Source: Streptomyces clavuligerus
GTDB taxonomy: Bacteria > Actinomycetota > Actinomycetes > Streptomycetales > Streptomycetaceae
NCBI RefSeq assembly: GCF_005519465.1
Contig: NZ_CP027858.1
Coordinates: forward strand, 6,063,001-6,127,000
Direction: 5' to 3'
DNA length: 64,000 bases
The translations under genes were made by a program, and so were the position numbers. The notes under the pieces are model-generated. The model ran no database searches and had not been told where the DNA came from. It saw nothing but the letters and a program-made list of their open reading frames with translations. Below, piece by piece: positions 1 through 64,000 of this stretch (position 1 is the stretch's first letter; each line of letters begins with the position of its first letter).

Positions 1-107
1 GATTCGTCGCGCCCCCTGGTCGCCGTCCCGGGGTGCGGGCCGCTCCTGATCCTGAGGCCGGTGCCCGGACGTGGGAACCCGGACGCGGGTGCCCGGGGGC
101 GGGAGGC

Positions 108-770
108 TCAGAAGCCGGGGCCGCCCGCCCGGTCCGCGACGGCCGCGAGCCGCCCCCAGAGCAGATCGGCGAGGCTGTTCACCAGCTCGGCGCGGGAGCA
201 GGGGCGCTCGCCGAGCCACCAGTCGCCGGCGGCGTGCATCATGCCGACGATGCCATGGCCCCAGACCCGGGCCAGCCGCTCCCCGTCCGGCCCCAGCTCC
301 ACCCGGTCGTGGATCACGCGCGCCAGCTCCTCGCCGAGGCGCCGCAGCAGCGGGGCCGAGTGCCGCCCCACGTCGAAGCCGGTCTCCGGGCCGCCGGGAT
401 CGGGCCGGTCCGAGTTCTCCGCCGGATGCATCAGAAAGCGGTACACCTGGGGCCGGGTCTCGATGGCCGCGAGATAGGTGTCGAGCGTCGCCTCGACCCG
501 CTCCCTGCGCCCGGCGGGCGCGTCCAGCGCGGCCCGCAACGAGTCGAGCAGCGCGTCCGTGTGCCGCTTGGCCAGCGCGCGGTAGAGCCCCCCTTTGTCC
601 CCGAAGTGCCGGTAGAGGATCGGTTTGGTGATCCCGGCCTCCGCCGCGATGGCGTTCATGGACGCCTTCGGACCGTCCCGGAGCACCACCCGATCCGCCG
701 CTTCGAGCAGTTCCCTCCGTCTCTGATCGGCCGGCCGGTCCTGATCGAAGGACTGCTGTCTGGTCGCCAT
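108..770 (-). CDS. TetR/AcrR-family transcriptional regulator
   Basis: This is a 220-residue one-component repressor. An N-terminal helix-turn-helix spans about residues 17-63, with the typical segment ITKPILYRHFGDKGGLY; the C-terminal helical domain would bind a small ligand and dimerise. It is transcribed divergently from the acyl-CoA dehydrogenase at 951, and two short inverted repeats lie in the shared intergenic region. That layout suggests it controls the dehydrogenase and itself, with an acyl-CoA or fatty-acid-type ligand as the simplest guess (inference). It does not look like an obvious gamma-butyrolactone receptor and sits far from the two AfsA genes. The fold is clear from sequence; the ligand is unknown. 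Confidence 0.9.
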   Translation of the reverse strand: MATRQQSFDQDRPADQRRRELLEAADRVVLRDGPKASMNAIAAEAGITKPILYRHFGDKGGLYRALAKRHTDALLDSLRAALDAPAGRRERVEATLDTYLAAIETRPQVYRFLMHPAENSDRPDPGGPETGFDVGRHSAPLLRRLGEELARVIHDRVELGPDGERLARVWGHGIVGMMHAAGDWWLGERPCSRAELVNSLADLLWGRLAAVADRAGGPGF

Positions 771-857
771 AGGTGCTTTCTCCCCGCCCGAGCGATTGCG
801 TGACGCCTGCGCAAACTAACACCCCGTCGGCTGGGCGGGGGTATCGGCGTGGGGTGG

Positions 858-917
858 TTGACATGTCCTACCAAGCGGTAACAGACTCCCCTCGCCTACT
901 GTGTTACCGCAAGTAAC
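858..917 (+). promoter_or_regulatory. Promoter with TetR-type inverted repeats before the acyl-CoA dehydrogenase
   Basis: A consensus -35 TTGACA sits at 858-863, with a possible -10 CAGACT at 882-887. An inverted repeat TACC-N4-GGTA (869-880) lies between them, and GTTAC-CGCAA-GTAAC (903-917) lies just downstream. The two repeats share the TTACC/GGTAA core. Placement over and after the promoter fits repression by the divergent TetR protein; this is inferred from position only. Confidence 0.5.
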
Positions 918-950
918 CCGTTGGACGGCCGACAACGCGCTGGAGGGGAC

Positions 951-2183
951 ATGTCCGGGTTCACACTCGAACTCACCGACGACCAGAAGCAGATCCGGGA
1001 CTGGCTGCACGGCTTCGCCGCCGAGGTGATCCGCCCGGCCGCCGCCGAGTGGGACGAGCGCGAGGAGACGCCCTGGCCGGTCATCCAGGAGGCGGCCAAG
1101 GCGGGCATCTACTCGCTCGACTTCTACGCCCAGCAGTTCTTCGACCCCACGGGCCTGGGCATCCCCCTGGCGATGGAGGAACTCTTCTGGGGTGACGCGG
1201 GGATCGCCCTCTCCATCGTCGGTACCGGACTCGCCGCCGTCGGCGTGCTGGCCAACGGCACCGAGGAGCAGATCGGCACCTGGATTCCGCAGATGTACGG
1301 GGAGCCCGGCGATGTGAAGGTCGCCGCCTTCTGCTCCTCCGAGCCCGACGCCGGATCGGACGTGGGGGCGATGCGCACCCGTGCGGTCTACCGGGAGGCC
1401 ACGGACGAATGGGTCATCGACGGCACCAAGACCTGGGCGACCAACGGCGGCATCGCCCAGGTCCATGTGGTGGTCGCCGTCGTCGACCCGGAGCTGGGCG
1501 TCAAGGGCCACGCCTCCTTCGTCGTCCCGCCCGGCACCCCGGGGCTGAGCCAGGGACAGAAGTTCCGGAAGCACGGCATCCGCGCCTCCCACACCGCCGA
1601 GGTCGTCCTCGACGGGGTCCGCGTCCCCGGCCACTGCCTCCTCGGCGGCAAGGAGAAGCTGGACGAACGGCTCGCCCGCGCCCGCGCCGCCCGCGCCTCG
1701 GGCACCTCCGGCGAACGGGTCAGGAACGCCGCCATGGCGACCTTCGAGGCATCCCGTCACGTGGTCGGCGCGATGGCCGTCGGCACCGCCCGCGCCGCCT
1801 ATGAGACCGCGCTCGACTACGCCCGCACCCGCACCCAGTTCGGCCGCCCGATCGTCGACAACCAGGGCGTCGCCTTCCAACTCGCCGACATGCGCACCCG
1901 CATCGACGCCGCGCGGCTGCTGGTGTGGCGGGCCTCCTGGATGGCCGCCACGGGCAAGCCGTTCACCGCCGCCGAGGGCTCGATGTCCAAGCTGTACGCG
2001 AGCGAGACGGCGAAGGACGTCACGGCGCGGGCCATCCAGATCCTGGGCGGCAACGGCTACACCCGTGAGTACCCGGTCGAGCGGATGCACCGGGACGCCG
2101 CGATTTATACGATCTTCGAGGGGACGAGCGAGATCCAGCGGCTGGTCATCGCCCGCACGTTGGCGGGGGTTCCGATCCGCTGA
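951..2183 (+). CDS. Acyl-CoA dehydrogenase
   Basis: This 410-residue flavoprotein would introduce an alpha,beta double bond into an acyl-CoA, passing electrons to ETF. The start is the ATG at 951 ([12 protein letters not shown]), preceded by GGAGGGG; the open frame continues upstream but without a comparable ribosome site. The family pattern is complete: an N-terminal helical domain, a middle beta domain with [18 protein letters not shown] and the [14 protein letters not shown] flavin motif, and a C-terminal helical domain with RTQFGRPI and [19 protein letters not shown]. The catalytic glutamate is expected in [12 protein letters not shown]. It probably serves general fatty or branched-chain acyl-CoA oxidation under the adjacent TetR regulator. 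Its substrate cannot be read from sequence. Confidence 0.95.
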
Positions 2184-2265
2184 ACCCCACGCGGCGGGAG
2201 CGACGGAAGCGCCCCCTGTGCCGACGGAGGCGCTTCGCCGTTTTCCGCCCCTGGGGAGGGAGTAC

Positions 2266-2288
2266 GTTCGGAGTGCCGACTTCAGAAC
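2266..2288. promoter_or_regulatory. Operator-like inverted repeat before the first XRE regulator
   Basis: GTTCGGA-N9-TCAGAAC lies directly before the ATG at 2300 and has one mismatch to a perfect repeat. The same element, perfect, precedes the paralogous regulator at 3633. It includes GTACGTTC, which could act as a -10 region, so binding here would block transcription. An autoregulatory site shared by two sister regulators is the likely meaning (inference). Confidence 0.55.
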
Positions 2289-2299
2289 GGAGCACCAGC

Positions 2300-3526
2300 A
2301 TGCCCGGATCGAGCGCACCGCAGGAGTCCACTTTCGCCCGCCGGGTCCGGCGGGCCCGAGAACGACGCGGTCTGACGCGGGCCGCCGCCGCCGGACGCGT
2401 GGGCAAGTCGTCCGAGTGGTGGAAGGCCATCGAGACCGGACGCCTCCGGATGCCCCGCCTTCCGATGCTGCTGCGCATGGCGGACGTCCTCGCCCTCGAC
2501 GACCTGGCCGACCTCACCGGCGACGCGCGGCTCGCGTCCACCAGCTACCGGAACCCGGCGCATCCGGCCCTGCCGCACATCAGATCGGCGCTGGCGACCT
2601 ACCGGCTCGCCCCGCCCGCCGCCGCCCCGCCCACCGTCGCCGCCCTCACGGCGAGAATCCGGCACGCGTGGCTCGTCTGGCACGGCATCGGCCACCACCG
2701 CAGCAGCGTCGCCGAACTCCTGCCCGCGCTCCTGGCCGACGCCCAGCACGCGGCCCGTGCCCTCGACGGAGCCGACCGGCGGAAGGCATTGGCCCTTCTT
2801 GCCCAGGCTTACCACCTGACACAGCTGTACCTCTCCTTCCAGCCCACGCCCGAGCTGGTGATACTCGCCGGGGACCGGGCCATGGCCGCGGCTCAGGACG
2901 CCGACGATCCGCGCGCCATCGCCGCTGCCGCCTGGTACATGGGGCATATCCACCGGGACAGCGGAGAGGCCGCAGCCGCCCGCGTCGACCTGGCGCTGCA
3001 AGCGGCCTCCCTCCTCCGCCCGGAGGCCCACCAGGAGGATCTCGCCCTGCACGGCCTGCTCCACCTGGCCGTGGCCCTGTCGCACGCGAAGACCGCGGGC
3101 GCCGGAAAGGCGGAGCACCACTGGGACATCGCCGATCGCGCAGCCTCCGCGCTCGGGGAGTCGTACGCGCATCCGTGGCTCGTCTTCGGCCGGGGCGTGG
3201 TCGACGGATACGCGCTCACGATCCGCACGGACCTGGTGCAGACCCGGGCGGCGGTACGGATCGCCGCCGACCTCCGCACCCAGACCGTGCCGTCGGCGAC
3301 CCGCCGCGCCTACCACGTGATCGAGCAGGCGCGCGCGTACAGCCTCGCCGGGGAGCCGATCGCGACCGTCCACTTCCTGTCCCAGGCACAGCGGATCAGT
3401 CCGGAGACGACGAGCTTCAACCTCTTCGCCCGGTCGGCGGTCAGCGACCTCGCGTCCTTCGGCCCGGCGGCCATCCGGCCCCAGGCGACCGCGCTGGCAC
3501 GGGAGTGGGGCGTCGACGCCGCGTAG
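2300..3526 (+). CDS. XRE-family helix-turn-helix regulator with TPR-like C-terminus
   Basis: This 408-residue regulator has an N-terminal XRE/Cro helix-turn-helix at about residues 15-70 (ARRVRRARERRGLTRAAAAG, then SSEWWKAIETGR). A long helical Ala/Leu-rich region follows, consistent with tetratricopeptide-like repeats seen in actinobacterial XRE regulators that sense small molecules or peptides. I chose ATG 2300 over GTG 2273 because the GTG falls inside the inverted repeat at 2266-2288 and the sister gene starts at the same distance from its copy. A paralogue lies immediately downstream on the same strand. The signal sensed and the targets are unknown. Confidence 0.85.
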   Translation: MPGSSAPQESTFARRVRRARERRGLTRAAAAGRVGKSSEWWKAIETGRLRMPRLPMLLRMADVLALDDLADLTGDARLASTSYRNPAHPALPHIRSALATYRLAPPAAAPPTVAALTARIRHAWLVWHGIGHHRSSVAELLPALLADAQHAARALDGADRRKALALLAQAYHLTQLYLSFQPTPELVILAGDRAMAAAQDADDPRAIAAAAWYMGHIHRDSGEAAAARVDLALQAASLLRPEAHQEDLALHGLLHLAVALSHAKTAGAGKAEHHWDIADRAASALGESYAHPWLVFGRGVVDGYALTIRTDLVQTRAAVRIAADLRTQTVPSATRRAYHVIEQARAYSLAGEPIATVHFLSQAQRISPETTSFNLFARSAVSDLASFGPAAIRPQATALAREWGVDAA

Positions 3527-3597
3527 GCGCATGCCCCCTCGGGGAGGACCGCCCCCGGCACCGCCGGGGCGTATCCGCCCCCCTGGCGCGGGTGTAC

Positions 3598-3622
3598 GTT
3601 CTGATCTGTCGAGGGTCAGAAC
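3598..3622. promoter_or_regulatory. Perfect operator-like inverted repeat before the second XRE regulator
   Basis: GTTCTGA-N11-TCAGAAC is a perfect 7-bp inverted repeat ending ten bases before the ATG at 3633. The flanks (GTAC before it, GGAGCACC after it) match those of the first XRE gene almost base for base. The spacer is 11 here and 9 in the other copy. Probable autoregulation or cross-regulation. Confidence 0.6.
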
Positions 3623-3632
3623 GGAGCACCGA

Positions 3633-4835
3633 ATGCCCCACTCCCAGGACGACCACATCGGTGCCCGTATCGCCGATTACCGCAAACTGCGGCACCTGAC
3701 CCAGGCGGGGCTGGCTCAGCGGGCCGGTGTCTCCCGGACGACGGTCGCGAAGATCGAGGCGGGTCTCTCGCCCGCCACGCCCCCCATAGTCGCCGCCGTC
3801 GCGCGCGTTCTCGAAGTGGACGTGGCCGTCCTCAACGGGCAGCCCTACCTCAGCGAACTACAGGCGGACCACCTGGACCGGATGATCGCCCCGCTGTCCG
3901 ACGCGCTGGATCTGTACGACCTCGGACCGGACCCCGACATCACCCCCAGGCCGATGCACAGGATCGCCGCCGACGTCGACCGGCTGTGCGCGCAGGCGTG
4001 CGCCACGGAGTACCGGTACATCGGCACCCGGCTGCCGGCGCTGCTCGGTGAGCTGACCACCGCGTTCGCTGTGCTCCCCGCCGCCGACCGGCAACGGACG
4101 GCGGCCACGCTCGGCTGGGCCTACTGGACCGCCTACGAGTTCGCCTACCGGCTCGGCTACCACGACCTCGCCACGATCGCCCTGGAGCGGATGGGCTGGA
4201 TGGCCGAGCAGGCCCAGGACCCGCTCCTGCTGGCGCTGCGGCACCGTCACCGCAGCGCGATGCTCCTGCGCCGGGGCAAGAGCGAACTGGCCCTCCGGGT
4301 GCTCGACCGCGCGCACCACCTGGTGGGCCAGCACGAGGCACCGCGGTCCGTCGAAGCGCTCGCCGTGTCCGGGACGCTGCACCTCGCCGGTGCCATCGCC
4401 GCCGCGCAAGCCGCCGACGACAGCGCCGTCGACGGATATCTGGGCCTCGCCCGGCGGACGTCGGAGGCGATCGGGCGGGACGTGCCCACGGTGTACTGGG
4501 CGAGCTTCGGCGAGACCAACGTCCAGCACTTCTCGGTGGCGTCCTCCGTGCAGTTGGGGCACCTCGGGCAGGCGATGAAGGCCGCCAGGACGCTGGTGTT
4601 CCCCGCGGACCACCCCAGGATGCGGGTGGGCCGCTACCACATCGAGATGGCGCAGGCGTATGCCCGGATGGGAAAGGCCGAAGCCGCGGAGAACGCCCTC
4701 CACCAGGCCCGGCGGGTCGCTCCTCAGCAGGCCCGCTACCACCCTCTGGTACGCGAGACCATCGCCGTCCTGGTGCGCCGTCGGCGCCGGGCGCCCGACG
4801 GGCTGGCGGCCCTCGCCCGATGGGTCGGTATGTGA
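3633..4835 (+). CDS. XRE-family helix-turn-helix regulator, paralogue of the upstream gene
   Basis: This 400-residue protein has an N-terminal XRE domain at residues 7-62 (ARIADYRKLRHLTQAGLAQR, then VSRTTVAKIEAG) followed by a long all-helical TPR-like segment. The start is ATG 3633 (MPHSQDDHIG), just after the inverted repeat and GGAGCACC ribosome site; the upstream in-frame ATG at 3531 lies before the promoter element. It shares layout and promoter element with the preceding gene, so the two probably arose by duplication. A strong hairpin follows, ending the transcript before three small ORFs. Such proteins often pair with small neighbours in Streptomyces; the actual role is unknown. Confidence 0.85.
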   Translation: MPHSQDDHIGARIADYRKLRHLTQAGLAQRAGVSRTTVAKIEAGLSPATPPIVAAVARVLEVDVAVLNGQPYLSELQADHLDRMIAPLSDALDLYDLGPDPDITPRPMHRIAADVDRLCAQACATEYRYIGTRLPALLGELTTAFAVLPAADRQRTAATLGWAYWTAYEFAYRLGYHDLATIALERMGWMAEQAQDPLLLALRHRHRSAMLLRRGKSELALRVLDRAHHLVGQHEAPRSVEALAVSGTLHLAGAIAAAQAADDSAVDGYLGLARRTSEAIGRDVPTVYWASFGETNVQHFSVASSVQLGHLGQAMKAARTLVFPADHPRMRVGRYHIEMAQAYARMGKAEAAENALHQARRVAPQQARYHPLVRETIAVLVRRRRRAPDGLAALARWVGM

Positions 4836-4848
4836 GGTACAGGGCCCG

Positions 4849-4883
4849 GGGGCCAGTGTTCCTTTTTCGGGAACACTGGCCCC
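4849..4883 (+). terminator. Rho-independent-like terminator after the XRE genes
   Basis: A perfect 14-bp stem (GGGGCCAGTGTTCC paired with GGAACACTGGCCCC) encloses a short T-rich loop. It starts 13 bases after the XRE stop codon. Confidence 0.8.
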
Positions 4884-4970
4884 TTGCTGCTGTGTGAGTC
4901 TGATCGTGCACGGAGAGTGATGCCTCATCAGGCGTCACGATGTCGTCCCGCACCAGACCAAGGAACCTCG

Positions 4971-5231
4971 ATGACCATCGTGAACAGTCAGGGCGCCGAG
5001 CCCGAGCCCGCCGCAGCCGACAGGGGAGCGACACTCGTCCCGGTCACAGGCGCCCCCACCACCCGGGTGGTCGAATGCGCCGACTGCGAGGGGCGGTCGC
5101 CGCTCGGGCCGCCGGGCGCGGACGTCGCCGGATGGGCCCTCGGGCACGCGGCGGTGACGGGGCATCACACCTTTCAGCAGGTCACGACCGAGCTGCTGCA
5201 CGCGGGGCCCGGCGGCGCGGGCGTCCTGTGA
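4971..5231 (+). CDS. Small conserved-looking protein, first of three overlapping ORFs
   Basis: This 86-residue protein starts at ATG 4971 (MTIVNSQGAEPE) after AAGGAAC. It carries an ECADCEG segment and a WALGHAAVTGHHTFQQ segment, a Cys-pair/His spacing that could bind metal. It resembles short Streptomyces proteins often encoded beside XRE regulators, but I cannot name the family with certainty. Its stop codon overlaps the GTG start of the next ORF, so the two are translationally coupled. The proximity to two XRE regulators suggests a linked function; nothing in the sequence defines it. Confidence 0.65.
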   Translation: MTIVNSQGAEPEPAAADRGATLVPVTGAPTTRVVECADCEGRSPLGPPGADVAGWALGHAAVTGHHTFQQVTTELLHAGPGGAGVL

Positions 5232-5422
5232 AGGCTCTCGCCGAACGGGTGCACGTCACGCTGGAGTGCCGGATGGACGCCTGCGAACTCTGCGGGATCG
5301 CCCCGCCGCCGTCCGGCCGGACCGGTGCGGAGCCTCCGCCGTGCGGCTGCCGCTGCCACCGGCCCGAGCGGGACGTGCACCCCATGGCCCCGACCGCACC
5401 TCCGTACCGGAAAGCCCCATGA
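5228..5422 (+). CDS. Cys-rich 64-residue protein
   Basis: A GTG start overlaps the preceding stop (GTGA), and the gene ends in an ATGA overlap with the next, so it sits mid-operon. The 64-residue product has six cysteines in two clusters, CRMDACELCG and CGCRCH, a spacing that could form a small zinc-binding fold. The tail is Pro/Ala-rich. No family is recognised. Conservation of this overlapping arrangement in other genomes would be the best evidence that it is a real gene; coding is inferred from the start/stop overlaps. Confidence 0.5.
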   Translation: MKALAERVHVTLECRMDACELCGIAPPPSGRTGAEPPPCGCRCHRPERDVHPMAPTAPPYRKAP

Positions 5423-5625
5423 GCGAGCCCCGCCGCCCCGAAGCACCACCCGTGAACGCCGGACGCCGACGGCGACGACGGCGGCCGAAACCCGGCGGCG
5501 GCGCCGCGCGGGCGCTGCTCGTGCTGTTCTGCCTGGCTCCGCCCGCCGTCCTGTTCCAGGCACCCGTCGACTACGCCCGGGTCCTCGCCCCGGACGGGGC
5601 GGACGGAGCCGTCACCGCTCAGTGA
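5419..5625 (+). CDS. Small basic protein with one membrane segment
   Basis: This 68-residue protein begins in an ATGA overlap with the previous ORF. It has a strongly basic stretch (GRRRRRRRPKP, residues about 15-25) followed by one hydrophobic helix (ARALLVLFCLAPPAVLF), then a short acidic tail. The basic-then-hydrophobic order predicts N-terminus in the cytoplasm and a single membrane pass. No family is recognised. It ends ten bases before the convergent glutathione peroxidase stop. Confidence 0.5.
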   Translation: MSEPRRPEAPPVNAGRRRRRRRPKPGGGAARALLVLFCLAPPAVLFQAPVDYARVLAPDGADGAVTAQ

Positions 5626-5635
5626 CCGCCGCGGC

Positions 5636-6121
5636 TCAGAGCAGCGCCTCGATCGCCGCCACCACCTCGGGGGCCCCGGGCTCCGTGCCCGGGCGGATGC
5701 GGGCCCTGACCGTGCCGTCCGGGCCGATCAGGAACTTCTCGAAGTTCCACTGCACATCGCCCGCCTCGCCCGCGGCGTCCGCCGTCCTCGTCAGCTCCGC
5801 GTACAGCGGATGCCGCGACTCCCCGTTGACGTCCGTCTTCTCCAACAGCGGGAAGGTCACCCCGTAGCTCTTCGAGCAGAACGCGGCGATCTCCTCCGCG
5901 GAGCCCGGCTCCTGGCCCGCGAACTGGTTGCACGGGACGCCGACAACGGTGAAACCGCGCTCCCCGTACTCCTGCTGAAGCCGCTCCAGACCCGTGTACT
6001 GCGGGGTCAGACCGCACTGCGACGCCACATTCACCAGCAGGACCGCCTTGCCCCGCCAGGCGCCGAGCGTGGTCGGCTCACCGGTCAGGGTGCGCAGCGG
6101 AATGTCGTACAGCGTTGCCAT
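5636..6121 (-). CDS. Glutathione peroxidase-family thiol peroxidase
   Basis: A 161-residue cytoplasmic peroxidase that reduces hydroperoxides. Family motifs are intact: NVASQCGLTPQY with a catalytic cysteine where some homologues carry selenocysteine, GVPCNQFAGQEPGS with the partner Gln and second Cys region, and WNFEKFLIGPDG with the catalytic Trp/Asn. Actinomycetes lack glutathione, so reduction is expected from thioredoxin or mycothiol systems (family knowledge). The start is ATG 6121, preceded by GAGGAGC. It lies 17 bases downstream of the thioesterase stop on the same strand and is probably co-transcribed with it. Confidence 0.92.
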   Translation of the reverse strand: MATLYDIPLRTLTGEPTTLGAWRGKAVLLVNVASQCGLTPQYTGLERLQQEYGERGFTVVGVPCNQFAGQEPGSAEEIAAFCSKSYGVTFPLLEKTDVNGESRHPLYAELTRTADAAGEAGDVQWNFEKFLIGPDGTVRARIRPGTEPGAPEVVAAIEALL

Positions 6122-6138
6122 GCCTTGCTCCTCGTTTC

Positions 6139-7032
6139 TCAGGAAGAGCCGCCCGCCCAGTTCAGCGGGCGGAACAGACCCTCCTGGACCACCGATACCA
6201 GCAGAGATCCTGCCCGGTCGTAGATCCGGCCACGCGCCAGTCCCCGCCCGCCGTGGGAGATCGGCGACTCCTGGTCGTAGAGGAACCACTCGTCGGCCCG
6301 GAACGGCCGGTGGAACCACATCGCGTGGTCCAGCGAGGCCAGGTCCCAGCCGCGGCGGCCCCACAGCGGCTCCACCGGGATGCGCACCGCGTCCAGCAGG
6401 GTCATGTCGCTCGCGTACGTCAGCGCGCAGGTGTGCACCAGCGGATCGTCGCCGAGCGGTCCCGTCGCCCGCATCCACACCGCGCTCCGCGGATCGGACT
6501 CCTTCTCCTTGATCTCACCCGGGCTCCAGCGCAGCCGCTCCGTGTACCGGATGTCGAACGGCTGCCGCCGCGCCATCCGCTCCAGCGCCTCCGGCAGCGC
6601 GCCCAGGTGCTCCCGGATCTCCTCCGTGACCGTCGGCAGGGTCTCCGGGTCGGGGAAGTCCAGCCGGGGCGGCAACTGGTGCTCGATGCCGCCCTCCTCC
6701 GGCCGGTGGAACGAGGCCGTCAGGGTGAAGATCGTCCGGCCCTGCTGGACCGCCGTCACCCGGCGGGTGGTGAACGAGCGGCCGTCCCGCAGCCGTTCCA
6801 CCTGGTAGACGATGGGCACCCCGGGCCGTCCCGGCCGCAGGAAGTACGCGTGCAGGGAGTGCACCGGGCGCTCCCCGTCCGTGGTGCGCCCCGCCGCGAC
6901 CAGCGCCTGGCCCGCGACCTGCCCGCCGAAGACCCGTTGCAGGGACTCGTTCGGACTCGCGCCCCGGAAGATGTTCACCTCGATCTGCTCCAGATCGAGC
7001 AGATCGACCAGACGCTCGGCCGGGTTGGTCAT
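6139..7032 (-). CDS. tesB: Acyl-CoA thioesterase II (double hotdog)
   Basis: A 297-residue TesB-type thioesterase that hydrolyses acyl-CoA to free acid and CoA. The N-terminal hotdog carries FGGQVAGQAL and SLHAYFLRPGRP; the C-terminal hotdog carries SLDHAMWFHRPFRADEWFLY, with the expected catalytic Asp. Length matches the family. The start is ATG 7032 behind GGGAG. Upstream, a 99-bp gap to the helicase holds a small TGTGCTTCC tandem repeat. The gene heads a two-gene unit with the peroxidase. Its role is general acyl-CoA turnover. Confidence 0.93.
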   Translation of the reverse strand: MTNPAERLVDLLDLEQIEVNIFRGASPNESLQRVFGGQVAGQALVAAGRTTDGERPVHSLHAYFLRPGRPGVPIVYQVERLRDGRSFTTRRVTAVQQGRTIFTLTASFHRPEEGGIEHQLPPRLDFPDPETLPTVTEEIREHLGALPEALERMARRQPFDIRYTERLRWSPGEIKEKESDPRSAVWMRATGPLGDDPLVHTCALTYASDMTLLDAVRIPVEPLWGRRGWDLASLDHAMWFHRPFRADEWFLYDQESPISHGGRGLARGRIYDRAGSLLVSVVQEGLFRPLNWAGGSS

Positions 7033-7131
7033 GGTGCCGTTCTCCCTGTGCTTCCTGTGCTTCCTGTGTTTCCCCGTGCGGCATGCGGCATGCGCTGCGC
7101 GGACGGATGGACGGCGGGCAGGTCCCGGGTC

Positions 7132-9654
7132 TCAGAGCTGGCCGACGGAGGTCACCCGGACCACCGCCCGGCCCTCCTCGTCGGACGCGGCGAGGTCGAC
7201 CTCCGCGCTGATGCCCCAGTCGTGGTCCTTGTCCGGGTCGGCGAAGATCTGCCGCACCCGCCACAGACCGTGCGGCTCGTCCTCCTCGATCACCAGCAGC
7301 CGGGGCCCGCGCGCGTCCGGGCCGGTGCCCAGCTCCTCGTACTCGTCCCAGTACTTGTCCATGGCCTCGCCCCAGGCGTCCGCGTCCCACCCGGACTCCG
7401 CGTCCAGCTCGCCCAGCTCGTCGATCCGGTCCAGCGCCGCCAGCTCCACCCGCCGGAACAGGGCGTTGCGGACCAGCACCCGGAAGGCCCGCGCGTTCGC
7501 CGTGACCGGCTTGACCTGGTCGGCCTTCTCCTGGGCCTGCTCGGCGGTCTCCACCTCCGGATTGGCGAGCTGCTCCCACTCGTCCAGCAGGCTGGAGTCC
7601 ACCTGGCGCACCATCTCACCGAGCCAGGCGATCAGGTCCTGGAGGTCCTCCGACTTCAGATCGTCCGGGATGGTGTGCTCCAGGGCCTTGTACGCGCTCG
7701 CCAGATAGCGCAGCACGATGCCCTCGGTCCGGGCCAGCTCATAGAACGACGTGAACTCCGTGAACGACAGCGCCCGCTCGTACATGTCCCGGATCACGGA
7801 CTTCGGCGACACCGGATGGTCCCCGACCCACGGATGGCTCGTGCGGTACACGTTGTACGCGTGCCACAGCGTCTCCTCCAGCGGCTTCGGATACGTCACC
7901 TCCTGGAGCCGCTCCATCCGCTCCTCGTACTCGACCCCGTCCGCCTTCATCAGCGCGACGGCCTCGCCCCGCGCCTTGTTCTGCTGGGCGGCCAGGATCT
8001 GGCGCGGGTCGTCGAGCGTGGACTCCACCACCGAGACCATGTCCAGCGCGTACGAGGGGGATTCCGGGTCCAGCAGCTCGAAGGAGGCCAGCGCGAAGGT
8101 GGACAGCGGCTGGTTGAGCGCGAAGTCCTGCTGGAGATCGACGGTGAGCCGGGCGATCCTGCCCTGCGCGTCCGGCTCGTCGAGCTGCTCCACCACCCCG
8201 CCGGCCAGCAGCGAACGGTAGATCGCGATCGCCCGCCGGATATGGCGGAGCTGCGCCCTGCGCGGCTCGTGGTTGTCCTCCAGCAGGCTGCGCATCGCGT
8301 CGAAGGCGTTGCCCGGACGGGCGATCACCGACAGCAGCATGGCGTGGGTGACCTTGAACCGCGAGGTCAGCGGCTCGGGCTCGGACTCGATCAGCTTCTC
8401 GAACGTGGTGTCCGACCAGGCCACGAAGCCCTCCGGGGCCTTCTTGCGGACGACCTTCCGCCGCTTCTTCGGGTCGTCGCCCGCCTTCGCGAGCGCCTTC
8501 TCGTTCTCGATGACATGCTCGGGCGCCTGCGCCACCACCAGCCCCGCCGTGTCGAACCCGGCCCGGCCCGCCCGGCCCGCGATCTGGTGGAACTCCCGCG
8601 CCCGCAGGGTGCGCACCCGGCTGCCGTCGTACTTGGTGAGCGCCGTGAACAGCACCGTACGGATCGGGACGTTCACCCCCACGCCGAGCGTGTCCGTACC
8701 GCAGATCACCTTGAGCAGACCCGCCTGCGCCAGCTTCTCCACCAGCCGCCGGTACTTCGGGAGCATGCCCGCGTGGTGGACCCCGATGCCGTGGCGGACA
8801 TAGCGGGAGAGGTTCCGGCCGAACTTCGTGGTGAACCGGAAGCTGCCGATCATCTCGGCGATCTGCTCCTTCTCCTCCCGCGAGCACATGTTGATGCTCA
8901 TCAGCGACTGGGCCCGCTCCACGGCCGCCGCCTGGGTGAAGTGCACGATGTAGACGGGCGCCTGCCGGGTCTCCAGCAGTTCCGTCAGCGTCTCCGTGAT
9001 GGGGGTGCGCCGGTACTCGTACGACAGCGGCACCGGACGGGTGGCCGAGCGGACCACGGTGGTGGGCCGCCCGGTGCGCCGGGTCAGATCCTTCTCGAAC
9101 CGGGAGACGTCGCCGAGGGTCGCCGACATCAGCACGAACTGCGCCTGCGGCAGCTCCAGCAGCGGGATCTGCCAGGCCCACCCCCGGTCCGCCTCCGCGT
9201 AGAAGTGGAACTCGTCCATCACGACCTGGCCGATGTCGGCGTCCTTGCCGTCGCGCAGCGCGATGGAGGCCAGCACCTCGGCGGTGCAGCAGATCACGGG
9301 GGCGTCCGCGTTCACGGACGCGTCGCCCGTCAGCATGCCGACGTTCTCCGTGCCGAAGATCTTGCACAGGTCGAAGAACTTCTCCGAGACCAGCGCCTTG
9401 ATCGGCGCGGTGTAGAAGGTCACCTGGTCATGGGCGAGCGCGGTGAAGTGGGCGCCCGCCGCCACCAGGCTCTTTCCCGAGCCGGTGGGGGTGGAGAGGA
9501 TCACATTGGCGCCGGAGACCACCTCGATCAGCGCCTCCTCCTGAGCCGGATAGAGCGAGATGCCCTGGCCCTCGGCCCAGGTGGAGAAAGCCTCGAAGAG
9601 GGCGTCGGGGTCGGTGTCCGGCGGGAGCTGATCAATGAGGGTCACACCCCCCAT
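7132..9654 (-). CDS. DEAD/DEAH-box helicase of the DUF3516 type
   Basis: An 840-residue ATP-dependent RNA/DNA helicase. Motifs in order: Q-like LYPAQEEAL; Walker A STPTGSGKS; motif II VVMDEFHFY (a DEFH variant); motif III MSATLGD; and motif VI HQIAGRAGRAG. The C-terminal half beyond residue about 470 is long and helical and corresponds to the DUF3516 region of actinobacterial Ski2-like helicases. I start at ATG 9654 (MGGVTLIDQL); the frame stays open for another 130 codons upstream but runs into the divergent YdjM-like gene. It is a housekeeping nucleic-acid enzyme with no evident link to the metabolite locus. Confidence 0.92.
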   Translation of the reverse strand: MGGVTLIDQLPPDTDPDALFEAFSTWAEGQGISLYPAQEEALIEVVSGANVILSTPTGSGKSLVAAGAHFTALAHDQVTFYTAPIKALVSEKFFDLCKIFGTENVGMLTGDASVNADAPVICCTAEVLASIALRDGKDADIGQVVMDEFHFYAEADRGWAWQIPLLELPQAQFVLMSATLGDVSRFEKDLTRRTGRPTTVVRSATRPVPLSYEYRRTPITETLTELLETRQAPVYIVHFTQAAAVERAQSLMSINMCSREEKEQIAEMIGSFRFTTKFGRNLSRYVRHGIGVHHAGMLPKYRRLVEKLAQAGLLKVICGTDTLGVGVNVPIRTVLFTALTKYDGSRVRTLRAREFHQIAGRAGRAGFDTAGLVVAQAPEHVIENEKALAKAGDDPKKRRKVVRKKAPEGFVAWSDTTFEKLIESEPEPLTSRFKVTHAMLLSVIARPGNAFDAMRSLLEDNHEPRRAQLRHIRRAIAIYRSLLAGGVVEQLDEPDAQGRIARLTVDLQQDFALNQPLSTFALASFELLDPESPSYALDMVSVVESTLDDPRQILAAQQNKARGEAVALMKADGVEYEERMERLQEVTYPKPLEETLWHAYNVYRTSHPWVGDHPVSPKSVIRDMYERALSFTEFTSFYELARTEGIVLRYLASAYKALEHTIPDDLKSEDLQDLIAWLGEMVRQVDSSLLDEWEQLANPEVETAEQAQEKADQVKPVTANARAFRVLVRNALFRRVELAALDRIDELGELDAESGWDADAWGEAMDKYWDEYEELGTGPDARGPRLLVIEEDEPHGLWRVRQIFADPDKDHDWGISAEVDLAASDEEGRAVVRVTSVGQL

Positions 9655-9794
9655 CTTGCCTGGCTTCCGCCCGGAGCAGGGAACCGGAGGGGGAGAAGGA
9701 AGATCGTAAACGCTACGCTGGCCCGTCTGACCGGGTGCACACCGTACGGCGACGGGCGCCGGACGGCCGGGAACGACAGGCGGGGGCAGTACAG

Positions 9795-10586
9795 ATGATG
9801 GGACCGGCGCACTCGCTGTCCGGAGCGGCGGCCTGGCTGGGGGTGGGCGCGGCGGCCGAGGCGGCCGGGCATCCGATGCCCTGGCCGGTGCTGCTCGCCG
9901 GGGCGCTGATCTGCGCGGGCGCGGCCCTCGCCCCCGATCTCGACCACAAGGCGGCGACGATATCCCGGGCCTTCGGGCCGGTCTCCCGGCTGCTGTGCGA
10001 GATCGTCGACAAACTCTCCCTGGCGGTCTACCGGGCGACGCGCGCACCCGGCGACAAGCGCCGGACCGGCGGGCACCGCACCCTGACCCACACCTGGGTG
10101 TGGGCGGTGATGATCGGCGCGGGCGCCTCCGCGCTCGCGGTCGCCGGGGGCCGCTGGGCGGTGCTCGCCATCCTCTTCGTCCATCTCGTCCTCGCCGTCG
10201 AGGGGCTGCTCTGGCGTGCCGCGCGGGTCTCCAGCGACATCCTGGTCTGGCTGCTCGGGGCCACGAGCGCCTGGATTCTGGCCGGGGTGCTGGACGGTCC
10301 GGACGGCGGCTCCGACTGGCTGTTCACGGCCCCCGGGCAGGAGTATCTGTGGCTCGGGCTGCCCATCGTGCTCGGGGCCCTCGTCCATGACATCGGGGAC
10401 GCGCTCACCGTCTCCGGGTGCCCGGTGCTGTGGCCGATCCCGATCGCGGGCAGGCGCTGGTATCCGGTGGGCCCGCCGAAGGCGCTGCGCTTCCGCGCGG
10501 GGAGCTGGGTGGAGCTGAAGGTGCTCATGCCGGTCTTCACCCTGCTCGGGTCGGTGGGCGGGGCGGCGGCCCTGGAGATCATCTGA
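9795..10586 (+). CDS. YdjM-type membrane-bound metal-dependent hydrolase
   Basis: A 263-residue membrane protein starting at ATG 9795. Metal-binding motifs of the YdjM/DUF457 family are in place: GPAHSLSG near the N-terminus, APDLDHKAA at about residue 53, GGHRTLTHTW at about residue 94, and LVHDIGDALT near the C-terminus. Several hydrophobic helices separate them. The E. coli relative is a LexA-regulated inner-membrane protein of uncertain substrate. It is divergent from the helicase with 140 bp between starts. Function beyond probable membrane hydrolase is unknown. Confidence 0.85.
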   Translation: MMGPAHSLSGAAAWLGVGAAAEAAGHPMPWPVLLAGALICAGAALAPDLDHKAATISRAFGPVSRLLCEIVDKLSLAVYRATRAPGDKRRTGGHRTLTHTWVWAVMIGAGASALAVAGGRWAVLAILFVHLVLAVEGLLWRAARVSSDILVWLLGATSAWILAGVLDGPDGGSDWLFTAPGQEYLWLGLPIVLGALVHDIGDALTVSGCPVLWPIPIAGRRWYPVGPPKALRFRAGSWVELKVLMPVFTLLGSVGGAAALEII

Positions 10587-10609
10587 CGGGGCGCGGAACG
10601 GGCCCCGGG

Positions 10610-10700
10610 TGCGGGGCCGCCGCCCGCGGGCCCGCCACCCGCTCGGGCCTGCCGCCTGTTCGGGCTCGCCGCCCGCTCGGGCCTGTCGCCGCCGTCCGCC
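10610..10700. repeat. Short degenerate tandem repeat after the YdjM-type gene
   Basis: Four imperfect copies of a CCGCCCGCTCGGGCCTG-like unit follow the YdjM stop. No open frame with a ribosome site uses it, and it could fold into alternating GC hairpins. It appears to be intergenic filler or a weak terminator region. Confidence 0.5.
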
Positions 10701-10803
10701 CCGGTCTGCCGGAAGGCTGTCGTCCACCGGTGGGCGGACCTAGCATCCGAGGGCATCAGTGTCACGGCCGGGCCGTTCCGGCCGCCTGCACCAGGGAGTG
10801 ACC

Positions 10804-11022
10804 ATGCCCCGCCGTCTCACCGCCGTCCTCACCGCGATCGCCCTGAGCGCCTTTCTCATCGGCGCCGCCGGGCAGCTCGCCAAGATGATCACCCCGGAGT
10901 CCACCGCGCGGGCGGGCCAGCAGCGGGCCGGTGAGGTCGCTCCCGTCCTCATCGGCGGCTTTCTGATCGGCGCCGCCGATCGGCTCGCGCGGACCGCCCC
11001 GCCCCGGACGACCCCGGCCTAG
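10804..11022 (+). CDS. 72-residue membrane-associated protein with internal repeat
   Basis: The product starts at ATG 10804 (MPRRLTAVL). It contains AFLIGAAGQLAK at about residue 16 and GFLIGAADRLAR at about residue 52, an obvious internal duplication of an amphipathic or short membrane helix. A polar linker with TPESTARAGQQRAG separates the two copies. There is no family assignment. It lies alone between the YdjM-type gene and a perfect bidirectional terminator. Coding is supported by the clean start and the repeat conserved at protein level. Confidence 0.55.
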   Translation: MPRRLTAVLTAIALSAFLIGAAGQLAKMITPESTARAGQQRAGEVAPVLIGGFLIGAADRLARTAPPRTTPA

Positions 11023-11056
11023 GAAGACCGGCACAGCCTCGCGGTGCCCTGGGGCT

Positions 11057-11088
11057 CTCGCGCTGCCCGGGGCCCCGGGCAGCGCGAG
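11057..11088. terminator. Perfect bidirectional terminator hairpin
   Basis: A 16-bp arm CTCGCGCTGCCCGGGG is followed immediately by its exact reverse complement. It sits between the end of the small + strand gene and the end of the - strand ABC gene. Confidence 0.8.
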
Positions 11089-11099
11089 GGACCTTCGGC

Positions 11100-12911
11100 T
11101 CAGCCGTGCCAGGACCGCCACAGCGCCGCGTACGCGCCGTCCTTCGCGACCAGTTCCTCATGGCTGCCCAGCTCGCTGATCCGGCCCCGTTCCACCACCG
11201 CGATCAGATCGGCGTCGTGCGCCGTGTGCAGCCGATGGGCGATCGCGATCACGGTACGGCCCTCAAGCACCCGGGAGAGCGAACGCTCCAGCTCCCGGGC
11301 CGCGCGCGGATCGAGCAGCGAGGTCGCCTCGTCCAGCACCAGGGTGTGCGGATCGGCGAGCACCAGCCGGGCCAGCGCGAGCTGCTGCGCCTGCGCCGGG
11401 GAGAGCGGCAGACCACCGGAGCCGACCTCGGTGCCGAGGCCGTCCGGGAGCGCCCGGGCCCAGCCGTCGGCGTCCACCGCGGCCAGCGCGTCCCACAGCT
11501 CCGCGTCCCCGGCGCCGTCCCGCGCGAGCAGCAGATTGTCCCGCAGCGTGCCCACGAAGACATGGTGTTCCTGGTTGACCAGCGCCACCTGGCGGCGCAC
11601 CCGCTCGGCCGTCATCCGGGACAGCTCGGCGCCGCCGAGCGCGACCCGCCCGGCCCGGGGCGCGTAGATCCCCGCGAGCAGCCGCCCCAGGGTCGACTTG
11701 CCCGCGCCGGAGGGGCCGACGAGGGCGAGCCGGGTGCCCGGCGCCACCTCCAGGGAGATCCGGTGCAGGACGTCCACGCCCTCCCGGTAGCCGAAGCGCA
11801 CCTCGTCGACCTCGATCGCGCGCCCCTCCGGCCGTACGGTGTCGTCGCCGTCGGCCGTCCCGATCTCCTGCACGCCCACCAGCCGGGCCAGGGACACCTG
11901 GGCGATCTGGAGCTCGTCGTACCAGCGCAGCACGATCCCCACCGGGTCCACCAGCATCTGTGCCAGCAGCGCCCCCGTGGTCAGCTCGCCGACGGTGAGC
12001 CTGCCCTCCAGCACCAGGACGCCGCCGAGCAGCAGCACGCCGAGCAGCACCGTGACATGGGTGAGGGAGATCACCGGGAAGAGCACCGAGCGGAGGAAGA
12101 GGGTGTAGCGCTCCCACCCCGCCCAGCGGCGCAGCCGCTGATCGGAGAGGGCGACCCGGCGGGCGGCCAGCCGGTGGGCCTCCACGGTCCGCCCGGCGTC
12201 GACGGTCTCGGCGAGCGCCCCGGCCACCGCCCCGTACCCGGCGGCCTGGGAGCGGTACGCGGCGGGCGCGCGGCGGAAGTACCAGCGGCAGGTGACGACC
12301 AGCAGCGGCACGGCGACCACCACGGCCAGGGCCAGCGGGGGAGAGGTCACCGCGATGCCGCCGACGAGCAGCGCCGCCCACACGGTTCCGATGGCGAGCT
12401 GGGGGACGGCCTCCCGCATCGAGTTGGCGAGCCGGTCCAGGTCGGTGGTCACCCGGGAGAGCAGATCCCCGGTCCCGGCCCGTTCCAGCACCCCCGGCGG
12501 CAGCGCGACCGAGCGGACGAGGAAGTCCTCGCGCAGATCCGCCAGCATCCGTTCGCCGAGGACGGCGGCGCGGAGCTGCATCACCCCGACGGCCACCGCC
12601 TGGACGAGGAGCGCGAGCGCGAACAGGGCCACGGTGCGCCCCAGCGGGAGGTCCCGGGCGCCGTCGTCGATCCGCTGCACCAGGGAGCCGAGCAGGTGCG
12701 GGCCCGCCATGGACGCGAGCACGGCGACGGCGTTGGCCCCGGTCAGGGCGGCGAACGCGAGCCGGTGCCGGGTCAGCAGCCCGCGGGCGTAGGCACGGAC
12801 GGTCGCCCGTCCGGCCACGGGCAGCGTCGGGGCGTCCTCCTGGGCGGCCGGGTCGTGCTCGGGGGGCGCCACGCCGAAACGGCTCGGCGGGACGGTGGCG
12901 GCGCTGCTCAT
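11100..12911 (-). CDS. ABC exporter half-transporter B (canonical Walker A, degenerate signature)
   Basis: A 603-residue fusion of a six-helix membrane domain (about residues 30-330) and a nucleotide-binding domain (about 360-600). Walker A is GPSGAGKST and Walker B is TLVLDEATSLLD with the catalytic Glu. The signature, normally LSGGQ, is degenerate here (LSPAQAQQLALAR). The start ATG overlaps the stop of the upstream half-transporter (ATGA at 12908-12911), so they form a heterodimer in one operon. The partner has the opposite defects (poor Walker A, good signature), giving one working and one dead ATP site. It probably exports a product or precursor of the adjacent locus. Confidence 0.9.
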   Translation of the reverse strand: MSSAATVPPSRFGVAPPEHDPAAQEDAPTLPVAGRATVRAYARGLLTRHRLAFAALTGANAVAVLASMAGPHLLGSLVQRIDDGARDLPLGRTVALFALALLVQAVAVGVMQLRAAVLGERMLADLREDFLVRSVALPPGVLERAGTGDLLSRVTTDLDRLANSMREAVPQLAIGTVWAALLVGGIAVTSPPLALAVVVAVPLLVVTCRWYFRRAPAAYRSQAAGYGAVAGALAETVDAGRTVEAHRLAARRVALSDQRLRRWAGWERYTLFLRSVLFPVISLTHVTVLLGVLLLGGVLVLEGRLTVGELTTGALLAQMLVDPVGIVLRWYDELQIAQVSLARLVGVQEIGTADGDDTVRPEGRAIEVDEVRFGYREGVDVLHRISLEVAPGTRLALVGPSGAGKSTLGRLLAGIYAPRAGRVALGGAELSRMTAERVRRQVALVNQEHHVFVGTLRDNLLLARDGAGDAELWDALAAVDADGWARALPDGLGTEVGSGGLPLSPAQAQQLALARLVLADPHTLVLDEATSLLDPRAARELERSLSRVLEGRTVIAIAHRLHTAHDADLIAVVERGRISELGSHEELVAKDGAYAALWRSWHG

Positions 12912-14785
12912 CGGCGCTCCTCGGTGGTCACGCAGGTCGTCGTCCACCCCGGGCCGCAGGGGGTCCCGTCCCCGCCGTCCGGGCCCCCGTCGCCGGGGTC
13001 GCGGGCGACGACGGAGCGGTAGCGCGGCTCGTCCCGCAGGAGTTCGCGGTGGGTGCCCGTGGCGACGACGGCGTCCCCGTCGACGAGGACCACCCGGTCG
13101 GCCGCCGTCAGCAGCAGCGGCGAGGAGGTGAACACCACGGTGGTGCGGTCCCGGCGCAGCCGGCCGAGCCCCTCGGCGATCCTGGCCTCGGTGTGCGCGT
13201 CGACGGCGGACGTGGGCTCGTCCAGGACGAGGACCGGGGGGTCGGCGACCAGGGAGCGGGCCAGGGCCAGCCGCTGGCGCTGGCCGCCGGAGAGGGAGCG
13301 TCCGCGCTCGGTGATCCGGGCGGCCATCGCGTCGCCGCCGTCGGCGGCGCGGCCCAGGGTGTCCAGGACGTCCCCGCACTGGGCGGCGCTCAGCGCGGCG
13401 GCGACGGGTATCCGCCCGGAGGAGGGCACGTCGAGCAGTTCGCGCAGGGTGCCGGAGAGCAGGACGGGTTCGGTGTCCTGGACGAGGACGGCGGCGCGGG
13501 CGCACTCCAGCGGGAGCGCGTCCAGCGGCACGCCGCCGAGCAGCACGGAGGGCCGGTCCCCGGTCCCGGCCCCGGCCCCGTCAACAGGGTGGCCGCCCAG
13601 CCGATCGGCCAGCTCACCGGCGGTGTCGGGATCGCCGCAGACCACGGCCGTGAGCCGGCCCCCGGGGGCGAGGACACCGGTGAGGGGGTCGTACAGATCG
13701 CCCCGGGGCGGCGTGGCGGGCTCCGGTCCTTCGGGGTCTTCCGGCCCGTCCCACGGGTCGGCCGCGGTCGCCGTCCCGGCCCCCGTGTCCGTGCGGCTCA
13801 GCGCCAGTACCCGCGCGGTGCGCCGGGCGGAGGGCCGGGCGTAGGCGTAGGCCAGGGCCAGTTCGGCGAAGCCGCGCAGGGGGTACTGCGTGAGGAGGAC
13901 GGCGCTGTAGACGGTGACCAGCTCGCCGACCGCGATCCGGCCGTCGAGGGCGAGCGCGGCGCCCTGGCCGACCACGGCCAGCATCAGCAGCCCCGGCAGG
14001 ATCACCTGCACCATGCCGATCAGGGCCCACACCCGGGCGCTGCGGACGGCGGCGGAGCGCACCTCCTGGGAGGCGGCGCGGTAGCGGGCGAGGAAGAGCC
14101 GCTCGCCGCCGATGCCGCGCAGCACGCGCAGCCCGGCGACCGTGTCGGAGGCGAGTTCGGTGGCGTAACCGGCCCGTTCGCGCTGGCGGTCGGCGCGCCG
14201 GGAGGCGGCGGGCAGCAGCGGCAGGGAGGCCAGGGCGATCACGGGCACGCCGACCGCGACCAGGGTCCCCAGCTCGGGCTGGTAGAGCACCAGACCGGTA
14301 CAGACGGCGACGAGCGCGGTGGCGGCGGCGGTGAAGCGGGAGAGGACCTCGACGAACCAGCCCACCTTCTCGACGTCGGCCGAGGAGACGGCCATCACCT
14401 CGCCCGCCGCCACCCGGCGGGTGAGCACCGCGCCGAGTTCGGCGGTCTTCCGGGCGAGGAGCTGTTGGATACGGGTGGCGGCGGTGGTCCAGTTGGTGGT
14501 GGTCGCCCGGTGCAGCAGGGTCTCGCCGAGGGCGACGGCCGCGCCGAGGAGGAGGATCAGCCCGGCCGCGCGGGCGAGCCCGGAGCCGGAGCCGTCCGCG
14601 ACGGCCTGGACGGCGAGGCCGACGCCCAACGGCAGCGCGGCGATGGAGAGTTGGTTGACCAGGCCCCACAGCAGCGCCTTGAGCTGGCCGCCGAGCTGGC
14701 GGCGGCCGAGCCAGAGCATGAAGCGGGTGCCTGAACGGATGTCCGGGTCGCCCGGGTCGGGATACGGAAGGTCGCGAAGGTGCAT
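12908..14785 (-). CDS. ABC exporter half-transporter A (degenerate Walker A, canonical signature)
   Basis: A 625-residue ABC exporter subunit with an N-terminal six-helix membrane domain and C-terminal ATPase domain. The signature LSGGQRQRLALARS and Walker B VLVLDEPTSAVD are canonical. The Walker A position reads VVCGDPDTAGELA, lacking the GKS/T lysine. With the neighbour's intact Walker A this predicts an asymmetric heterodimer with one consensus site. The linker before the ATPase domain is unusually Asp/Pro/Gly-rich. It is first in a two-gene operon; a SARP-like box lies 49 bases upstream of its ATG, tying it provisionally to the metabolite regulon. Confidence 0.9.
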   Translation of the reverse strand: MHLRDLPYPDPGDPDIRSGTRFMLWLGRRQLGGQLKALLWGLVNQLSIAALPLGVGLAVQAVADGSGSGLARAAGLILLLGAAVALGETLLHRATTTNWTTAATRIQQLLARKTAELGAVLTRRVAAGEVMAVSSADVEKVGWFVEVLSRFTAAATALVAVCTGLVLYQPELGTLVAVGVPVIALASLPLLPAASRRADRQRERAGYATELASDTVAGLRVLRGIGGERLFLARYRAASQEVRSAAVRSARVWALIGMVQVILPGLLMLAVVGQGAALALDGRIAVGELVTVYSAVLLTQYPLRGFAELALAYAYARPSARRTARVLALSRTDTGAGTATAADPWDGPEDPEGPEPATPPRGDLYDPLTGVLAPGGRLTAVVCGDPDTAGELADRLGGHPVDGAGAGTGDRPSVLLGGVPLDALPLECARAAVLVQDTEPVLLSGTLRELLDVPSSGRIPVAAALSAAQCGDVLDTLGRAADGGDAMAARITERGRSLSGGQRQRLALARSLVADPPVLVLDEPTSAVDAHTEARIAEGLGRLRRDRTTVVFTSSPLLLTAADRVVLVDGDAVVATGTHRELLRDEPRYRSVVARDPGDGGPDGGDGTPCGPGWTTTCVTTEERR

Positions 14786-14817
14786 GACGTCCCTGTGCGG
14801 AAGGAGGGAAGCGCGAG

Positions 14818-14851
14818 AACGTCAAGATTCGCGGCTGGAGGAAGGTTTAGG
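14818..14851 (-). promoter_or_regulatory. Candidate SARP box and -10 before the ABC exporter operon
   Basis: Read on the - strand, CCTAAAC-CTTC-CTCCAGC has the 11-bp period, followed after 9-10 bases by TGACGTT as -10 (around 14818-14824). The heptamers match the others less well, so this is the weakest member of the set. Confidence 0.4.
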
Positions 14852-14921
14852 CAATTCCGTCTCAGGGAAAAGACGTAGATCACGCCAGGCGGCATGAGAG
14901 ATTCCGCCACCTCGGGCGGGG

Positions 14922-14954
14922 CCCCTGCGGGCCCGGTACCCGGGCCCGCAGGGG
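14922..14954. terminator. Strong hairpin between ABC promoter region and oxidoreductase stop
   Basis: A perfect 15-bp stem CCCCTGCGGGCCCGG pairs with its complement across a TAC loop. TTTTCTT follows on the + strand. It lies directly after the Gfo/Idh stop codon and probably ends that transcript. Confidence 0.75.
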
Positions 14955-14959
14955 TTTTC

Positions 14960-16441
14960 TTACTCCGAAGGTTTGTCCGAATCCATACCTGCACGGGGCT
15001 TGCGCCATTCGCCCCGGGTGAAGTCGGGCACCGGCAGCGGCGCCCCCTGGGCCCGTAGCGAGGCGTGGCTCAGCGGTACCGGCGCGGTCCAGGTGGCGGC
15101 GTCGTACACGTCGAAGTCCGGGACCAGGCCCAGCCGCATCGACTGCATCAGCCGGAAGACCATGATGTAGTCCATGCCGCCGTGGCCGCCGGGCGGGTTG
15201 GCGTGCTCCTTCCACAGCCAGTGGTCCCACTGCGCGTAGCGGGAGAAGTCGCCCCAGCGGTGGTCGGTGTGGTCGGGCTCGACATAGATCCGCGCCGGGT
15301 AGTCCTCGAACACGCCCTTCGTACCGCCGAGGCTGTTGATCCGGCTGTAGGGGTGGGGCGTGGACACATCGTGCTCCAGCCGGATGATCCGCCCCTTCTC
15401 GGTACGGAGCATGCTCACCGTCCGGTCCGCCCCGATGTACGTCTCCTTCCAGCTCGGGTCGCCGGGCGGCATATGGGCCTCCCGGTACTCGGCCAGCCCC
15501 AGCGCCGGGGTGCCGAAGCTGGCGATCGACACCACCCGGTCGCCCCGGTTCACGTCCATGTAGTTGGCGACCGGCCCGAAGCCGTGGTTGGGGTAGAGGT
15601 CGCCGCGGAGCCGGGTGTGCCACAGCCGCCGCCACGGGCCCTCGTAGTAGTCCGGCGAGAACATCAGCTCGCGCAGATCGTGGTTGTACGCGCCCGCCCC
15701 GTGCAGCAGTTCGCCGAAGAGCCCGGCGTGCGCCATCCGCAGCACCCGCATCTCGTTCCGGCCGTAACAGCAGTTCTCCAACTGCATGCAGTGCCGCCGG
15801 GTGCGCTCCGAGAGGTCGACCAGCGCCCACAGCTCGTCCAGGCGCATCGCGACCGGGCACTCCACGCCGACGTGCTTGCCGTTCAGCATCGCCGCCCGTG
15901 CCTGGGCGAAATGCTGCTCCCAGGGGGTGGCCACATAGACGAAGTCCAGATCGCCCCGGGCGCACAGATTCTCGTAGTCGTCCTCGTCCTTGGTGTAGAG
16001 CGCGGGCGCGGGCTGCCCGGCGGCGACCACCTTGGCGGCGGCGCTCTCGGCCTTGGCCCGGACCGGGTCGCAGAGGGCGACCACCCGCACCCCGGGCTGG
16101 ACGAGAAAGAGATCGATCATGCTGCCGCCCCGGTTGCCCAGGCCGATGATCCCGACCCGGACGGTGGAACGGCGCTGGAAGGGGACGCCCGCCATGGTGC
16201 GGCCCTTGCGGGGCGGGGCGGCGGCCGTGGCCTGGGCCTCCGTCGTCCCCGCGGGCGCCGCCGCGGCGGGCCCGGTCCCCAGGGCGCCGAGCGCGAGCGA
16301 CGCACCGGCCACCCCGGTCGTGGTCCGCAGCACCGTACGGCGGCTCGGCGCCGGGGAGTCGCCACCGGGGCCGGGGCCGGGGCCGGCGGAGCGGCCGGGG
16401 GGACCGGACGGGTCGGAGCCGGGTGTCACTGCGTCGTTCAT
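14960..16441 (-). CDS. Tat-exported Gfo/Idh/MocA-family oxidoreductase
   Basis: A 493-residue NAD(P)-dependent oxidoreductase, probably acting on a sugar or sugar-like substrate outside the membrane. The N-terminus ([12 protein letters not shown]) leads to a Tat motif [14 protein letters not shown] and a hydrophobic stretch ending AAAAP. The Rossmann motif [15 protein letters not shown] follows, then [10 protein letters not shown] and a C-terminal domain with [16 protein letters not shown] segments. The start ATG 16441 has GGGAGG upstream. The gene is monocistronic, with paired direct repeats about 100-130 bp upstream and no SARP-like box, so it may not belong to the metabolite regulon. Bacterial relatives with Tat signals often act on polysaccharide-derived sugars. 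Confidence 0.88.
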
Positions 16442-16538
16442 CGAGCCTCCCACGAGAGCAGCTGATGGTGTGCGCCTGCCGGTTGTCATGACCTCGTGGA
16501 ACCCTGATCGTTGCGACACCTGGTGCGCAAGAGGCGTG

Positions 16539-16573
16539 TTTGGACTCTTGCGTACGAGTCTTTGGATTCTTGC
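16539..16573. promoter_or_regulatory. Direct repeats upstream of the Gfo/Idh gene
   Basis: TTTGGACTCTTGC (16539-16551) and TTTGGATTCTTGC (16561-16573) are direct repeats with a 22-bp period, two helical turns. The stretch between contains GACTC and GAGTC arms. A further related CAAGAG lies at 16528. This looks like the operator of an unidentified regulator. Confidence 0.5.
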
Positions 16574-16716
16574 ACCGCGCCCCGGGGGCCGGTGACCCGC
16601 CGGGCCGGTGACTCGTCGGGCCGGGGACGCGGAAGGCCCCCGCCTCCCCGGACCCGTTCACCCCGGGGGAAGGCGAACGGTCCGTGGAGACGGGGGCGGT
16701 GGCGCGGAGCGGGCGG

Positions 16717-18951
16717 CTACAGAGAGGCCGGGGTCCGCTCACGCGTGTCCGTGTTCCCGTCGTTTCCGGTGTTCCCGGTGTTCCCGGCGGGGACGGCCGC
16801 CAGGACCGGCGCGGCCTCCTCCTTCCGCTCGGGGAAGACCGCCCGGTGCAGCCTGCGCAGCGGGGCGGGGGCCCACCAGTTGGCCGCGCCGAGCAGCGCC
16901 ATCAGCGAGGGCACCAGCAGCGCCCGGACGATCGTCGCGTCGACCAGCACCGCGAACGCCGCGCCGAGCCCCAGCTCCTGGATGAACACCAGCCGCGAGG
17001 CCGCCAGCGCGCCCACCGGCACACAGAACAGCACCGCCGCCGAGGTCACGATGGAACCGGTGCGGGACAGCCCCTGCGCGACGGCCTCCCGCTCGCTCAG
17101 CCCCTGCGCGCGCGCCTCCTTGATCCGGCTGAGCAGGAACACGTTGTAGTCCGTCGACAGACCGAAGGCGAGCGCGAAGACCAGCAGCGGAGTGGTGGCC
17201 TCCAGACCGCTCTGCGCGCTGAAACCGAGGTTGCCGTCCTGGAAGACCCAGACCAGGAAGCCGAACGCGGCACCCGTGGAGAGCGTGTTCATCACCAGCG
17301 CCATCAGCGGCAGCACGATCGCGCCGGAGAACGCGAACAGCAGCAGCAGGGTGACACCGGCCAGGATGGCCGCCGCGAGCGGCAGCTTGTCGCCGATGCT
17401 CTCCTCCTGCGCCAGATAGTCCGCCGTCGTCCCGGTGAAGTTCGCGGTGTACGGGGCGGTCAGCTCCCGCACCTTCTCCACGGCGTCCTGCGCGGGGTCG
17501 TCCAGCGGGTTGCCCGCGGGAACGGCGTCGATCTCCCAGTGCCGCCCGTCCAGTTCGAACGGCGCGCCCACGGACTCGATGCCGGGCACGTCCTCGATCT
17601 TCCGCGCGTAGTCGGCCAGCCGGGCGGCGTCCGGCGTGCCGTCGGTGGTGAGCACGATCTGGAGCGGCGCGGTCCCGGGGTCCTCGAAGTCCCTGGCCAG
17701 ATCGGCGGCCACCCGGCCCGCGCTGGTCTCCTGCGGCAGCAGGGACGGGTCGACACCGGTGAAGCGCACCCCGGCCAGCGGGGAGGCGATGAGCAGCAGC
17801 ACACCCGTCGCGATCACCGCGAACAGGCCGGGACGGCGCATCACCCCGGAGGCCATCCGGCGCCAGCGGCCCTCGGTCGCCGCCGAGGTGCCCGTGGCGC
17901 GCTGCCAGCGCCGCGGCGCCAGCGCGTTGATTTTATTCCCCAGCACCGCCAGCAGGGCGGGCAGCCCCACCAGGGCGAACAGCGCCGCGGAGAGCACGGT
18001 GATCACACCGGCGATGCCCATGGAACGCAGATACGGATGCGGGAACGCGGTCAGCGCCGCCAGCGCGGCGGCCACCGTGAGCGCGCTGAACAGCACCGTA
18101 CGGCCCGCCGTCGCGACCGTCTGGCGCACCGCCTCACCCCGGCCGCGGCCCGCCGCGACCTCCTCCCGGAACCGGGAGACGATCAGCAGCCCGAAGTCGA
18201 TGGAGAGCCCCAGCCCCAGCGCGAACGCCAGGCTCATCGCCCCCGCGGACACCGTCATGAACTCGGTGGTCAGCCGCAGCCCCGCCATCGTCAGCAGCAG
18301 CGAGACGATGCCGCCGATCAGCGGCACGAACGCCGCCACCAGCCCCCGGAAGACCAGGAACAGCACCACCAGGACGATCGGGAACGCGATCATCTCCGCG
18401 TTGCTGACGTCCTCGTCGGAGATCTGCGCGACCTGCACATGCCCCGGCGTCGAGCCACCGAGCGAGGTGCTCTCCCGCAGCAGCGGGCTGTCCTCGATCG
18501 CCTTCTGCAACGCCTCCTCGGCGTCGGTGGCCTGCTTGTCGGAGATGCTGGTCACGGCGCCGACCACGATGGTGCTGCGGCCGTCGCGGGAGACCAGCGC
18601 GGCCCCGGCCTCCGGCGAGGAGGCGTCGACGACCTGCTTGACCTCGGGGCGCGAGCGCAGCAGATCCCGGGCCGCCGCGACCTCGTCCGGGACGGCCTCG
18701 CCCGCAGTGACCTTCTCATCGGTGCGCACCAGCAGCACATAGCCCTGCTGGGAGTCGATCCCGGTGGCACGGGAGATGGTCTCCCGCGCGGCGACATTGC
18801 CGCCCGCCGGATCGTCGTAGTCGGAGAGTCCGTTGGTGAGCTTCCCCGACACACTCCCGCCGTAGGCCGTGGCCAGCACGGTGACCACGAGCGCCAGTAA
18901 CAGGACGGCGATTCGTCGGCGGTGGAGGGCCGAGCCCAGAGCGGAGAACAT
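16717..18951 (-). CDS. MMPL/RND-family transporter 1
   Basis: A 744-residue, about 12-helix transporter of the MMPL (mycobacterial membrane protein large) family, which exports lipids or lipophilic metabolites using the proton gradient. It has two repeats of one helix, a large external loop and five helices. Motifs GLGLSIDFGLLIVSRFREE and FGLSTDYNVFLLSRIKEA carry the conserved Asp-Tyr/Phe pair in helix 4 and 10. The C-terminus has a tandem Asn-Thr-Gly tract (GNTGNTGNDGNT). The start is ATG 18951. Residue 18 is encoded by TTA (18898-18900), a bldA-dependent codon. A SARP-like box lies 166 bp upstream. It probably exports a product of the locus. Confidence 0.9.
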   Translation of the reverse strand: MFSALGSALHRRRIAVLLLALVVTVLATAYGGSVSGKLTNGLSDYDDPAGGNVAARETISRATGIDSQQGYVLLVRTDEKVTAGEAVPDEVAAARDLLRSRPEVKQVVDASSPEAGAALVSRDGRSTIVVGAVTSISDKQATDAEEALQKAIEDSPLLRESTSLGGSTPGHVQVAQISDEDVSNAEMIAFPIVLVVLFLVFRGLVAAFVPLIGGIVSLLLTMAGLRLTTEFMTVSAGAMSLAFALGLGLSIDFGLLIVSRFREEVAAGRGRGEAVRQTVATAGRTVLFSALTVAAALAALTAFPHPYLRSMGIAGVITVLSAALFALVGLPALLAVLGNKINALAPRRWQRATGTSAATEGRWRRMASGVMRRPGLFAVIATGVLLLIASPLAGVRFTGVDPSLLPQETSAGRVAADLARDFEDPGTAPLQIVLTTDGTPDAARLADYARKIEDVPGIESVGAPFELDGRHWEIDAVPAGNPLDDPAQDAVEKVRELTAPYTANFTGTTADYLAQEESIGDKLPLAAAILAGVTLLLLFAFSGAIVLPLMALVMNTLSTGAAFGFLVWVFQDGNLGFSAQSGLEATTPLLVFALAFGLSTDYNVFLLSRIKEARAQGLSEREAVAQGLSRTGSIVTSAAVLFCVPVGALAASRLVFIQELGLGAAFAVLVDATIVRALLVPSLMALLGAANWWAPAPLRRLHRAVFPERKEEAAPVLAAVPAGNTGNTGNDGNTDTRERTPASL

Positions 18952-19101
18952 GGCTTCCTTCCTTCCACCGGGCCCGCCGCCGGGCGGCGGACACGAGGAG
19001 GGTGAGGGCGGTAGGGGCGCGTGCGGGCCCGCGTCCGTGCCCCGCCACAGGGGCATCCGTGCCCGTCGTCGGGCAGCGCGCGTACGGGCCGCGTGGCCTT
19101 C

Positions 19102-19134
19102 ATGGTCGGCCCGCGCGCTGAAGCCCCGCTGGAG
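19102..19134 (-). promoter_or_regulatory. SARP-type box and -10 for MMPL transporter 1
   Basis: On the - strand: CTCCAGC-GGGG-CTTCAGC (19134-19117), nine bases, then GACCAT (19107-19102) as -10. The heptamer period is exactly 11. Confidence 0.6.
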
Positions 19135-19166
19135 GGAGCGTGGGGCCGCCGGGCGTGATCCCCGCG

Positions 19167-19184
19167 GCCAAAGCCCCGCTTGAG
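19167..19184. promoter_or_regulatory. Second heptamer pair in the MMPL1/SRPBCC intergenic region
   Basis: GCCAAAG-CCCC-GCTTGAG has an 11-bp period and begins 50 bp from the MMPL1 box. No suitable -10 follows in either direction, so it may be an auxiliary SARP site. The + strand gene at 19269 has its own possible -10, TAGCGT (19224-19229). Confidence 0.4.
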
Positions 19185-19268
19185 CCGGATCCCCGGACCC
19201 TGCCCGCCGCGCCCGGCCGCCGGTAGCGTCGGGGCACACCCCGTCACCCGCGCCCTTCAGGAGCACCC

Positions 19269-19763
19269 ATGCGCCGGATCTCGTCCACCGTGCACATCGA
19301 CGCGGACCCCGCGGAGGTCTGGTCCCACCTCGCCGCCTTCGACCGGTACCACGAGTGGAACCCCTTCCTCGTTCACGGCGACGGCGAGGCCGTCCCCGGC
19401 GCCCGCGTCGAGCTGCGGATGCGCCCTCCCTCCGGCAGGACCCCCTCCGGCAGGACTCCTTCCGACCGGGCCCCCTCCGGCCGGAACGTCCGGGAGACCT
19501 CCTTCCGCGTCCGGGTGCTGGACAGCGACCCCGGACGGCTGCTCCGCTGGCGCGGACGGCTCCTCCTGCCCGGGATCTTCGACGGGGTGCACACCTTTGA
19601 ACTCCACCCGGAGCACGGCGGCACCCGGGTCGAGCAGTACGAGGTCTTCAGCGGCGCCCTCGTCCCGTTCACCGGCACGCTGCTCCAGGGGACCCGGGCC
19701 GGGTTCACCGCGCTCACCGACGCCCTGAAGACACGGGCGGAGAGCACCCGTCTGCCCCGGTGA
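19269..19763 (+). CDS. SRPBCC (START/cyclase-like) domain protein
   Basis: A 164-residue protein of the SRPBCC fold, a small helix-grip cavity that binds hydrophobic ligands or acts as cyclase or dehydratase. The start MRRISSTVHIDADPAEVW and FDRYHEWNPF are typical. After strand 3 the loop is expanded by a tandem PSGRTPSGRTPSDRAPSGR insertion encoded by 15-bp repeats (about 19426-19484), probably slippage-born. The rest of the fold (LLRWRGRLLLPGIFDGVHTFEL) is normal. It lies between MMPL1 and the FAD oxidoreductase genes. Related proteins in natural-product loci can be cyclases, but no catalytic role can be read here. Confidence 0.8.
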   Translation: MRRISSTVHIDADPAEVWSHLAAFDRYHEWNPFLVHGDGEAVPGARVELRMRPPSGRTPSGRTPSDRAPSGRNVRETSFRVRVLDSDPGRLLRWRGRLLLPGIFDGVHTFELHPEHGGTRVEQYEVFSGALVPFTGTLLQGTRAGFTALTDALKTRAESTRLPR

Positions 19764-19799
19764 CCAGCGCCGCACCCGTCCACCGGGCCGCCCGCCGCC

Positions 19800-19832
19800 T
19801 GCAAGGGCAGCTTTAGGCCGGGGCCGGACGAT
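19800..19832 (+). promoter_or_regulatory. SARP-type box and -10 for the FAD oxidoreductase
   Basis: TGCAAGG-GCAG-CTTTAGG (19800-19817), nine bases, then GACGAT (19827-19832). The transcript start would fall near 19840, giving a short leader to ATG 19869. Confidence 0.65.
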
Positions 19833-19868
19833 CGACCGACCGTGACTCCGCTGGAGAGGCAGCAAACG

Positions 19869-21128
19869 ATGACAGCAGAGCTGACCGCACAGGTTTGCGT
19901 GGTCGGAGGAGGGCCTGCCGGGCTCACGCTCGCCCTGGAGCTGGCCAAACGCTCCGTGTCGGTGGTGGTCCTGGAGCAGAGCGGGCACTTCAACCGGTCG
20001 TTCCGCGGCGAGTCGGTCTCCCCCGACTCGGTGTGGCTCCTGGACCGGCTCGGTCTCCTCGACCGGCTGGAGGGCGAGTACGCCCAGATGCACCGGATGG
20101 AGATCGTCGACGCCGGTCGCACGGTGCTGCGCACCGACTTCTCCGACTTCGACTATCCGCAGCCCTACCCGGTGGAACTGCCGCAGCCCGCGCTGCTCTC
20201 CGCGCTCGCCGCCGCGGCGGGGGAGTACCCCGGCTTCACCCTGCGCCAGGGCGCGACGGCGATCGGCCTGCTGCGGGAGGGCGGCGAGAACGGCCCCGTG
20301 ACCGGGGTGCGCGCCCGCACCCCCGAGGGCGAGCTGACCGTGCGCGCCGAGCTGACCGTCGCCGCCGACGGGCGCTTCAGCAAGATCCGTGAGATGTCCG
20401 GACTCCCCTACGAGAAACTGCCGCTGGACCGCGACGTCATCTGGCTGCGGCTGCCGTTCCCGCCCGAGTGGGACTTCAACACCTACCGCATCCGCATCCG
20501 GGGCGGCGAGCACGGCCTCTTCATCCCCACCCACCCCGACAGCGTCCGGGTGGGCCTCAACATCCCCAAGGGCGGGCTGCGCGATCTGCGCGCCCAGGGC
20601 CTGACCGCCCTCCACCAGCGGCTCGACCGGCTGGCGCCCGAGCTGTCCGACTCCGTGCGCACCGTCGTGGACAGTTGGTCCGAGACCTCCATGCTGGACA
20701 TCTTCACCACCGTCGTGCCCCGGTGGTCCCGGCCCGGCCTGGTGCTGATGGGCGACGCCGCCCACACCCTCACCCCGATCCTCGGACAGGGCGTCAACCA
20801 CGCCATCATCGACGCGGTCACCCTCGCCCCCCTCGTCGGCGACGCGCTCGCCGCGGGCGGCGGGGAGCGGCTGCTCGGCGCGGGCGAGGAGTTCCAGCGG
20901 GTCCGCGAGGGCGCGGTGCGCCTCTCCCGCGCCCTCCAGCTCCGCCAGGAGCGGCTGTTCGCCCTCGACGGCCCGGCCGGCGGGGCCTTCCGCCGCTCCC
21001 TGTACCGGGTCGTCGGCAGCAGCCACGCGCTCCAGCGGCGGGTGCTGGCCCGTGCCTACTTCCAGGTCCAGCGGCCCGGTCCGATCGTCGCGCGGAAGGT
21101 GTCCGCCCGGCCGGTCTCCCGCGCCTGA
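19869..21128 (+). CDS. FAD-dependent oxidoreductase/monooxygenase (UbiH-like)
   Basis: A 419-residue flavoprotein. The N-terminal Rossmann motif is CVVGGGPAGLTLALELAKR, a second flavin motif is VLMGDAAHTLTPILGQGVNHA, and the middle VAADGRFSKIREMSG matches the DG motif. This is the class A flavin monooxygenase/dehydrogenase group that hydroxylates, epoxidises or oxidises small aromatic or lipid-like substrates. I prefer ATG 19869, about ten bases after GGAGAGG, to GTG 19842, which sits close to the expected transcription start. A SARP-like box lies 37-69 bp upstream. It is convergent with the P450, separated by a 20-bp stem terminator. It is probably a tailoring enzyme. Confidence 0.88.
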   Translation: MTAELTAQVCVVGGGPAGLTLALELAKRSVSVVVLEQSGHFNRSFRGESVSPDSVWLLDRLGLLDRLEGEYAQMHRMEIVDAGRTVLRTDFSDFDYPQPYPVELPQPALLSALAAAAGEYPGFTLRQGATAIGLLREGGENGPVTGVRARTPEGELTVRAELTVAADGRFSKIREMSGLPYEKLPLDRDVIWLRLPFPPEWDFNTYRIRIRGGEHGLFIPTHPDSVRVGLNIPKGGLRDLRAQGLTALHQRLDRLAPELSDSVRTVVDSWSETSMLDIFTTVVPRWSRPGLVLMGDAAHTLTPILGQGVNHAIIDAVTLAPLVGDALAAGGGERLLGAGEEFQRVREGAVRLSRALQLRQERLFALDGPAGGAFRRSLYRVVGSSHALQRRVLARAYFQVQRPGPIVARKVSARPVSRA

Positions 21129-21143
21129 CCTCCCGTACCCCCA

Positions 21144-21189
21144 CAGACCGCTGCCCGGGTCCCCCTCCAGGGACCCGGGCAGCGGTCTG
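21144..21189. terminator. Bidirectional terminator between FAD oxidoreductase and P450
   Basis: A perfect 20-bp stem, CAGACCGCTGCCCGGGTCCC with its complement, across a six-base loop CCTCCA. Confidence 0.85.
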
Positions 21190-21224
21190 TCGCGGCGCCG
21201 TACCGGCCGTGGGCCGGACGGCGG

Positions 21225-22460
21225 CTACCAGGTGACGGGCAGCCGGCTGAGCGCGTGCACCATCATCCCGCTCGTCATCCGCAGATTCCGCACCTCGTCC
21301 GCGAGCGCGAGCCCCGGGAACCGGCGGAACAGCGAGGAGAGGGCTATCTGGAGCTCCGCGCGGGCCAGCGCCGCACCCAGGCAGAAGTGCGGGCCATGGC
21401 CGAACGCGAGATGCGCGGAGGCCGTCGGACGCGACGGGTCGAAGACCCCCGGGTCGGCGCCGAAGCGCGCGGAGTCCTGGTTGGCGGAGCAGACCGCGGC
21501 GATCACCCCGCTGCCCTGGGGGATGACGGAGTCCGCCACCTCCACGTCCTCCAGCGTGACCCGGAACGGGCCGCCGTCGCCGATGGGGTTGATCCGCAGC
21601 AGCTCCTCGACCACCTTGTCGATCGAGCCGGGGTCCGCCTTCAGCGCCGCCAGGTGCTCGGGGTGGCGCAGCAGCGTCAGCGCACAGGTGCCGATCATGC
21701 TGACGGTCGTCTCGTGGCCCGCCACCAGCAGGGTGATCCCCATGGTGATCAGCTCGATCTCGCTGAGCCGGCCGCCGTCCTCGTCGTGCACCTGGACCAG
21801 CGCGCCCATCAGGTCGTCGGTGGGCTCCGCGCGTTTGCGCTGCACCAGCTCCCCGAGGTACTGCACCATCGACATCCGCTGCTCCATCACCTCCTCGGGG
21901 GTGTGCGAGGTGAGCGAGACGAAGGCGTCGGACCAGCCGCGGAAGCGGTCCCGGTCCTCGAAGGGCACGCCCAGCAGCTCGCAGATGACCATGACGGGGA
22001 GCGGGAAGGCGAAGGCCGGGTTGAGGTCCACCGGCGGGGACAGCTTCTCCATGCCGTCCAGCAGTTCATCGGTCATCTCCTGGATGCGCGGCCGGAGGTT
22101 CTGCACCCGGCGGGCGGTGAACTCGCGCGAGACCAGCCTGCGCAGCCGGGTGTGCTCCGGCGGGTCCATGGTGAAGAGGCTGCCGCCCATCGGCGGGGCC
22201 GCGGTCAGCCGGGGAGCGCCCTCCGCCAGCATCGCCGCCCGGCTGAAGCGCGGATCGGCCAGGACGGTACGGACGTCGTCGTATCGGCTGACCACATAGC
22301 CGTCGTCCCCGCTGGGCAGCCGGACCTTGGCGACGGGGCACTCGCCGCGCAGCCGGTCGTAGACGGGTGGCACCTGCACCGCGGAGGGACGGGGGAAGGG
22401 GTACTGGAGTTCGGCTGCCGCGTCGGTGGCGGTCGCGGTCTCGGACGAGGCGGTGTCCAT
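21225..22460 (-). CDS. Cytochrome P450
   Basis: A 411-residue soluble bacterial P450. The I-helix motif is LLVAGHETT, the K-helix ExxR lies in VVEELLRI, and the heme ligand is in FGHGPHFCLGAALARAE. Length and N-terminus (MDTASSETATATD) are normal for CYP105/107-like enzymes. It would hydroxylate or couple an intermediate, using electrons from a ferredoxin; the nearest encoded ferredoxin is at 54138, more likely dedicated to the oxoacid oxidoreductase. The start is ATG 22460, and a SARP-type promoter lies 53-85 bp upstream. A terminator separates it from the operon to its right. Confidence 0.95.
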   Translation of the reverse strand: MDTASSETATATDAAAELQYPFPRPSAVQVPPVYDRLRGECPVAKVRLPSGDDGYVVSRYDDVRTVLADPRFSRAAMLAEGAPRLTAAPPMGGSLFTMDPPEHTRLRRLVSREFTARRVQNLRPRIQEMTDELLDGMEKLSPPVDLNPAFAFPLPVMVICELLGVPFEDRDRFRGWSDAFVSLTSHTPEEVMEQRMSMVQYLGELVQRKRAEPTDDLMGALVQVHDEDGGRLSEIELITMGITLLVAGHETTVSMIGTCALTLLRHPEHLAALKADPGSIDKVVEELLRINPIGDGGPFRVTLEDVEVADSVIPQGSGVIAAVCSANQDSARFGADPGVFDPSRPTASAHLAFGHGPHFCLGAALARAELQIALSSLFRRFPGLALADEVRNLRMTSGMMVHALSRLPVTW

Positions 22461-22512
22461 CGTATGGCCTCCCGGTACAGGGGATTTCGGTGGGACGGGG
22501 TACGTTCCGCCG

Positions 22513-22545
22513 AGCGTCCCAGGACCGGCTAGCGCAGGGGTGAAG
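22513..22545 (-). promoter_or_regulatory. SARP-type box and -10 for the P450
   Basis: On the - strand: CTTCACC-CCTG-CGCTAGC (22545-22528), nine bases, then GACGCT (22518-22513). The -10 is identical to that of the SMP-30-like gene at 50600. Confidence 0.65.
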
Positions 22546-22590
22546 CAGCGGTGGAGAGCGCCCGTGCCCCGCACCGGGGCGCACACGGAC

Positions 22591-22624
22591 AGGCCCGCCG
22601 CCCCCGGACCGGGGCGGCGGGCCT
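22591..22624. terminator. Terminator after the small membrane protein gene
   Basis: A 14-bp perfect stem (AGGCCCGCCGCCCC and complement) with a six-base loop, 27 bases after the stop codon at 22651. Confidence 0.75.
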
Positions 22625-22650
22625 GCGGGTACCGCTGTACGGGGCGCGGC

Positions 22651-23067
22651 TCAGCGCTGCCAGCCCTCCCGTGTCCGCAGTCCGAAGCCCGCGGCGCGGC
22701 CGAGCGCGATGGTGGTCAGCCAGGCCATCCCGAAGGTGAAGGGGGCCGCGATGTCCTCGGGTTTGTCCCCCAGGAAGGAGAAGACGACCATGACGGCGAA
22801 CGGGATCGGGGCGCGGTTGAGCAGATTGTGCAGCGGCACGGCCGCCGCCGGGAGCTGACCGGGCCCGTGCTCCCCGGCCCGCCCCAGCAGCCGGGGCAGC
22901 AGCGGCAGCGCGGCCCCCACGAGGGCGGACGGGATCACCCAGCCCTGGTGCTTCAGCACCTCGAAGATGTCCCAGGCCAGCAGGAGGGCGCCGAGCGTGC
23001 CCCAGGCGAAACGCACCCCCGGGGAGGCCGAACTCCGGACGGCGCCACTCTCTTCGGTCATCACCAT
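22651..23067 (-). CDS. Small integral membrane protein of unknown function
   Basis: A 138-residue protein with about four hydrophobic segments: FAWGTLGALLLAWDIFEVL, VIPSALVGAALPLLPRLL, PIPFAVMVVFSFLG and FGMAWLTTIALGRAAGF. GAGGGGAAG precedes the ATG at 23067. No family is recognised. It has its own SARP-like promoter directly upstream, in the gap after the ketosynthase-like gene. It therefore belongs to the metabolite regulon and could help with transport, resistance or anchoring. Nothing shows a catalytic role. Confidence 0.65.
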   Translation of the reverse strand: MVMTEESGAVRSSASPGVRFAWGTLGALLLAWDIFEVLKHQGWVIPSALVGAALPLLPRLLGRAGEHGPGQLPAAAVPLHNLLNRAPIPFAVMVVFSFLGDKPEDIAAPFTFGMAWLTTIALGRAAGFGLRTREGWQR

Positions 23068-23154
23068 GTATCTCTTCCCCTCGCGGTCGGGGCGCCACGC
23101 CCCGGGCCCGCCGCCCGGACCGCGGAACCCGGGCGGTCACCCGTCGACCAGTGG

Positions 23155-23187
23155 AGTATCCGGCACCGCGCTGGAGCGCCGCTGGAG
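23155..23187 (-). promoter_or_regulatory. SARP-type box and -10 for the membrane protein gene
   Basis: On the - strand: CTCCAGC-GGCG-CTCCAGC (23187-23170), with two identical heptamers, nine bases, then GATACT (23160-23155). This is one of the clearest copies of the motif. Confidence 0.75.
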
Positions 23188-23294
23188 CGTCCGCCCGGCG
23201 CACCGGACCGGCCGCCGGGGCATTGGCCGCCGCCGGGGCCGGTACGGGGCCCGGGACATGGGGGAGCCGTACGGCCGTCCCGGGCCCCGGCGGG

Positions 23295-24332
23295 TCACCC
23301 CGCCGTACCGGAGGTCTCCCACTCCGGCACATCCAGGATCTCCAGCACCGCGCAGGTGCAGCTGAAGCCCGAGCCGCCGCCGACCAGCAGCACCCGCTCG
23401 CCCCGGCCCACCGCCCGCCGCTCCAGCAGATCGTTGAGCGCGGCGAACTGGTCCCCGGCGCCCAGATGTCCGACCCGGCGGGCGAACTCCCAGGTGGAGC
23501 GCTCCACGGGCAGCCCGAGCAGCTGCGGGAGCTGCCAGGCGAGCCGGCTGCGGCCACTGGCCAGGGCCACCACCCGGGCGATGGACTCCCGGTCGGTGCC
23601 CGCGTCGGCGAGGACCGTGTCCACCACGGACCGCACCACGGCGCCGACCCGCTCGGTGGCCTCCCGGACACTGCCCCGGGCGCGGACGTAGTGCCCGACC
23701 CGGCCCAGCAGATCGAGCGGCTCCGCCGTCGGCAGCGGCTGGAACCCCGGTCCGCGCACCACCGCCTCCAGCGCGTTGTCCGAACCGCTCGCCGTCGCCA
23801 GCAGCCGGGCCACACCGCCCGTGCCGGACAGCAGCACCGCCGTACCGCCGTCGCCGTAGACGAAGCCGGGCTCGCTCGACCACCGCTCGACCAGCGGGGC
23901 ACCGAACCGGTCCGCCGTGGTGACCATGGCCGCCCGGGTGCCGCCCGCGATCTGACGCGCCGCCACCTCCAGCGCGCCCAGCCCGCCGTTGCACTCCTGC
24001 TCCAGACCGAACGCGGTCGTGGCCCGGCTCAGCGCGTGGCCCGCCACATAGGACGCCGACGGCCACATCGGCACCCCCTGGAACCAGATGGAGCTGTGGA
24101 TCAGCAGCCCCACGTCCGCGGCGTCCAGACCCGAGCGCTTCAGCGCGGCGGTGGCCGCGTGGACGGCCATGTCGGGCGGGGACACCGACGCGTCGGCGAC
24201 CGAGACGGACTCGATCGCGTCGGCCTCCCACTGCTCCCGGTCGTACGCCCCCGACTCCACGGCCGCGCTCGCGTACTCGGGCTCGCCGAGCCACACCCCG
24301 GTCCCCGCGACGAACACGTTCTCCCAGCGCAT
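23295..24332 (-). CDS. Ketosynthase III-like protein 1 (probable acyltransferase type)
   Basis: A 345-residue thiolase-fold protein related to FabH. The nucleophile is C114 in LEQECNGGLGALE, inside a typical KASIII context. The HQAN segment that supplies the catalytic His is replaced by VALASGRSRLAW, and the Asn loop is replaced by GHLGAGDQFAALND. That pattern fits the group of ketosynthase-like enzymes that transfer acyl groups rather than condense with malonyl-ACP (CerJ-like), but the exact chemistry is inference. It lies 46 bases after the decarboxylase-ACP gene and is last in a four-gene operon whose first gene is a paralogue with the same replaced residues. Confidence 0.85.
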   Translation of the reverse strand: MRWENVFVAGTGVWLGEPEYASAAVESGAYDREQWEADAIESVSVADASVSPPDMAVHAATAALKRSGLDAADVGLLIHSSIWFQGVPMWPSASYVAGHALSRATTAFGLEQECNGGLGALEVAARQIAGGTRAAMVTTADRFGAPLVERWSSEPGFVYGDGGTAVLLSGTGGVARLLATASGSDNALEAVVRGPGFQPLPTAEPLDLLGRVGHYVRARGSVREATERVGAVVRSVVDTVLADAGTDRESIARVVALASGRSRLAWQLPQLLGLPVERSTWEFARRVGHLGAGDQFAALNDLLERRAVGRGERVLLVGGGSGFSCTCAVLEILDVPEWETSGTAG

Positions 24333-24378
24333 GGGTCTCCTCCTCTCCTTCGCCCGGCCCGCCGGGCCGGTCCGTTGC

Positions 24379-26007
24379 TCAGGCGGGGCCGACGGCCTGT
24401 TCGCGCAGCGCCGACACCACGCGCCACAGCGAGGCGGGGGTGGCGAACGTGGCCGCCACCAGCTCGGAGTCCGGGATCGCGATCCCGTACGCCGACTCCA
24501 CCCGCACCAGCACCTCGACCATCGCCAGCGAGTCGAGCCCGGCGGCCTTGAGACTGGTCTGAGAGGTCAGCGGACCCTTGGCCCGCAGCCGCGGCAGCAC
24601 CTCGTGCAGCAGCGCCTCGTACTCCTCGTCCCACGGCGGGGTCGCGGCGGTGTCGGCGCCCGCCTCGGCGGTGATCTCGGTCATGGCGGTGAACTCCTCC
24701 GTACGGTGTACCGGTGCGGGTTGGATGTGCTGGCGCCGCAGCGCGAGCCGGGTCGCGGAGACGGTCTCGCCCCCGTCCACGAGGACTTCGGCGGGGGCCG
24801 GGTGGCCGAGGAAGCCCAGCAGGCTGGCCGAGAGTCCGTACGCCCCCACGTTGGGGAAGACGAGCAGATCGCCCGCCGCCACCCCGGGCAGCTCGGCCGC
24901 GCGCGCCAGGATGTCCGCCGGGGTGCACAGCGGACCGGCCAGGGTCACCGTGCCCGGTTCCCCGTCCGTCTCCCCGTCCGTCTTCCCGTCCGTCTCCGCG
25001 GCCCCCGCGCCCTGGTCGGGAAGCACCGGCGGAACGAGCGGCTGCGCGGAGAGCGGCAGCAGCCGCCCCAGGCCCGAGAGGCCGCCCAGATGGTTGATCC
25101 CGGAGTCCAGGACCGCGTAGTCGCTGCCCCGGCTGTGCTTGACGTCGGTGACGGTGACCACCAGTCGTCCGCTGTCGCCCACCAGATAGCGGCCGGACTC
25201 GAACGCGACCACCGGCTCACCGTCCCGCCAGCCCGGCAGATGCTCGTCCAGCACGGTGCTCAGCGCGGTCCGCAGCCCCCGGTAGACGGGCCGCTCGCCC
25301 GGTGTCGCGTACGGGGCCGAGAAGCCCCCGCCCAGGTCCAGCAGGTGCAGCGGGATGCCCAGCTCCTCCCGGAGCTGCGCCGCCGTGCGCACGCTCTGTG
25401 CCAGCTCGGCCAGGAGACCCGCCTCGTCACGGGCGTTGGTGAGCGGGAAGAAGTGCATCCCGACGATCCGGGTGCCCTGCACCAGCAGCCGCGCCCGCTG
25501 CTCCGTCAGCCCGTCGAGGTCGAAGCCGAACTGCGAGGGCCCGCCGGTCATCCGCAGCCCCGCCTGGCCCGGTGCCCCCGCCGCGTTGATCCGCAGCACA
25601 CAGTCGGCGGTGACGCCCTGCGCCGCCGCCGCGGCCCCGATGCGCTCCAGATCGCCGAAGGACTCGGCGGAGAAGGTCCGCATCCCCGCCGCGACGGCCT
25701 CGTCCAGTTCGGCCCGTACCTTGCCGGGGCCCGAGTACATCAGCTCGGCCGCCGGGTGGCCCGCCTCCAGGGCGGCGGCCAGCTCCCCGCGCGAGGTGAC
25801 CTCGGCGCGGGCGCCGCCCCGGCGCAGCTCGGCGACGAGCCCCGGGTGCGGATTGGCCTTGAGCGAGTAGTAGATCCGGCTGGGCTGGGGCAGCGCCGCC
25901 CGCAGATCCTCCAGGGCGGCCCGTACCCGCGCCAGGTCGTAGATGTACAGCGGACTGCCGTACCGCTCGACCAGCAGCCGTTCGGCCGCGGTCCTCTCAG
26001 TCGTCAT
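24379..26007 (-). CDS. PLP-dependent aminoacyl-ACP decarboxylase fused to an acyl carrier protein
   Basis: A 542-residue open frame joining two normally separate proteins. Residues 1 to about 425 are a fold-type III PLP decarboxylase (ornithine/diaminopimelate family): K50 in YYSLKANPH binds PLP, LDLGGGFSAPY binds phosphate, GPLCTPADIL carries the active-site Cys, and NVGAYGLSASLLGF closes the site. A short linker (about 430-455) leads to an ACP with GLDSLAMVEVL; Ser493 is the phosphopantetheine site. The ACP part keeps its own ATG at 24684, ten bases after CGGAGGAG, so free ACP may also be made. The start 26007 overlaps the ligase stop by 11 bases. By analogy with BtrK/BtrI and VinO/VinL it would decarboxylate an amino acid held on the carrier. 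Confidence 0.88.
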   Translation of the reverse strand: MTTERTAAERLLVERYGSPLYIYDLARVRAALEDLRAALPQPSRIYYSLKANPHPGLVAELRRGGARAEVTSRGELAAALEAGHPAAELMYSGPGKVRAELDEAVAAGMRTFSAESFGDLERIGAAAAAQGVTADCVLRINAAGAPGQAGLRMTGGPSQFGFDLDGLTEQRARLLVQGTRIVGMHFFPLTNARDEAGLLAELAQSVRTAAQLREELGIPLHLLDLGGGFSAPYATPGERPVYRGLRTALSTVLDEHLPGWRDGEPVVAFESGRYLVGDSGRLVVTVTDVKHSRGSDYAVLDSGINHLGGLSGLGRLLPLSAQPLVPPVLPDQGAGAAETDGKTDGETDGEPGTVTLAGPLCTPADILARAAELPGVAAGDLLVFPNVGAYGLSASLLGFLGHPAPAEVLVDGGETVSATRLALRRQHIQPAPVHRTEEFTAMTEITAEAGADTAATPPWDEEYEALLHEVLPRLRAKGPLTSQTSLKAAGLDSLAMVEVLVRVESAYGIAIPDSELVAATFATPASLWRVVSALREQAVGPA

Positions 26008-27577
26008 CGGTTCCCTCCACCAGCCGCCTGCGCAGCTCCTTGCGGTCCGTCTTGCCGTTGGGGGTGAGCGGGAGCGCGTCCAGCACCCGGCAGTCGTCCG
26101 GGACCTTGGCCGCCTCAAGGCGCTCGCCCAGCCGGGCCAGCACCTGTTCGGCGCCGAGCGGACCGGTGACGAACAGGACCATGTCCCGGTCCTCCTCGGG
26201 CACCAGCAGCGCCGCCTCGCGCACCCCGTCGATGTCCAGCGCCGCCGCCTCGATCTCGACGCTGCTCATCCGGGAGCCGCGCCGCTTGAACAGATCGTCC
26301 CGGCGGCCCTGGAAGTGCACATGGCCGTCCTCGTCCAGCCAGCCGTAGTCCCCGGTGTGCAGGGTGACCGCACCCGACCCGGGATCGTGCCGGAAGCGCA
26401 GCGCCGTCTGCTCCGGCGCCCGCCAGTACCCCGCCATCACATGCGGGCCGCGGACGCAGAGTTCGCCGATCTCGCGGGGCGGCACCGGCCGTCCGTCGTC
26501 GTCCAGCGCCAGCACCTCGGTGCCGTCCAGCGCCGTGCCGACCGAGCCGGGGCGGGCCAGGTCGCCGTCGGGCTCCAGGATGGTGATCCGTTTGCACTCG
26601 GTCGTGCCGTACATGGGGGCGACCGCCGCTCCCGGGAACGCCTCCCGCAGCGAGGCGATCAGCGGGGCGTTGAGCGCGGCCCCGGTGTTGGTGAACAGCC
26701 GGACGCGGGTGGGCCTCGGGTCCCGGCCGCCGAGCCGCACCAGCAGTTCGCCCAGGGACGGCACCAGCGGCACCACGGTCGCGCCGTGGTCGCGGGCGAA
26801 GCCGAGGAGGCGGGCGTGGTCGGCGGGGCCCGACAGCAGCAGCTCGGCCCCGGCCAGCGCGGACAGCAGGATCTGGAAGAGGCCGTAGTCGAAGGAGAGC
26901 GGCACCGCCGTGAGGACGACGTCCTCGGGGGTGTAGCCGAGCCGGGCGGCGATGGCGCGCGCCGCGAACGTCACCGGGGCGTGCGGACAGGCCACCGCCT
27001 TCGGCGCCGAGGTGCTGCCCGAGGTGTAGATCAGCAGCGCCAGCCGGTCGGCGGGGACGTCCCGCTCGACCCGGGCGTCCGGCGCCTCGGCCGGTCCGCT
27101 CAGATCCAGCTCGCCGACCGTGGTGACGGGCACCCCGGCGGGCCAGTGCAGCCCGTCGGCGACGGAGCGCTCCGCGTCCTCCGCGACGATCAGGGAGGGC
27201 TCGGAGTCCGCGAGCACGGCCCGGAGGTGGAACGCCTTCATCCCCGGGTTGATCGGCACCAGCACGGCCCCGCGCCGCCAGGTCCCGTACAGCAGCGCGG
27301 TGAACTCCCGCACACTGCCCACCCGGGCCAGCACCCGGTCGCCGGGCTGGATGCCGTATCCGTCGAGGACCCGGGCGAACGAGTCGGCGGCGGCGTCGAG
27401 ATCGGCGTACGTCCATACGCCGTAGCGGTCCCGCACGGCCGGGGCGTCGGGGCCCTTGGCGACGGCGGCGGTCAGGAACGCCTCGGCGGCGTTCTCGACC
27501 CGCGGGGCCCCGGGGGTGCCGACGGCGTCGTCGATCAGAGCCGTCGCGGGCCAGGTGTCGGACGTGGGAGCGGTCAT
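25997..27577 (-). CDS. AMP-dependent acyl/aminoacyl ligase (carrier-protein loading)
   Basis: A 526-residue ANL-superfamily adenylating enzyme. Core motifs: YTSGSTSAPKAV (P-loop, slightly degenerate), MYGTTECKR, HTGDYGWLDEDG and the C-terminal PLTPNGKTDRKEL with the catalytic Lys. It activates a carboxylic or amino acid with ATP and should load it on the ACP domain of the next gene, which its 3' end overlaps. The start at 27577 overlaps the stop of the ketosynthase-like gene (ATGA), so translation is coupled throughout. There is no NRPS condensation or thiolation domain, so it is a free-standing loader as in butirosin or vicenistatin pathways. The substrate cannot be told from sequence. Confidence 0.9.
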   Translation of the reverse strand: MTAPTSDTWPATALIDDAVGTPGAPRVENAAEAFLTAAVAKGPDAPAVRDRYGVWTYADLDAAADSFARVLDGYGIQPGDRVLARVGSVREFTALLYGTWRRGAVLVPINPGMKAFHLRAVLADSEPSLIVAEDAERSVADGLHWPAGVPVTTVGELDLSGPAEAPDARVERDVPADRLALLIYTSGSTSAPKAVACPHAPVTFAARAIAARLGYTPEDVVLTAVPLSFDYGLFQILLSALAGAELLLSGPADHARLLGFARDHGATVVPLVPSLGELLVRLGGRDPRPTRVRLFTNTGAALNAPLIASLREAFPGAAVAPMYGTTECKRITILEPDGDLARPGSVGTALDGTEVLALDDDGRPVPPREIGELCVRGPHVMAGYWRAPEQTALRFRHDPGSGAVTLHTGDYGWLDEDGHVHFQGRRDDLFKRRGSRMSSVEIEAAALDIDGVREAALLVPEEDRDMVLFVTGPLGAEQVLARLGERLEAAKVPDDCRVLDALPLTPNGKTDRKELRRRLVEGTDDD

Positions 27578-28638
27578 GACGCTGCCTCCGGGCTCGGTCC
27601 GCCGCCGGCCGGTGCGGCCCAGCCGGGTGCGGCGGTGATCTCCAGTACGGCGCAGCTCGCGGCGCCGGGGCCGGCGGAGAGCATCAGCACCCGGTCACTC
27701 GGTGCGAGCCTGCCCCGCTCGGCGAGGTCGTTGAGGGCGGCGAACTGGTCGCCCGCGCCCAGGTGTCCGGCGTGGCTGCCGAACTCCCAGGTGGTGCGCT
27801 CGCCCGGCACTCCGAGGAGCTGTTCGGCCTGCCGCTCCATCTTGTTCCGGCCACCGGTCGGGAGCACCGCCCACGCGAGGTCCGACGCCTGGGTGTCCGC
27901 CTCGGCGAGCGCCGTGTCGACGGCGCCCTTGACCATGGCGATCAGCCGGTCGGTGGCCTCGCGGACATGGCCGCCCCGGGTGCGCAGATAGTGCCCGAAC
28001 CGGGCCGCGTGGTCATAGGGTTCGGCGGTGGGCAGCGGGGTGAGTCCGGCGCCCCGGGCGAGGGCCTCCATCCGGTTGTCGGCGCGGGTGACGGTCGACA
28101 GCACCCGGGCGAAGCCGCCCCGGTTGGACAGCACCAGCGCGGTGCCGCCGTCGCCGTAGACCAGACCGGCCTCGGCGCTCCAGCGGTTGATCAGCGGCTC
28201 GGCGAAGCGGTCGGCGGTGGTGAGCACCGCGGCGGCCGGGCCGGGCTCGGCGCCGAGCCGCAGCGCCGCCTGCTCCAGCGAGGCGACGGCCGCGTTGCAC
28301 TCCTGCTTGACCTCGAAGGCGGGCACGGACCAGTGGACGGCGTGGTCGGCGACGTACGAGGCCACCGGCCACATGGTCTGCCCCTGGAACCAGACGTAGT
28401 GGTGCAGCAGCAGCCGCACGTCCCCGGGGTCGACTCCGGACCGCTTGAGGGCGGTGGTGGCCGCGTGGACGGCCATGTCGGGCGGTGCGACGTCGTCCCC
28501 GGCCACCCGGACCGACAGCAGGCCGTCGGCCTCCCACTGCTCCGGGTCGTACTCACCCGCCTCCACGGCGGCGCGGGCGGGATACGGTTCGGGGAGCCAG
28601 GCACCCGTTCCCGCCACGTAAACGCTTTCCCAGCGCAT
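27574..28638 (-). CDS. Ketosynthase III-like protein 2 (probable acyltransferase type)
   Basis: A 354-residue paralogue of the protein at 23295, first gene of the core operon. The N-termini match closely (MRWESVYVAGTGAWL here). The nucleophile is C114 in VKQECNAAVAS. As in its paralogue the canonical HQAN is missing (AVLPTGGRNKMERQ instead), and GHLGAGDQFAALND stands in the Asn loop. The two may form a heterodimer or act on different acyl or amine partners. The start ATG 28638 is followed upstream by a SARP-type promoter about 90-120 bases away. The gene overlaps the ligase by ATGA. Confidence 0.85.
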   Translation of the reverse strand: MRWESVYVAGTGAWLPEPYPARAAVEAGEYDPEQWEADGLLSVRVAGDDVAPPDMAVHAATTALKRSGVDPGDVRLLLHHYVWFQGQTMWPVASYVADHAVHWSVPAFEVKQECNAAVASLEQAALRLGAEPGPAAAVLTTADRFAEPLINRWSAEAGLVYGDGGTALVLSNRGGFARVLSTVTRADNRMEALARGAGLTPLPTAEPYDHAARFGHYLRTRGGHVREATDRLIAMVKGAVDTALAEADTQASDLAWAVLPTGGRNKMERQAEQLLGVPGERTTWEFGSHAGHLGAGDQFAALNDLAERGRLAPSDRVLMLSAGPGAASCAVLEITAAPGWAAPAGGGPSPEAAS

Positions 28639-28724
28639 GGTTCTCCCATCGTCGGTGGGCCGGTCCGCGGTGGCCGCCGCACGCCGGGGCGTGCGGCGGC
28701 TCCCCGGAATCCGCCCTCGCGTGG

Positions 28725-28757
28725 ATGCTCCGCCCACCTGCTTTGGCCTGGCTAAAA
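28725..28757 (-). promoter_or_regulatory. SARP-type box and -10 for the core ketosynthase-ligase-decarboxylase operon
   Basis: On the - strand: TTTTAGC-CAGG-CCAAAGC (28757-28740), nine bases, then GAGCAT (28730-28725). This promoter would drive all four genes down to 23295. Confidence 0.65.
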
Positions 28758-28812
28758 GACGAGGTGACCGCAGGACGGCGGGACGGCACCCGGGGTCGGC
28801 GGGCATGGCGAA

Positions 28813-28841
28813 GGCCCCGGACCGGGTGGTGGTCCGGGGCC
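28813..28841. terminator. Terminator after MFS exporter 1
   Basis: An 11-bp perfect stem, GGCCCCGGACC and complement, with a seven-base loop. It begins 19 bases after the stop codon at 28860. Confidence 0.75.
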
Positions 28842-28859
28842 GGGGCGCACCGGGGCGGC

Positions 28860-30230
28860 TCACGGCGCCGCGGCCCCCGTGGCGGTCCGCCCACCGGTCG
28901 GCGGCCCATCGGTCGGCGGCGTCCCGGCCGGCGGCGTCCCGGCCGGCGGGTCGGGGGCCGGGCCCGGCGGGCCCTCCTGGGCGCTCGGGAGCGGTGTCCC
29001 GGAGTCCGCCGCGCGCCCCGCCGCACGGGCGGCGACCAGCACCGCCAGCACCAGGACCATCGGCACCGCCATCGCCACCCGGTAGGAGACCCCCGCGCCG
29101 ACCGCGCCGATCAGCGGCGGCCCGATCAGGAACCCCACATAGTTGAAGAGGTTCACCCGCGCGATGGCCGAATCCTGTGCCCCGGGCAGGGTCCGCGCGC
29201 CCAGCGAGAAGAGCTGAGGGATCATCACGGAGAGCCCGGCGCCCAGGACACCGAAGCCGAGCACACCGGCCCAGGGCCCCGGCGCCACCGCGACCACCGC
29301 GAAGCCCGCCGCCGAGAGCAGCGCTCCCGCCCGGAGCACCGCCGCCGCGCCGAAGCGGCGCACCCACCCGTCGCCCAGGCCGCGTCCCACCAGCGTCGCG
29401 ACCATGTAGAGGGTGTACGGGACGGTCGCCGTCGCCTCGGAGCTGTGCAGCGTGTCCTCAAGGAACTTGGCGCTCCAGTTGGTGGCGGTCGAATCGGCGA
29501 CGACCGCCACGGTCATGATCAGACAGAGCGGCAGCAGCGGTTTCCAGGGCACGCCCCGCTCCTTCGCGGACCGCCCCGTTCCGCTCCCGGCGGACTTCCG
29601 TGCCGCACCGGCCGTGCCGGCAGCGTCGGCCGTGCCTGTCGCACCGGCCGTGCCGCCCGGCTGTCCAACGCCCCGGCTCAGCCGTGGACCGACCCCGGCG
29701 GCGAGCGGCATCAGCACCAGCGCCGCCGTCGTGTAGAGCACCCCCAGCGGGACGTCCCAGTGCGCCCCGGCCCAGGCCAGCACCGAGCCCACGATGCCAC
29801 CGAGGCTGGCGGCGCCGTGGAAGCGCAGGATGACGCTGCGGCCGTAGGAACGCTCGATCGCCACCGCCGTCATGTTCAGCGTGGCCTCCATCGCCCCGGT
29901 CAGCAGCCCGAACACCGCGAGCGCCAGGGCGAGCTGCCAGACCTCGTCCCCCGCCCCCGCCGTGATCAGCGTCAGACAGAGCACCGGCTGCACCGTACGG
30001 ACCACGGTCGTGGCGGGCAGCGCGCGCACCACGCGCACGGCGGCCAGACTGCCGGCCCCCGCGAGCAGCGGAACCGCGGCCAGGAAGGCCGGGAGCGCGG
30101 CGTCGCTGAGGCCGTAACGGTCCTGGATCGCGGGGATTCGGGTCACCAGCAGCGCGAAGAACGCGCCGTGGACGAGGAAGATCAGCAGCAGTGCCGAGCG
30201 GGCCTGCCTCAGCCGTGCCGGGACCTCCAT
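28860..30230 (-). CDS. MFS transporter 1
   Basis: A 456-residue, about 12-helix major facilitator. The first helices carry FFALLVTRIPAIQDRYG and the central loop (about residues 205-235) is long and Gly/Ala/Thr-rich. The C-terminal tail after the last helix is a Pro-rich tandem repeat (PPAGTPPAGTPPTDGPP), which also serves as spacer before the terminator. The second half begins with PWKPLLPLCLIMTVAVV. Its SARP-type promoter lies 50-82 bases upstream of ATG 30230. It is divergent from a second MFS gene. Probably an exporter of the locus product or an intermediate; direction and substrate are inferred from context. Confidence 0.88.
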   Translation of the reverse strand: MEVPARLRQARSALLLIFLVHGAFFALLVTRIPAIQDRYGLSDAALPAFLAAVPLLAGAGSLAAVRVVRALPATTVVRTVQPVLCLTLITAGAGDEVWQLALALAVFGLLTGAMEATLNMTAVAIERSYGRSVILRFHGAASLGGIVGSVLAWAGAHWDVPLGVLYTTAALVLMPLAAGVGPRLSRGVGQPGGTAGATGTADAAGTAGAARKSAGSGTGRSAKERGVPWKPLLPLCLIMTVAVVADSTATNWSAKFLEDTLHSSEATATVPYTLYMVATLVGRGLGDGWVRRFGAAAVLRAGALLSAAGFAVVAVAPGPWAGVLGFGVLGAGLSVMIPQLFSLGARTLPGAQDSAIARVNLFNYVGFLIGPPLIGAVGAGVSYRVAMAVPMVLVLAVLVAARAAGRAADSGTPLPSAQEGPPGPAPDPPAGTPPAGTPPTDGPPTGGRTATGAAAP

Positions 30231-30279
30231 GGCACACCCCCTTCGGTCGGTCGCCGTCTCGGCCGAGCACGGCCCCGGC

Positions 30280-30312
30280 ACCGTAGGGAGCGGCGCTGAA
30301 GTCCCGCTAGAG
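30280..30312 (-). promoter_or_regulatory. SARP-type box and -10 for MFS exporter 1
   Basis: On the - strand: CTCTAGC-GGGA-CTTCAGC (30312-30295), nine bases, then TACGGT (30285-30280). No matching box faces the divergent MFS gene at 30467. Confidence 0.7.
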
Positions 30313-30466
30313 CGCCCGGTGGGCGGGGCCGCGGTCGGCAGCGCCCGGGACCTGGCGCAAGGCGCCCTACAGGGCGGCCCGGGAGGGTGGGACGGCCCGG
30401 CCCGTCCCGTTCCGCTCCGGGGGGACCCGCCGGGGCCGCCGCTCCCGCTCCGACGAAAGGCCCCCC

Positions 30467-32047
30467 ATGCAGAGCACCGGTACACGGCACGGCACCGGTA
30501 CGGACGGACCCGCGGCCGGGCATCCGCGCCGCTGGTGGATCCTCGGCGTGCTCTCCGTCGCGCTGTTCTCGATCGTGCTCAACAACGGCCTGCTCAACGT
30601 GGCGATCCCCGGGATGATGCGCGGCCTCGACGCCGACATCGGCGAACTCCAGTTCATCGTGGACGGCTACGCCCTGGTGCTCGCCGGGGCGCTGCTCACC
30701 GCCGGGACCCTCTCCGACCGGTACGGGCACAAACGTGCCACGCTGCTGGGCGCCGCCGTCTTCGGCGCGGGCTCCGTGGTGGGGGCCGTCGCCGACAGCA
30801 CCGGACAACTGGTCTGCGCCCGTGCCCTGATGGGCCTCGGCGCCGCCTTCATCATGCCGGGGACCCTCGCCGTGCTGGTGCATGTCTTCCCCGCCGGGGA
30901 ACGGGCCCGCGCGATCGGGCTCTGGAGCGGGGCGTCCGCGCTGGGTGTCGCCGCCGGGCCCGTCATCGGCGGCTTCCTCGTCGCCCACTTCTGGTGGGGG
31001 TCGGTCTTCGTGGTGAACCTGGTGCCCGTGGCCGTGGTCCTGATCGCGGGGGCGCTGCTGCTGCCGGAGTCCGCCGCGGCCGAACCGCGCCGCCCCGACC
31101 CGGTCGGCGCGCTGCTCGGCACCGTCGCCATGGTCGCGCTGGTCTTCGCCGTCATCCGGGTCTCGAAGGACGGCTGGACGGCGGCCGGGCCGCTGACCGG
31201 GTTCACGCTCGCCGCCGTCGCCGGGACCGCGTTCGTCCTGTGGGAGCGCGCGCACCCCAGCCCGATGATCGACTTCGAACTGCTGCGCAGAGCCCCGTTC
31301 ATCGGCGCGAGCGTCAGCATCCTGCTGCTGATGTTCGGCCTGGCGGGCACGTTGTTCGTGCTCACCCAGCGGCTCCAGTTCGTCCTCGGGTACGGGGCCC
31401 TCACGGCCGGGCTCGCCGTGATGCCGGTCGCGTTCGCGGTCCTGCTCGGGACGCTGGCCACGCCCGCGCTGGTCCGCCGGGCCGGGCCGGGCGGCTGTGT
31501 CGCCGCGGGGCTCGGGACCGGCGCCGCGGGCATCCTCGTCGTCGCCCACGTCGGCGGCGGCTACCCGGCCGTGCTCGGCGGGCTGCTGCTCGCGGGCGCC
31601 GGTATGGGGCTCGCCATCGGCCCCACGACCGACGTGGTGATGTCGCTGGTGCCGCCCGAGCGCTCCGGGGCCACCGGCTCGCTCGACATGACCATGCAGG
31701 AGCTGGGGAACGCGCTGGGTGTCGCCGTCGTCGGCAGCGTGCTCGCCCACGACTACGCCGCCGCGGCGGACTCCGCGGCGCTCCCCGACGCGGCGGGCAC
31801 CACCCTCGACACCGCGCTCCGGTTCGCCGAGAGCACCGGCGGCCCGGCGGGCGCGGCGGTGGCCGATGCCGCGCGGGACGCCTTCGACGGCGCCGCCGCC
31901 GCCGGGCTCACCGTGGGCGCGGCGGGCGCGGCGCTCGGAGTCCTCGTCGCCGCCGTCCTGCTCCCCGGCCGCGACCGCACACCACCCTCCCCGCCCTCCG
32001 CTCCCCGGGCCCCGACACGCCCCCTGGCGGAGACCCCCGCCCCCTGA
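30467..32047 (+). CDS. MFS drug-exporter (DHA2-like, 14 helices)
   Basis: A 526-residue proton-driven exporter. Motif A (GTLSDRYGHKRATLLG), motif B/C-like segments (ARALMGLGAAFIMPGTLAV, GPVIGGFLV) and about 14 hydrophobic helices match the DHA2 drug:H+ antiporter group. The N-terminal 20 residues are polar. The C-terminus ends in a Pro-rich tail. Such transporters in antibiotic loci usually give self-resistance. GACGAAAGGCCC precedes ATG 30467. It has no clear SARP box, so expression may be constitutive or from another regulator. A 1.5-kb non-coding tract follows. Confidence 0.92.
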   Translation: MQSTGTRHGTGTDGPAAGHPRRWWILGVLSVALFSIVLNNGLLNVAIPGMMRGLDADIGELQFIVDGYALVLAGALLTAGTLSDRYGHKRATLLGAAVFGAGSVVGAVADSTGQLVCARALMGLGAAFIMPGTLAVLVHVFPAGERARAIGLWSGASALGVAAGPVIGGFLVAHFWWGSVFVVNLVPVAVVLIAGALLLPESAAAEPRRPDPVGALLGTVAMVALVFAVIRVSKDGWTAAGPLTGFTLAAVAGTAFVLWERAHPSPMIDFELLRRAPFIGASVSILLLMFGLAGTLFVLTQRLQFVLGYGALTAGLAVMPVAFAVLLGTLATPALVRRAGPGGCVAAGLGTGAAGILVVAHVGGGYPAVLGGLLLAGAGMGLAIGPTTDVVMSLVPPERSGATGSLDMTMQELGNALGVAVVGSVLAHDYAAAADSAALPDAAGTTLDTALRFAESTGGPAGAAVADAARDAFDGAAAAGLTVGAAGAALGVLVAAVLLPGRDRTPPSPPSAPRAPTRPLAETPAP

Positions 32048-33539
32048 CCCACCCTCGATGACCCGCGCCCGCGCCGCCCCTCAACGCCACACCGCGCGGA
32101 CGCGGCGACGGCCCGCAGGGGTCCGGGCTGGGCCGCGTGGGCCGGTGGCGGGGCCGGGTGCCCTGTCTCCCACGTCCCGGCACGCCCCTGGGGGAACGCC
32201 CCGCCGTGGGGACGGGCGGTGGACCACTCCGAGGCGGTCCGTCGGCTCCGCACGGGCCGTCCGCTGTCCGCTGTCCGCCCCCGTTCGCGTGGGCCGGGCG
32301 GCGGAGTGCCGTGCTGTGCCCCTCCGCGTCACACCCCCCTGTTTCCGGCGCCGTGGAACGCCCCCTGTGGGGGAAGCTCCTGCTCGATGGCCCGTGCCCC
32401 GTGCTGTGCGCCTCCGGACGAGCCGCCGGGTACGGCCCGCCGGGGTCCGGCTGCGGTTGCGTGGGCGAAGCGACGGCCCGCCGCAGTCTGGCCCCGGCCA
32501 CGGGGCCGGGTGCCCCGTTCCGCGCGTCCAGTGACGCTTCCTGGCGGGGACCCCCGCCCGCGTGCCGCGCCTTCGTGGAGGCGGGCGCGGGAGCAGCCCG
32601 AGGCGGTCCGTCGGCTCCGTACCGGCCCGCCCGCCGTCCGCCCCGTCCGCCCCGTTCGCGCGGGCCGGTGGCGGGGCCGGGTGCCCTGTCTCCCACGTCC
32701 CGGAACGCCCCCGCCGCGCGGGCCCGTCCGCCGTGCGCCCGGCCCCGGCGGCGGAGCCCCGTGCCTCGGACGCCGCGTCCTGTGGTGTGCGCCGCCGCGC
32801 GGTCCGTGCCGAAGGAGATCGGCTCTCCGTACGCGTACGGGGCCGCGCGGCCCCACCCCGGTGGGTTCGTTCCCGCCCGTGTGCGTCGACGCGATGGGGC
32901 GCCGTGTGGGCGCATGCCGTACGCGGCGGTGGCGGGTTTTCGCCCCCTCGCTCATCGCCGCGCCCGATGAACGCCCAAAGGGGGCGCTTCGCTCCGGTAC
33001 CGCCTCCCCGGCCGCCGCCCCGGTACGGTCCTCGCGCGCGGGAAGGGGGCGGGTGGGGGAGTCCGTTCAGGGGGCCGACCCGGTGCCCCGGTGGGGCGGC
33101 CGGTGTACGCGTGTACCGGTCCGTGCCGGTACTCCGCGACCGCGCATCGCTCTCGGGCGGTCCGGTACTGGACCGCCCGAGACATCCGATGACCGACGGG
33201 GCCTCGGTACCCGGTGCGTCCGGCGGCCGTTCATCGCTCCGGGGCTGCCGCCGGACGCGTCGGCTCTGTACGCGGGCTGCCCGGCGGCGGCCCCTCCCGG
33301 CCCTGCGGCGCGTCCGGCGGCGGGCGGTCCCGCAGACCGGTGCGGTGTCCCGGCGGGGGCGACGCCCGTACGCATCCGCCGCTGGGTTTCCCGCGCGGGG
33401 TGCCGCCCGTGGGCACCCGCCCCGGTCGGCGCCGCGCGCACCGGCCGCACAGGCGTCCCGCCGGGCGCACGCGGACGGCCGCCGTCCTCCCTGCCACGGG
33501 GAGGCGGCGGCCCGGCCCGCGCCCGGTGCCGGCGGTGTG
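32048..33539. repeat. 1.5-kb non-coding tract with dispersed degenerate repeats
   Basis: No frame here has a believable start, ribosome site and protein pattern; many frames are open only because of high GC. Two modules recur. Module A (GGTGGCGGGGCCGGGTGCCC and about 28 more bases) is at about 32139 and 32662, nearly identical. Module B (CCGAGGCGGTCCGTCGGCTC and about 45 more bases) is at about 32229 and 32598. The order is A-B then B-A, and further weaker pieces of both occur between them. The part after 32800 shows no clear repeats. The tract separates convergent MFS and thioesterase genes. Confidence 0.6.
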
Positions 33540-34331
33540 TCAGTCCGCCGCTCCCACCAGGGCCGGTGGGCGGTGGCCTGAGGCGTCCTCGTAGGGCCGC
33601 AGCACCCCCGCCAGGTGCTCCAGGAAGACGGCCTCCTGCTCCCGGATGAAGAAGTGGCCGCCCGGCAGGACACGGCTCTCGCTCGACGCCGTCGTGTACG
33701 CGCCCCACTCGCGGATCTCCCGAGGGGTCACCAACTGGTCGTCCACACCCGCGAAGGTGTGGATCGGCACCGGCACCGGGAGCCGTTCCACCTCACCCGA
33801 GCTGGCGCAGATCTTGAGGTCCCCCCGGACCACGGGCAGCAGCGCCGCCAGCCAGTCCGGGCGTTCGAGCAGGGCCGCGGGCAGACCGCCCAGCGTGGCC
33901 AGGCCGTGGACGAGTTCGTCGTCGTTCTCGACCCGCCCGCTGATGATCACCGGCGGCGGCAGATGCGGGGCCCGGTGCGCGCTCAGCAGCAGCGCCTGCG
34001 GCAGCGGGCGGCCCAGGGCGTGGCGCCGCTGGGTCAGGGCGAAGGCGACCAGGGCGCCCATGCTGTGTCCGTACAGCACATGAGGACCGTCCAGGGCCGG
34101 GCCCAACTGCTCGTCCAGGTCGGCCACGAGCGCCCGCAGATCGGTGAAGCGCGGATCTGCCATCCGGCCCTCCCGCCCCGGGAGCTGCACCGGCTGCACA
34201 TCCACGGTCGGTCCGAGCCGGCGCTGCCACCCGGCGTAGGCGGAGGCACCCCCGCCCGCGTAGGGGAAGCAGAAGATACGGAGGCGGTCCCCGTCGGCGG
34301 CGGGACCGCCACGCCTCAGATAACGCGTCAT
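33540..34331 (-). CDS. Type II thioesterase
   Basis: A 263-residue alpha/beta hydrolase of the external thioesterase group that removes wrong or stalled acyl groups from carrier proteins. FCFPYAGGGASAYAGW gives the oxyanion region, GHSMGALVAF the nucleophile Ser, GVDDQLVTP the Asp, and PGGHFFI the His. The start at ATG 34331 follows GAGGAG. No NRPS or PKS module is in the window, so the natural partner here is the ACP fused to the decarboxylase at 24379, or megasynthases beyond the window. A SARP-type promoter lies about 200-230 bases upstream, leaving a long leader. Confidence 0.92.
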   Translation of the reverse strand: MTRYLRRGGPAADGDRLRIFCFPYAGGGASAYAGWQRRLGPTVDVQPVQLPGREGRMADPRFTDLRALVADLDEQLGPALDGPHVLYGHSMGALVAFALTQRRHALGRPLPQALLLSAHRAPHLPPPVIISGRVENDDELVHGLATLGGLPAALLERPDWLAALLPVVRGDLKICASSGEVERLPVPVPIHTFAGVDDQLVTPREIREWGAYTTASSESRVLPGGHFFIREQEAVFLEHLAGVLRPYEDASGHRPPALVGAAD

Positions 34332-34803
34332 GATGCCCGGGTCTCCTCTCGGTGCGCGATGTCCACCGGGCGGCCCTGGGCGCAGGTGAGCGGTGCCCAG
34401 GGGCGCGCCCGGTGGTGCGGTCGGCCGGGCCGGGGCACAGGCCCGGCACGCGGAGAGCGGGGGAGCGGCGTGACCGCCCACCGGCCCGCCCCGTACGCCT
34501 GTGCGAAGAGGGAGCCGGCCGACACCCGTCCAGATTCGGCACCGGTGCTTAAGGGCGGCCAAACGACCGGTAACGGTGCCTTGAGCCCCGCGGGCGACAG
34601 CCGGTGGACGGCGGCCCGGAGCCGGGGCGGCCAACACCGCGAGGCCAGGGACCGCGGGCGGGTTGCCCGGGACCATGGCCTGCGCGGTGGTGCGGAAGGG
34701 GCCGATGTGCTCCACGGACGGCGGGGTACCGGCGGCCGGGAACCCCCTTCGGTGACGGGTGCCCGTCGTGGGTGCTCCTTGACGTGTCTGCGGGACGGTT
34801 CGT
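34332..34803. other. Intergenic region between thioesterase and SARP
   Basis: It holds the SARP-type box at 34532-34564 and otherwise no convincing gene. The roughly 200-base stretch between that box and the thioesterase ATG is open in some frames but has no ribosome site with protein-like pattern. No terminator-like perfect hairpin was found by eye for the SARP gene ending at 34804. Confidence 0.5.
34532..34564 (-). promoter_or_regulatory. SARP-type box and -10 for the thioesterase
   Basis: On the - strand: GTTTGGC-CGCC-CTTAAGC (34564-34547), nine bases, then GAATCT (34537-34532). Confidence 0.65.
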
Positions 34804-35640
34804 CTATGCCGAGGCGGTCACCAGCCAATCGGCGCGCGCCGGCCGCCCGCCGTGCCCCACCGGGTACGGGGGCTCCAGCGACGGGTCCGCCTCCAGGATC
34901 GCCTGGTGCAGCCGCTGGAGCCGGGGTGAGGGCTCCAGCGCCAGCTCACGGATGAGCGAGCGGCGCAGCCGGTGATAGGCGCTCAGCGCGTGCGAGGGCC
35001 TGCCGCACCGGTACAGCGCGAGCATGAGCTGCGCGTGCACGGTCTCGTGCAGCGGATGCTGCGCGGCCAGCGCGGTCAGCTCCCCCAGCAGGGCCGCGTG
35101 CCGGCCCAGCCGCAGATCGGCCTCGATCCTGCCGTCCAGCGCGCACAGCCGGGTCTCCTCCAGCCGCAGGGTCTCCACCTCCAGCGCCCGGCCGATCTGC
35201 ACGTCCGCCAGCGCGGGCCCGCGCCACAGCCCCAGTGCCCGGTGGAGGAGCTGGGAGGCGTCGAGGTCACGACCCTCCCGCAGCGCCGTCTGCCCGGCCA
35301 CGCACAGCCGCTGGAACTCCGTCGCGTCCACGGCGGACGTCACGTCCAGCGCGTACCCCCCGTACCGCGTGCACAGCACGTCCTTGGGACCGCGGACACC
35401 CGCCGGGTCCAAGGCGTCCGCCAGCATGCGGCGGAGCTGGCGGATATAGGTCTGGAGGGTGGCCGGCGCGGTTCGCGGGGGAGCGTCCCCCCACAACTCG
35501 TCCAGCAGCGTGGACACCGTCACCACCCGTCCGGGGTGCAGCGCCAGCAGCGCGAGCACCTGACGCGGCTTGGCCGCGCTCGGTACCACCGACCGGTGCT
35601 CGAGCTGAGCGACGAGCGGCCCCAGGACCCGGATCTCCAT
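34804..35640 (-). CDS. SARP-family transcriptional activator (short form)
   Basis: A 278-residue Streptomyces antibiotic regulatory protein of the AfsR/DnrI/RedD group. The N-terminal OmpR-like winged helix (residues 1 to about 95: MEIRVLGPLVAQLEH, LLDELWGDAPPRTAPATLQTY) binds direct heptamer repeats; the bacterial transcription-activation domain follows (about 100-255: FQRLCVAGQTAL, RLEETRLCALDGRIEADLRLG, LHETVHAQLMLALYRCGRPS). It is a good candidate for the protein that reads the repeated 11-bp-period boxes across the locus. It is divergent from the RiPP precursor; the shared region has two ATGAG-type palindromes. AAGGAG precedes ATG 35640. Confidence 0.93.
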   Translation of the reverse strand: MEIRVLGPLVAQLEHRSVVPSAAKPRQVLALLALHPGRVVTVSTLLDELWGDAPPRTAPATLQTYIRQLRRMLADALDPAGVRGPKDVLCTRYGGYALDVTSAVDATEFQRLCVAGQTALREGRDLDASQLLHRALGLWRGPALADVQIGRALEVETLRLEETRLCALDGRIEADLRLGRHAALLGELTALAAQHPLHETVHAQLMLALYRCGRPSHALSAYHRLRRSLIRELALEPSPRLQRLHQAILEADPSLEPPYPVGHGGRPARADWLVTASA

Positions 35641-35763
35641 CTGGTTCTCCTTCCAACCACACCGCCCGGTTTCGTCTCCGGGGTCTTCACGATGGCACCG
35701 CGGACCCGTTCTGCCCCAGTGATCGGATCATTGGCCCGGCATGAATCCACGACGGTCCCGACC

Positions 35764-35801
35764 ATGAGGAACTCATGGGTGAGCCCTATGAAGAACTCAT
35801 G
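35764..35801. promoter_or_regulatory. Paired palindromes between the SARP and RiPP precursor genes
   Basis: ATGAGGAACTCATG (35764-35777) contains ATGAG-GAA-CTCAT, a perfect palindrome with 3-bp centre. ATGAAGAACTCATG (35788-35801) repeats it 24 bp away with one change. They lie in the 316-bp divergent region 35641-35956, which otherwise shows no SARP-type box. A related element is at 42726-42740 before the response regulator, so that regulator is the first candidate to bind here. Confidence 0.55.
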
Positions 35802-35956
35802 CGGCAGGCGTGAGCCGAACACTGTCCCCGCGCACCGCCGAGATCGCAGAATCTTGTCGCGATCCTTTGGCACCTCGGCACCGCCCAGCACAGCACTCAG
35901 CGCGCAGCGCTCAGACCCTCGGCTTCGCACCCGACCAGTCGACCGTGGAGGACCTC

Positions 35957-36319
35957 GTGAACGACGCCCTTCTTCTCGCGTCCGAGCCCGTCACCGACCT
36001 GACCAGCACGAATCCCCCCGCGGCCGGTGCCGTACGGGATCAGGCGCTCGCCCAGGAGTGGCTGGTGGAGCTGATGGCCCGTACCTGGCTGGAACCCGCC
36101 CTCGCGGACCGCTACCGCACCGACGCCCGCTCCGTGCTCGACGAGTACGGCTACACCCTCCCCGTCGGCGCGCAGGCCCCCGCACTGCCGGACACCCCGG
36201 TGTCGGAGCTGTCCATCGAGGAGCTGAACCTGCCGGTCATCGTCCACTCCACGGGGACCTACTGCATCCAGATGGACTCCGTGTCACTCTCGGCCGCGAA
36301 CCGGACGATCCTGCGATGA
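35957..36319 (+). CDS. RiPP precursor peptide with NHLP-like leader (azol(in)e-modified peptide)
   Basis: A 120-residue peptide starting at GTG 35957, five bases after GGAGG. Residues 27-71 (RDQALAQEWLVELMARTW, DRYRTDARSVLDEYGYTLP) resemble the nitrile-hydratase-alpha-like leader (NHLP) family used by thiazole/oxazole-modified peptides. Residues 82-93 (VSELSIEELNLP) look like the leader end. The candidate core, 94-120, has one Cys (C103) and Ser/Thr at 98, 99, 101, 108, 110, 112 and 117, all possible azoline sites. No GG/GA cleavage site is seen before it. Its stop overlaps the cyclodehydratase start (ATGA). Recognition as precursor rests on leader type and neighbours; the core boundary is inferred. 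Confidence 0.82.
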   Translation: MNDALLLASEPVTDLTSTNPPAAGAVRDQALAQEWLVELMARTWLEPALADRYRTDARSVLDEYGYTLPVGAQAPALPDTPVSELSIEELNLPVIVHSTGTYCIQMDSVSLSAANRTILR

Positions 36320-38679
36320 CCGCCGTCCACGGGGAACGCCCCGCCAGAGCCGCGGAGTCGACACGGGGCCGCCGCGTGGGATTCCGCAGCCATCTCCGCG
36401 CCGAGGTCGTCGCCGGAGACGCGGCCTATCTGCTCTCCGACCGGGGGGTCACCGCCCTCCAGGGCGACCAGATCGAAGCGCTCGTCCCCCTGCTCGACGG
36501 CACCCGGGACCTCCCCTCGGTGCTGCGCGAAGCGGCCCGTACGATCCCCGCCGAGCAGGCGGGACGGCTCATCGGACGACTGGCCCAGGCCGGTCTCGTC
36601 GGCTACTCCGCCGCGACCCCCGCCGACACCGTGCGCGACCCCGCCCGCGCCTACTGGGAACTCGCCGGAATCGACGGCGCCGAGGCCCTGTCCCGGCTCG
36701 CCGCCGCCCGGGTCCAGGTCCTGTCCGTGGGCACCGCCGACGCCGGGCCCATCCTCGCCGCCTGCGCCGACGCCGGTCTGACCGCCGTGGCCGCCGACGC
36801 CCGCGACTACGGCGCCGCCGTCGCCGCGGGCGAGCTGTCCCTCGTCGTCTGCGAGGACTACCTCGACCCCGAACTGGGCGACATCGACGCCGTGCACCGC
36901 GTCAGCGGCAGGCCCTGGCTGCCCGCCAGGACCGGCGGCTCCACCGCCTGGATCGGCCCCGTCTTCACCCCCGGGGTCGGCGCCTGCTGGACCTGTCTGG
37001 CCCACCGGCTGCGCGGCCACCGCCTCTCCGAGGCCCCGGTCCGGCGCGCCCTCGGCCTCACCGGCCCCGTGCCCAGGCCCGCCGCCCGGATCCCCGTGTC
37101 CACCGCGGGCGCGGCCCAGCTCACCGTCCTGGAAGCGGCCAAGTGGCTTGCGGGATACCGTTATCCGGGTCAGTCCGCCGTCCTGACCCTGGAGACGCTC
37201 TCGCTCGCCACCCGCCACCACGAGCTGCGCCGCCGCCCGCAGTGCCCCGCCTGCGGAGACCCCGGACTCGTCGCCGAACAGGTGCGCCGCCCCGTGCATC
37301 TCGTCCCGCGGCCCAAGAGCCACAGCGGCGGGGGCGGTCACCGCTCCCGCTCCGCCCAGCAGGTCAAGGACGCCTACGGACATCTGGTCAGCCCGATCAC
37401 CGGCGTCGTCGACACCATCCGCCGCGACCCGCGCGCCCCCACCGGGCTGCACTGCTACCTCTCCGGCCGCAACCCCGCCGTCGGCGCCACCGACCTCGCC
37501 CAACTGCGGATGGGGCTGCGCCAGGTCAGCGGCGGCAAGGGCGCCACCCCGCTGGACGCCGAGGTCAGCGCGCTCTGCGAAGCGCTGGAACGATACAGCG
37601 GCACCCTCCAGGGCGACGAGCCGCGCGTCCGCGACAGCCTGCGCGCCCTCGGCGACAGCGCCGTCTCCCCCGACCGCTGCCAGCTCTTCGCCCCGCAGCA
37701 GTTCCGCGAGCGCGAACGCTGGAACGCCCTGCACTCCTCGTTCCAGCACATCCCCGAACCCTTCGACGAGCGCGCCCCGGTGGACTGGACCCCGGTCTGG
37801 TCCCTCACCGAGCAGCGGCAGCGGCTGCTGCCCACCGGGATGCTCTACTTCACCGGCCCGCCCGACGGCACCGTTCCGCAACTCGCGGGCCGCCGCTCGC
37901 TGCGCGCCGACTCCAACGGCAACGCCGCGGGCAGCAGCCCCGAGGACGCGATCCTCCACGGCTTCCTGGAGCTGGTGGAACGGGACGCCGTCGCCCTGTG
38001 GTGGTACAACCGCACCCGGCAGCCGGGCGTGCGGCTCGACGGCCGCGGCGGGTTCGGCGACGCCTGGACCGAGGAGCTGACCGGCGTCTACCGGGACCTC
38101 AACCGCGAGGTGTGGGCCCTCGACCTCACCGCCGACCTCGGCATCCCCGTCTTCGCCGCGCTCTCCCGGCGCACCGACAAGGCCGCCGAGGACATCATGT
38201 TCGGCTTCGGCGCCCACTTCGACCCCGCTGTGGCCCTGCGCCGGGCGCTGACCGAGATGAACCAGTTCCTGCCCGCCGTCGTCGACGCCCGCGCCGATGG
38301 GTCGGGATACGGCTCGGTCGCCCCCGAACCGCTCGGCTGGTGGTGGGGGGCGACCGTGCGCAACCAGCCCTATCTGCTGCCCGACCCGTCCGTCCCCGCC
38401 CGCGGCCCGGCCGTCCCCGGCCACCGTCCCCGGCCCGATCTGCGGGAGGACGTGGACGCGGCCGTCGAGCTGCTGCGGGAGCGCGGCATGGAGCTGCTGG
38501 TCCTGGACCAGACCCGGCCCGACCTGGGCATCCCCGTGGTGAAGGTGATCGTCCCCGGACTGCGCCACTTCTGGGCCCGGTTCGCCCCCGGCAGGCTCTA
38601 CGACGTCCCGGTGCGGCTGGGACGACTGGCCGCGCCGACCCGGTACGACGATCTGAACCCCGTCCCGCTGTTCGTCTGA
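36316..38679 (+). CDS. Fused azoline cyclodehydratase (ThiF-like leader-binding domain + YcaO)
   Basis: A 787-residue enzyme that binds the precursor leader and uses ATP to cyclise Cys/Ser/Thr to thiazoline/oxazoline. Residues 1 to about 100 form an RRE-type winged helix (FRSHLRAEVVAGDAAYLLSD). About 110-330 are ThiF/E1-like, with structural Zn ligands C224, C227, C310 and C313. About 345-787 are the YcaO kinase domain: AEVSALCEALERYSG, DSNGNAAGSSPEDA at about 532 and HGFLELVERDA carry the ATP/Mg ligands. It ends in LNPVPLFV, comparable with the Pro-rich C-termini of YcaO cyclodehydratases. The start at 36316 overlaps the precursor stop by ATGA, so both proteins are made from one message. Confidence 0.93.
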   Translation: MTAVHGERPARAAESTRGRRVGFRSHLRAEVVAGDAAYLLSDRGVTALQGDQIEALVPLLDGTRDLPSVLREAARTIPAEQAGRLIGRLAQAGLVGYSAATPADTVRDPARAYWELAGIDGAEALSRLAAARVQVLSVGTADAGPILAACADAGLTAVAADARDYGAAVAAGELSLVVCEDYLDPELGDIDAVHRVSGRPWLPARTGGSTAWIGPVFTPGVGACWTCLAHRLRGHRLSEAPVRRALGLTGPVPRPAARIPVSTAGAAQLTVLEAAKWLAGYRYPGQSAVLTLETLSLATRHHELRRRPQCPACGDPGLVAEQVRRPVHLVPRPKSHSGGGGHRSRSAQQVKDAYGHLVSPITGVVDTIRRDPRAPTGLHCYLSGRNPAVGATDLAQLRMGLRQVSGGKGATPLDAEVSALCEALERYSGTLQGDEPRVRDSLRALGDSAVSPDRCQLFAPQQFRERERWNALHSSFQHIPEPFDERAPVDWTPVWSLTEQRQRLLPTGMLYFTGPPDGTVPQLAGRRSLRADSNGNAAGSSPEDAILHGFLELVERDAVALWWYNRTRQPGVRLDGRGGFGDAWTEELTGVYRDLNREVWALDLTADLGIPVFAALSRRTDKAAEDIMFGFGAHFDPAVALRRALTEMNQFLPAVVDARADGSGYGSVAPEPLGWWWGATVRNQPYLLPDPSVPARGPAVPGHRPRPDLREDVDAAVELLRERGMELLVLDQTRPDLGIPVVKVIVPGLRHFWARFAPGRLYDVPVRLGRLAAPTRYDDLNPVPLFV

Positions 38680-38795
38680 CCGCCCGCCCGACCGCTTTCT
38701 TCCGACCGCGTTCTTCCGATCGTCTTCTCGCGCGTGTTCGTCCGACGGTGTTCGTCCGACCGACCGTCCGTCCGGCTGTTCGTCCGACCGTCCGT
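38671..38795 (+). repeat. Degenerate TTCGTCCGACCG repeats after the cyclodehydratase
   Basis: At least six copies of TTCNTCCGANNG run from the last codons of the cyclodehydratase through the 180-bp gap to the oxidase gene. They begin with TTCGTCTGACCG, which includes the stop codon. This looks like slippage expansion of the gene end. A binding or mRNA-processing role is possible but unsupported. Confidence 0.6.
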
Positions 38796-38861
38796 CTCTG
38801 TACGGCCCACCCTCAATGAGCCGTCCCCACCGGCCCACCCGTGTCCTGCTCAGGAGTTCTC

Positions 38862-40541
38862 ATGCCAGTCGAGAGGTCGTCCGAGGCCCCCCCGACCGTA
38901 CGCCGCGGCGGGCGGCGCAGTCTTTCCCTCTGGGCGCTCCGCGAAGACGTCCTGGTCGAGACGGGTTGCCCGAGCGGCTCCATCGTGCTCTCCGGTCGCT
39001 GGGGAGAGGTCAGGCTGCGCCATGCGCTGCCGACGGTCCGGGAGGCGCTGCGGCGGATGAGCCTCGGCCCCATCTCGCTGGCGAACGTGGTGGCCGACAC
39101 CATGGCCTCCGTCTCCCCCGTGGAACGGGAACCCGACGGAGCGCCCATCGAGGACTCGCTCTCCGAGATCCTGATGGTCCTCCAGCGGCTCCAGCACCTC
39201 GTGGTGCGCTCGCTGAGCCTGGACAGCCCCGACCACCTGCTGATGTCCGTGGTCCCGATCTCGCAGTCGGCCCGCTTCGCCCCCGCCGCGGTGAGTGCGG
39301 CCCACCCCATCCGGCTGTCGCACTTCGCCTTTCTGCGCAGCGAGGGCAAGGGCTTTGTGCTGGAGTCGCCGACCTCGCTGCACCGGGTGGTGCTGCACTG
39401 TCCCGAGGCCGCATGGGTGATCGGCATGCTCGGCAGGCCGGTCACCAGCGCGGAGATCGCGGAAGCGGTGCCCCTCCCGGTCGAGGCGACCATGGAGATC
39501 ATCGCCCATCTGGTGGCGACGGGCATGGCCGTCCCGGCCGAGCCGCCGTCCGGCGGCCGCGCCGAACTGGACGCCGCCGGCGGCTCGGACCGTCCCCACC
39601 GGTGCGAGCTGCCCGAGGCCCCGGCGCCGGACTTCGCCGAGGACCGGGACCCCGCCCTCGCCTCCTGGTCCGCCATCGACCTGCTCTTCCACACCCGTTC
39701 CACCCTGGGCCGCCACGACGCCGACTTCGGGGCCACCTATCCGCTCGCGGACCGGATGGCGCCCGCCCCGGCGGTCAAGCCGCTGCCCGACGGGCCCCGG
39801 ATCTTCCTCGACCGGCCCTCGCTGACCGACGTCCCCGCCGCCGACCCGCCGCTGACGACGGTGCTGGAGGAGCGCCGGTCGATGCGGAGCTTCGGCTCCA
39901 GCAGGCTCACCGCGGCCACCCTGGGCGAGTTCCTCTACCGCGCGCTGCGGGTCCGCTCGCTCCACGAGAACCCGGGCAACGGCCACGAGGGCCCCTTCAC
40001 CGACCGGCCCTACCCCAGTGGGGGACGCGCCTACGAGCTGGAGTTCTATCTCGCGGTCCGGGACTGCGCGGGCATCCCGTCCGGCGTCCACTACTACGCG
40101 CCGCTGGAGCACTGCCTGGTCCGGATGGACGACGCCGACTCCGGTGCCGCCATGGAGGAGCTGTTCGACGAGGCACGCGTCGCCGCCGGTCTCACCGACC
40201 CGCCCTCCGTGGTCATGACGATCACCTCCAGGATCCACCGGCTCACCTGGAAGTACAGCGGTCTGGCCTACGCGCTGACGCTCAAGCACGTCGGCGCGGT
40301 GACCCAGAACCTCTATCTGATCGGCACCGCGATGGGGCTCGCGTCCTGTGCGCTCGGCAGCGGGGACATCGACCTCGCCGCGCGGGCCACCGGACTCGAC
40401 TGGCGGATCGAGCCGAGCGTCGGCGGATTCGTCCTCGGGACCTACCCCGACAAACCTGAACATACGGCTGCGTCCGCTCGTGAAATCCACCAGGCCAATT
40501 CACGAACGGGCAGTGAAGTCCGCAGTCTCTACATAAACTGA
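38862..40541 (+). CDS. SagB-type FMN-dependent azoline dehydrogenase
   Basis: A 559-residue oxidase that would convert azolines installed by the upstream cyclodehydratase to aromatic azoles. The C-terminal half (about 320-540) is the nitroreductase-like SagB domain: LEERRSMRSFGSSRLTAATL, PSGGRAYELEFYLAV, GVHYYAPLEH and LIGTAMGLASCALGSG. The N-terminal half (about 30-230) is the extra domain seen in long SagB/ThcOx proteins. I chose ATG 38862 (MPVERSSE), five bases after AGGAG, over the upstream ATG 38841. It is separated from the cyclodehydratase by the repeat tract and likely in the same transcript. Dehydrogenation means a stable thiazole/oxazole product is expected rather than an azoline. 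Confidence 0.92.
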   Translation: MPVERSSEAPPTVRRGGRRSLSLWALREDVLVETGCPSGSIVLSGRWGEVRLRHALPTVREALRRMSLGPISLANVVADTMASVSPVEREPDGAPIEDSLSEILMVLQRLQHLVVRSLSLDSPDHLLMSVVPISQSARFAPAAVSAAHPIRLSHFAFLRSEGKGFVLESPTSLHRVVLHCPEAAWVIGMLGRPVTSAEIAEAVPLPVEATMEIIAHLVATGMAVPAEPPSGGRAELDAAGGSDRPHRCELPEAPAPDFAEDRDPALASWSAIDLLFHTRSTLGRHDADFGATYPLADRMAPAPAVKPLPDGPRIFLDRPSLTDVPAADPPLTTVLEERRSMRSFGSSRLTAATLGEFLYRALRVRSLHENPGNGHEGPFTDRPYPSGGRAYELEFYLAVRDCAGIPSGVHYYAPLEHCLVRMDDADSGAAMEELFDEARVAAGLTDPPSVVMTITSRIHRLTWKYSGLAYALTLKHVGAVTQNLYLIGTAMGLASCALGSGDIDLAARATGLDWRIEPSVGGFVLGTYPDKPEHTAASAREIHQANSRTGSEVRSLYIN

Positions 40542-40570
40542 CCTCCCTGATGCCGTTCGCGGGGGAATGC

Positions 40571-41824
40571 ATGGAAGCCACGGCGAGCTCGGGCAGAGCG
40601 AAGGCCGGCAGCAGCACAGCGGACGACGCCGACGCGGGGACGGGAGGCATCCCACTCTCCTCCGCGGTACGCACCCTCGGTGTCGACGCACCACCGCCCC
40701 AGGTCGCCCTGAGCATCCTGCTGGTGGTGATGACCGGCTTCGGCATCGTCGGCTTCCTCAACATCCTGGAGGCCCGGCCCGGGCCCTTCACCCTGGCCGC
40801 GGCCGGGGCCGGTTTCCTCGGCATCTTCACCCTCCAGCTCATCCACTCCGCCCACCGCACCCGCGCCCTGCGGCTGCGCTGGGGCCGCTGGACCCTCGCC
40901 CTCCAGGCTCTCCTGACCTATCTGCCGCTCTTCGCCTTCGGGTTCGTGTGGGGCGGCATGGCCGGGTTCCTGGGGGCCTCCGTGCTGCTCGTGCTCCCCT
41001 CCCGGCTCGCCTGGCCGCTCTTCGGCGCGGTCGGCGTGATCGCCTGTGTCACCGGCCCCATGCTCGACCGGGACATCGTCACCTCCGTCTACATCGGTGT
41101 CTCCACCATCCTCACCGGGCTGATCGTGTACGGGCTGAGCCGGCTGGCCAATCTGGTGATCGAGGTCCAGGAGGCCCAACAGGCCCTCGCCCGGCTCGCC
41201 GTCAGCCAGGAACGGCTGCGCTTCGCCCGCGATCTCCACGACCTCCTCGGCTACAGCCTCTCCGCGATCACCCTCAAGAGCGAACTCGCCCGCAGGCTGG
41301 TGCACTGCGAGGCCGACCGCGCCCTGGAGGAGCTGGAGAACATCCTGGAGATCTCCCGCCAGGCCCTCTCCGACGTCCGCACGGTCGCCCGCGGCTATCG
41401 CGACATGTCCCTGGCCACGGAGGCCGTCTCGGCCCGTGCGGTGCTGGAGGCCGGGGGCATCCAGGCGACCGTCGAGATCCGCGGCAAGCTCCCCGAGGGG
41501 GAGACCAGCACCATCATGGCGACCGTCCTGCGGGAGGCCGTCACCAATCTGCTGCGCCACAGCAAGGCCGAGCACTGCCGGATCGAGAGCTGGACCACCG
41601 CCACCGGACGGCTCGTGCTGACCATCGCCAACGACGGGGTGGAACGGGAACAGCTCGCCGACCCCGCCCGGTCGCCGTCCGGGCGGGACGGCAGCGGGCT
41701 GCACAACCTTCAGTTCCGGCTGGCGGCGATCGGCGGACGGCTCTCCTCCCACGTCGACGACAAGGGGTGGTTCGTGCTCACGGCGGAGGCCCCGATCTCC
41801 GTGGAGCACGGCGACGCCGCCTAG
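40571..41824 (+). CDS. Sensor histidine kinase (DesK/NarX-like)
   Basis: A 417-residue membrane kinase. Five or six helices occupy about residues 45-190. The dimerisation/phospho-acceptor segment is FARDLHDLLGYSLSAITLKSELARR with the His in DLHDLLG. The ATPase part has REAVTNLLRHSKAEHCRIES (N-box), NDGV (G1-like) and DGSGLHNLQFRLAAIGG (G2). The start is ATG 40571 after GGGGGAA. It ends 168 bases from the convergent response regulator, its evident partner. Placement directly after the SagB gene suggests co-transcription with the RiPP cassette, so the pair may sense the peptide or an envelope signal (inference). Confidence 0.9.
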   Translation: MEATASSGRAKAGSSTADDADAGTGGIPLSSAVRTLGVDAPPPQVALSILLVVMTGFGIVGFLNILEARPGPFTLAAAGAGFLGIFTLQLIHSAHRTRALRLRWGRWTLALQALLTYLPLFAFGFVWGGMAGFLGASVLLVLPSRLAWPLFGAVGVIACVTGPMLDRDIVTSVYIGVSTILTGLIVYGLSRLANLVIEVQEAQQALARLAVSQERLRFARDLHDLLGYSLSAITLKSELARRLVHCEADRALEELENILEISRQALSDVRTVARGYRDMSLATEAVSARAVLEAGGIQATVEIRGKLPEGETSTIMATVLREAVTNLLRHSKAEHCRIESWTTATGRLVLTIANDGVEREQLADPARSPSGRDGSGLHNLQFRLAAIGGRLSSHVDDKGWFVLTAEAPISVEHGDAA

Positions 41825-41991
41825 ACCGTACGGCCGGAGCGCGCCCGTGACCGCGTCGTCCGCCGCCTCCGGACGGCCGTACAGAGCCACCCGGAGCCAC
41901 CCGGCCGGTACGGCCGCGCGGCCGTCGGCTCCGTTCCGCGGTCCGTACCCGTGACCGGGGGCCGGCCGCCGTGGCGGCGGCCGGCCCCCCG

Positions 41992-42600
41992 TCACATCAG
42001 CCAGCCGCTCTCCCGGGCGACGCGGATCGCGTCCACCCGGTTACGGGCGTTGAGCTTGGTGACGATGGTCGTCAGATAGTTCCGCACCGTTCCCACCGAG
42101 AGGAACAGCCGGACGGCGATCTCCGCGGCCTCCGCCCCGTCCGCGGCCATCCGTAACACCTCGACCTCGCGGGGCGTCAGCGGATTCTCTCCGTTGTCGA
42201 ACGCCGCCAGGGCGAGCTGCGGGTCGATCACCCGCTTCCCGGCGGACACCTCCCTGACCGCGTCGGCCAGCCGGGCCGGTGGGGCCTCCTTGAGGAGGAA
42301 GCCGCCGACCCGGGCCGCCAACGCCTTGCGCAGTGTGCCCGGCCGCCCCAGGCTCGTCAGAATCAGGGTCCGGCACCACGGCGTCTGCTCCGCGAGCAGC
42401 GACGCGGCACTCAGCCCGTCCATGCCGGGCAGGTCGACATCGATGATGGCGATGTCGGGCCGGCACTCCAGCACCTTGCTGACAATGGTGTCTCCCCGTT
42501 CGACCTCGGCGACGACTTCCAGGTCGCTTTCCAGAGCCAGTAGTGCGACGAGCGCCCCGCGGACCATGTGCATGTCTTCGGCGAGCAGGATGCGTATCAA
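41992..42600 (-). CDS. NarL/LuxR-family response regulator with TTG start and TTA codon
   Basis: A 202-residue regulator: receiver domain (IRILLAEDMHMVRGAL; phospho-acceptor Asp in AIIDVDLPGMDG; LTSLG; FLLKEAP with the conserved Lys) then a LuxR helix-turn-helix (NPLTPREVEVLRMAADGAEA, LFLSVGTVRNYLTTIVTKL). The start is best placed at TTG 42600, six bases after GGGGGA, giving normal family length; ATG or GTG codons further up lack ribosome sites. Leucine 149 is TTA (42154-42156), which in Streptomyces makes translation depend on the bldA tRNA. It pairs with the sensor kinase at 40571. A palindrome at 42717-42740 lies upstream. Confidence 0.88.
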   Translation of the reverse strand: MIRILLAEDMHMVRGALVALLALESDLEVVAEVERGDTIVSKVLECRPDIAIIDVDLPGMDGLSAASLLAEQTPWCRTLILTSLGRPGTLRKALAARVGGFLLKEAPPARLADAVREVSAGKRVIDPQLALAAFDNGENPLTPREVEVLRMAADGAEAAEIAVRLFLSVGTVRNYLTTIVTKLNARNRVDAIRVARESGWLM

Positions 42601-42650
42601 ATGCGGTCCCCCGTCGGGCACGGTCGATTGGCCGACACCTTTTGGGCGGG

Positions 42651-42740
42651 AATGGTACTGGATAGAACGCTTGTGTGGGGATTCCATGAAGATTCTCGCA
42701 GGCCCCAACACGCCGAGTTCTCACATGAGTTGAGAACTCA
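42651..42740 (-). promoter_or_regulatory. Promoter and inverted repeat before the response regulator
   Basis: On the - strand a -10-like TACCAT (42656-42651) would start transcription about 43 bases before the TTG. Upstream, GAGTTCTC and GAGAACTC (42717-42724 and 42732-42739) form an inverted repeat, and TGAGTT-GAG-AACTCA (42726-42740) forms a nested one. Both share the GAACTCA core with the palindromes at 35764-35801. The element overlaps the last codon of the AfsA-like gene. Confidence 0.5.
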
Positions 42741-43820
42741 CCTCCATTGTGCCACTTCCAGGCGGAGCGCTGTGGTCGTCCGGCCTTCCTGGAGCGCCTC
42801 GACGGCCACCGGGACGGTGAAGATGCCCAGTTGCTCGTCCCACTGGAGGCCGTCCACGGTCGCCCGCAGCCGGGTGATCTGGTCCAGTTCCGTGTAGTCC
42901 GTGAAGCTGGTGGTGATGGAGGCGATGGCGAGCGAGTACGGGTCGAGCCCGTGGAGCCGGGCCACGGAGGCGATCGCGAGCTGCCGGGCGGCCTCCACCT
43001 GGAGATGCCCCGGCACATGGTCCAGCGGGTGGTCGAACATGTGCGGGTGGCTGGTGTCCACCACCAGTTGGGCGAAGAACTCCCGGTGGTCGGACTCCGA
43101 GACCGGGTCCGTGATGAACACGTTCCGCTCGTCCCTGCGGCCCACCGCGGCCGGTGCGGCGGCCGTGAAGCGCGGCAGCAGCCAGCCGGGGTGGTCCGGC
43201 ACCAGCCGCTTGCTCCGCAGCACCCGGTAGGCCGCCTTGGAGACGATCAGCAGCCCGCCCTGCCCGATGAGCGCGGGCTCCCCGTCGACATGGATGTCCC
43301 CGGTGAAGCTGAACCCCTGGACCCGGCCCGCGCGGTTCCGCTTGGGCCGGGCGTCCAGCGTCACCGCCACGTTCGCGGGCCGGGCCCCGATCCGGAGCGG
43401 GCCGAAACCCATCGTCCGCAACGAGAGGTCGCTCAGGATGAAGGCGGACGCGAGCGGCACGTCCAGATGGCGGTGCGCGGCCAGGACACCGGCCTGCCGG
43501 ACCACTTCGAGGAGCAGGGTGAAGTCGTACAGCGGGCCCTCGCCGATCAGATGGCCCCGGGGGAGCTGCGCCGCGACGGCGAAGGAGTCCTCACCGGTCT
43601 GCCGGGAGTCGGTGACGAACACCTCCGAGACCGACGACCGGTGGACCAGCGCGCGCGGCACGGTCGACTCGTAACTCAGCCCCTCGGGAGCGACCGGCTG
43701 ATCGGTGACCCGGGGGACGACCGGCACCGCGGAGCCGAGCTCCGGGCGGGGTGCCGCGAGACCCTCCGCGGTCGCGGTGGTGACCTCGTGGGACGCGGGG
43801 ACGGACGTGGGTACGGACAT
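42738..43820 (-). CDS. AfsA-family butyrolactone synthase homologue 1
   Basis: A 360-residue protein with two hotdog repeats, as in AfsA, which joins a beta-ketoacyl chain to dihydroxyacetone phosphate to start gamma-butyrolactone signal synthesis. The first repeat has GEGPLYDFTLLLEVVRQAG, the second the canonical FDHPLDHVPGHLQVEAARQLA. Both look intact. A HAD phosphatase and a FAD monooxygenase lie just upstream on the same strand, which fits a pathway of condensation, dephosphorylation and oxidation to a butyrolactone or butenolide signal. The start is ATG 43820. No ArpA-type receptor gene is in the window. Confidence 0.92.
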   Translation of the reverse strand: MSVPTSVPASHEVTTATAEGLAAPRPELGSAVPVVPRVTDQPVAPEGLSYESTVPRALVHRSSVSEVFVTDSRQTGEDSFAVAAQLPRGHLIGEGPLYDFTLLLEVVRQAGVLAAHRHLDVPLASAFILSDLSLRTMGFGPLRIGARPANVAVTLDARPKRNRAGRVQGFSFTGDIHVDGEPALIGQGGLLIVSKAAYRVLRSKRLVPDHPGWLLPRFTAAAPAAVGRRDERNVFITDPVSESDHREFFAQLVVDTSHPHMFDHPLDHVPGHLQVEAARQLAIASVARLHGLDPYSLAIASITTSFTDYTELDQITRLRATVDGLQWDEQLGIFTVPVAVEALQEGRTTTALRLEVAQWR

Positions 43821-44157
43821 GGTGAGGGTGTTCCCTTCACTGGAGGGTGTGCGCCGCCGCCCTGTCGGCGGCAGGGCCGGGCGCGGCGGAACGGGATTCG
43901 GATTCGGGTGGGGGCGCGGGGGCGGACCCGGGACCTCGGCGGCCGTCAGCGGCCGGGCCCTCGGACTGGCCCTCGGACGGGCCCTCGCGGGGCGGTGGGA
44001 GAACCGGGGCGGTGCGCCTCCGCGCCGTTACGGAAGTGGGCGCGCGGGGCCGGAAGGAGTACCCGCGGCGGTGCCCGCCCGGGTCGGTGGGGGAGCGGCC
44101 CACGGCCGCCCGGGTCCGCGGAGCGCGCCGGTCCGCGGTGGGGAGGCGGGGGAGGCG
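43821..44157. other. Intergenic region between FAD monooxygenase and AfsA homologue 1
   Basis: No gene is supported. It contains a GGATTCGGATTC doublet (about 43905-43916) and repeated CCCTCGGAC units (about 43957-43990). No SARP-type box was found, so AfsA 1 may be read from the HAD/FAD promoter or from an unseen one. Confidence 0.5.
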
Positions 44158-45804
44158 TCAGGAGCGCCCGGCCCGCGCCGGGGCGGGGAGCGCCCGCTCC
44201 CGGGGCAGCCGGTCCAGCAGCGCGTCCAGCCCGGTGAGCCCGGCGCGGGCCGCGAGCACACCGTCCGGCCGGACGAGGGCGAGCCAGCCCGCGCAGCCGC
44301 CGCGCAGCGCGCCGTGCCCCGGCTCGCGGGCGACGCGGGCCCCGGCGGCGATGGCGCGCCCCGGGTCGGCAGCCGTGCCCGGCGGCTGTATCCACAGCAC
44401 CGTCACGGCGTCGTCGGCCCCCCGCCGGTGCAGCACTCCGGCGGCGTGCGCGGCCCGCTCGCCTGCGGCCTGCCCGCCGTACGCGAGCAGGGTGTGCCGC
44501 CCCTCGGCGAGATGGGCGTGGAGCGTCAGCGCCGCCGGGCCGTGCACCGGGACCAGCGCGGCGTCCGGCGCCCTGCGGCCGGTGCGCACGGCGCGCGGGG
44601 CGTCCGCCGCGCCCGCCAGGTCGGCGACCGCCGGACTGCCGGAGTGGTCCAGGTCGAGCTGGGCGAGGAGAGGGATCACCCGGCTCTCCAGGAGTCCCGC
44701 CCCGGACAGCGCCCGCAGCGCGGTGTCCCGCGCGGCGCGCGCCAGCGGACGGCGCAGCAGCCAGAGCCGGATCTGCTGATCGCCGTTGCGGACCGCGCGG
44801 ACGGAGGCCGGGCGGCGCTCCGCCTCGAAGCTGTCCAGCAGGGCCGGGTCCTGGCCGCGCACCACGGCCGCCAGTTTCCAGCCGATGTCGTAGCCGTCCT
44901 GGACCCCGGTGTTGAGGCCCTGCCCCCCGGCGGTGGTGTGGGCGTGCACCGCGTCGCCCGCGAGCAGCACGGGGCCCGCCCGGAAGCGCGGCGCGACCTT
45001 GGCGTGCACCTGGAACCGGCTGGTCCACCAGGCGTCGTGGAACCGCAGTCCGCCGGGTCCGCGTTGGTCGAGGAGCCGTTGCAGCAGCGCGCTGGAGGGC
45101 GGGTCGCTCCGCCCGTCGCTCTCCAGGTCGAAGAAGACGCGGTGGCCGCCCGGCTGGGGCACGATCACCAGGACGCCGTCGGGCGCGATGTGGTGCTGGA
45201 CCTCGGCCTCGTCGGGCGCGCCCGACAGCACACCGTCCCCGATGAGGAACGTCCGGTCGAAGGTGTGGCCGTCGAAGGGGATGCCGACGCTCTCGCGCAC
45301 CGTGCTGCGGGCCCCGTCGGCGCCGATCAGCCAGGGGACCGTCACCTCCTCCGTGCCGCCGGAGGAGCGCAGCACGACGGAGACCGCGGCGCCGTCCCCC
45401 GCGCCGTGCACGGTGAGGTCCGTGGCCTCCGTCTCCCACTCGACCGTGCCGCCCAGCTCCTCCAGCCGGGTGTGCAGGGCCTGTTCGGTGACCGGCTGGG
45501 GGACGCAGAGCGGCCCGGGGAACGCGGTGCCGCGCAGCCCGCCGAAGCGGACCCCGCCGATCCGTCGGCCCCGGGACCAGTACGAGGCTCCGGCCAGCGG
45601 CAGCGCCTCGGCGGCGAGGGTCCGGGCCACGCCCAGCCGGTGCAGGCACTCCAGGGCGCCGCTCCAGAGCACCAGGCCCTTGGGGGCGACGCCCGGCCCG
45701 CGGCGGCGGTCCACGATCCGGCAGGGCACCCCGAGGCCCCTGAGGGCGCAGGCGGCGGTGAGCCCGGTGGGTCCGGCGCCGACGATCAGGACGGGCGGGG
45801 TCAT
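44158..45804 (-). CDS. Class A FAD-dependent monooxygenase
   Basis: A 548-residue aromatic-hydroxylase-type flavoprotein. VLIVGAGPTGLTAACALRGLG binds FAD ADP, WLIGADGARSTVRESVG is the DG motif, and LLAGDAVHAHTTAGGQGLNTG the second FAD site. A C-terminal thioredoxin-like extension (about 390-548) matches the long PHBH/RdmE-like subgroup. The start ATG 45804 overlaps the HAD stop (ATGA). With HAD and AfsA it may oxidise a butyrolactone-type signal; alternatively it is a product tailoring enzyme. The C-terminus is Arg/Ala-rich. Confidence 0.88.
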   Translation of the reverse strand: MTPPVLIVGAGPTGLTAACALRGLGVPCRIVDRRRGPGVAPKGLVLWSGALECLHRLGVARTLAAEALPLAGASYWSRGRRIGGVRFGGLRGTAFPGPLCVPQPVTEQALHTRLEELGGTVEWETEATDLTVHGAGDGAAVSVVLRSSGGTEEVTVPWLIGADGARSTVRESVGIPFDGHTFDRTFLIGDGVLSGAPDEAEVQHHIAPDGVLVIVPQPGGHRVFFDLESDGRSDPPSSALLQRLLDQRGPGGLRFHDAWWTSRFQVHAKVAPRFRAGPVLLAGDAVHAHTTAGGQGLNTGVQDGYDIGWKLAAVVRGQDPALLDSFEAERRPASVRAVRNGDQQIRLWLLRRPLARAARDTALRALSGAGLLESRVIPLLAQLDLDHSGSPAVADLAGAADAPRAVRTGRRAPDAALVPVHGPAALTLHAHLAEGRHTLLAYGGQAAGERAAHAAGVLHRRGADDAVTVLWIQPPGTAADPGRAIAAGARVAREPGHGALRGGCAGWLALVRPDGVLAARAGLTGLDALLDRLPRERALPAPARAGRS

Positions 45805-46493
45805 CGCGCGCCTCCCGACGGGACGAGGGCGGCGGGGGCGGCGGGCGGCGGCGGGGGAGGGGCCGCCAGGGCCCCGGTGATCGCGGCGACGGCCGACGCG
45901 GTGTCGGTGAAGAGGACCGAGCGGATACCGAGCGCCGTCGCCGCCGCGCAGTTCTCCTCGGTGTCGTCGACGAACAGGACCCGCTCGGGCGCCGTCCCGA
46001 GCCGGTCGAGCAGTATCCGGTAGATCGCCGGGTCGGGCTTGCGCACACCCTCGCGGTGCGAGTCGACGACGACCTCGAACAACTCGTCCACCGGGAGCTG
46101 GGCGCGCCACAGCGGCTCCCACTCCCGGACGTTGTTGGTGAGCAGCGCCAGCCGGTACCCGCGTGCGCGCAGCGCGCGCAGCTCGGCCAGGAAGGGCGCG
46201 TTGGCGCGCCGGCCGCGGAACCACAGCTCCCCGAAGCCCCGCCCGTTCTCCAGGACCCGGCCCGTGCCCTCGGGCAGATGGGCGAGGACCCGCTCGGCCA
46301 TCCGGCGTTCGGTGATCTCGCCGGTCTCCAGCGCGGCCATGGGGGTGATCCCGTGCCGTGCGGTCGCGGCGGCGAAGGCTCCGGCGAGCGCCGGGACGGT
46401 GAGACCGGCCAGTTCGGCGAAGGCCGCGAAGGTCTCGGCGAGCGGGTTGGTCAGCACCCCCCCGTAGTCGACGACGACCGTGTCGACGGTCAT
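45801..46493 (-). CDS. HAD-superfamily phosphatase
   Basis: A 230-residue HAD hydrolase. The motif I position reads VVVDYGGVL, where the nucleophile Asp is kept but the usual second Asp is Gly, as in many haloacid-type members; motif II is LALLTNN; motif III Lys lies in REGVRKPDPAIY; motif IV is VLFVDDTEENCAAA. A Pro-rich tail ends the protein. It overlaps the FAD monooxygenase and is first in the operon, behind a SARP-type promoter. Beside an AfsA gene the natural reading is dephosphorylation of the AfsA product; family range is broad so this is inference. Confidence 0.87.
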   Translation of the reverse strand: MTVDTVVVDYGGVLTNPLAETFAAFAELAGLTVPALAGAFAAATARHGITPMAALETGEITERRMAERVLAHLPEGTGRVLENGRGFGELWFRGRRANAPFLAELRALRARGYRLALLTNNVREWEPLWRAQLPVDELFEVVVDSHREGVRKPDPAIYRILLDRLGTAPERVLFVDDTEENCAAATALGIRSVLFTDTASAVAAITGALAAPPPPPPAAPAALVPSGGAR

Positions 46494-46605
46494 GGTGCCT
46501 CCTTCTCGTACCGGTTGCTGGTGTCCACGGACGGCGCCGGGCCGCCCCGTGCGAGGGACGGTCGACCTGTCCTCTCCCGGCGTCCGCTGTGGTGCGGTGC
46601 AACGG

Positions 46606-46638
46606 ACGGTAGAACCGCGCCCTTGCGCATGGGCAAAA
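46606..46638 (-). promoter_or_regulatory. SARP-type box and -10 for the HAD/FAD/AfsA operon
   Basis: On the - strand: TTTTGCC-CATG-CGCAAGG (46638-46621), nine bases, then TACCGT (46611-46606). Confidence 0.65.
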
Positions 46639-46857
46639 TCGCCGGTCTTCGCGGGGAGGGTCCGGGGTGTCCGGTCGGTCCCCTCGGTCCGGGTCCGCCC
46701 CGGGTCCGTCGCGGCCCCCGGGGTCTCGCGGTGCCGCGTCCGGCCCGCGCCGGACCCCGTGCGCCCGCGCCGGGGAACGGCGACGGGTGCGCGGGGCCCC
46801 CGGCCCACCGCGCACCCGCCCGCCGGTCCCGGCGCCCGCCCCGGAGGGGACGGCCCG

Positions 46858-49272
46858 TCAGCCCGGCGTACCCGTCCCCGCCGTCACCCGGGGCTCGTCC
46901 CGTACCTCCCCGGCGGCCGGGCCCCGGTGCGGCGGCGCGGCCCCGGTCGGCACGGGGGAGGCCGGCGCCGCGGGCGCGGGAGCGCCCTCGCTGATCCCGA
47001 AGCGGGCGTGGAGCCGGCGCAGCGGCCCCGGCGCCCACCAGGTCGCCTCCCCGGTGAGCCGGAGCACCGCGGGCACCAGCAGGGTACGGATCACCATCGC
47101 GTCCATGAGGATGGCGAGCGCGACCCCGAGCCCCAGCATCTTGGTGTTGGTGATCCGGGAACTGCCGATCGCCACCATCACCACGGCGAGCACCACGGCC
47201 GCCGCGGTGATCACCCCGCCGGTGCCCCGAATCCCCTCGACCACGGCCGACCGGTGGTCGGGCTGCCGCTCCCGCTCCTCCTTGATCCGGGAGAGCAGGA
47301 ACACCCCGTAGTCCATGGAGAGTCCGAAGGCGAGGCAGAACATCAGCACCGGCAGCGCGGTCTCGATACTGCCGGTGGGGGTGAAGCCGAGCACCCCGGA
47401 GAGATGGCCGTCCTGGAAGATCCACACCACCGCGCCCAGCATCGCCGTCAGACTGAGCGCGTTGAGCAGCACCGCCTGCACGGGGACGAGCACACTCCCG
47501 GTGAGCAGGAAGACCAGCACCAGCGTGGCCAGGACGATCGCACCGACCGCCCAGGGCAGCCCGCGCCCGATCGCCGACTGGGTGTCGATCAGCGCCGCCG
47601 TCGTCCCGGAGACCCGCACGGGGAACGGGGCCGCCAGCTCCCGGATGTCCCGGACGAGGTCCTTGGCCTCCTCGGAGATGGGCTCCAGGGACGGGACGAC
47701 AGCGAGATGGGCGATCCCCCCGGAGGCACGGGCGGGCTGGGCCGGGCCCGAGCGCTTCCCCTCGGTGTACCGGCCGCCGGGGCCGTCCACCCGGATCACG
47801 CCCGGCAGACCGGACAGCCGCTGGGCGTACGCGTCCAGCGCCCCGGTCCCGGCCGCGCCCGTGCTCACCGCGGTCCCGGTGGTCTCAGTGTTCTCAGTGT
47901 TCTCAGTGGTCTCGGCGACGACGTCGACGGTGCCCGTGGGGCTGCCCGGGAAGTCGTCCCGGATCCGTTCCTGCACCACCCGCGACTCGGCCGACGTGGG
48001 GAGCTGGCGGTAGTCGGCGGTGCCGAAGTCGACGTTGAGGAAGGGCGCTCCGAGCAGCAGCAGCACGGCGAGGGTGCCGGTCGCGACCAGCGGGGCGCGC
48101 CGCATGACCCCCCGGGCCAGCCGGGCCCACCCCTCGCCCTCCGGCTTCGGCGCCCGCCCGGCCCGGGGCGCGCGCCGCACCAGCCGCCGGATGTCCCACG
48201 CGTCGATCCGGGGGCCGAGCAGGGCGAGCAGCGCGGGCAGCACCACCAGCGCCGCCACCGCGGCGAGGACCACCACACTGATGCCCGCGTACGCCAGCGA
48301 CCGCAGGAAGTAGAGCGGGAAGACCATCATCGCGGCCAGCGAGACGGCGACCGTCGCCGCCGAGAACAGCACCGTGCGCCCCGCCGTGCCGAGCGTCGCC
48401 GCGAGGGCCGCCGGGCCGTCCTTGCCGCCGCTCAGCTCCTCCCGGTAGCGGCGCACGATCAGCAGCGCGTAGTCGATCGCGAGCCCCAGACCGAGCGCCG
48501 TGGTGAGGTTGCTCGCGAAGACCGACACATCGGTGAACTCGGTGATGACCCGCAGCACCGCGTTGGTGCCGAGGATCGCGATCACCCCGATGCCGATGGG
48601 GAGCAGCGCGGCGACGGCGCTGCCGAACACCACCATCAGCACCACCAGGGTGATCGGCAGCGCGATCAGCTCGGCCCGCAGCAGATCCTCGCTGATGAAG
48701 GTCTGCTGCTCCTGCTGGGTGGCGACGGTGCCGCCGATCCGGATGCCGAGCGCGCCCCGCTCCCCGTCGAACGCGGGGATCACCCGCTCCTCCAGGGTGC
48801 GTTCGGCCGCCAGTTCGTCCCCGTTGATCCGGGCGACGATCAGGGCCTGGCCGCCGTCCTCGGAGCGCAGGGTCGCGGCCCGGCCGTCCCAGTAGGAGGT
48901 CACCCCGGTGATGCCGGGCACAGCGGCGAGGCGCGCGGTCAGTTCACGGCCCTGGCGGGCCGCCGCCGTGTCGTCCACGGAGCCGTCGGCCTCGGCCAGC
49001 AGCACCAGATTGGGGCGGGCGCCGGGGAACTCGCGCTCCAGGGCCCGGGCCGCGAACGAGGACTCCGAGCCGGGGTCGACCACCCCGCCGCTGCCGCCGC
49101 TGCGCAGCCGGTCGGCCACGCCGCCGCCGAGGACGACGGCCCCGGCCAGCAGTAACAGGGTGAGGGCGAGCAGGGCCTTGGGGCGGCGCCCGGTCAGCCG
49201 GGCCAGCGCGCCGAACAGGCCGCGCTGCGGTGCCGCCGCGGACGGCGGGCCGGTGGCGTGCGGATGGTGCAT
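46858..49272 (-). CDS. MMPL/RND-family transporter 2
   Basis: An 804-residue MMPL transporter, about 12 helices in two repeats. Helix 4 has ALGLGLAIDYALLIVRRYREE and helix 10 has AFGLSMDYGVFLLSRIKEE, with the Asp-Tyr pairs for proton relay. The external loop of repeat 2 includes a short Thr/Glu/Asn tandem (ETTENTENTETTG, encoded by repeats near 47890). The start is ATG 49272 (MHHPHATGPP) after GGGAG. Leucine 40 is TTA (49153-49155), as in MMPL 1 near its first helix. It follows the SMP-30-like gene by 130 bases on the same strand, with no SARP box of its own, so it is probably co-transcribed. Confidence 0.9.
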   Translation of the reverse strand: MHHPHATGPPSAAAPQRGLFGALARLTGRRPKALLALTLLLLAGAVVLGGGVADRLRSGGSGGVVDPGSESSFAARALEREFPGARPNLVLLAEADGSVDDTAAARQGRELTARLAAVPGITGVTSYWDGRAATLRSEDGGQALIVARINGDELAAERTLEERVIPAFDGERGALGIRIGGTVATQQEQQTFISEDLLRAELIALPITLVVLMVVFGSAVAALLPIGIGVIAILGTNAVLRVITEFTDVSVFASNLTTALGLGLAIDYALLIVRRYREELSGGKDGPAALAATLGTAGRTVLFSAATVAVSLAAMMVFPLYFLRSLAYAGISVVVLAAVAALVVLPALLALLGPRIDAWDIRRLVRRAPRAGRAPKPEGEGWARLARGVMRRAPLVATGTLAVLLLLGAPFLNVDFGTADYRQLPTSAESRVVQERIRDDFPGSPTGTVDVVAETTENTENTETTGTAVSTGAAGTGALDAYAQRLSGLPGVIRVDGPGGRYTEGKRSGPAQPARASGGIAHLAVVPSLEPISEEAKDLVRDIRELAAPFPVRVSGTTAALIDTQSAIGRGLPWAVGAIVLATLVLVFLLTGSVLVPVQAVLLNALSLTAMLGAVVWIFQDGHLSGVLGFTPTGSIETALPVLMFCLAFGLSMDYGVFLLSRIKEERERQPDHRSAVVEGIRGTGGVITAAAVVLAVVMVAIGSSRITNTKMLGLGVALAILMDAMVIRTLLVPAVLRLTGEATWWAPGPLRRLHARFGISEGAPAPAAPASPVPTGAAPPHRGPAAGEVRDEPRVTAGTGTPG

Positions 49273-49402
49273 GGCGGTACTCCCGGAGGGGTCGGGGTGG
49301 CGTACGTGCCGGGAGAGGTGCTCGCGGGGCGCCGCCACCTGAGATGCGGAGGGGGTGCGTACGGTCCGGTGGGCGTCCGGAGGGCGGTGGGCCCGGACCC
49401 CG

Positions 49403-50449
49403 TCAGCGCCTGCGGAGCTGGAACCGGCCGGGAGTGGGCGAGGGGACCCCGGTCAGGATCTCCCGGAGCCCACCGCTGAGGACGTAGTCGCCGTACGGGG
49501 TCACGGCGACCGTCGTGGGGTCGTCGACGGGCCAGGCGCGGTCCTCCACGGTGCGCGCGGTGCGCCAGCCGTCGGTGGAGCGCAGCACCAGGACGGCGTC
49601 CCGGCCGGGCGCGGTCGACAGATCGTTGGAGACGACGAGCAGCGACCCGTCGGGGCGCAGCGCGAGACCGTCGATGGAGTTCGGGGCCCGGTCCAGCCGG
49701 ACCTCGCGGACCTGCGGGCGCGCCGAGCGGGGGCGGTCGATCCGGAAGAGCCGGCCGCCGGAGTAGCGGCCCACGAGGAGGAAGCCGCAGGGGTGGTGGA
49801 CGATGCCGTTGGGCCCGGTCTCCGGGGTGCCGAAGCGCTCGTCGCGGATGACGTTGCGGACTTCGCCGTTCCCGCCCACCCGGGTCACGGTGTCGACCTC
49901 GGTGTCGGTGACATAGATGTCGCCGTGGTGGTCCACGGTGACGTCGTTGGTCCGCGGCTCGATCGTGGCCCCGGTGGAGACCGGCACCAGCGTCCGTACC
50001 GCGCCGGTGGCCAGGTCGAAGACGCCGACGCCGTTCACGGGCGGCTTGGTGATGTCCACCATGCCGAGACGGCGGTGGAAGTAGTCGCTGTAGGCGGCGA
50101 CGATCCGGCCGCGGCGGTGGTCGGTGTGGAGTCCGAGGACGGAGACCCGGGCGAAGGGGGTCACGAGGGGGGTGACCGAGCCGTCCGCCCGGACCACCGA
50201 GATCGTGCCCTGGACGCTGGACGAGACGAGGAACGCCCGTCGGCCGCGGTCCCAGCCCACACCTTCGGGATAGAGGCCCGGGGCGTGGACGGTGAGGGTC
50301 CGGGGCAGCGGGCGGCGCTCGCCCGCCGCGGTCCGTCCGGCGGCCCGGGCTGGGGTGTGCACGGCGGCGAGCGCCCCACCGGTTCCGGCCACCGCCGCGA
50401 GGCGCAGCAGGGTCCGGCGGGATGTCTGGGCGTAGGGGGAGGGGTCCAC
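49403..50449 (-). CDS. Tat-exported SMP-30/gluconolactonase-like protein
   Basis: A 348-residue beta-propeller protein. The start is GTG 50449, eight bases after AGGAG, leading to YAQTSRRTLLRLAAVAGTGG, a Tat signal with AHTPARAAG-like cleavage region. The propeller carries GLYPEGVGWD, ETGPNGIVHHPCG and APNSIDGLALRPDG, the Glu/Asn/Asp metal ligands of SMP-30-like lactonases. It would act outside the cell, and a lactone such as a butyrolactone signal is an attractive but untested substrate. Its SARP-type promoter lies about 150-180 bases upstream, back to back with that of korA. Confidence 0.82.
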   Translation of the reverse strand: MDPSPYAQTSRRTLLRLAAVAGTGGALAAVHTPARAAGRTAAGERRPLPRTLTVHAPGLYPEGVGWDRGRRAFLVSSSVQGTISVVRADGSVTPLVTPFARVSVLGLHTDHRRGRIVAAYSDYFHRRLGMVDITKPPVNGVGVFDLATGAVRTLVPVSTGATIEPRTNDVTVDHHGDIYVTDTEVDTVTRVGGNGEVRNVIRDERFGTPETGPNGIVHHPCGFLLVGRYSGGRLFRIDRPRSARPQVREVRLDRAPNSIDGLALRPDGSLLVVSNDLSTAPGRDAVLVLRSTDGWRTARTVEDRAWPVDDPTTVAVTPYGDYVLSGGLREILTGVPSPTPGRFQLRRR

Positions 50450-50599
50450 GGGGCTGCTCCTTCGGGCGGTGCGGGCGCGAGCGGGGCTGCGTCGGCGGGG
50501 CTGCGCGGGGCGGCACCCGGCCGGGCCGGGTGCACGGGCCCGTCCGGCACCGCCGTGGCGGGTGCGCCGGGTCCGGGCCGTCCTCCGCCGACCGTGCCC

Positions 50600-50632
50600 A
50601 GCGTCGCCAGCCGCTCTGGAGCAAGGCTGGAT
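50600..50632 (-). promoter_or_regulatory. SARP-type box and -10 for the SMP-30-like gene
   Basis: On the - strand: ATCCAGC-CTTG-CTCCAGA (50632-50615), nine bases, then GACGCT (50605-50600). A possible third heptamer lies just upstream (around 50637-50643). Confidence 0.6.
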
Positions 50633-50708
50633 CACGGCTGTACAGAGCTGTTGACGACGGTTCCTGGTGGGGCTGCCCGGGGCTCCCGGGGCGCGATCCG
50701 CACCGGCC

Positions 50709-50741
50709 CTTTGGTTCGCCTCAAGGCCGGGTGCCTACCGT
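50709..50741 (+). promoter_or_regulatory. SARP-type box and -10 for the oxoacid:ferredoxin oxidoreductase operon
   Basis: CTTTGGT-TCGC-CTCAAGG (50709-50726), nine bases, then TACCGT (50736-50741). The rest of the 353-bp divergent region 50450-50802 holds only this box and the SMP-30 one. Confidence 0.7.
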
Positions 50742-50802
50742 CCTGCCGTCAGCGCGCCGCAGACCCGCGCCGCTGGACCGGCACCCAGAGGGGACGAAGA
50801 GC

Positions 50803-52717
50803 GTGACGGTGGACACGGTAGACACGCTGGACATCGACGTGGCCGAGCCGGTGCCGGCCGGGACCGGTGTGGGGGAGGTTCGCCGGTTGGATCGGGTGGT
50901 GATCCGGTTCGCTGGTGATTCGGGTGATGGTATGCAGCTCACGGGTGACCGGTTCACCTCGGAGACGGCGTCGTTCGGGAATGATCTGTCGACGCTGCCG
51001 AATTTTCCGGCGGAGATCCGGGCGCCTGCCGGGACGCTGCCGGGGGTGTCGTCGTTCCAGCTGCATTTCGCGGATCATGACATTCTCACGCCGGGGGACG
51101 CGCCGGATGTGCTGGTGGCGATGAACCCGGCGGCGTTGCGGGCGAATCTCGCGGATGTGCCCCGGGGCGGGGAGATCATCGTGAACACGGACGAGTTCGC
51201 GAAGCGGGCGATGGCGAAGGTCGGCTGGGATGTGTCGCCGCTGGAGGACGGGACCCTGGAGGGGTACCGGGTCCATCCGGTGCCGCTGACGACGCTGACG
51301 CTGGAGGCGCTGAAGGAGTTCGGTCTGACCCGGAAGGAGGCCGAGCGCAGCAAGAATATGTTTGCGCTGGGTCTGCTGTCGTGGATGTATCACCGTCCGA
51401 CGGAGGGGACGGAGTCGTTTTTGCGGCGGAAGTTCGCGAAGCGGCCGGTGATCGCGGAGGCGAATGTCGCGGCGTTCCGTGCGGGGTGGAATTTCGGGGA
51501 GACGACGGAGGATTTCGCGGTCTCCTATGAGGTGGCTCCGGCGGTGTCGGCGTTCCCGGCGGGTACGTACCGCAATATTTCGGGGAATCTGGCGTTGTCG
51601 CTGGGGCTGGTGGCTGCGGGGGAGCGGGCGGGTCTGCCGTTGTATCTGGGGTCGTATCCGATCACTCCGGCCTCGGACATTCTGCATGAGCTGTCGAAGC
51701 ACAAGAATTTCGGTGTGCGGACGTTCCAGGCGGAGGACGAGATCGCGGGGATCGGGGCGGCGCTGGGTGCGGCGTTCGGGGGGTCTTTGGCGGTGACGAC
51801 GACGTCGGGGCCGGGTGTGGCGCTGAAGTCGGAGACGATCGGTCTCGCGGTGTCGCTGGAGCTGCCTTTGGTGGTCGTGGACATCCAGCGCGGGGGCCCC
51901 TCCACAGGGCTGCCGACCAAGACGGAGCAGGCGGATCTGCTCCAGGCGATGTTCGGCCGCAACGGTGAGGCGCCGGTGCCGGTGATCGCGCCGCGCACGC
52001 CGGGGGACTGTTTCGACGCGGCGCTGGAGGCGGCGCGGATCGCCCTCACCTACCGCACCCCCGTCTTCCTCCTCTCCGACGGGTACCTCGCCAACGGGTC
52101 GGAGCCCTGGCGGGTCCCGGAGACGGGTGAGCTGCCCGATCTGCGGACCCCGTTCGCGACCGGCCCGAACCACACGCTGGCGGACGGCAGCGAGGTGTTC
52201 TGGCCCTACAAGCGCGACCCCGAGACGCTGGCGCGGCCGTGGGCGGTGCCGGGGACACCCGGGCTGGAACACCGCATCGGCGGGATCGAGAAACAGGACG
52301 GCACGGGCAACATCTCCTACGACCCCGCCAACCACGAACACATGGTCCGCACCCGCCAGGCCAAGACCGACAGCATCACCGTTCCCGACCTGACCGTCGA
52401 CGACCCCGGCGGGACCGCACGGGTCCTGGTCCTGGGCTGGGGCTCCACCTACGGCCCCATCACCGCCGCCGTCCGCCGCCTGCGCAAGGACGGCCGCGCC
52501 ATCGCCCAGGCCCACCTGCGCCACCTCAACCCCTTCCCCGCCAACCTCGGCACCGTCCTGGCCTCCTACGACAAGGTCATCGTGCCCGAGATGAACCTCG
52601 GCCAGCTCAGCCTCCTCCTGCGCGCCCGCTACCTCACCCCCGTCCACGCCCACACCCAGATCAACGGCATGCCCTTCAAAGCAGCCCAGCTCGCCGACGC
52701 CCTGAAGGAGGCCACCG

Positions 52718-52725
<8 letters not shown>
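50803..52725 (+). CDS. korA: 2-oxoacid:ferredoxin oxidoreductase, fused gamma/alpha subunit
   Basis: A 640-residue KorA-type subunit. It converts a 2-oxoacid (2-oxoglutarate in the namesake) plus CoA to acyl-CoA, CO2 and reduced ferredoxin, with KorB. The gamma domain is N-terminal (VIRFAGDSGDGMQLTGDR, residues 30-200), then the alpha domain (YPITPASDILHEL, TTTSGPGVALKSETIGLA). The start is GTG 50803. Codon usage is odd: up to about 51,880 third positions are rich in G and T (GGT, GAT, AAT), after about 52,050 they are almost all C. The gene overlaps korB by eight bases. A SARP-type promoter indicates it serves the metabolite locus, perhaps a second copy of the primary-metabolism enzyme. Confidence 0.93.
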
Positions 52726-54070
<1,345 letters not shown>

Positions 54071-54137
54071 CCCGCGTCCACCCGATCCCGCTCCGTCCCG
54101 CCGTTCCGCCACCCCGCGAGCGCCCCAGGAGAACCCC

Positions 54138-54464
54138 ATGGCGTATGTGATCGCCCAGCCCTGCGTCGACGTCAAGGACCGGGCCTGTATCGAGGAGTGC
54201 CCCGTCGACTGCATCTACGAGGGGCCCCGCAAGCTCTACATCCACCCCGACGAGTGCGTGGACTGCGGAGCCTGTGAACCGGTCTGCCCGGTGGAGGCCA
54301 TCTTCTACGAGGACGAGGTACCGGTGGAGTGGAGCGGGTACCGCACGGCGGACACCGAGATCTTCGCCCCGCTCGGCTCGCCCGCCGGGGCCGGGGCGAC
54401 CGGGCCGCTCGCCGAGGACCACCCCCTGGTGGCGGCGCGCCCGGCCCTGGAGCCCCAGACCTGA
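54138..54464 (+). CDS. 7Fe ferredoxin
   Basis: A 108-residue ferredoxin of the FdxA type. The N-terminal cluster ligands lie in QPCVDVKDRACIEECPVDCI, the second cluster in CVDCGACEPVCPVEAI, giving one 3Fe-4S and one 4Fe-4S. A 40-residue Ala/Gly/Pro-rich tail follows the Fe-S domain. It follows korB by 67 bases with AGGAGA before ATG 54138. It should be the electron acceptor of KorAB, and may pass electrons to the P450 at 21225. Confidence 0.92.
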   Translation: MAYVIAQPCVDVKDRACIEECPVDCIYEGPRKLYIHPDECVDCGACEPVCPVEAIFYEDEVPVEWSGYRTADTEIFAPLGSPAGAGATGPLAEDHPLVAARPALEPQT

Positions 54465-54560
54465 GCACCGCACCGCACCTCAGCACAGCACAGCACAGCA
54501 CCTCAGCACCGCACCTGAGCATCGAGGGCCCAAGCACCGAGGGCCGAAGCACCGGACCCG
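54465..54560 (+). repeat. Simple CAGCA/GCACC repeats after the ferredoxin
   Basis: Short tandem and palindromic copies of AGCACCGCACCTCAGCACA-like sequence follow the ferredoxin stop. No gene is supported in 54465-55013. Confidence 0.6.
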
Positions 54561-54600
54561 GACCCGAGAGGCCGGGGCCCGGTGCGCACGGTGACGACCG

Positions 54601-54642
54601 GGGGCCCGGGACGACCGCCTGCGCGCGGCCGTCCCGGGCCCC
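54601..54642 (+). terminator. Terminator for the korAB-ferredoxin operon
   Basis: A perfect 13-bp stem GGGGCCCGGGACG with its complement, loop of 16 bases that can pair further. A second GTCCC/GGGAC palindrome follows at about 54670-54692. Confidence 0.65.
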
Positions 54643-54739
54643 TTCGCGCGTTCCGGCGCGCGGACGGCGGGTCCCGGGGCCCCTGGGACCCAGGGGGAGG
54701 AAGGTCCTGTCGAGAGGGTCCGGTCCGGCATCCGGTCGG

Positions 54740-54783
54740 GTCCAGTAGCGGTCCAGAATCGGTCCAGAGCGAATGCAGCGGTT
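54740..54783 (+). promoter_or_regulatory. Triple SARP-type box and -10 before AfsA homologue 2 and the large SARP
   Basis: Three copies of GTCCAG(T/A) start at 54740, 54751 and 54762, each followed by four bases, an exact 11-bp period. Nine bases after the last comes GCGGTT (54778-54783) as a weak -10. The transcript would carry AfsA 2 and the large SARP regulator, suggesting feedback. Confidence 0.65.
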
Positions 54784-55013
54784 CGAGAGAGTGTGGTGGC
54801 GGTGGCGGATTCCCGCCACCGCTGTTGCTCTTTCCGTCCCGGCGGCACGCACCGTTCGGGCCATCGCCCGCCCGAGCCCCGGGCCTTGCCGGGGGACCGC
54901 GTTCCCCACAGCGCCGGGCGTGGGCGGACAGCGGTTCGCGGGGAGCCCGCGCCGCACGATCGACGATCGTTCCCGTCCCCGGCAGGACCGGCGGACCCAT
55001 CGAAGGAGCTGGT

Positions 55014-56225
55014 ATGGACATCGTGTTCGATGCCGCCGCCACCGCACCCCGCGCACCGACGGGGGCCGCCGCCTCTCCCGCCCCGACCGTCGCCCGCGCC
55101 CCGGCCGCCGCGTCCGGCTCCCCGGCGGGGTCCGTCTCCCGCGCCGCCCGCCGGGGCCCCGGCCCGGGACCGCGCCCGACGCCCGGCCCGCCGTCCCGGC
55201 CACCGTCCCCCCGGTCGGCCTCCCGCGGGACTCCGTCGCCGAATCCGCCGGCGTCCTCGGCGCCGTACGGCCCGCCCGCGGGCTCCCCCCTCCATCTGGT
55301 GCACAGACCGGCCACTCCCGAGGGGTTCCTGCTGGACGCGACAGCACCCGTCGAACAGCGCTTCGCGCTCTCCGCCGAACTCCCCGACACCCACGGGGTC
55401 TTCAACGACGGCCCCGGCACGTTCCACGATCTGCTCTTCGCGGCCGAGTCCCTCCGGCAGGCCACCCAGTTCGTCGCCCACCAGTACTTCCGGGTGCCGG
55501 CCGAGCGCCCCGCCGTCTTCGTCTCCAGCGGGATGGACATCCAGGACCTCGGCCCCTGGCGGCGCACCGGACGGCCCGCCCATATGGCCCTCGACATCAC
55601 GCTCACCCCCGTCGACGTCGTCAACGGCATCCCCCGCGGGCTCGACTGCCGGGGCGCCGTCGCCATCGACGGCGAGCAGTGCGGCAGCGGCACCGCGCGG
55701 CTGCTCTTCCTGATGCCGGGGGTCTACCGGGCCCACCGTGCGCTGGGGCGCCGCGAAAGCCTTCAGGGACAGGTGTCCGCTCCGTTCCGGCCCGCCGTCC
55801 GCTCCGCGGTCGCCCCCGAGCGGGTCGCCCGTCTCGACCCCCGCAACGTCCTGGTCGGACCGCCCCTGCGGGCCATCGACGGGGAGTTCGTCCTGCCGGT
55901 CGCGGCGGCACCCGGGAACGAGCTGTTCGACGGGGGGAGCGAGGGACACATCCCCGGCCCCGTCTTCCTGGAGGCGTCGCGGCAGGCCGCCACGGTCGTC
56001 GCCGCCGAACTCCACGGCTTCCGCCCCGCCCATGCCGTCCTCACCCACTGGTGGGCGTCCTTCCGTGGCTTCGGCGAAACGGATCTGCCCCTGACCTGCA
56101 CCGTCACCTCCCGCGAACCCCTCAGGGACCGAGCGGGCCGCCCCACCGTCCGACTGCGGATCACCTTCAGCCAGGGCAGCCGTGTCCTGGCCACCACGTC
56201 GGCCACCCTGCTCCAGGACTGCTGA
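55014..56225 (+). CDS. AfsA-family butyrolactone synthase homologue 2
   Basis: A 403-residue AfsA-like protein with a long Pro/Ala/Ser-rich N-terminal extension (residues 1 to about 90) absent from homologue 1. The first hotdog repeat has NDGPGTFHDLLFAAESLRQA. The second reads ELFDGGSEGHIPGPVFLEASRQAA, where the usual DHPxDHxPG has changed. The altered motif may mean a different substrate or lost activity. ATG 55014 follows GAAGGAG. The next gene is the large SARP 59 bases on, presumably co-transcribed. Two AfsA proteins in one locus but no receptor is unusual. Confidence 0.87.
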   Translation: MDIVFDAAATAPRAPTGAAASPAPTVARAPAAASGSPAGSVSRAARRGPGPGPRPTPGPPSRPPSPRSASRGTPSPNPPASSAPYGPPAGSPLHLVHRPATPEGFLLDATAPVEQRFALSAELPDTHGVFNDGPGTFHDLLFAAESLRQATQFVAHQYFRVPAERPAVFVSSGMDIQDLGPWRRTGRPAHMALDITLTPVDVVNGIPRGLDCRGAVAIDGEQCGSGTARLLFLMPGVYRAHRALGRRESLQGQVSAPFRPAVRSAVAPERVARLDPRNVLVGPPLRAIDGEFVLPVAAAPGNELFDGGSEGHIPGPVFLEASRQAATVVAAELHGFRPAHAVLTHWWASFRGFGETDLPLTCTVTSREPLRDRAGRPTVRLRITFSQGSRVLATTSATLLQDC

Positions 56226-56284
56226 ACACTCACGGGCCCCCACCCCACCCCCCACTCCCCGTCGTCATCGAGAGGAGCCCGCCC

Positions 56285-59080
56285 ATGCGCTTCCGGGTAC
56301 TGGGGCCGGTGAGCATGTCTCCCCGCACCCCGTCCGCCGCCAAACCCCGCGCACTGCTCGCCACCCTGCTGGTCCGGGCCGGTGAGGTCGTCCCCGCGCA
56401 CAGCCTCATCGACGAACTCTGGGGCACCGAGCCGCCGCGCACCGCCACCACCACGCTCCAGGTCTATGTCTCCCAGCTACGGAAGATCCTCGCCGAGGAC
56501 GAGCACGGCGCCGACAGACCCCCCGAGGGCGCCGAACCCGCCGGCGGGCTGCTGCTGACCCGCGCGCCCGGGTATCTGCTCCAGATCCCCGACCAGGAGA
56601 ACGCGTTCGACCTGCCGTGCTTCGAACGGCTGCGGAACGACGGCCGCGCCGCCCACCAGGAACGCGACTTCGCCCGGGCGTCCCGGCTGCTGCACGAGGC
56701 ACTGGCGCTCTGGTCCGGCCCCGCGCTCTCCGGCATCCCGCACGGCGTGCGCCTCGAATCCGCCGCGATCCGCCTGGACGAGCTGCGCATGGAGGTCCTG
56801 GAACAGCGGATCGTCGCCGATCTCCGCCTCGGCCACCACCAGGAACTCGCCGGGGAACTGCTGGCCCTCGCCAACGAGCATCCGCTGCGGGAGACCCTGC
56901 ACGGGCATCTCATGGTGGCCCTCTACCGCACCGGCCGGGGCTCCGACGCCCTGCGGGTCTACGGCAGGCTCCGGCACTCCCTCGTCGAGGAGCTGGGGGT
57001 CGAACCCGGCCCCGGCCTCGCCCGGCTCCACGAGCGCGTCCTGCGCCGCGACCCCGCCCTGGACTGGCGGCCCCCGCGGCCCCCGGCCGGAACCACCGCC
57101 ACCGACCGCCCCGGGCGCGGCCCGTCCGCACCCGCGCCCGAGGAGGCCCGCCGCCCGGTCCCCACCCCGCCGGTGCTCCCCGCCGAAGCCCCCGGATTCG
57201 TCGGGCGGCACGAGGAACTCGCCCATGGGGAACGGGTGCTGCGCGGCCGGAACGGACAGCCGCCCGTCCGCGTCCTCGCCGTCTCCGGACGCGCCGGGGC
57301 CGGGAAGTCGGCACTGGCGCTGCGGCTCGCCCACCGCATGGCGGAATCCTTTCCCGACGGCCGGGCCCTGGTGCGGTTGCGCGGACCGCACGGCCGTCCG
57401 CTGACCACCGCCCAGGTGGGGGCCGCGGTCCTGCGCCGGCTCTCCGGCGATGACTCCGGCGACCGGGGCACCACCCCCACAGACCCGGCCGAACTGGCCG
57501 AACGGATTCGGCAGGCCCTCCACGGCCGTCGGATTCTGCTCGTCCTCGACGATGTGGGGAGCGAGGAGCAGATCCGGCCACTGCTGCCGCCCACCGAGGG
57601 CAGCGCGGTCATCCTCACCGGCCGCCGCACCCCCGCCGCGCTGGACGGGGCCGAGCACCTCGTCCTCGACGCCGTACGCCCCGACGAGGCCGTCGAACTG
57701 CTGATGACGGCGGCGGGGGAGCGGATCGCCGACGACACCGCCGCCGCGGCGGAGATCGCCCGGCTCTGCGGCTACCTCCCGCTGGCGCTGCGCGTCGCCG
57801 CCGCGGCGCTGACCGCACGGCCGCACACCACCGCCGACGCCTTCGCGGAGCGGCTGCGCGACGAGCGCACCCGGCTCGGGGTGCTCCGCGAGGGCGATCT
57901 CGACCTCCGCTCCACCCTGCTGACCGGCTATCAGGAGGCCGGTCCCGCACAGCGGCGGGCGTTCAGGATGCTGACCCTCGCCCCCGCGCCGGACTTCGCC
58001 GGATGGACCGCCGCCGCCCTCCTCGGCAGCGGGGCGGGCGTCGCCGAGGAACTGACCGAGGAACTCGTCCGCGCCCATCTCCTGGAGGCCCGGCCGGGGG
58101 TCCGCACCCAGCGCTACGGCTTCCACTCGCTGCTGCGGGTGCTCGCCGTGGAGCTGCGCGAGGCCGAGTCGGCGACGGAGCCCGACGGCGAGACCACCCG
58201 CCGCGCCGTGGAACGGCTCTGCCGCGCCTATCTGACCCTCGCCCGCTACGCCGACGCCCGGCTCGCCCCCGGCCGCGACTGGCGCACCCGCACCGGGCCG
58301 GACGGCACCCACGGGGACCGGCGGGACGGCCCCGACGGGCCCACGGTCATCGGCGAGGGGACCCTGAGATGGTTCCAGGACGAGGCCGCCGGACTCGTCG
58401 AGGCCGTCCGCCAGGCCCACGCGGCCGGGCTCTGGCCGCTGGTGTGGGAACTCGCCGACAGCGCCACCGGCTACTTCCACGCCTGCGCCGCCTGGGACGA
58501 CTGGGAGGAGACCCACCGGCTGGCGCTGGACGCCTCGCTGCGCGCCCGGAACACGGCGGCGGAGGCGGTGGTGCGCCACTCCCTGGGCGGCCTCGCCTGG
58601 CAGCGCCGCGAGGCCCGTCGCGCGCTGGCCCACTTCATGGCCGCGCAGGCCTGCTTCGACCGGGTCAAGGACCGCATCGGCTCGGCCCGCTGCCGGATCG
58701 GGGTGGCCGACATCCTGCTCGGCCAGGGGCGGCTGGGGCCCGCCGCCCGCCGCTACGGCCGGGCACTCGCGCTGTGCACCGCCGGGCGGGACCTCTGGGG
58801 CGGCGTCGCCGCGCTCAACGGCCTCGCTCTCGTCAATCTGCGGCTCGGCCGGAGGGAGACCGCGATCGGCCAGCTCGCCCAGTGCCGCCGGGCGGCGGAG
58901 CGGCTGGGGGACCGCCGCTGGGCGGAGTACACCCGCCGTACGGAGGCCCGGGTGGCGGCGCCGTCCGTACGGCGTCCGCCGGCCCAGGCGGTCGAGGTCC
59001 GCCCCGGGATGTGGCTGATCGGCCCGCCGCCCCCGGCGGCCCGCCCGCTCCCGGGACCCGCGCCCGCGCTGGCGGGCTGA
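56285..59080 (+). CDS. Large SARP-NTPase-TPR transcriptional regulator (AfsR-like)
   Basis: A 931-residue regulator. Residues 1-95 form the OmpR-like DNA-binding domain (MRFRVLGPVSMSP, LIDELWGTEPPRTATTTLQV); about 110-260 the activation domain; about 300-600 an NB-ARC/AAA ATPase with Walker A VSGRAGAGKSALAL, Walker B RRILLVLDDVG and the GYLPLALRVAAAAL (GxP) motif; about 680-900 TPR-like helices. This is the AfsR layout, where ATP and protein partners gate DNA binding. It lies behind AfsA 2 under a triple SARP box, so it probably regulates itself. It and the short SARP at 34804 are the two candidates for reading the shared boxes. ATG 56285 follows GAGGAG. Confidence 0.93.
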   Translation: MRFRVLGPVSMSPRTPSAAKPRALLATLLVRAGEVVPAHSLIDELWGTEPPRTATTTLQVYVSQLRKILAEDEHGADRPPEGAEPAGGLLLTRAPGYLLQIPDQENAFDLPCFERLRNDGRAAHQERDFARASRLLHEALALWSGPALSGIPHGVRLESAAIRLDELRMEVLEQRIVADLRLGHHQELAGELLALANEHPLRETLHGHLMVALYRTGRGSDALRVYGRLRHSLVEELGVEPGPGLARLHERVLRRDPALDWRPPRPPAGTTATDRPGRGPSAPAPEEARRPVPTPPVLPAEAPGFVGRHEELAHGERVLRGRNGQPPVRVLAVSGRAGAGKSALALRLAHRMAESFPDGRALVRLRGPHGRPLTTAQVGAAVLRRLSGDDSGDRGTTPTDPAELAERIRQALHGRRILLVLDDVGSEEQIRPLLPPTEGSAVILTGRRTPAALDGAEHLVLDAVRPDEAVELLMTAAGERIADDTAAAAEIARLCGYLPLALRVAAAALTARPHTTADAFAERLRDERTRLGVLREGDLDLRSTLLTGYQEAGPAQRRAFRMLTLAPAPDFAGWTAAALLGSGAGVAEELTEELVRAHLLEARPGVRTQRYGFHSLLRVLAVELREAESATEPDGETTRRAVERLCRAYLTLARYADARLAPGRDWRTRTGPDGTHGDRRDGPDGPTVIGEGTLRWFQDEAAGLVEAVRQAHAAGLWPLVWELADSATGYFHACAAWDDWEETHRLALDASLRARNTAAEAVVRHSLGGLAWQRREARRALAHFMAAQACFDRVKDRIGSARCRIGVADILLGQGRLGPAARRYGRALALCTAGRDLWGGVAALNGLALVNLRLGRRETAIGQLAQCRRAAERLGDRRWAEYTRRTEARVAAPSVRRPPAQAVEVRPGMWLIGPPPPAARPLPGPAPALAG

Positions 59081-59086
59081 CCGTGC

Positions 59087-59119
59087 CCCGGGCCGCCGGA
59101 CACACTCCGGCGGCCCGGG
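59087..59119 (+). terminator. Terminator after the large SARP gene
   Basis: A perfect 14-bp stem CCCGGGCCGCCGGA with its complement across a CACAC loop, six bases after the stop. Confidence 0.8.
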
Positions 59120-59171
59120 ACCACCGGCAGGTCATCGGCCTTTGTCAGTGCTGATACCTACAGTGGCCGAC

Positions 59172-59714
59172 ATGTCCGAACCGCTGCCCCCCTTCCCGTA
59201 CCACCCCGACCCCGTCGCCACCGGCGCGGTCGTACCCTCCGACGCCGTCTGCGCCCACTGCGGACGCGCGCGCGGCCATGTGTACGCCGGCCCGGTGTAC
59301 GCAGGGACGCCCGGCCTGAGCGGACGGCTGTGCCCGTGGTGCGTCGCGGACGGCAGCGCCGCGGCGGCGTACGAGGCCCACTTCACGAGCGGAGAAGTCC
59401 TCGGCGACGAGATCCCGTTCGACGTCCTGCTCGCCGTGGACACCCGGACCCCGTCCTTCACCGCCTGGCAGCAGACCGTCTGGTACGCCCACTGCGGCGA
59501 CGCGGCGGCCTTCCTCGGCGCGGCGGGCGCCGCCGAACTGGCCGCCTTCCCCGACGCCCTGCGGCTCCTGCGTGCCCAGGCCGACGCCTGGGGCTGGCCG
59601 GACGACCAGGTGGAGCACCACCTCGCAAGCCTCCACCGCGACGGCGACCCGACGGCCTACCTCTTCCGCTGCCGCCACTGCGCGACCCACCTGGCCTACG
59701 CGGACTTCGCCTGA
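59172..59714 (+). CDS. CbrC (UPF0167)-family protein
   Basis: A 180-residue cytoplasmic protein. The N-terminus LPPFPYHPDPVATGAVV and the Cys pairs in CAHCGRARGHVYAGPVY and LCPWCVADG, with CRHCATHLAYADFA at the C-terminus, match the CbrC/UPF0167 family, which in E. coli is linked to colicin E2 tolerance. Six cysteines in C-x2-C pairs suggest metal binding. I prefer ATG 59172 (MSEPLPP) over ATG 59142. It stands alone between the SARP terminator and the repeat tract; an immunity or stress role is possible but unproved. Confidence 0.8.
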   Translation: MSEPLPPFPYHPDPVATGAVVPSDAVCAHCGRARGHVYAGPVYAGTPGLSGRLCPWCVADGSAAAAYEAHFTSGEVLGDEIPFDVLLAVDTRTPSFTAWQQTVWYAHCGDAAAFLGAAGAAELAAFPDALRLLRAQADAWGWPDDQVEHHLASLHRDGDPTAYLFRCRHCATHLAYADFA

Positions 59715-59739
59715 CGGGCCGCCACCCGCGGCGCGGGGG

Positions 59740-60990
59740 ACGGGCGAACGCGGGCGTGGGCCCGCTCCACTCCGGTGCGGAGGCGGGTCGCCGTGCGCTG
59801 TTCCGGGTGCCCGGCCGTGCCACCGGTTGTCCGCGGGTGGCTCTTGCGGTCGTTCCCGCTGGGCGGCCGGTCCTGTCCCGGCCGGGTCTTCCCCGACGCG
59901 CGGGGCCGTGGAGGCCAGCCCGCGGCGCGGGGCCGGTTCGCGGGGATCTTCCCCGACGCGTGGGGAGCGGTCCGGTGGTCCGGATGGGCGGGTGGCCGGG
60001 TCAGCCTGCGGCGTCGAGGGCCGATACCGTCGGTTCGTCCCGTGGGGCGAACGCGGGCGTGGGCCCGGTGTGTTCGGTGCGGAGGCGGGTCGCGCAGCCG
60101 GTTGTCCGCGGGTGGCTCTTGTGGTCGTTCCCGCTGGGTGACCGGTCCCGTCCCGGCGGGTCTTCCCTGCCGTGCGGGCGTGGCCCGGCCCGGCGGACGC
60201 TGGGTCAGCCCGCGGTGCTGGGGGACGATACGGCTGGTTCGTCCCGGGGCGGACCTGGGCGCGAGCCCGGTGCAGGCGGTGCGGAGGCGGGCCGCCGTGG
60301 GCCGTTCCGGGTGCCTGGGCGCGCCACTCGTCGTACGCGGCGGCTGCTCCGGTTGTTCCCGCTGTGCGGGGTCCCGTCCCGGCGGATCTCCCCTGACGGG
60401 CGGGAGCTTGGTCTGGACCGGCGTCGGGGCGGACCTCCACGAGCCTGGTCCGGTGGCCGGTAGGAGCCGTTCGCGGGGCGGCCCGTCCCGTCCGCGCGGA
60501 TCGTCCCCGGCACGGGGGAGCGTCCTGGACAGCCCGGAGGCCCGGACCCGGCGGGGGTCGGGCCGGGCGGGGTCGTAGGGCGGCCTGCGGTGTTGGGGGC
60601 CGATACCGCTGGTTCGTCCCGTGGGGCGAACGCGGGCGTGGGCCCGGTGTGTTCGGTGTGGAGGCGGGTCGCCGTGGGGTGTTCCGGGTGCCTGGCCGTG
60701 TCACCGGTCCTCCGGGGGCCGGTTCTTCCGGGCGTTCCCGCTGGGTGGCTGGTCCTGTCCCGGCGGGTCTCTTCCGACGAGCCGGGCGCGGTCCGGATCG
60801 GTGGGCGGCTGGTTCGTCCCGTGGGACGGATGTGCGCGTGGGCCGGGCGTGTTCGGTGTGGAGGCGGGTCGCCGTGGGCCGTTCTGGGTGCCTGGCCGTG
60901 CCACTGGTTGTTCGCGGGCGTTCCCGCTGGGTGGCCGGTCCCGGCCCGGCGGTCTCCCCCCACGCGGGGGCGCGGGCCGGGCCGGGCGAG
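59740..60990. repeat. 1.25-kb degenerate tandem repeat tract
   Basis: Five copies of a block beginning GGAGGCGGGTCGCCG and continuing GTTCCGGGTGCC, GGCCGTG, CGTTCCCGCTGGG start at about 59779, 60081, 60283, 60660 and 60860. Copies 1, 2 and 4 are preceded by GCGAACGCGGGCGTGGGCCC. Intermediate spacing is near 200 or 300-380 bp. Several frames on both strands are open across it, but none has protein-like composition; the product would be Arg/Pro/Gly low complexity. It lies between convergent gene ends (CbrC-like and alpha/beta hydrolase), as does the other long tract at 32048. Origin and function are unknown. Confidence 0.65.
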
Positions 60991-61001
60991 GTTCGGCAGG
61001 G

Positions 61002-62012
61002 TCAGCCCGCGGCCCGGGGCCGGGGCGGCGGGGCCGGTCGGCGGGGCCGGGGGCGGCGGTTGCGGAGCAGTCTGCGCCACTCCTCCGCGCTGAACGGGGC
61101 GGGCTCGGTGGTGCTGATGAAGTCGTGCAGCACGGAGAGGAATCGTTCGGGGTCGGTCCGGAACGGGAAGTGCCCGGCCTCCGTGAACATCTCCAGCCTG
61201 CTCCCCGGCATGGACACATGCCCCAGCGACGCGTGCACCGCCGGGATCACCACGTCCCGGCCGCCCCAGACGATCATCGTCGGCATGCCCTGGGTCAGAT
61301 AGCTGCGGTCCAGCAGCGTCGCGACCTGCCCCCGCCAGTCCACACCGGCGCGCAGGGTGCGGACGAAGGCGCTGCGGGAGCCCGCGTCCGGCAGGGCGTC
61401 GATCGCGCGCATCAGATCCGTCGCGTCGACCCCGAGGTCCGTGTCGAAGGCCCGCAGCAGCCGCAGATACTGCTCCAACTGCCAGCGCACGGTCGGCAGC
61501 CGCAGCGCCGCCAGCACCAGACCGGCCCCCGGCAGTGTCGCCGCCCGCAGCAGCGGGGTGAGCTGACGCCCGATGCCCCCGCTGGCCACCAGCACCAGAC
61601 GCTCGGTGCGTTCGGGGAACTGATACGCGAACTGCGCGGCGACCGCCCCGCCGAGCGAGTGCCCCACGAGGGTCGCCCGCTCCACCCCGAGGGCGCTCAG
61701 CAGATCCCGTATCCCGTTCGCGTACGCGCCCGGCGAGTAGTCGCCCCGGGGCTTCGCGGACGCCCCGTGGCCCTGGAGGTCCGGGGCGATGACCCGGTAC
61801 CTCCCGGCCAGCGAGGGCATGACCTCGGCCCAGGTGGACGACGAGTCCCCGATGCCGTGGATGAGGACGACCGCGTCGCCCCTGCCCGCCATCCGGTACG
61901 CCTGGCGGTAGCCGTGCAGCTCACGGCTGCGCAGCCGGACCTCGTTCCCGCCCACCGCGCGGGGCCGGGGCCGGGGCGGCCGGGCTCGGCCGCCGCTGCT
62001 GGTGCCGGTCAC
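61002..62012 (-). CDS. Alpha/beta-hydrolase
   Basis: A 336-residue serine hydrolase. LIHGIGDSSSTW is the oxyanion loop, VGHSLGGAVAAQFAY the nucleophile elbow, VWGGRDVVIP the Asp and TEAGHFPFRTDP the His. Both ends are Arg/Pro-rich low-complexity extensions. A helical cap (about 170-245) is present. It is the last gene of the right-hand operon, starting four bases after the small protein stop. It could be a lactonase, esterase or C-C hydrolase; the substrate is unknown. Confidence 0.88.
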   Translation of the reverse strand: MTGTSSGGRARPPRPRPRAVGGNEVRLRSRELHGYRQAYRMAGRGDAVVLIHGIGDSSSTWAEVMPSLAGRYRVIAPDLQGHGASAKPRGDYSPGAYANGIRDLLSALGVERATLVGHSLGGAVAAQFAYQFPERTERLVLVASGGIGRQLTPLLRAATLPGAGLVLAALRLPTVRWQLEQYLRLLRAFDTDLGVDATDLMRAIDALPDAGSRSAFVRTLRAGVDWRGQVATLLDRSYLTQGMPTMIVWGGRDVVIPAVHASLGHVSMPGSRLEMFTEAGHFPFRTDPERFLSVLHDFISTTEPAPFSAEEWRRLLRNRRPRPRRPAPPPRPRAAG

Positions 62013-62015
62013 GGA

Positions 62016-62294
62016 TCAGACCTCCTGGCGGTCCGGGTCGTCGGTGCGGTGCGGGTCCGGAACGTGCGCTGCGGGGCCGGGGTCCGCACCGGAGCCCGCC
62101 GGGACGCCCCCGGAGCCGGAATCAGAAACGGAAACGGAAACGGAAACGGAATCGGCGGCCTCCGGCGGACCGGCGGCCGGGACGGAGAGGACCCCGGGGT
62201 CGATGCCCAGCGACGCGAGGGAGCGCCAGGGAAGGACGGTGCCGTGCGCCCCGGCACGGAGCCGGGCGCGGGGACGAGTGGTCGTAGGGGACAT
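62016..62294 (-). CDS. 92-residue small protein between two hydrolases
   Basis: ATG 62294 (MSPTTTRPRARL) lies behind AGAGGCGG. Residues 17-38 (HGTVLPWRSLASLGIDPGVL) form the only well-structured stretch; the middle is SVSVSVSVSDSGSG, encoded by a GGAAAC-type hexamer repeat near 62130. The tail is Asp/Pro/His-rich. No signal or membrane helix is seen. It could be a peptide precursor, a chaperone-like partner or a non-functional remnant. Tight placement in the operon (three bases before the next start) supports translation. Confidence 0.6.
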   Translation of the reverse strand: MSPTTTRPRARLRAGAHGTVLPWRSLASLGIDPGVLSVPAAGPPEAADSVSVSVSVSDSGSGGVPAGSGADPGPAAHVPDPHRTDDPDRQEV

Positions 62295-62419
62295 GGCAAC
62301 CGCCTCTCGGTCGCTGTGCAGGGGTGCGCCCGGACGGGCGCCGCCGGCCCTCACGGGCCGTGGACGGGCCGCGAGCGGCCCGGAGAGCGGTGGGGCGGAG
62401 CGGTGGCCGGGCCGATCGG

Positions 62420-63541
62420 TCAGACCGGCGGCAGCGGCCCGTCGGGCGAACCGTTCGCGGGCACCGCCACCGCGGACTCCACCGCCCGTACCGCGACGGG
62501 CCGCACCGGGCCCGGCTCCGCCGCGGCGGCGAACCGCGTCCGCAGCAGCGAGCGGACCAGCCAGGCCCGTACCGCCGTGAGATGCGCGGGGGAGCCGTGG
62601 ACGTCGTCGAACTCCTTGAACCGGGCCCGGGGGAGCGCCGCCGCCAGCAGCCGCGGGTCGCCCGCCGGGATGATCTCGTCCCGGGAGCTGACGACATATC
62701 CGACGGGGACGCGCACCGCGCCCAGGGTGTCGGGGCCGAGCGGAAAGCGCCGGAGCAGCAGCCGCAGCGCCTCCTCGTCCGCCGACCCGGTGAGCCTGCG
62801 CAGCGTCTCCACGGTGATGCCGGGGACCCGGGGCCACCACAGCGGGTCGGTGAAGAACCCCGCGACCGGCGCCCCGACGGTGTGGACCCCGCGGATACGG
62901 GGGTCGTCCGCCGCCGCCCGCAGCGCCATGTGGCCGCTGAAGCTGAGCCCGAGGACGCTGGTGCGGCGGACGTCGGCCCGCCGCTCCAGCCGGTTCAGCA
63001 GAAACGGCAGCAGCCGCCAGGAGTCGGGCCCGTAGCGCAGGGTGTTCTCGCCGACGCCGGGCATCTCGGTCGCGACGGCCGCGTAGCCGAGCCGGGCCAG
63101 CTTCGGCAGCAGCGGGGCCCACTGCTCCTTCACGCTGACGATGCCGCCCGAGACGACGACCAGCGGTCTGCGGCGGCGGACGTCGAGTCCGGCCGTCCAG
63201 CAGACGACGACGCCGTCCGGGTGGTCGAGGAGCAGCCGTCCGATGCCCCGGCGGCGGCGCCAGTCGTCGAAGGTCCGTACGCAGTTGGCCTGGGCCCTGG
63301 CCCGGACCTCGTCGCCGTGGTGGGGGAAACGGGCCAGCGCGTAGCGGCGGCAGGCGTCGAGCGGACGGCCCGCCGTGGCCAGCCGGTCGGCCTCGGCCGT
63401 CCAGACGCGGGCCCAGGAGGCGGGGTGACCCGGCTCGTCGTTGGTGATCCGGGGCAGGACCGCCGCCACCTGGCGTTCGGTGATGCCCTGGCCGCGGGCG
63501 TGCAGCCGGGCGAACTCCTTCAGCTCGTCGAGATGGTCCAT
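62420..63541 (-). CDS. FrsA-like alpha/beta-hydrolase with N-terminal helical cap
   Basis: A 373-residue hydrolase. The first 110 residues form a helical cap (VWTAEADRLATAGRPLDA, VRTFDDWRRRRG) as in FrsA and 2,6-dihydroxypseudooxynicotine hydrolase relatives. The nucleophile Ser is in LGLSFSGHMALRAA, the Asp in VVSSRDEIIP, the His in DDVHGSPAHLT. This group cleaves C-C or ester bonds of bulky acyl compounds. The start is ATG 63541 (MDHLDELKEF) after GGAAG. It heads the three-gene operon under a SARP-type promoter, so it is part of the locus. Confidence 0.87.
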   Translation of the reverse strand: MDHLDELKEFARLHARGQGITERQVAAVLPRITNDEPGHPASWARVWTAEADRLATAGRPLDACRRYALARFPHHGDEVRARAQANCVRTFDDWRRRRGIGRLLLDHPDGVVVCWTAGLDVRRRRPLVVVSGGIVSVKEQWAPLLPKLARLGYAAVATEMPGVGENTLRYGPDSWRLLPFLLNRLERRADVRRTSVLGLSFSGHMALRAAADDPRIRGVHTVGAPVAGFFTDPLWWPRVPGITVETLRRLTGSADEEALRLLLRRFPLGPDTLGAVRVPVGYVVSSRDEIIPAGDPRLLAAALPRARFKEFDDVHGSPAHLTAVRAWLVRSLLRTRFAAAAEPGPVRPVAVRAVESAVAVPANGSPDGPLPPV

Positions 63542-63797
63542 GACTTCCTCCGTCTCCCTCACCACCGAGGGCCCGTGCCAGGTGACTCGGCCCGGGGCCG
63601 TCCCGGGCGGGCGAAACGCGGATACGAACGCGGATACGGATGTCGATGCGGATGCGGAACGCGGATGCGCGGGGGCCGCGCTCGGGCCGCGCCGTGCGGA
63701 CGGACGCGGGGAGCCATCGGTCCGCGGGAGTGTGGGCGGGCGCCGTCTGCCGGGGTGGGGGAATGTGCCCCGGCGGAGCGCCCGCCCTGGACACCAC

Positions 63798-63830
63798 GGT
63801 GGCGGACGTCCCTTAAGGCACGCTTGGCGC
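63798..63830 (-). promoter_or_regulatory. SARP-type box and -10 for the right-hand hydrolase operon
   Basis: On the - strand: GCCAAGC-GTGC-CTTAAGG (63830-63813), nine bases, then CACCGT (63803-63798). The -35/-10 leader to ATG 63541 is about 250 bases and holds a GGATACGAACGC-type short repeat (63620-63660). Confidence 0.6.
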
Positions 63831-63862
63831 CCGCCGGAGCGGAGTCCGTACGCGGGCAGCCC

Positions 63863-63915
63863 GAAGGGCGCCGTGACCCAAGGGACAGCACCCCCCTTGG
63901 GTCACGGCGCCCTTC
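63863..63915. terminator. Strong hairpin near the right edge
   Basis: GAAGGGCGCCGTGACCCAAG and two more bases pair perfectly with the arm ending at 63915, a 22-bp stem. It probably ends a gene arriving from beyond the window or insulates the hydrolase promoter. Confidence 0.7.
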
Positions 63916-64000
63916 TGCCGGCCGGTGCCCCGGCCGCCGCCGGACGGCCCTCGCGGACCCTGCCTGACGGTTCCTCCTGTGCCGCACCGGGCCGCGCCGG

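Follow-up and report, generated by a model that had tools for sequence, protein, structure and literature searches.

Is the gene cluster at this Streptomyces clavuligerus locus, which looks to be built for an antibiotic-like compound, read as a unit through one promoter code recognised by SARP regulators that it encodes itself? In the window, by which we mean the whole stretch of 64,000 nucleotides that was analysed (contig NZ_CP027858.1, positions 6,063,001 to 6,127,000), twelve promoters carry an element composed of two YTYHAGC-like heptamers 11 bp apart, then nine bases, then a (G/T/C)ANNNT hexamer as candidate -10 (a 7-4-7-9-6 layout of heptamer, 4-bp spacer, heptamer, 9-bp spacer and hexamer), and a thirteenth, before AfsA2 and the large SARP gene, has an array of four heptamers instead of two. 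Direct heptamer repeats with an 11-bp period are a mark of SARP-dependent promoters, and here, in the window as in related clusters, they lie at a fixed distance of nine bases before a KANNNT or CANNNT hexamer, the presumptive -10. The heptamers show degeneracy, with C, T or A at position 4, G in 22/24 window heptamers and C in 2/24 at position 6, and C in 18/24 at position 1. On the strength of leave-one-out scores, a geometry scan in relatives, conservation footprints and a putative AfsR operator of this genome with matching geometry, we think it very probable that the locus is a SARP regulon with fixed promoter geometry, in which these elements would act as SARP-dependent promoters driven by the cluster's own SARPs.

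A sequence-only reading of the locus had listed twelve promoters or operons with such elements, and we found one before each of them, that of AfsA2 being the four-heptamer array. On the minus strand, elements precede MMPL1 (16717-18951; element 19102-19134, CTCCAGC n4 CTTCAGC n9 GACCAT, predicted start ~19095), the P450 gene (21225-22460; 22513-22545, with a third in-register heptamer, CTCCACC, at 22550-22556, predicted start ~22506), a small membrane protein gene (22651-23067; 23155-23187, CTCCAGC n4 CTCCAGC n9 GATACT, predicted start ~23148), the ketosynthase/ligase/decarboxylase-ACP operon (28638 down to 23295; 28725-28757, TTTTAGC n4 CCAAAGC n9 GAGCAT, predicted start ~28718), MFS1 (28860-30230; 30280-30312, CTCTAGC n4 CTTCAGC n9 TACGGT, predicted start ~30273), the thioesterase gene (33540-34331; 34532-34564, GTTTGGC n4 CTTAAGC n9 GAATCT, predicted start ~34525), the HAD hydrolase/FAD monooxygenase genes (46493 down to 44158; 46606-46638, TTTTGCC n4 CGCAAGG n9 TACCGT, predicted start ~46599), the SMP-30-like gene (49403-50449; 50600-50632, with a third heptamer, GTACAGC, at 50637-50643, predicted start ~50593) and the hydrolase genes (63541 down; 63796-63828, GCCAAGC n4 CTTAAGG n9 CACCGT, predicted start ~63789). 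AfsA1, separated by a 337-bp gap, may or may not be part of the HAD/FAD operon, and MMPL2 is probably also served by the SMP-30-like promoter. On the plus strand, elements precede the FAD oxidoreductase gene (19899-21128; 19800-19832, TGCAAGG n4 CTTTAGG n9 GACGAT, predicted start ~19839), the korA-like/korB-like/ferredoxin genes (50803-54464; 50709-50741, CTTTGGT n4 CTCAAGG n9 TACCGT, predicted start ~50748) and AfsA2 with the large SARP gene 56285 (array 54740-54794, GTCCAGT n4 GTCCAGA n4 GTCCAGA n4 ATGCAGC n9 GAGTGT, predicted start ~54801), the AfsA2 start codon probably being the ATG at 55014. Divergent MFS2 (30548-32047) also has a plus-strand element (30356-30388, CGCAAGG n4 CTACAGG n9 GAGGGT, predicted start ~30395), which was absent from the earlier list. 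All predicted starts lie about seven bases beyond the candidate -10. Differential RNA-seq (dRNA-seq) of S. clavuligerus has been published (PMC7738537).

At up to two mismatches, the pattern YTYHAGC-N4-YTYHAGC-N9-KANNNT has seven matches in the window versus 0.05 expected, and 0/100 shuffles reached seven. Changing the inner spacer to 5 bp left no match in the window, and changing the outer spacer to 10 bp left a single one, the looser copy before the ABC exporter (14818-14851) that the sequence-only reading had included; we drop this copy from the set, as its outer spacing is different and no like site precedes the gene in G094 or G187, which keep it. The enrichment that had been expected from a genome scan was evident in the share of matches falling in the window, which makes up 0.75% of the genome and holds 3/3 perfect matches and 7/36 of those at up to two mismatches, but not in the genome total, since these 36 matches compare with 39 for a reversed control pattern. 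With matches outside the cluster at control level, the motif alone would be a poor predictor elsewhere. As the search pattern was derived from the window sites, leave-one-out scoring and the relatives are the less circular tests.

For the former, the matrix was rebuilt without each of the twelve sites and run against a background of 440 kb of the same genome. The scores ranged from 13.3 to 24.2, levels reached once per 73 to more than 440 kb: 24.2 for MFS1, 23.2 for MMPL1 (no background match as good in 440 kb), 18.4 for the ketosynthase operon, 18.1 for kor, 17.4 for the FAD oxidoreductase, 15.6 for the HAD operon, 15.5 for the thioesterase, 15.3 for the P450, 15.2 for the SMP-30-like gene, 15.0 for the small membrane protein, 14.6 for the hydrolase (only 3.6 under the first, seven-site matrix) and, weakest, 13.3 for MFS2 (six background matches as good in 440 kb). 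Equally frequent matrix matches in unrelated upstreams would have told against the earlier claim, but a PWM score of at least 13 occurred at 1/225 operon heads in 400 kb of background, compared with twelve sites before the 27 operon heads of the window, each with a leave-one-out score of at least 13.3.

In 15 related genomes, 113 orthologous upstreams were scanned with 169 geometries and each was compared with 40 resamples, using a matrix that had never seen that promoter and accepting a best position other than the expected one. The geometry (4,9) won in 76/113 upstreams, with a mean score of 16.9 versus 10.6 for the next geometry, and 103/113 beat all 40 resamples (10/113 did not), cases that are not independent because some relatives are close kin. 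The successes comprised MMPL1 (12/12), FAD oxidoreductase (13/14), P450 (11/15), small membrane protein (8/10), ketosynthase operon (13/14), MFS1 (9/9), MFS2 (12/13), thioesterase (13/13), HAD (3/4), SMP-30-like (4/4), kor (3/3) and hydrolase (2/2). The HAD upstream of G264 passed, owing its low score to a site located at -330, and the one that failed, in G296, has CTTTGCC n4 CACAAGC n9 TAGCGT further upstream. In alignment, MFS2 orthologs read CGCAAGT n4 CTTCAGC n9 GAGGGT and similar. When alignments were anchored on the site, pairwise identity was 0.81 and 0.87 for the heptamers and 0.80 for the -10, versus 0.53 and 0.60 for the spacers and 0.39 and 0.53 for the flanks. In an unanchored MAFFT test the motif segment was among the top seven in 9/12 promoters (rank 1 of 298 for the thioesterase); it ranked 40 of 228 for the FAD oxidoreductase, where the remainder of the upstream is also well conserved (0.61), 131 of 228 for HAD and 160 of 228 for MFS2. 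In the rearranged clusters of G244 and G302, relocated operons are still preceded by sites.

Some promoters have extra heptamers in register, the third one scoring positive in 11/12 P450 sites and in 5/5 SMP-30-like sites. The AfsA2 array has a matrix score of only 8.7 and was not found by the matrix, so that its support comes from the in-register repeats: three TNCAG words at an 11-bp period occur three times in the window (once at the SMP-30-like gene, twice at AfsA2), in 0/100 shuffles and nowhere in 620 kb of stretches of the same genome. Upstream of AfsA2 in the window and nine relatives, in-register heptamers, with the register set by eye, end nine bases before a (G/C)ANNNT hexamer and number four to five in 8/10 clusters and about three in G244 and G302.

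The sites do not delimit the cluster as had been claimed, with borders at about 11 and 64 kb; the geometry, leave-one-out scores, conservation and AfsR-operator likeness sustain the SARP regulon, and its site-defined borders fall. On the left the ABC-exporter copy lacks support, and on the right cluster and sites continue past the window end to ~79.5 kb, where FAAL and FkbH genes, part of a tetronate-type set, are preceded by two further good sites (window-equivalent 76.5 and 79.5 kb). Synteny ties these genes to the cluster in two relatives, and their orthologs in G296 and G094 have the sites again. Inside the cluster, the region from 34.8 to 42.6 kb is free of sites and holds SARP1, the TOMM peptide set and a two-component pair; across the block 35945-42621 (TOMM precursor 35945, YcaO cyclodehydratase 36376, ThcOx-like dehydrogenase 39057, histidine kinase 40724, response regulator 41992) best scores in the window and its orthologs stay below 11. 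The five glycerate-utilisation genes of tetronate-type clusters have counterparts at domain level only (FkbH TIGR01686, KASIII, small ACP, 2-oxoacid_dh acyltransferase, alpha/beta hydrolases), a domain-level likeness to the FkbH-like, ACP, FabH-like, acetyltransferase and dehydratase-type hydrolase genes of tetromadurin (mad7, 8, 16, 17 and 18; available text of PMC7489565). A difference from mad is that none of the genes called between 9.8 and 79.3 kb encodes a large modular PKS; instead there are FAAL, two acyl-CoA dehydrogenases, one KS-AT-ACP, a ligase/decarboxylase-ACP pair and the TOMM set. We found no description of this S. clavuligerus cluster.

Two SARP genes had been placed within the set, and their domains bear this out: both 34804 and 56285 encode a Trans_reg_C-type DNA-binding domain followed by BTAD. 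SARP1 (34804-35640, minus strand) is a small SARP of 278 aa and a candidate activator, homologous to AfsR chain 8hvr over the SARP domain (E 2.6e-40); its own upstream is without a heptamer site (scores peak at 3.0 in the window and at 10.7 in relatives). SARP2 (56285-59080, plus strand), the second candidate, is a large SARP of 931 aa with NB-ARC and TPR domains (Pfam) and lies downstream of the heptamer array. Each is matched in 9/9 cluster-bearing genomes searched, so that conservation cannot single out one as activator.

CcaR, ActII-ORF4 and DnrI recognise heptamers that differ in sequence from those of the cluster, where 15 promoters are predicted over ~60 kb. Common to these and other SARPs and to the cluster are heptameric direct repeats over the -35, two or three per promoter, SARP-site spacers being reported as 4-15 nucleotides (available text of PMC10972967). 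The three- to five-heptamer arrays recall PimR, a SARP-LAL that binds three heptamers with 4-bp spacers cooperatively at pimM (PMC5930380, in part), although PimR differs in its consensus (CGGCAAG), its one target gene and an operator outside the -35. A further likeness is to AfsR at afsS of S. coelicolor (PDB 8hvr/8jke/8k60), with two 11-bp direct repeats at -40 to -19, a compatible -10 distance, a weak CANNNT-type -10 (CACTGT) and scaffold DNA from -50 to -7 that spans box and -10 (PMC10936776, in part); by our own placement on this frame the cluster heptamers lie at -39/-33 and -28/-22 and the -10 at -12/-7.

This likeness raises the alternative that it is the global SARP AfsR, or another SARP of the genome, that acts at the sites in place of the cluster SARPs. 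The genome has 26 BTAD matches, of which three share 74-77% identity with the AfsR SARP domain; downstream of its closest AfsR homolog lies a putative AfsR operator of identical geometry (GTTCATC n4 GTTTATG n9 AATGCT), and the afsS -35, given as TTCAGC (PMC10936776), resembles the CTTCAGC heptamer of the cluster. However, that operator scores 6.9 under the cluster matrix, below the twelve sites and the AfsA2 array, and the AfsR repeat CGTT(T/C)ATCGNN (PMC10972967), or GTTYATC as an operator heptamer, does not fit heptamers with mostly G at position 6 and mostly C at position 1. AfsR is a global regulator, whereas the sites serve more than twelve promoters within a single cluster, in which the best pattern matches are concentrated, and both cluster SARPs, the two that were aligned with AfsR, have Q at the position of AfsR R92, a residue that contacts bases (PMC10936776). 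We therefore consider control by AfsR or another genome SARP unlikely. PhoP boxes likewise have a 7+4 layout with an 11-bp period, their consensus GTTCACC requiring C at position 6. PhoP binding overlaps the AfsR site at afsS (PMC10972967), yet the G found at position 6 in nearly all window heptamers, the fixed nine bases to the -10 and the concentration in one cluster are unlike the phosphate regulon and make PHO boxes a very improbable reading. Chance resemblance in AT-richer promoter DNA, where TAGC/CAGC-like words are presumably commoner than in coding DNA, combined with shared ancestry of orthologous clusters and the picking of sites by eye and matrix ahead of testing, is just as hard to credit against the leave-one-out scores in the same genome, the 103/113 upstreams, the spacers that diverge more than heptamers, and the seven matches and single background operon head given above.

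Under a regulon of the cluster's own SARPs, two protomers would dock side by side on two heptamers, which would stand in for the -35 element, and would deliver RNA polymerase, carrying the housekeeping sigma, to the weak (G/T/C)ANNNT -10, as shown for AfsR; in this way SARP1 and/or SARP2 may activate together the operons for biosynthesis, export and AfsA2-SARP2. Much more tentatively, heptamer number, two at most operons with a conserved third at P450 and SMP-30-like, might set the order in a two-tier SARP loop, started by SARP1 from a promoter without heptamers and latched by a signal-coupled AfsA2-SARP2 array, with the TOMM and two-component genes outside it.

The promoter element adds another case to a known class and brings no new mechanism. 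If the regulon is real, one promoter code would predict which genes belong to this cluster in S. clavuligerus, which of them head operons and where transcription begins, and would do the same for related clusters in other Streptomyces, among them those of the S. scabiei 87.22 and S. jumonjinensis records (12 named loci). Putative AfsR operator and cluster sites, sharing one geometry with different heptamers in one genome, suggest a clean case for studying SARP site discrimination, and expressing either of the two cluster SARPs would offer a rational route to waking the cluster.

The promoters that a sequence-only reading of the window had ascribed to a SARP regulon share two YTYHAGC-like heptamers separated by four bases, then nine bases and a (G/T/C)ANNNT -10 (4+9 spacing). 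A first heptamer scan, together with a matrix derived from seven of the clearest sites, recovered those promoters and additionally that of the second MFS exporter (MFS2), while this matrix gave low values for the hydrolase and AfsA2 sites (3.6 and 1.8), whose acceptance had to await comparison with relatives. Across the 24 heptamers of the twelve two-heptamer sites (MMPL1, FAD oxidoreductase, P450, small membrane protein, ketosynthase operon, MFS1, MFS2, thioesterase, HAD, SMP-30-like, kor and hydrolase), T occupies position 2 in 18, A position 5 in 21 and G position 6 in 22, and the -10 hexamer carries A at position 2 and T at position 6 at all twelve. Leave-one-out scoring of these sites, which had been picked beforehand by eye and matrix, with a matrix from the other eleven gave values of 13.3-24.2 that were equalled or bettered 0-6 times in 440 kb of the same genome, a conservative background since it included a stretch (L082) later seen to hold two promoters of the same cluster. 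A spacing histogram of strict heptamers in the intergenic DNA of the window showed 3-4 pairs at 11 bp versus at most one at any other distance; its signal was weak in relatives because the heptamers are degenerate, and it was superseded by the matrix tests. The MMPL1 site has another heptamer pair ~45-50 bp upstream of it, at 19184 (minus strand) in the window and likewise in relatives (e.g. L008:17041 and 17087); tandem promoters may be conserved there, the copy in the window lacking the final T of the -10.

Enrichment of the motif in the locus had been predicted, and we found it to be locally dense but not globally enriched. With the full matrix, a single one of the 225 regions upstream of operon heads in a 400-kb background reached 13, compared to 12 sites before 27 operon heads in the window, a self-trained figure, but one for which all twelve leave-one-out scores pass 13. 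A pattern scan of the whole genome (the 6.75-Mb replicon, of which the window occupies bases 6063001-6127000, and the second replicon of 1.80 Mb) returned 36 matches, and its reversed control 39; the window holds 7 of the 36 and all three perfect ones. A 5-kb segment of the second replicon shows 100% identity to two megaplasmids of Streptomyces clavuligerus, to which the genome is accordingly assigned. All 29 matches outside the window were scored by matrix, sites missed by the pattern being sought just within fetched stretches, and four reached at least 20. Two of these (C2:1275273, on the second replicon, and C1:5139081, on the larger one) fall inside called coding frames. The other two lie outside called genes: C1:4873289 (L084:4322, minus strand; 4.873 Mb) precedes a VTT-domain gene by 158 bp, and C1:33373 (L083:5406, minus strand; 33.4 kb) is ~0.9 kb before a LysR gene and 0.27 kb from a divergent dehydrogenase. 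Both could be real sites, on which the same or another SARP may act.

The fixed geometry was borne out in related genomes. A scan of named genomes for the decarboxylase-ACP protein gave 12 Streptomyces loci, and, among 392 genomes searched within the genus, 54 matched at 1e-100, the window's own included, with nine others above 570 bits, from which stretches were taken. The relatives G296 and G094 keep the gene order from MMPL1 to the hydrolases, apart from the UPF0167 gene (59163-59714), for which their cluster stretches gave no match. We then assembled 113 orthologous upstream regions from fifteen relatives, excluding the duplicate loci L006 and L011 and dropping orthologs with less than 50% identity, an alignment starting only after residue 60 or fewer than 250 bases upstream. 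With matrices blind to the promoter under test, 103 of the 113 regions, non-independent cases as some relatives are close kin, beat all 40 Markov resamples, and 4+9 came top among 169 spacer combinations in 76, every other combination winning at most four. Site-anchored identity (scores of at least 12, nine representatives) was 0.81 and 0.87 for the heptamers, 0.80 for the -10, 0.53 and 0.60 for the spacers and 0.39 and 0.53 for the flanks, a comparison favoured by the choice of the best site. As a counter-check, unanchored alignment gave 0.74 for the core, 0.56 for the spacers and 0.44 for the rest, and placed the motif in the top 7 windows for nine of twelve promoters (the exceptions being HAD, FAD oxidoreductase and MFS2). 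In the rearranged clusters of G244 and G302 the moved operons are still preceded by sites, that of the G244 FkbH gene lying ~0.9 kb upstream.

Some promoters carry more than two heptamers. The AfsA2/large SARP promoter (54740..54794) has four in-register heptamers (GTCCAGT, GTCCAGA, GTCCAGA, ATGCAGC), nine bases and GAGTGT, and nine relatives show the same layout in other letters, G244 and G302 having about three heptamers and the remaining seven four to five, the register in window and relatives having been set by eye. Here the two-heptamer matrix scored below 10 for the window and the seven relatives, and 16.9 and 18.4 for G244 and G302. The AfsA2 start is probably 55014 rather than 55299. 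Three TNCAG words with an 11-bp period matched three times in the window (SMP-30-like once, AfsA2 array twice) versus none in 100 shuffles; 620 kb of own-genome stretches gave no match, and 13 stretches of seven relatives gave 11, at the SMP-30-like and AfsA2 promoters. Averaged over 112 sites, an extra upstream heptamer appears as a slight bump only; it is clear and conserved at P450 (11/12), SMP-30-like (5/5) and AfsA2, with scattered positives elsewhere, e.g. at the hydrolase promoter (2/3).

The proposal that the motif sets the cluster borders, at about 11 and 64 kb, was rejected at both ends. On the left, the looser copy before the ABC exporter (14818-14851) has an outer spacing one base off the rest, is also matched in 12 of 100 shuffles and is not conserved: the best matches upstream of the orthologs are unrelated in sequence (scores of 8.1 in G094, 11.2 in G187 and 9.1 in the window), that of G187 reading TTCTGCC n4 CATAAGG n9 TTGCCT, without the A of the -10, and L008 carries just a fragment of the gene. 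The ABC and GFO/IDH genes are present in G094 and G187; the G296 stretch yielded neither. On the right, the cluster runs past the window to ~79.3 kb (L082, C1:6127001-6147000; window-equivalent 64.0-79.3 kb) with genes for a PPTase-like protein, an E2-like acyltransferase, an ACP, KASIII, KS-AT-ACP, another ACP, two acyl-CoA dehydrogenases, FAAL and FkbH that are syntenic in G296 and G094. Sites precede FAAL (CGCAAGA n4 CTTTAGA n9 GACCAT, window-equivalent 76452-76484) and FkbH (CGCAAGA n4 CTTAAGC n9 CAGGAT, 79452-79484), and the corresponding promoters of G296 and G094 also carry sites. With these additions and the left copy rejected, accepted sites span 19.1-79.5 kb, none lying left of 19.1 kb or in an interior block at 34.8-42.6 kb. 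Predicted transcription starts on C1 are 6082095-, 6082839+, 6085506-, 6086148-, 6091718-, 6093273-, 6093395+, 6097525-, 6109599-, 6113593-, 6113748+, 6117801+ and 6126789- (the sign giving the strand) and, past the window, about 6139445- and 6142445-; dRNA-seq 5' ends of S. clavuligerus ATCC 27064 have been published (SRP188290, mapped to CP027858/CP027859; PMC7738537). At a matrix score of at least 13, no site was found in 60 kb to the left (L081, L092, L093) or 100 kb to the right (L087-L091), save one of 14.1 in L091.

Genes were called with a simple codon-usage caller and domains assigned with Pfam, revealing within 16.7-63.5 kb an MMPL exporter, a cyclase-like protein, a FAD oxidoreductase, a P450 and a small membrane protein; a KASIII/ligase/decarboxylase-ACP/KASIII operon, two MFS exporters and a thioesterase; a small SARP, a TOMM precursor (TIGR04351) with YcaO and ThcOx-like proteins, a histidine kinase and a response regulator; an AfsA-like protein, a FAD monooxygenase, a HAD hydrolase, MMPL2 and an SMP-30-like protein; and a kor-like two-subunit oxidoreductase with ferredoxin, a second AfsA-like protein, a large SARP, a UPF0167 protein and alpha/beta hydrolases. 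The five-gene set of tetronate clusters (FkbH, ACP, FabH-like, acetyltransferase, hydrolase), as given in passages of PMC7489565, is matched here at the domain level. At 24379-26007 (minus strand), a pyridoxal-dependent decarboxylase of the Orn/DAP/Arg type is fused to an acyl carrier protein and adjoins an AMP ligase and two KASIII-like enzymes, an arrangement that suggests decarboxylation of a carrier-bound amino acid. The TOMM precursor, a YcaO cyclodehydratase with leader-binding domain and the ThcOx-like dehydrogenase (35945-40541, plus strand) lie inside the cluster without heptamer sites and, judged from their domains, would represent a RiPP pathway nested in, or hybrid with, a tetronate-type cluster. 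In the intergenic region between the small SARP and the TOMM precursor (35641-35944), ACAGTGTTC, a CATGTGAATTCGTCATG-like inverted repeat and a CACTGGG box look, by eye, common to many relatives and might be recognised by the neighbouring two-component system or by a butyrolactone receptor. Two high-G+C gaps of 1.3-1.5 kb (32048-33539 and 59715-61001) hold no gene by codon usage, and Pfam matched none of the three long frames tested within them.

That SARPs act on heptamer repeats across a cluster is already known. In the complex of AfsR, as described in portions of PMC10936776, the -40 to -19 region comprises two 11-bp repeats occupied by two SARP protomers, on which sigma region 4 rides, and the -10 lies inside the duplex, which ends at -7. 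The cluster sites superimpose on this frame without shift, as does a putative AfsR operator of the same genome (GTTCATC n4 GTTTATG n9 AATGCT), whose heptamer is unlike that of the cluster and which lies downstream of the closest AfsR homolog (77% identity). Searches of literature on SARP heptamers and structures, S. clavuligerus (AfsA, start sites, tetronate) and SARP with FkbH, with subscription journals mostly uncovered, returned no description of this cluster's regulon; nor was it found in excerpts of PMC6448028 on S. clavuligerus clusters, and CTTCAGC in excerpts of PMC5930380 and PMC7489565 lies within primers. Selecting one SARP by co-occurrence was abandoned: the first 70 kb of G244 showed only the small SARP (SARP1, 34804..35640, minus strand), and a genome-wide search found the large one (SARP2, 56285..59080, plus strand) further out. 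Both were matched in all nine cluster-bearing genomes searched, so that SARP1, SARP2 or both may act. We consider it highly probable that these promoters form a SARP regulon. The two proteins share the helix pattern LQxYxxQLR, with Q where AfsR has the base-contacting R92, a substitution that would suit a specificity common to SARP1 and SARP2 but distinct from that of AfsR.
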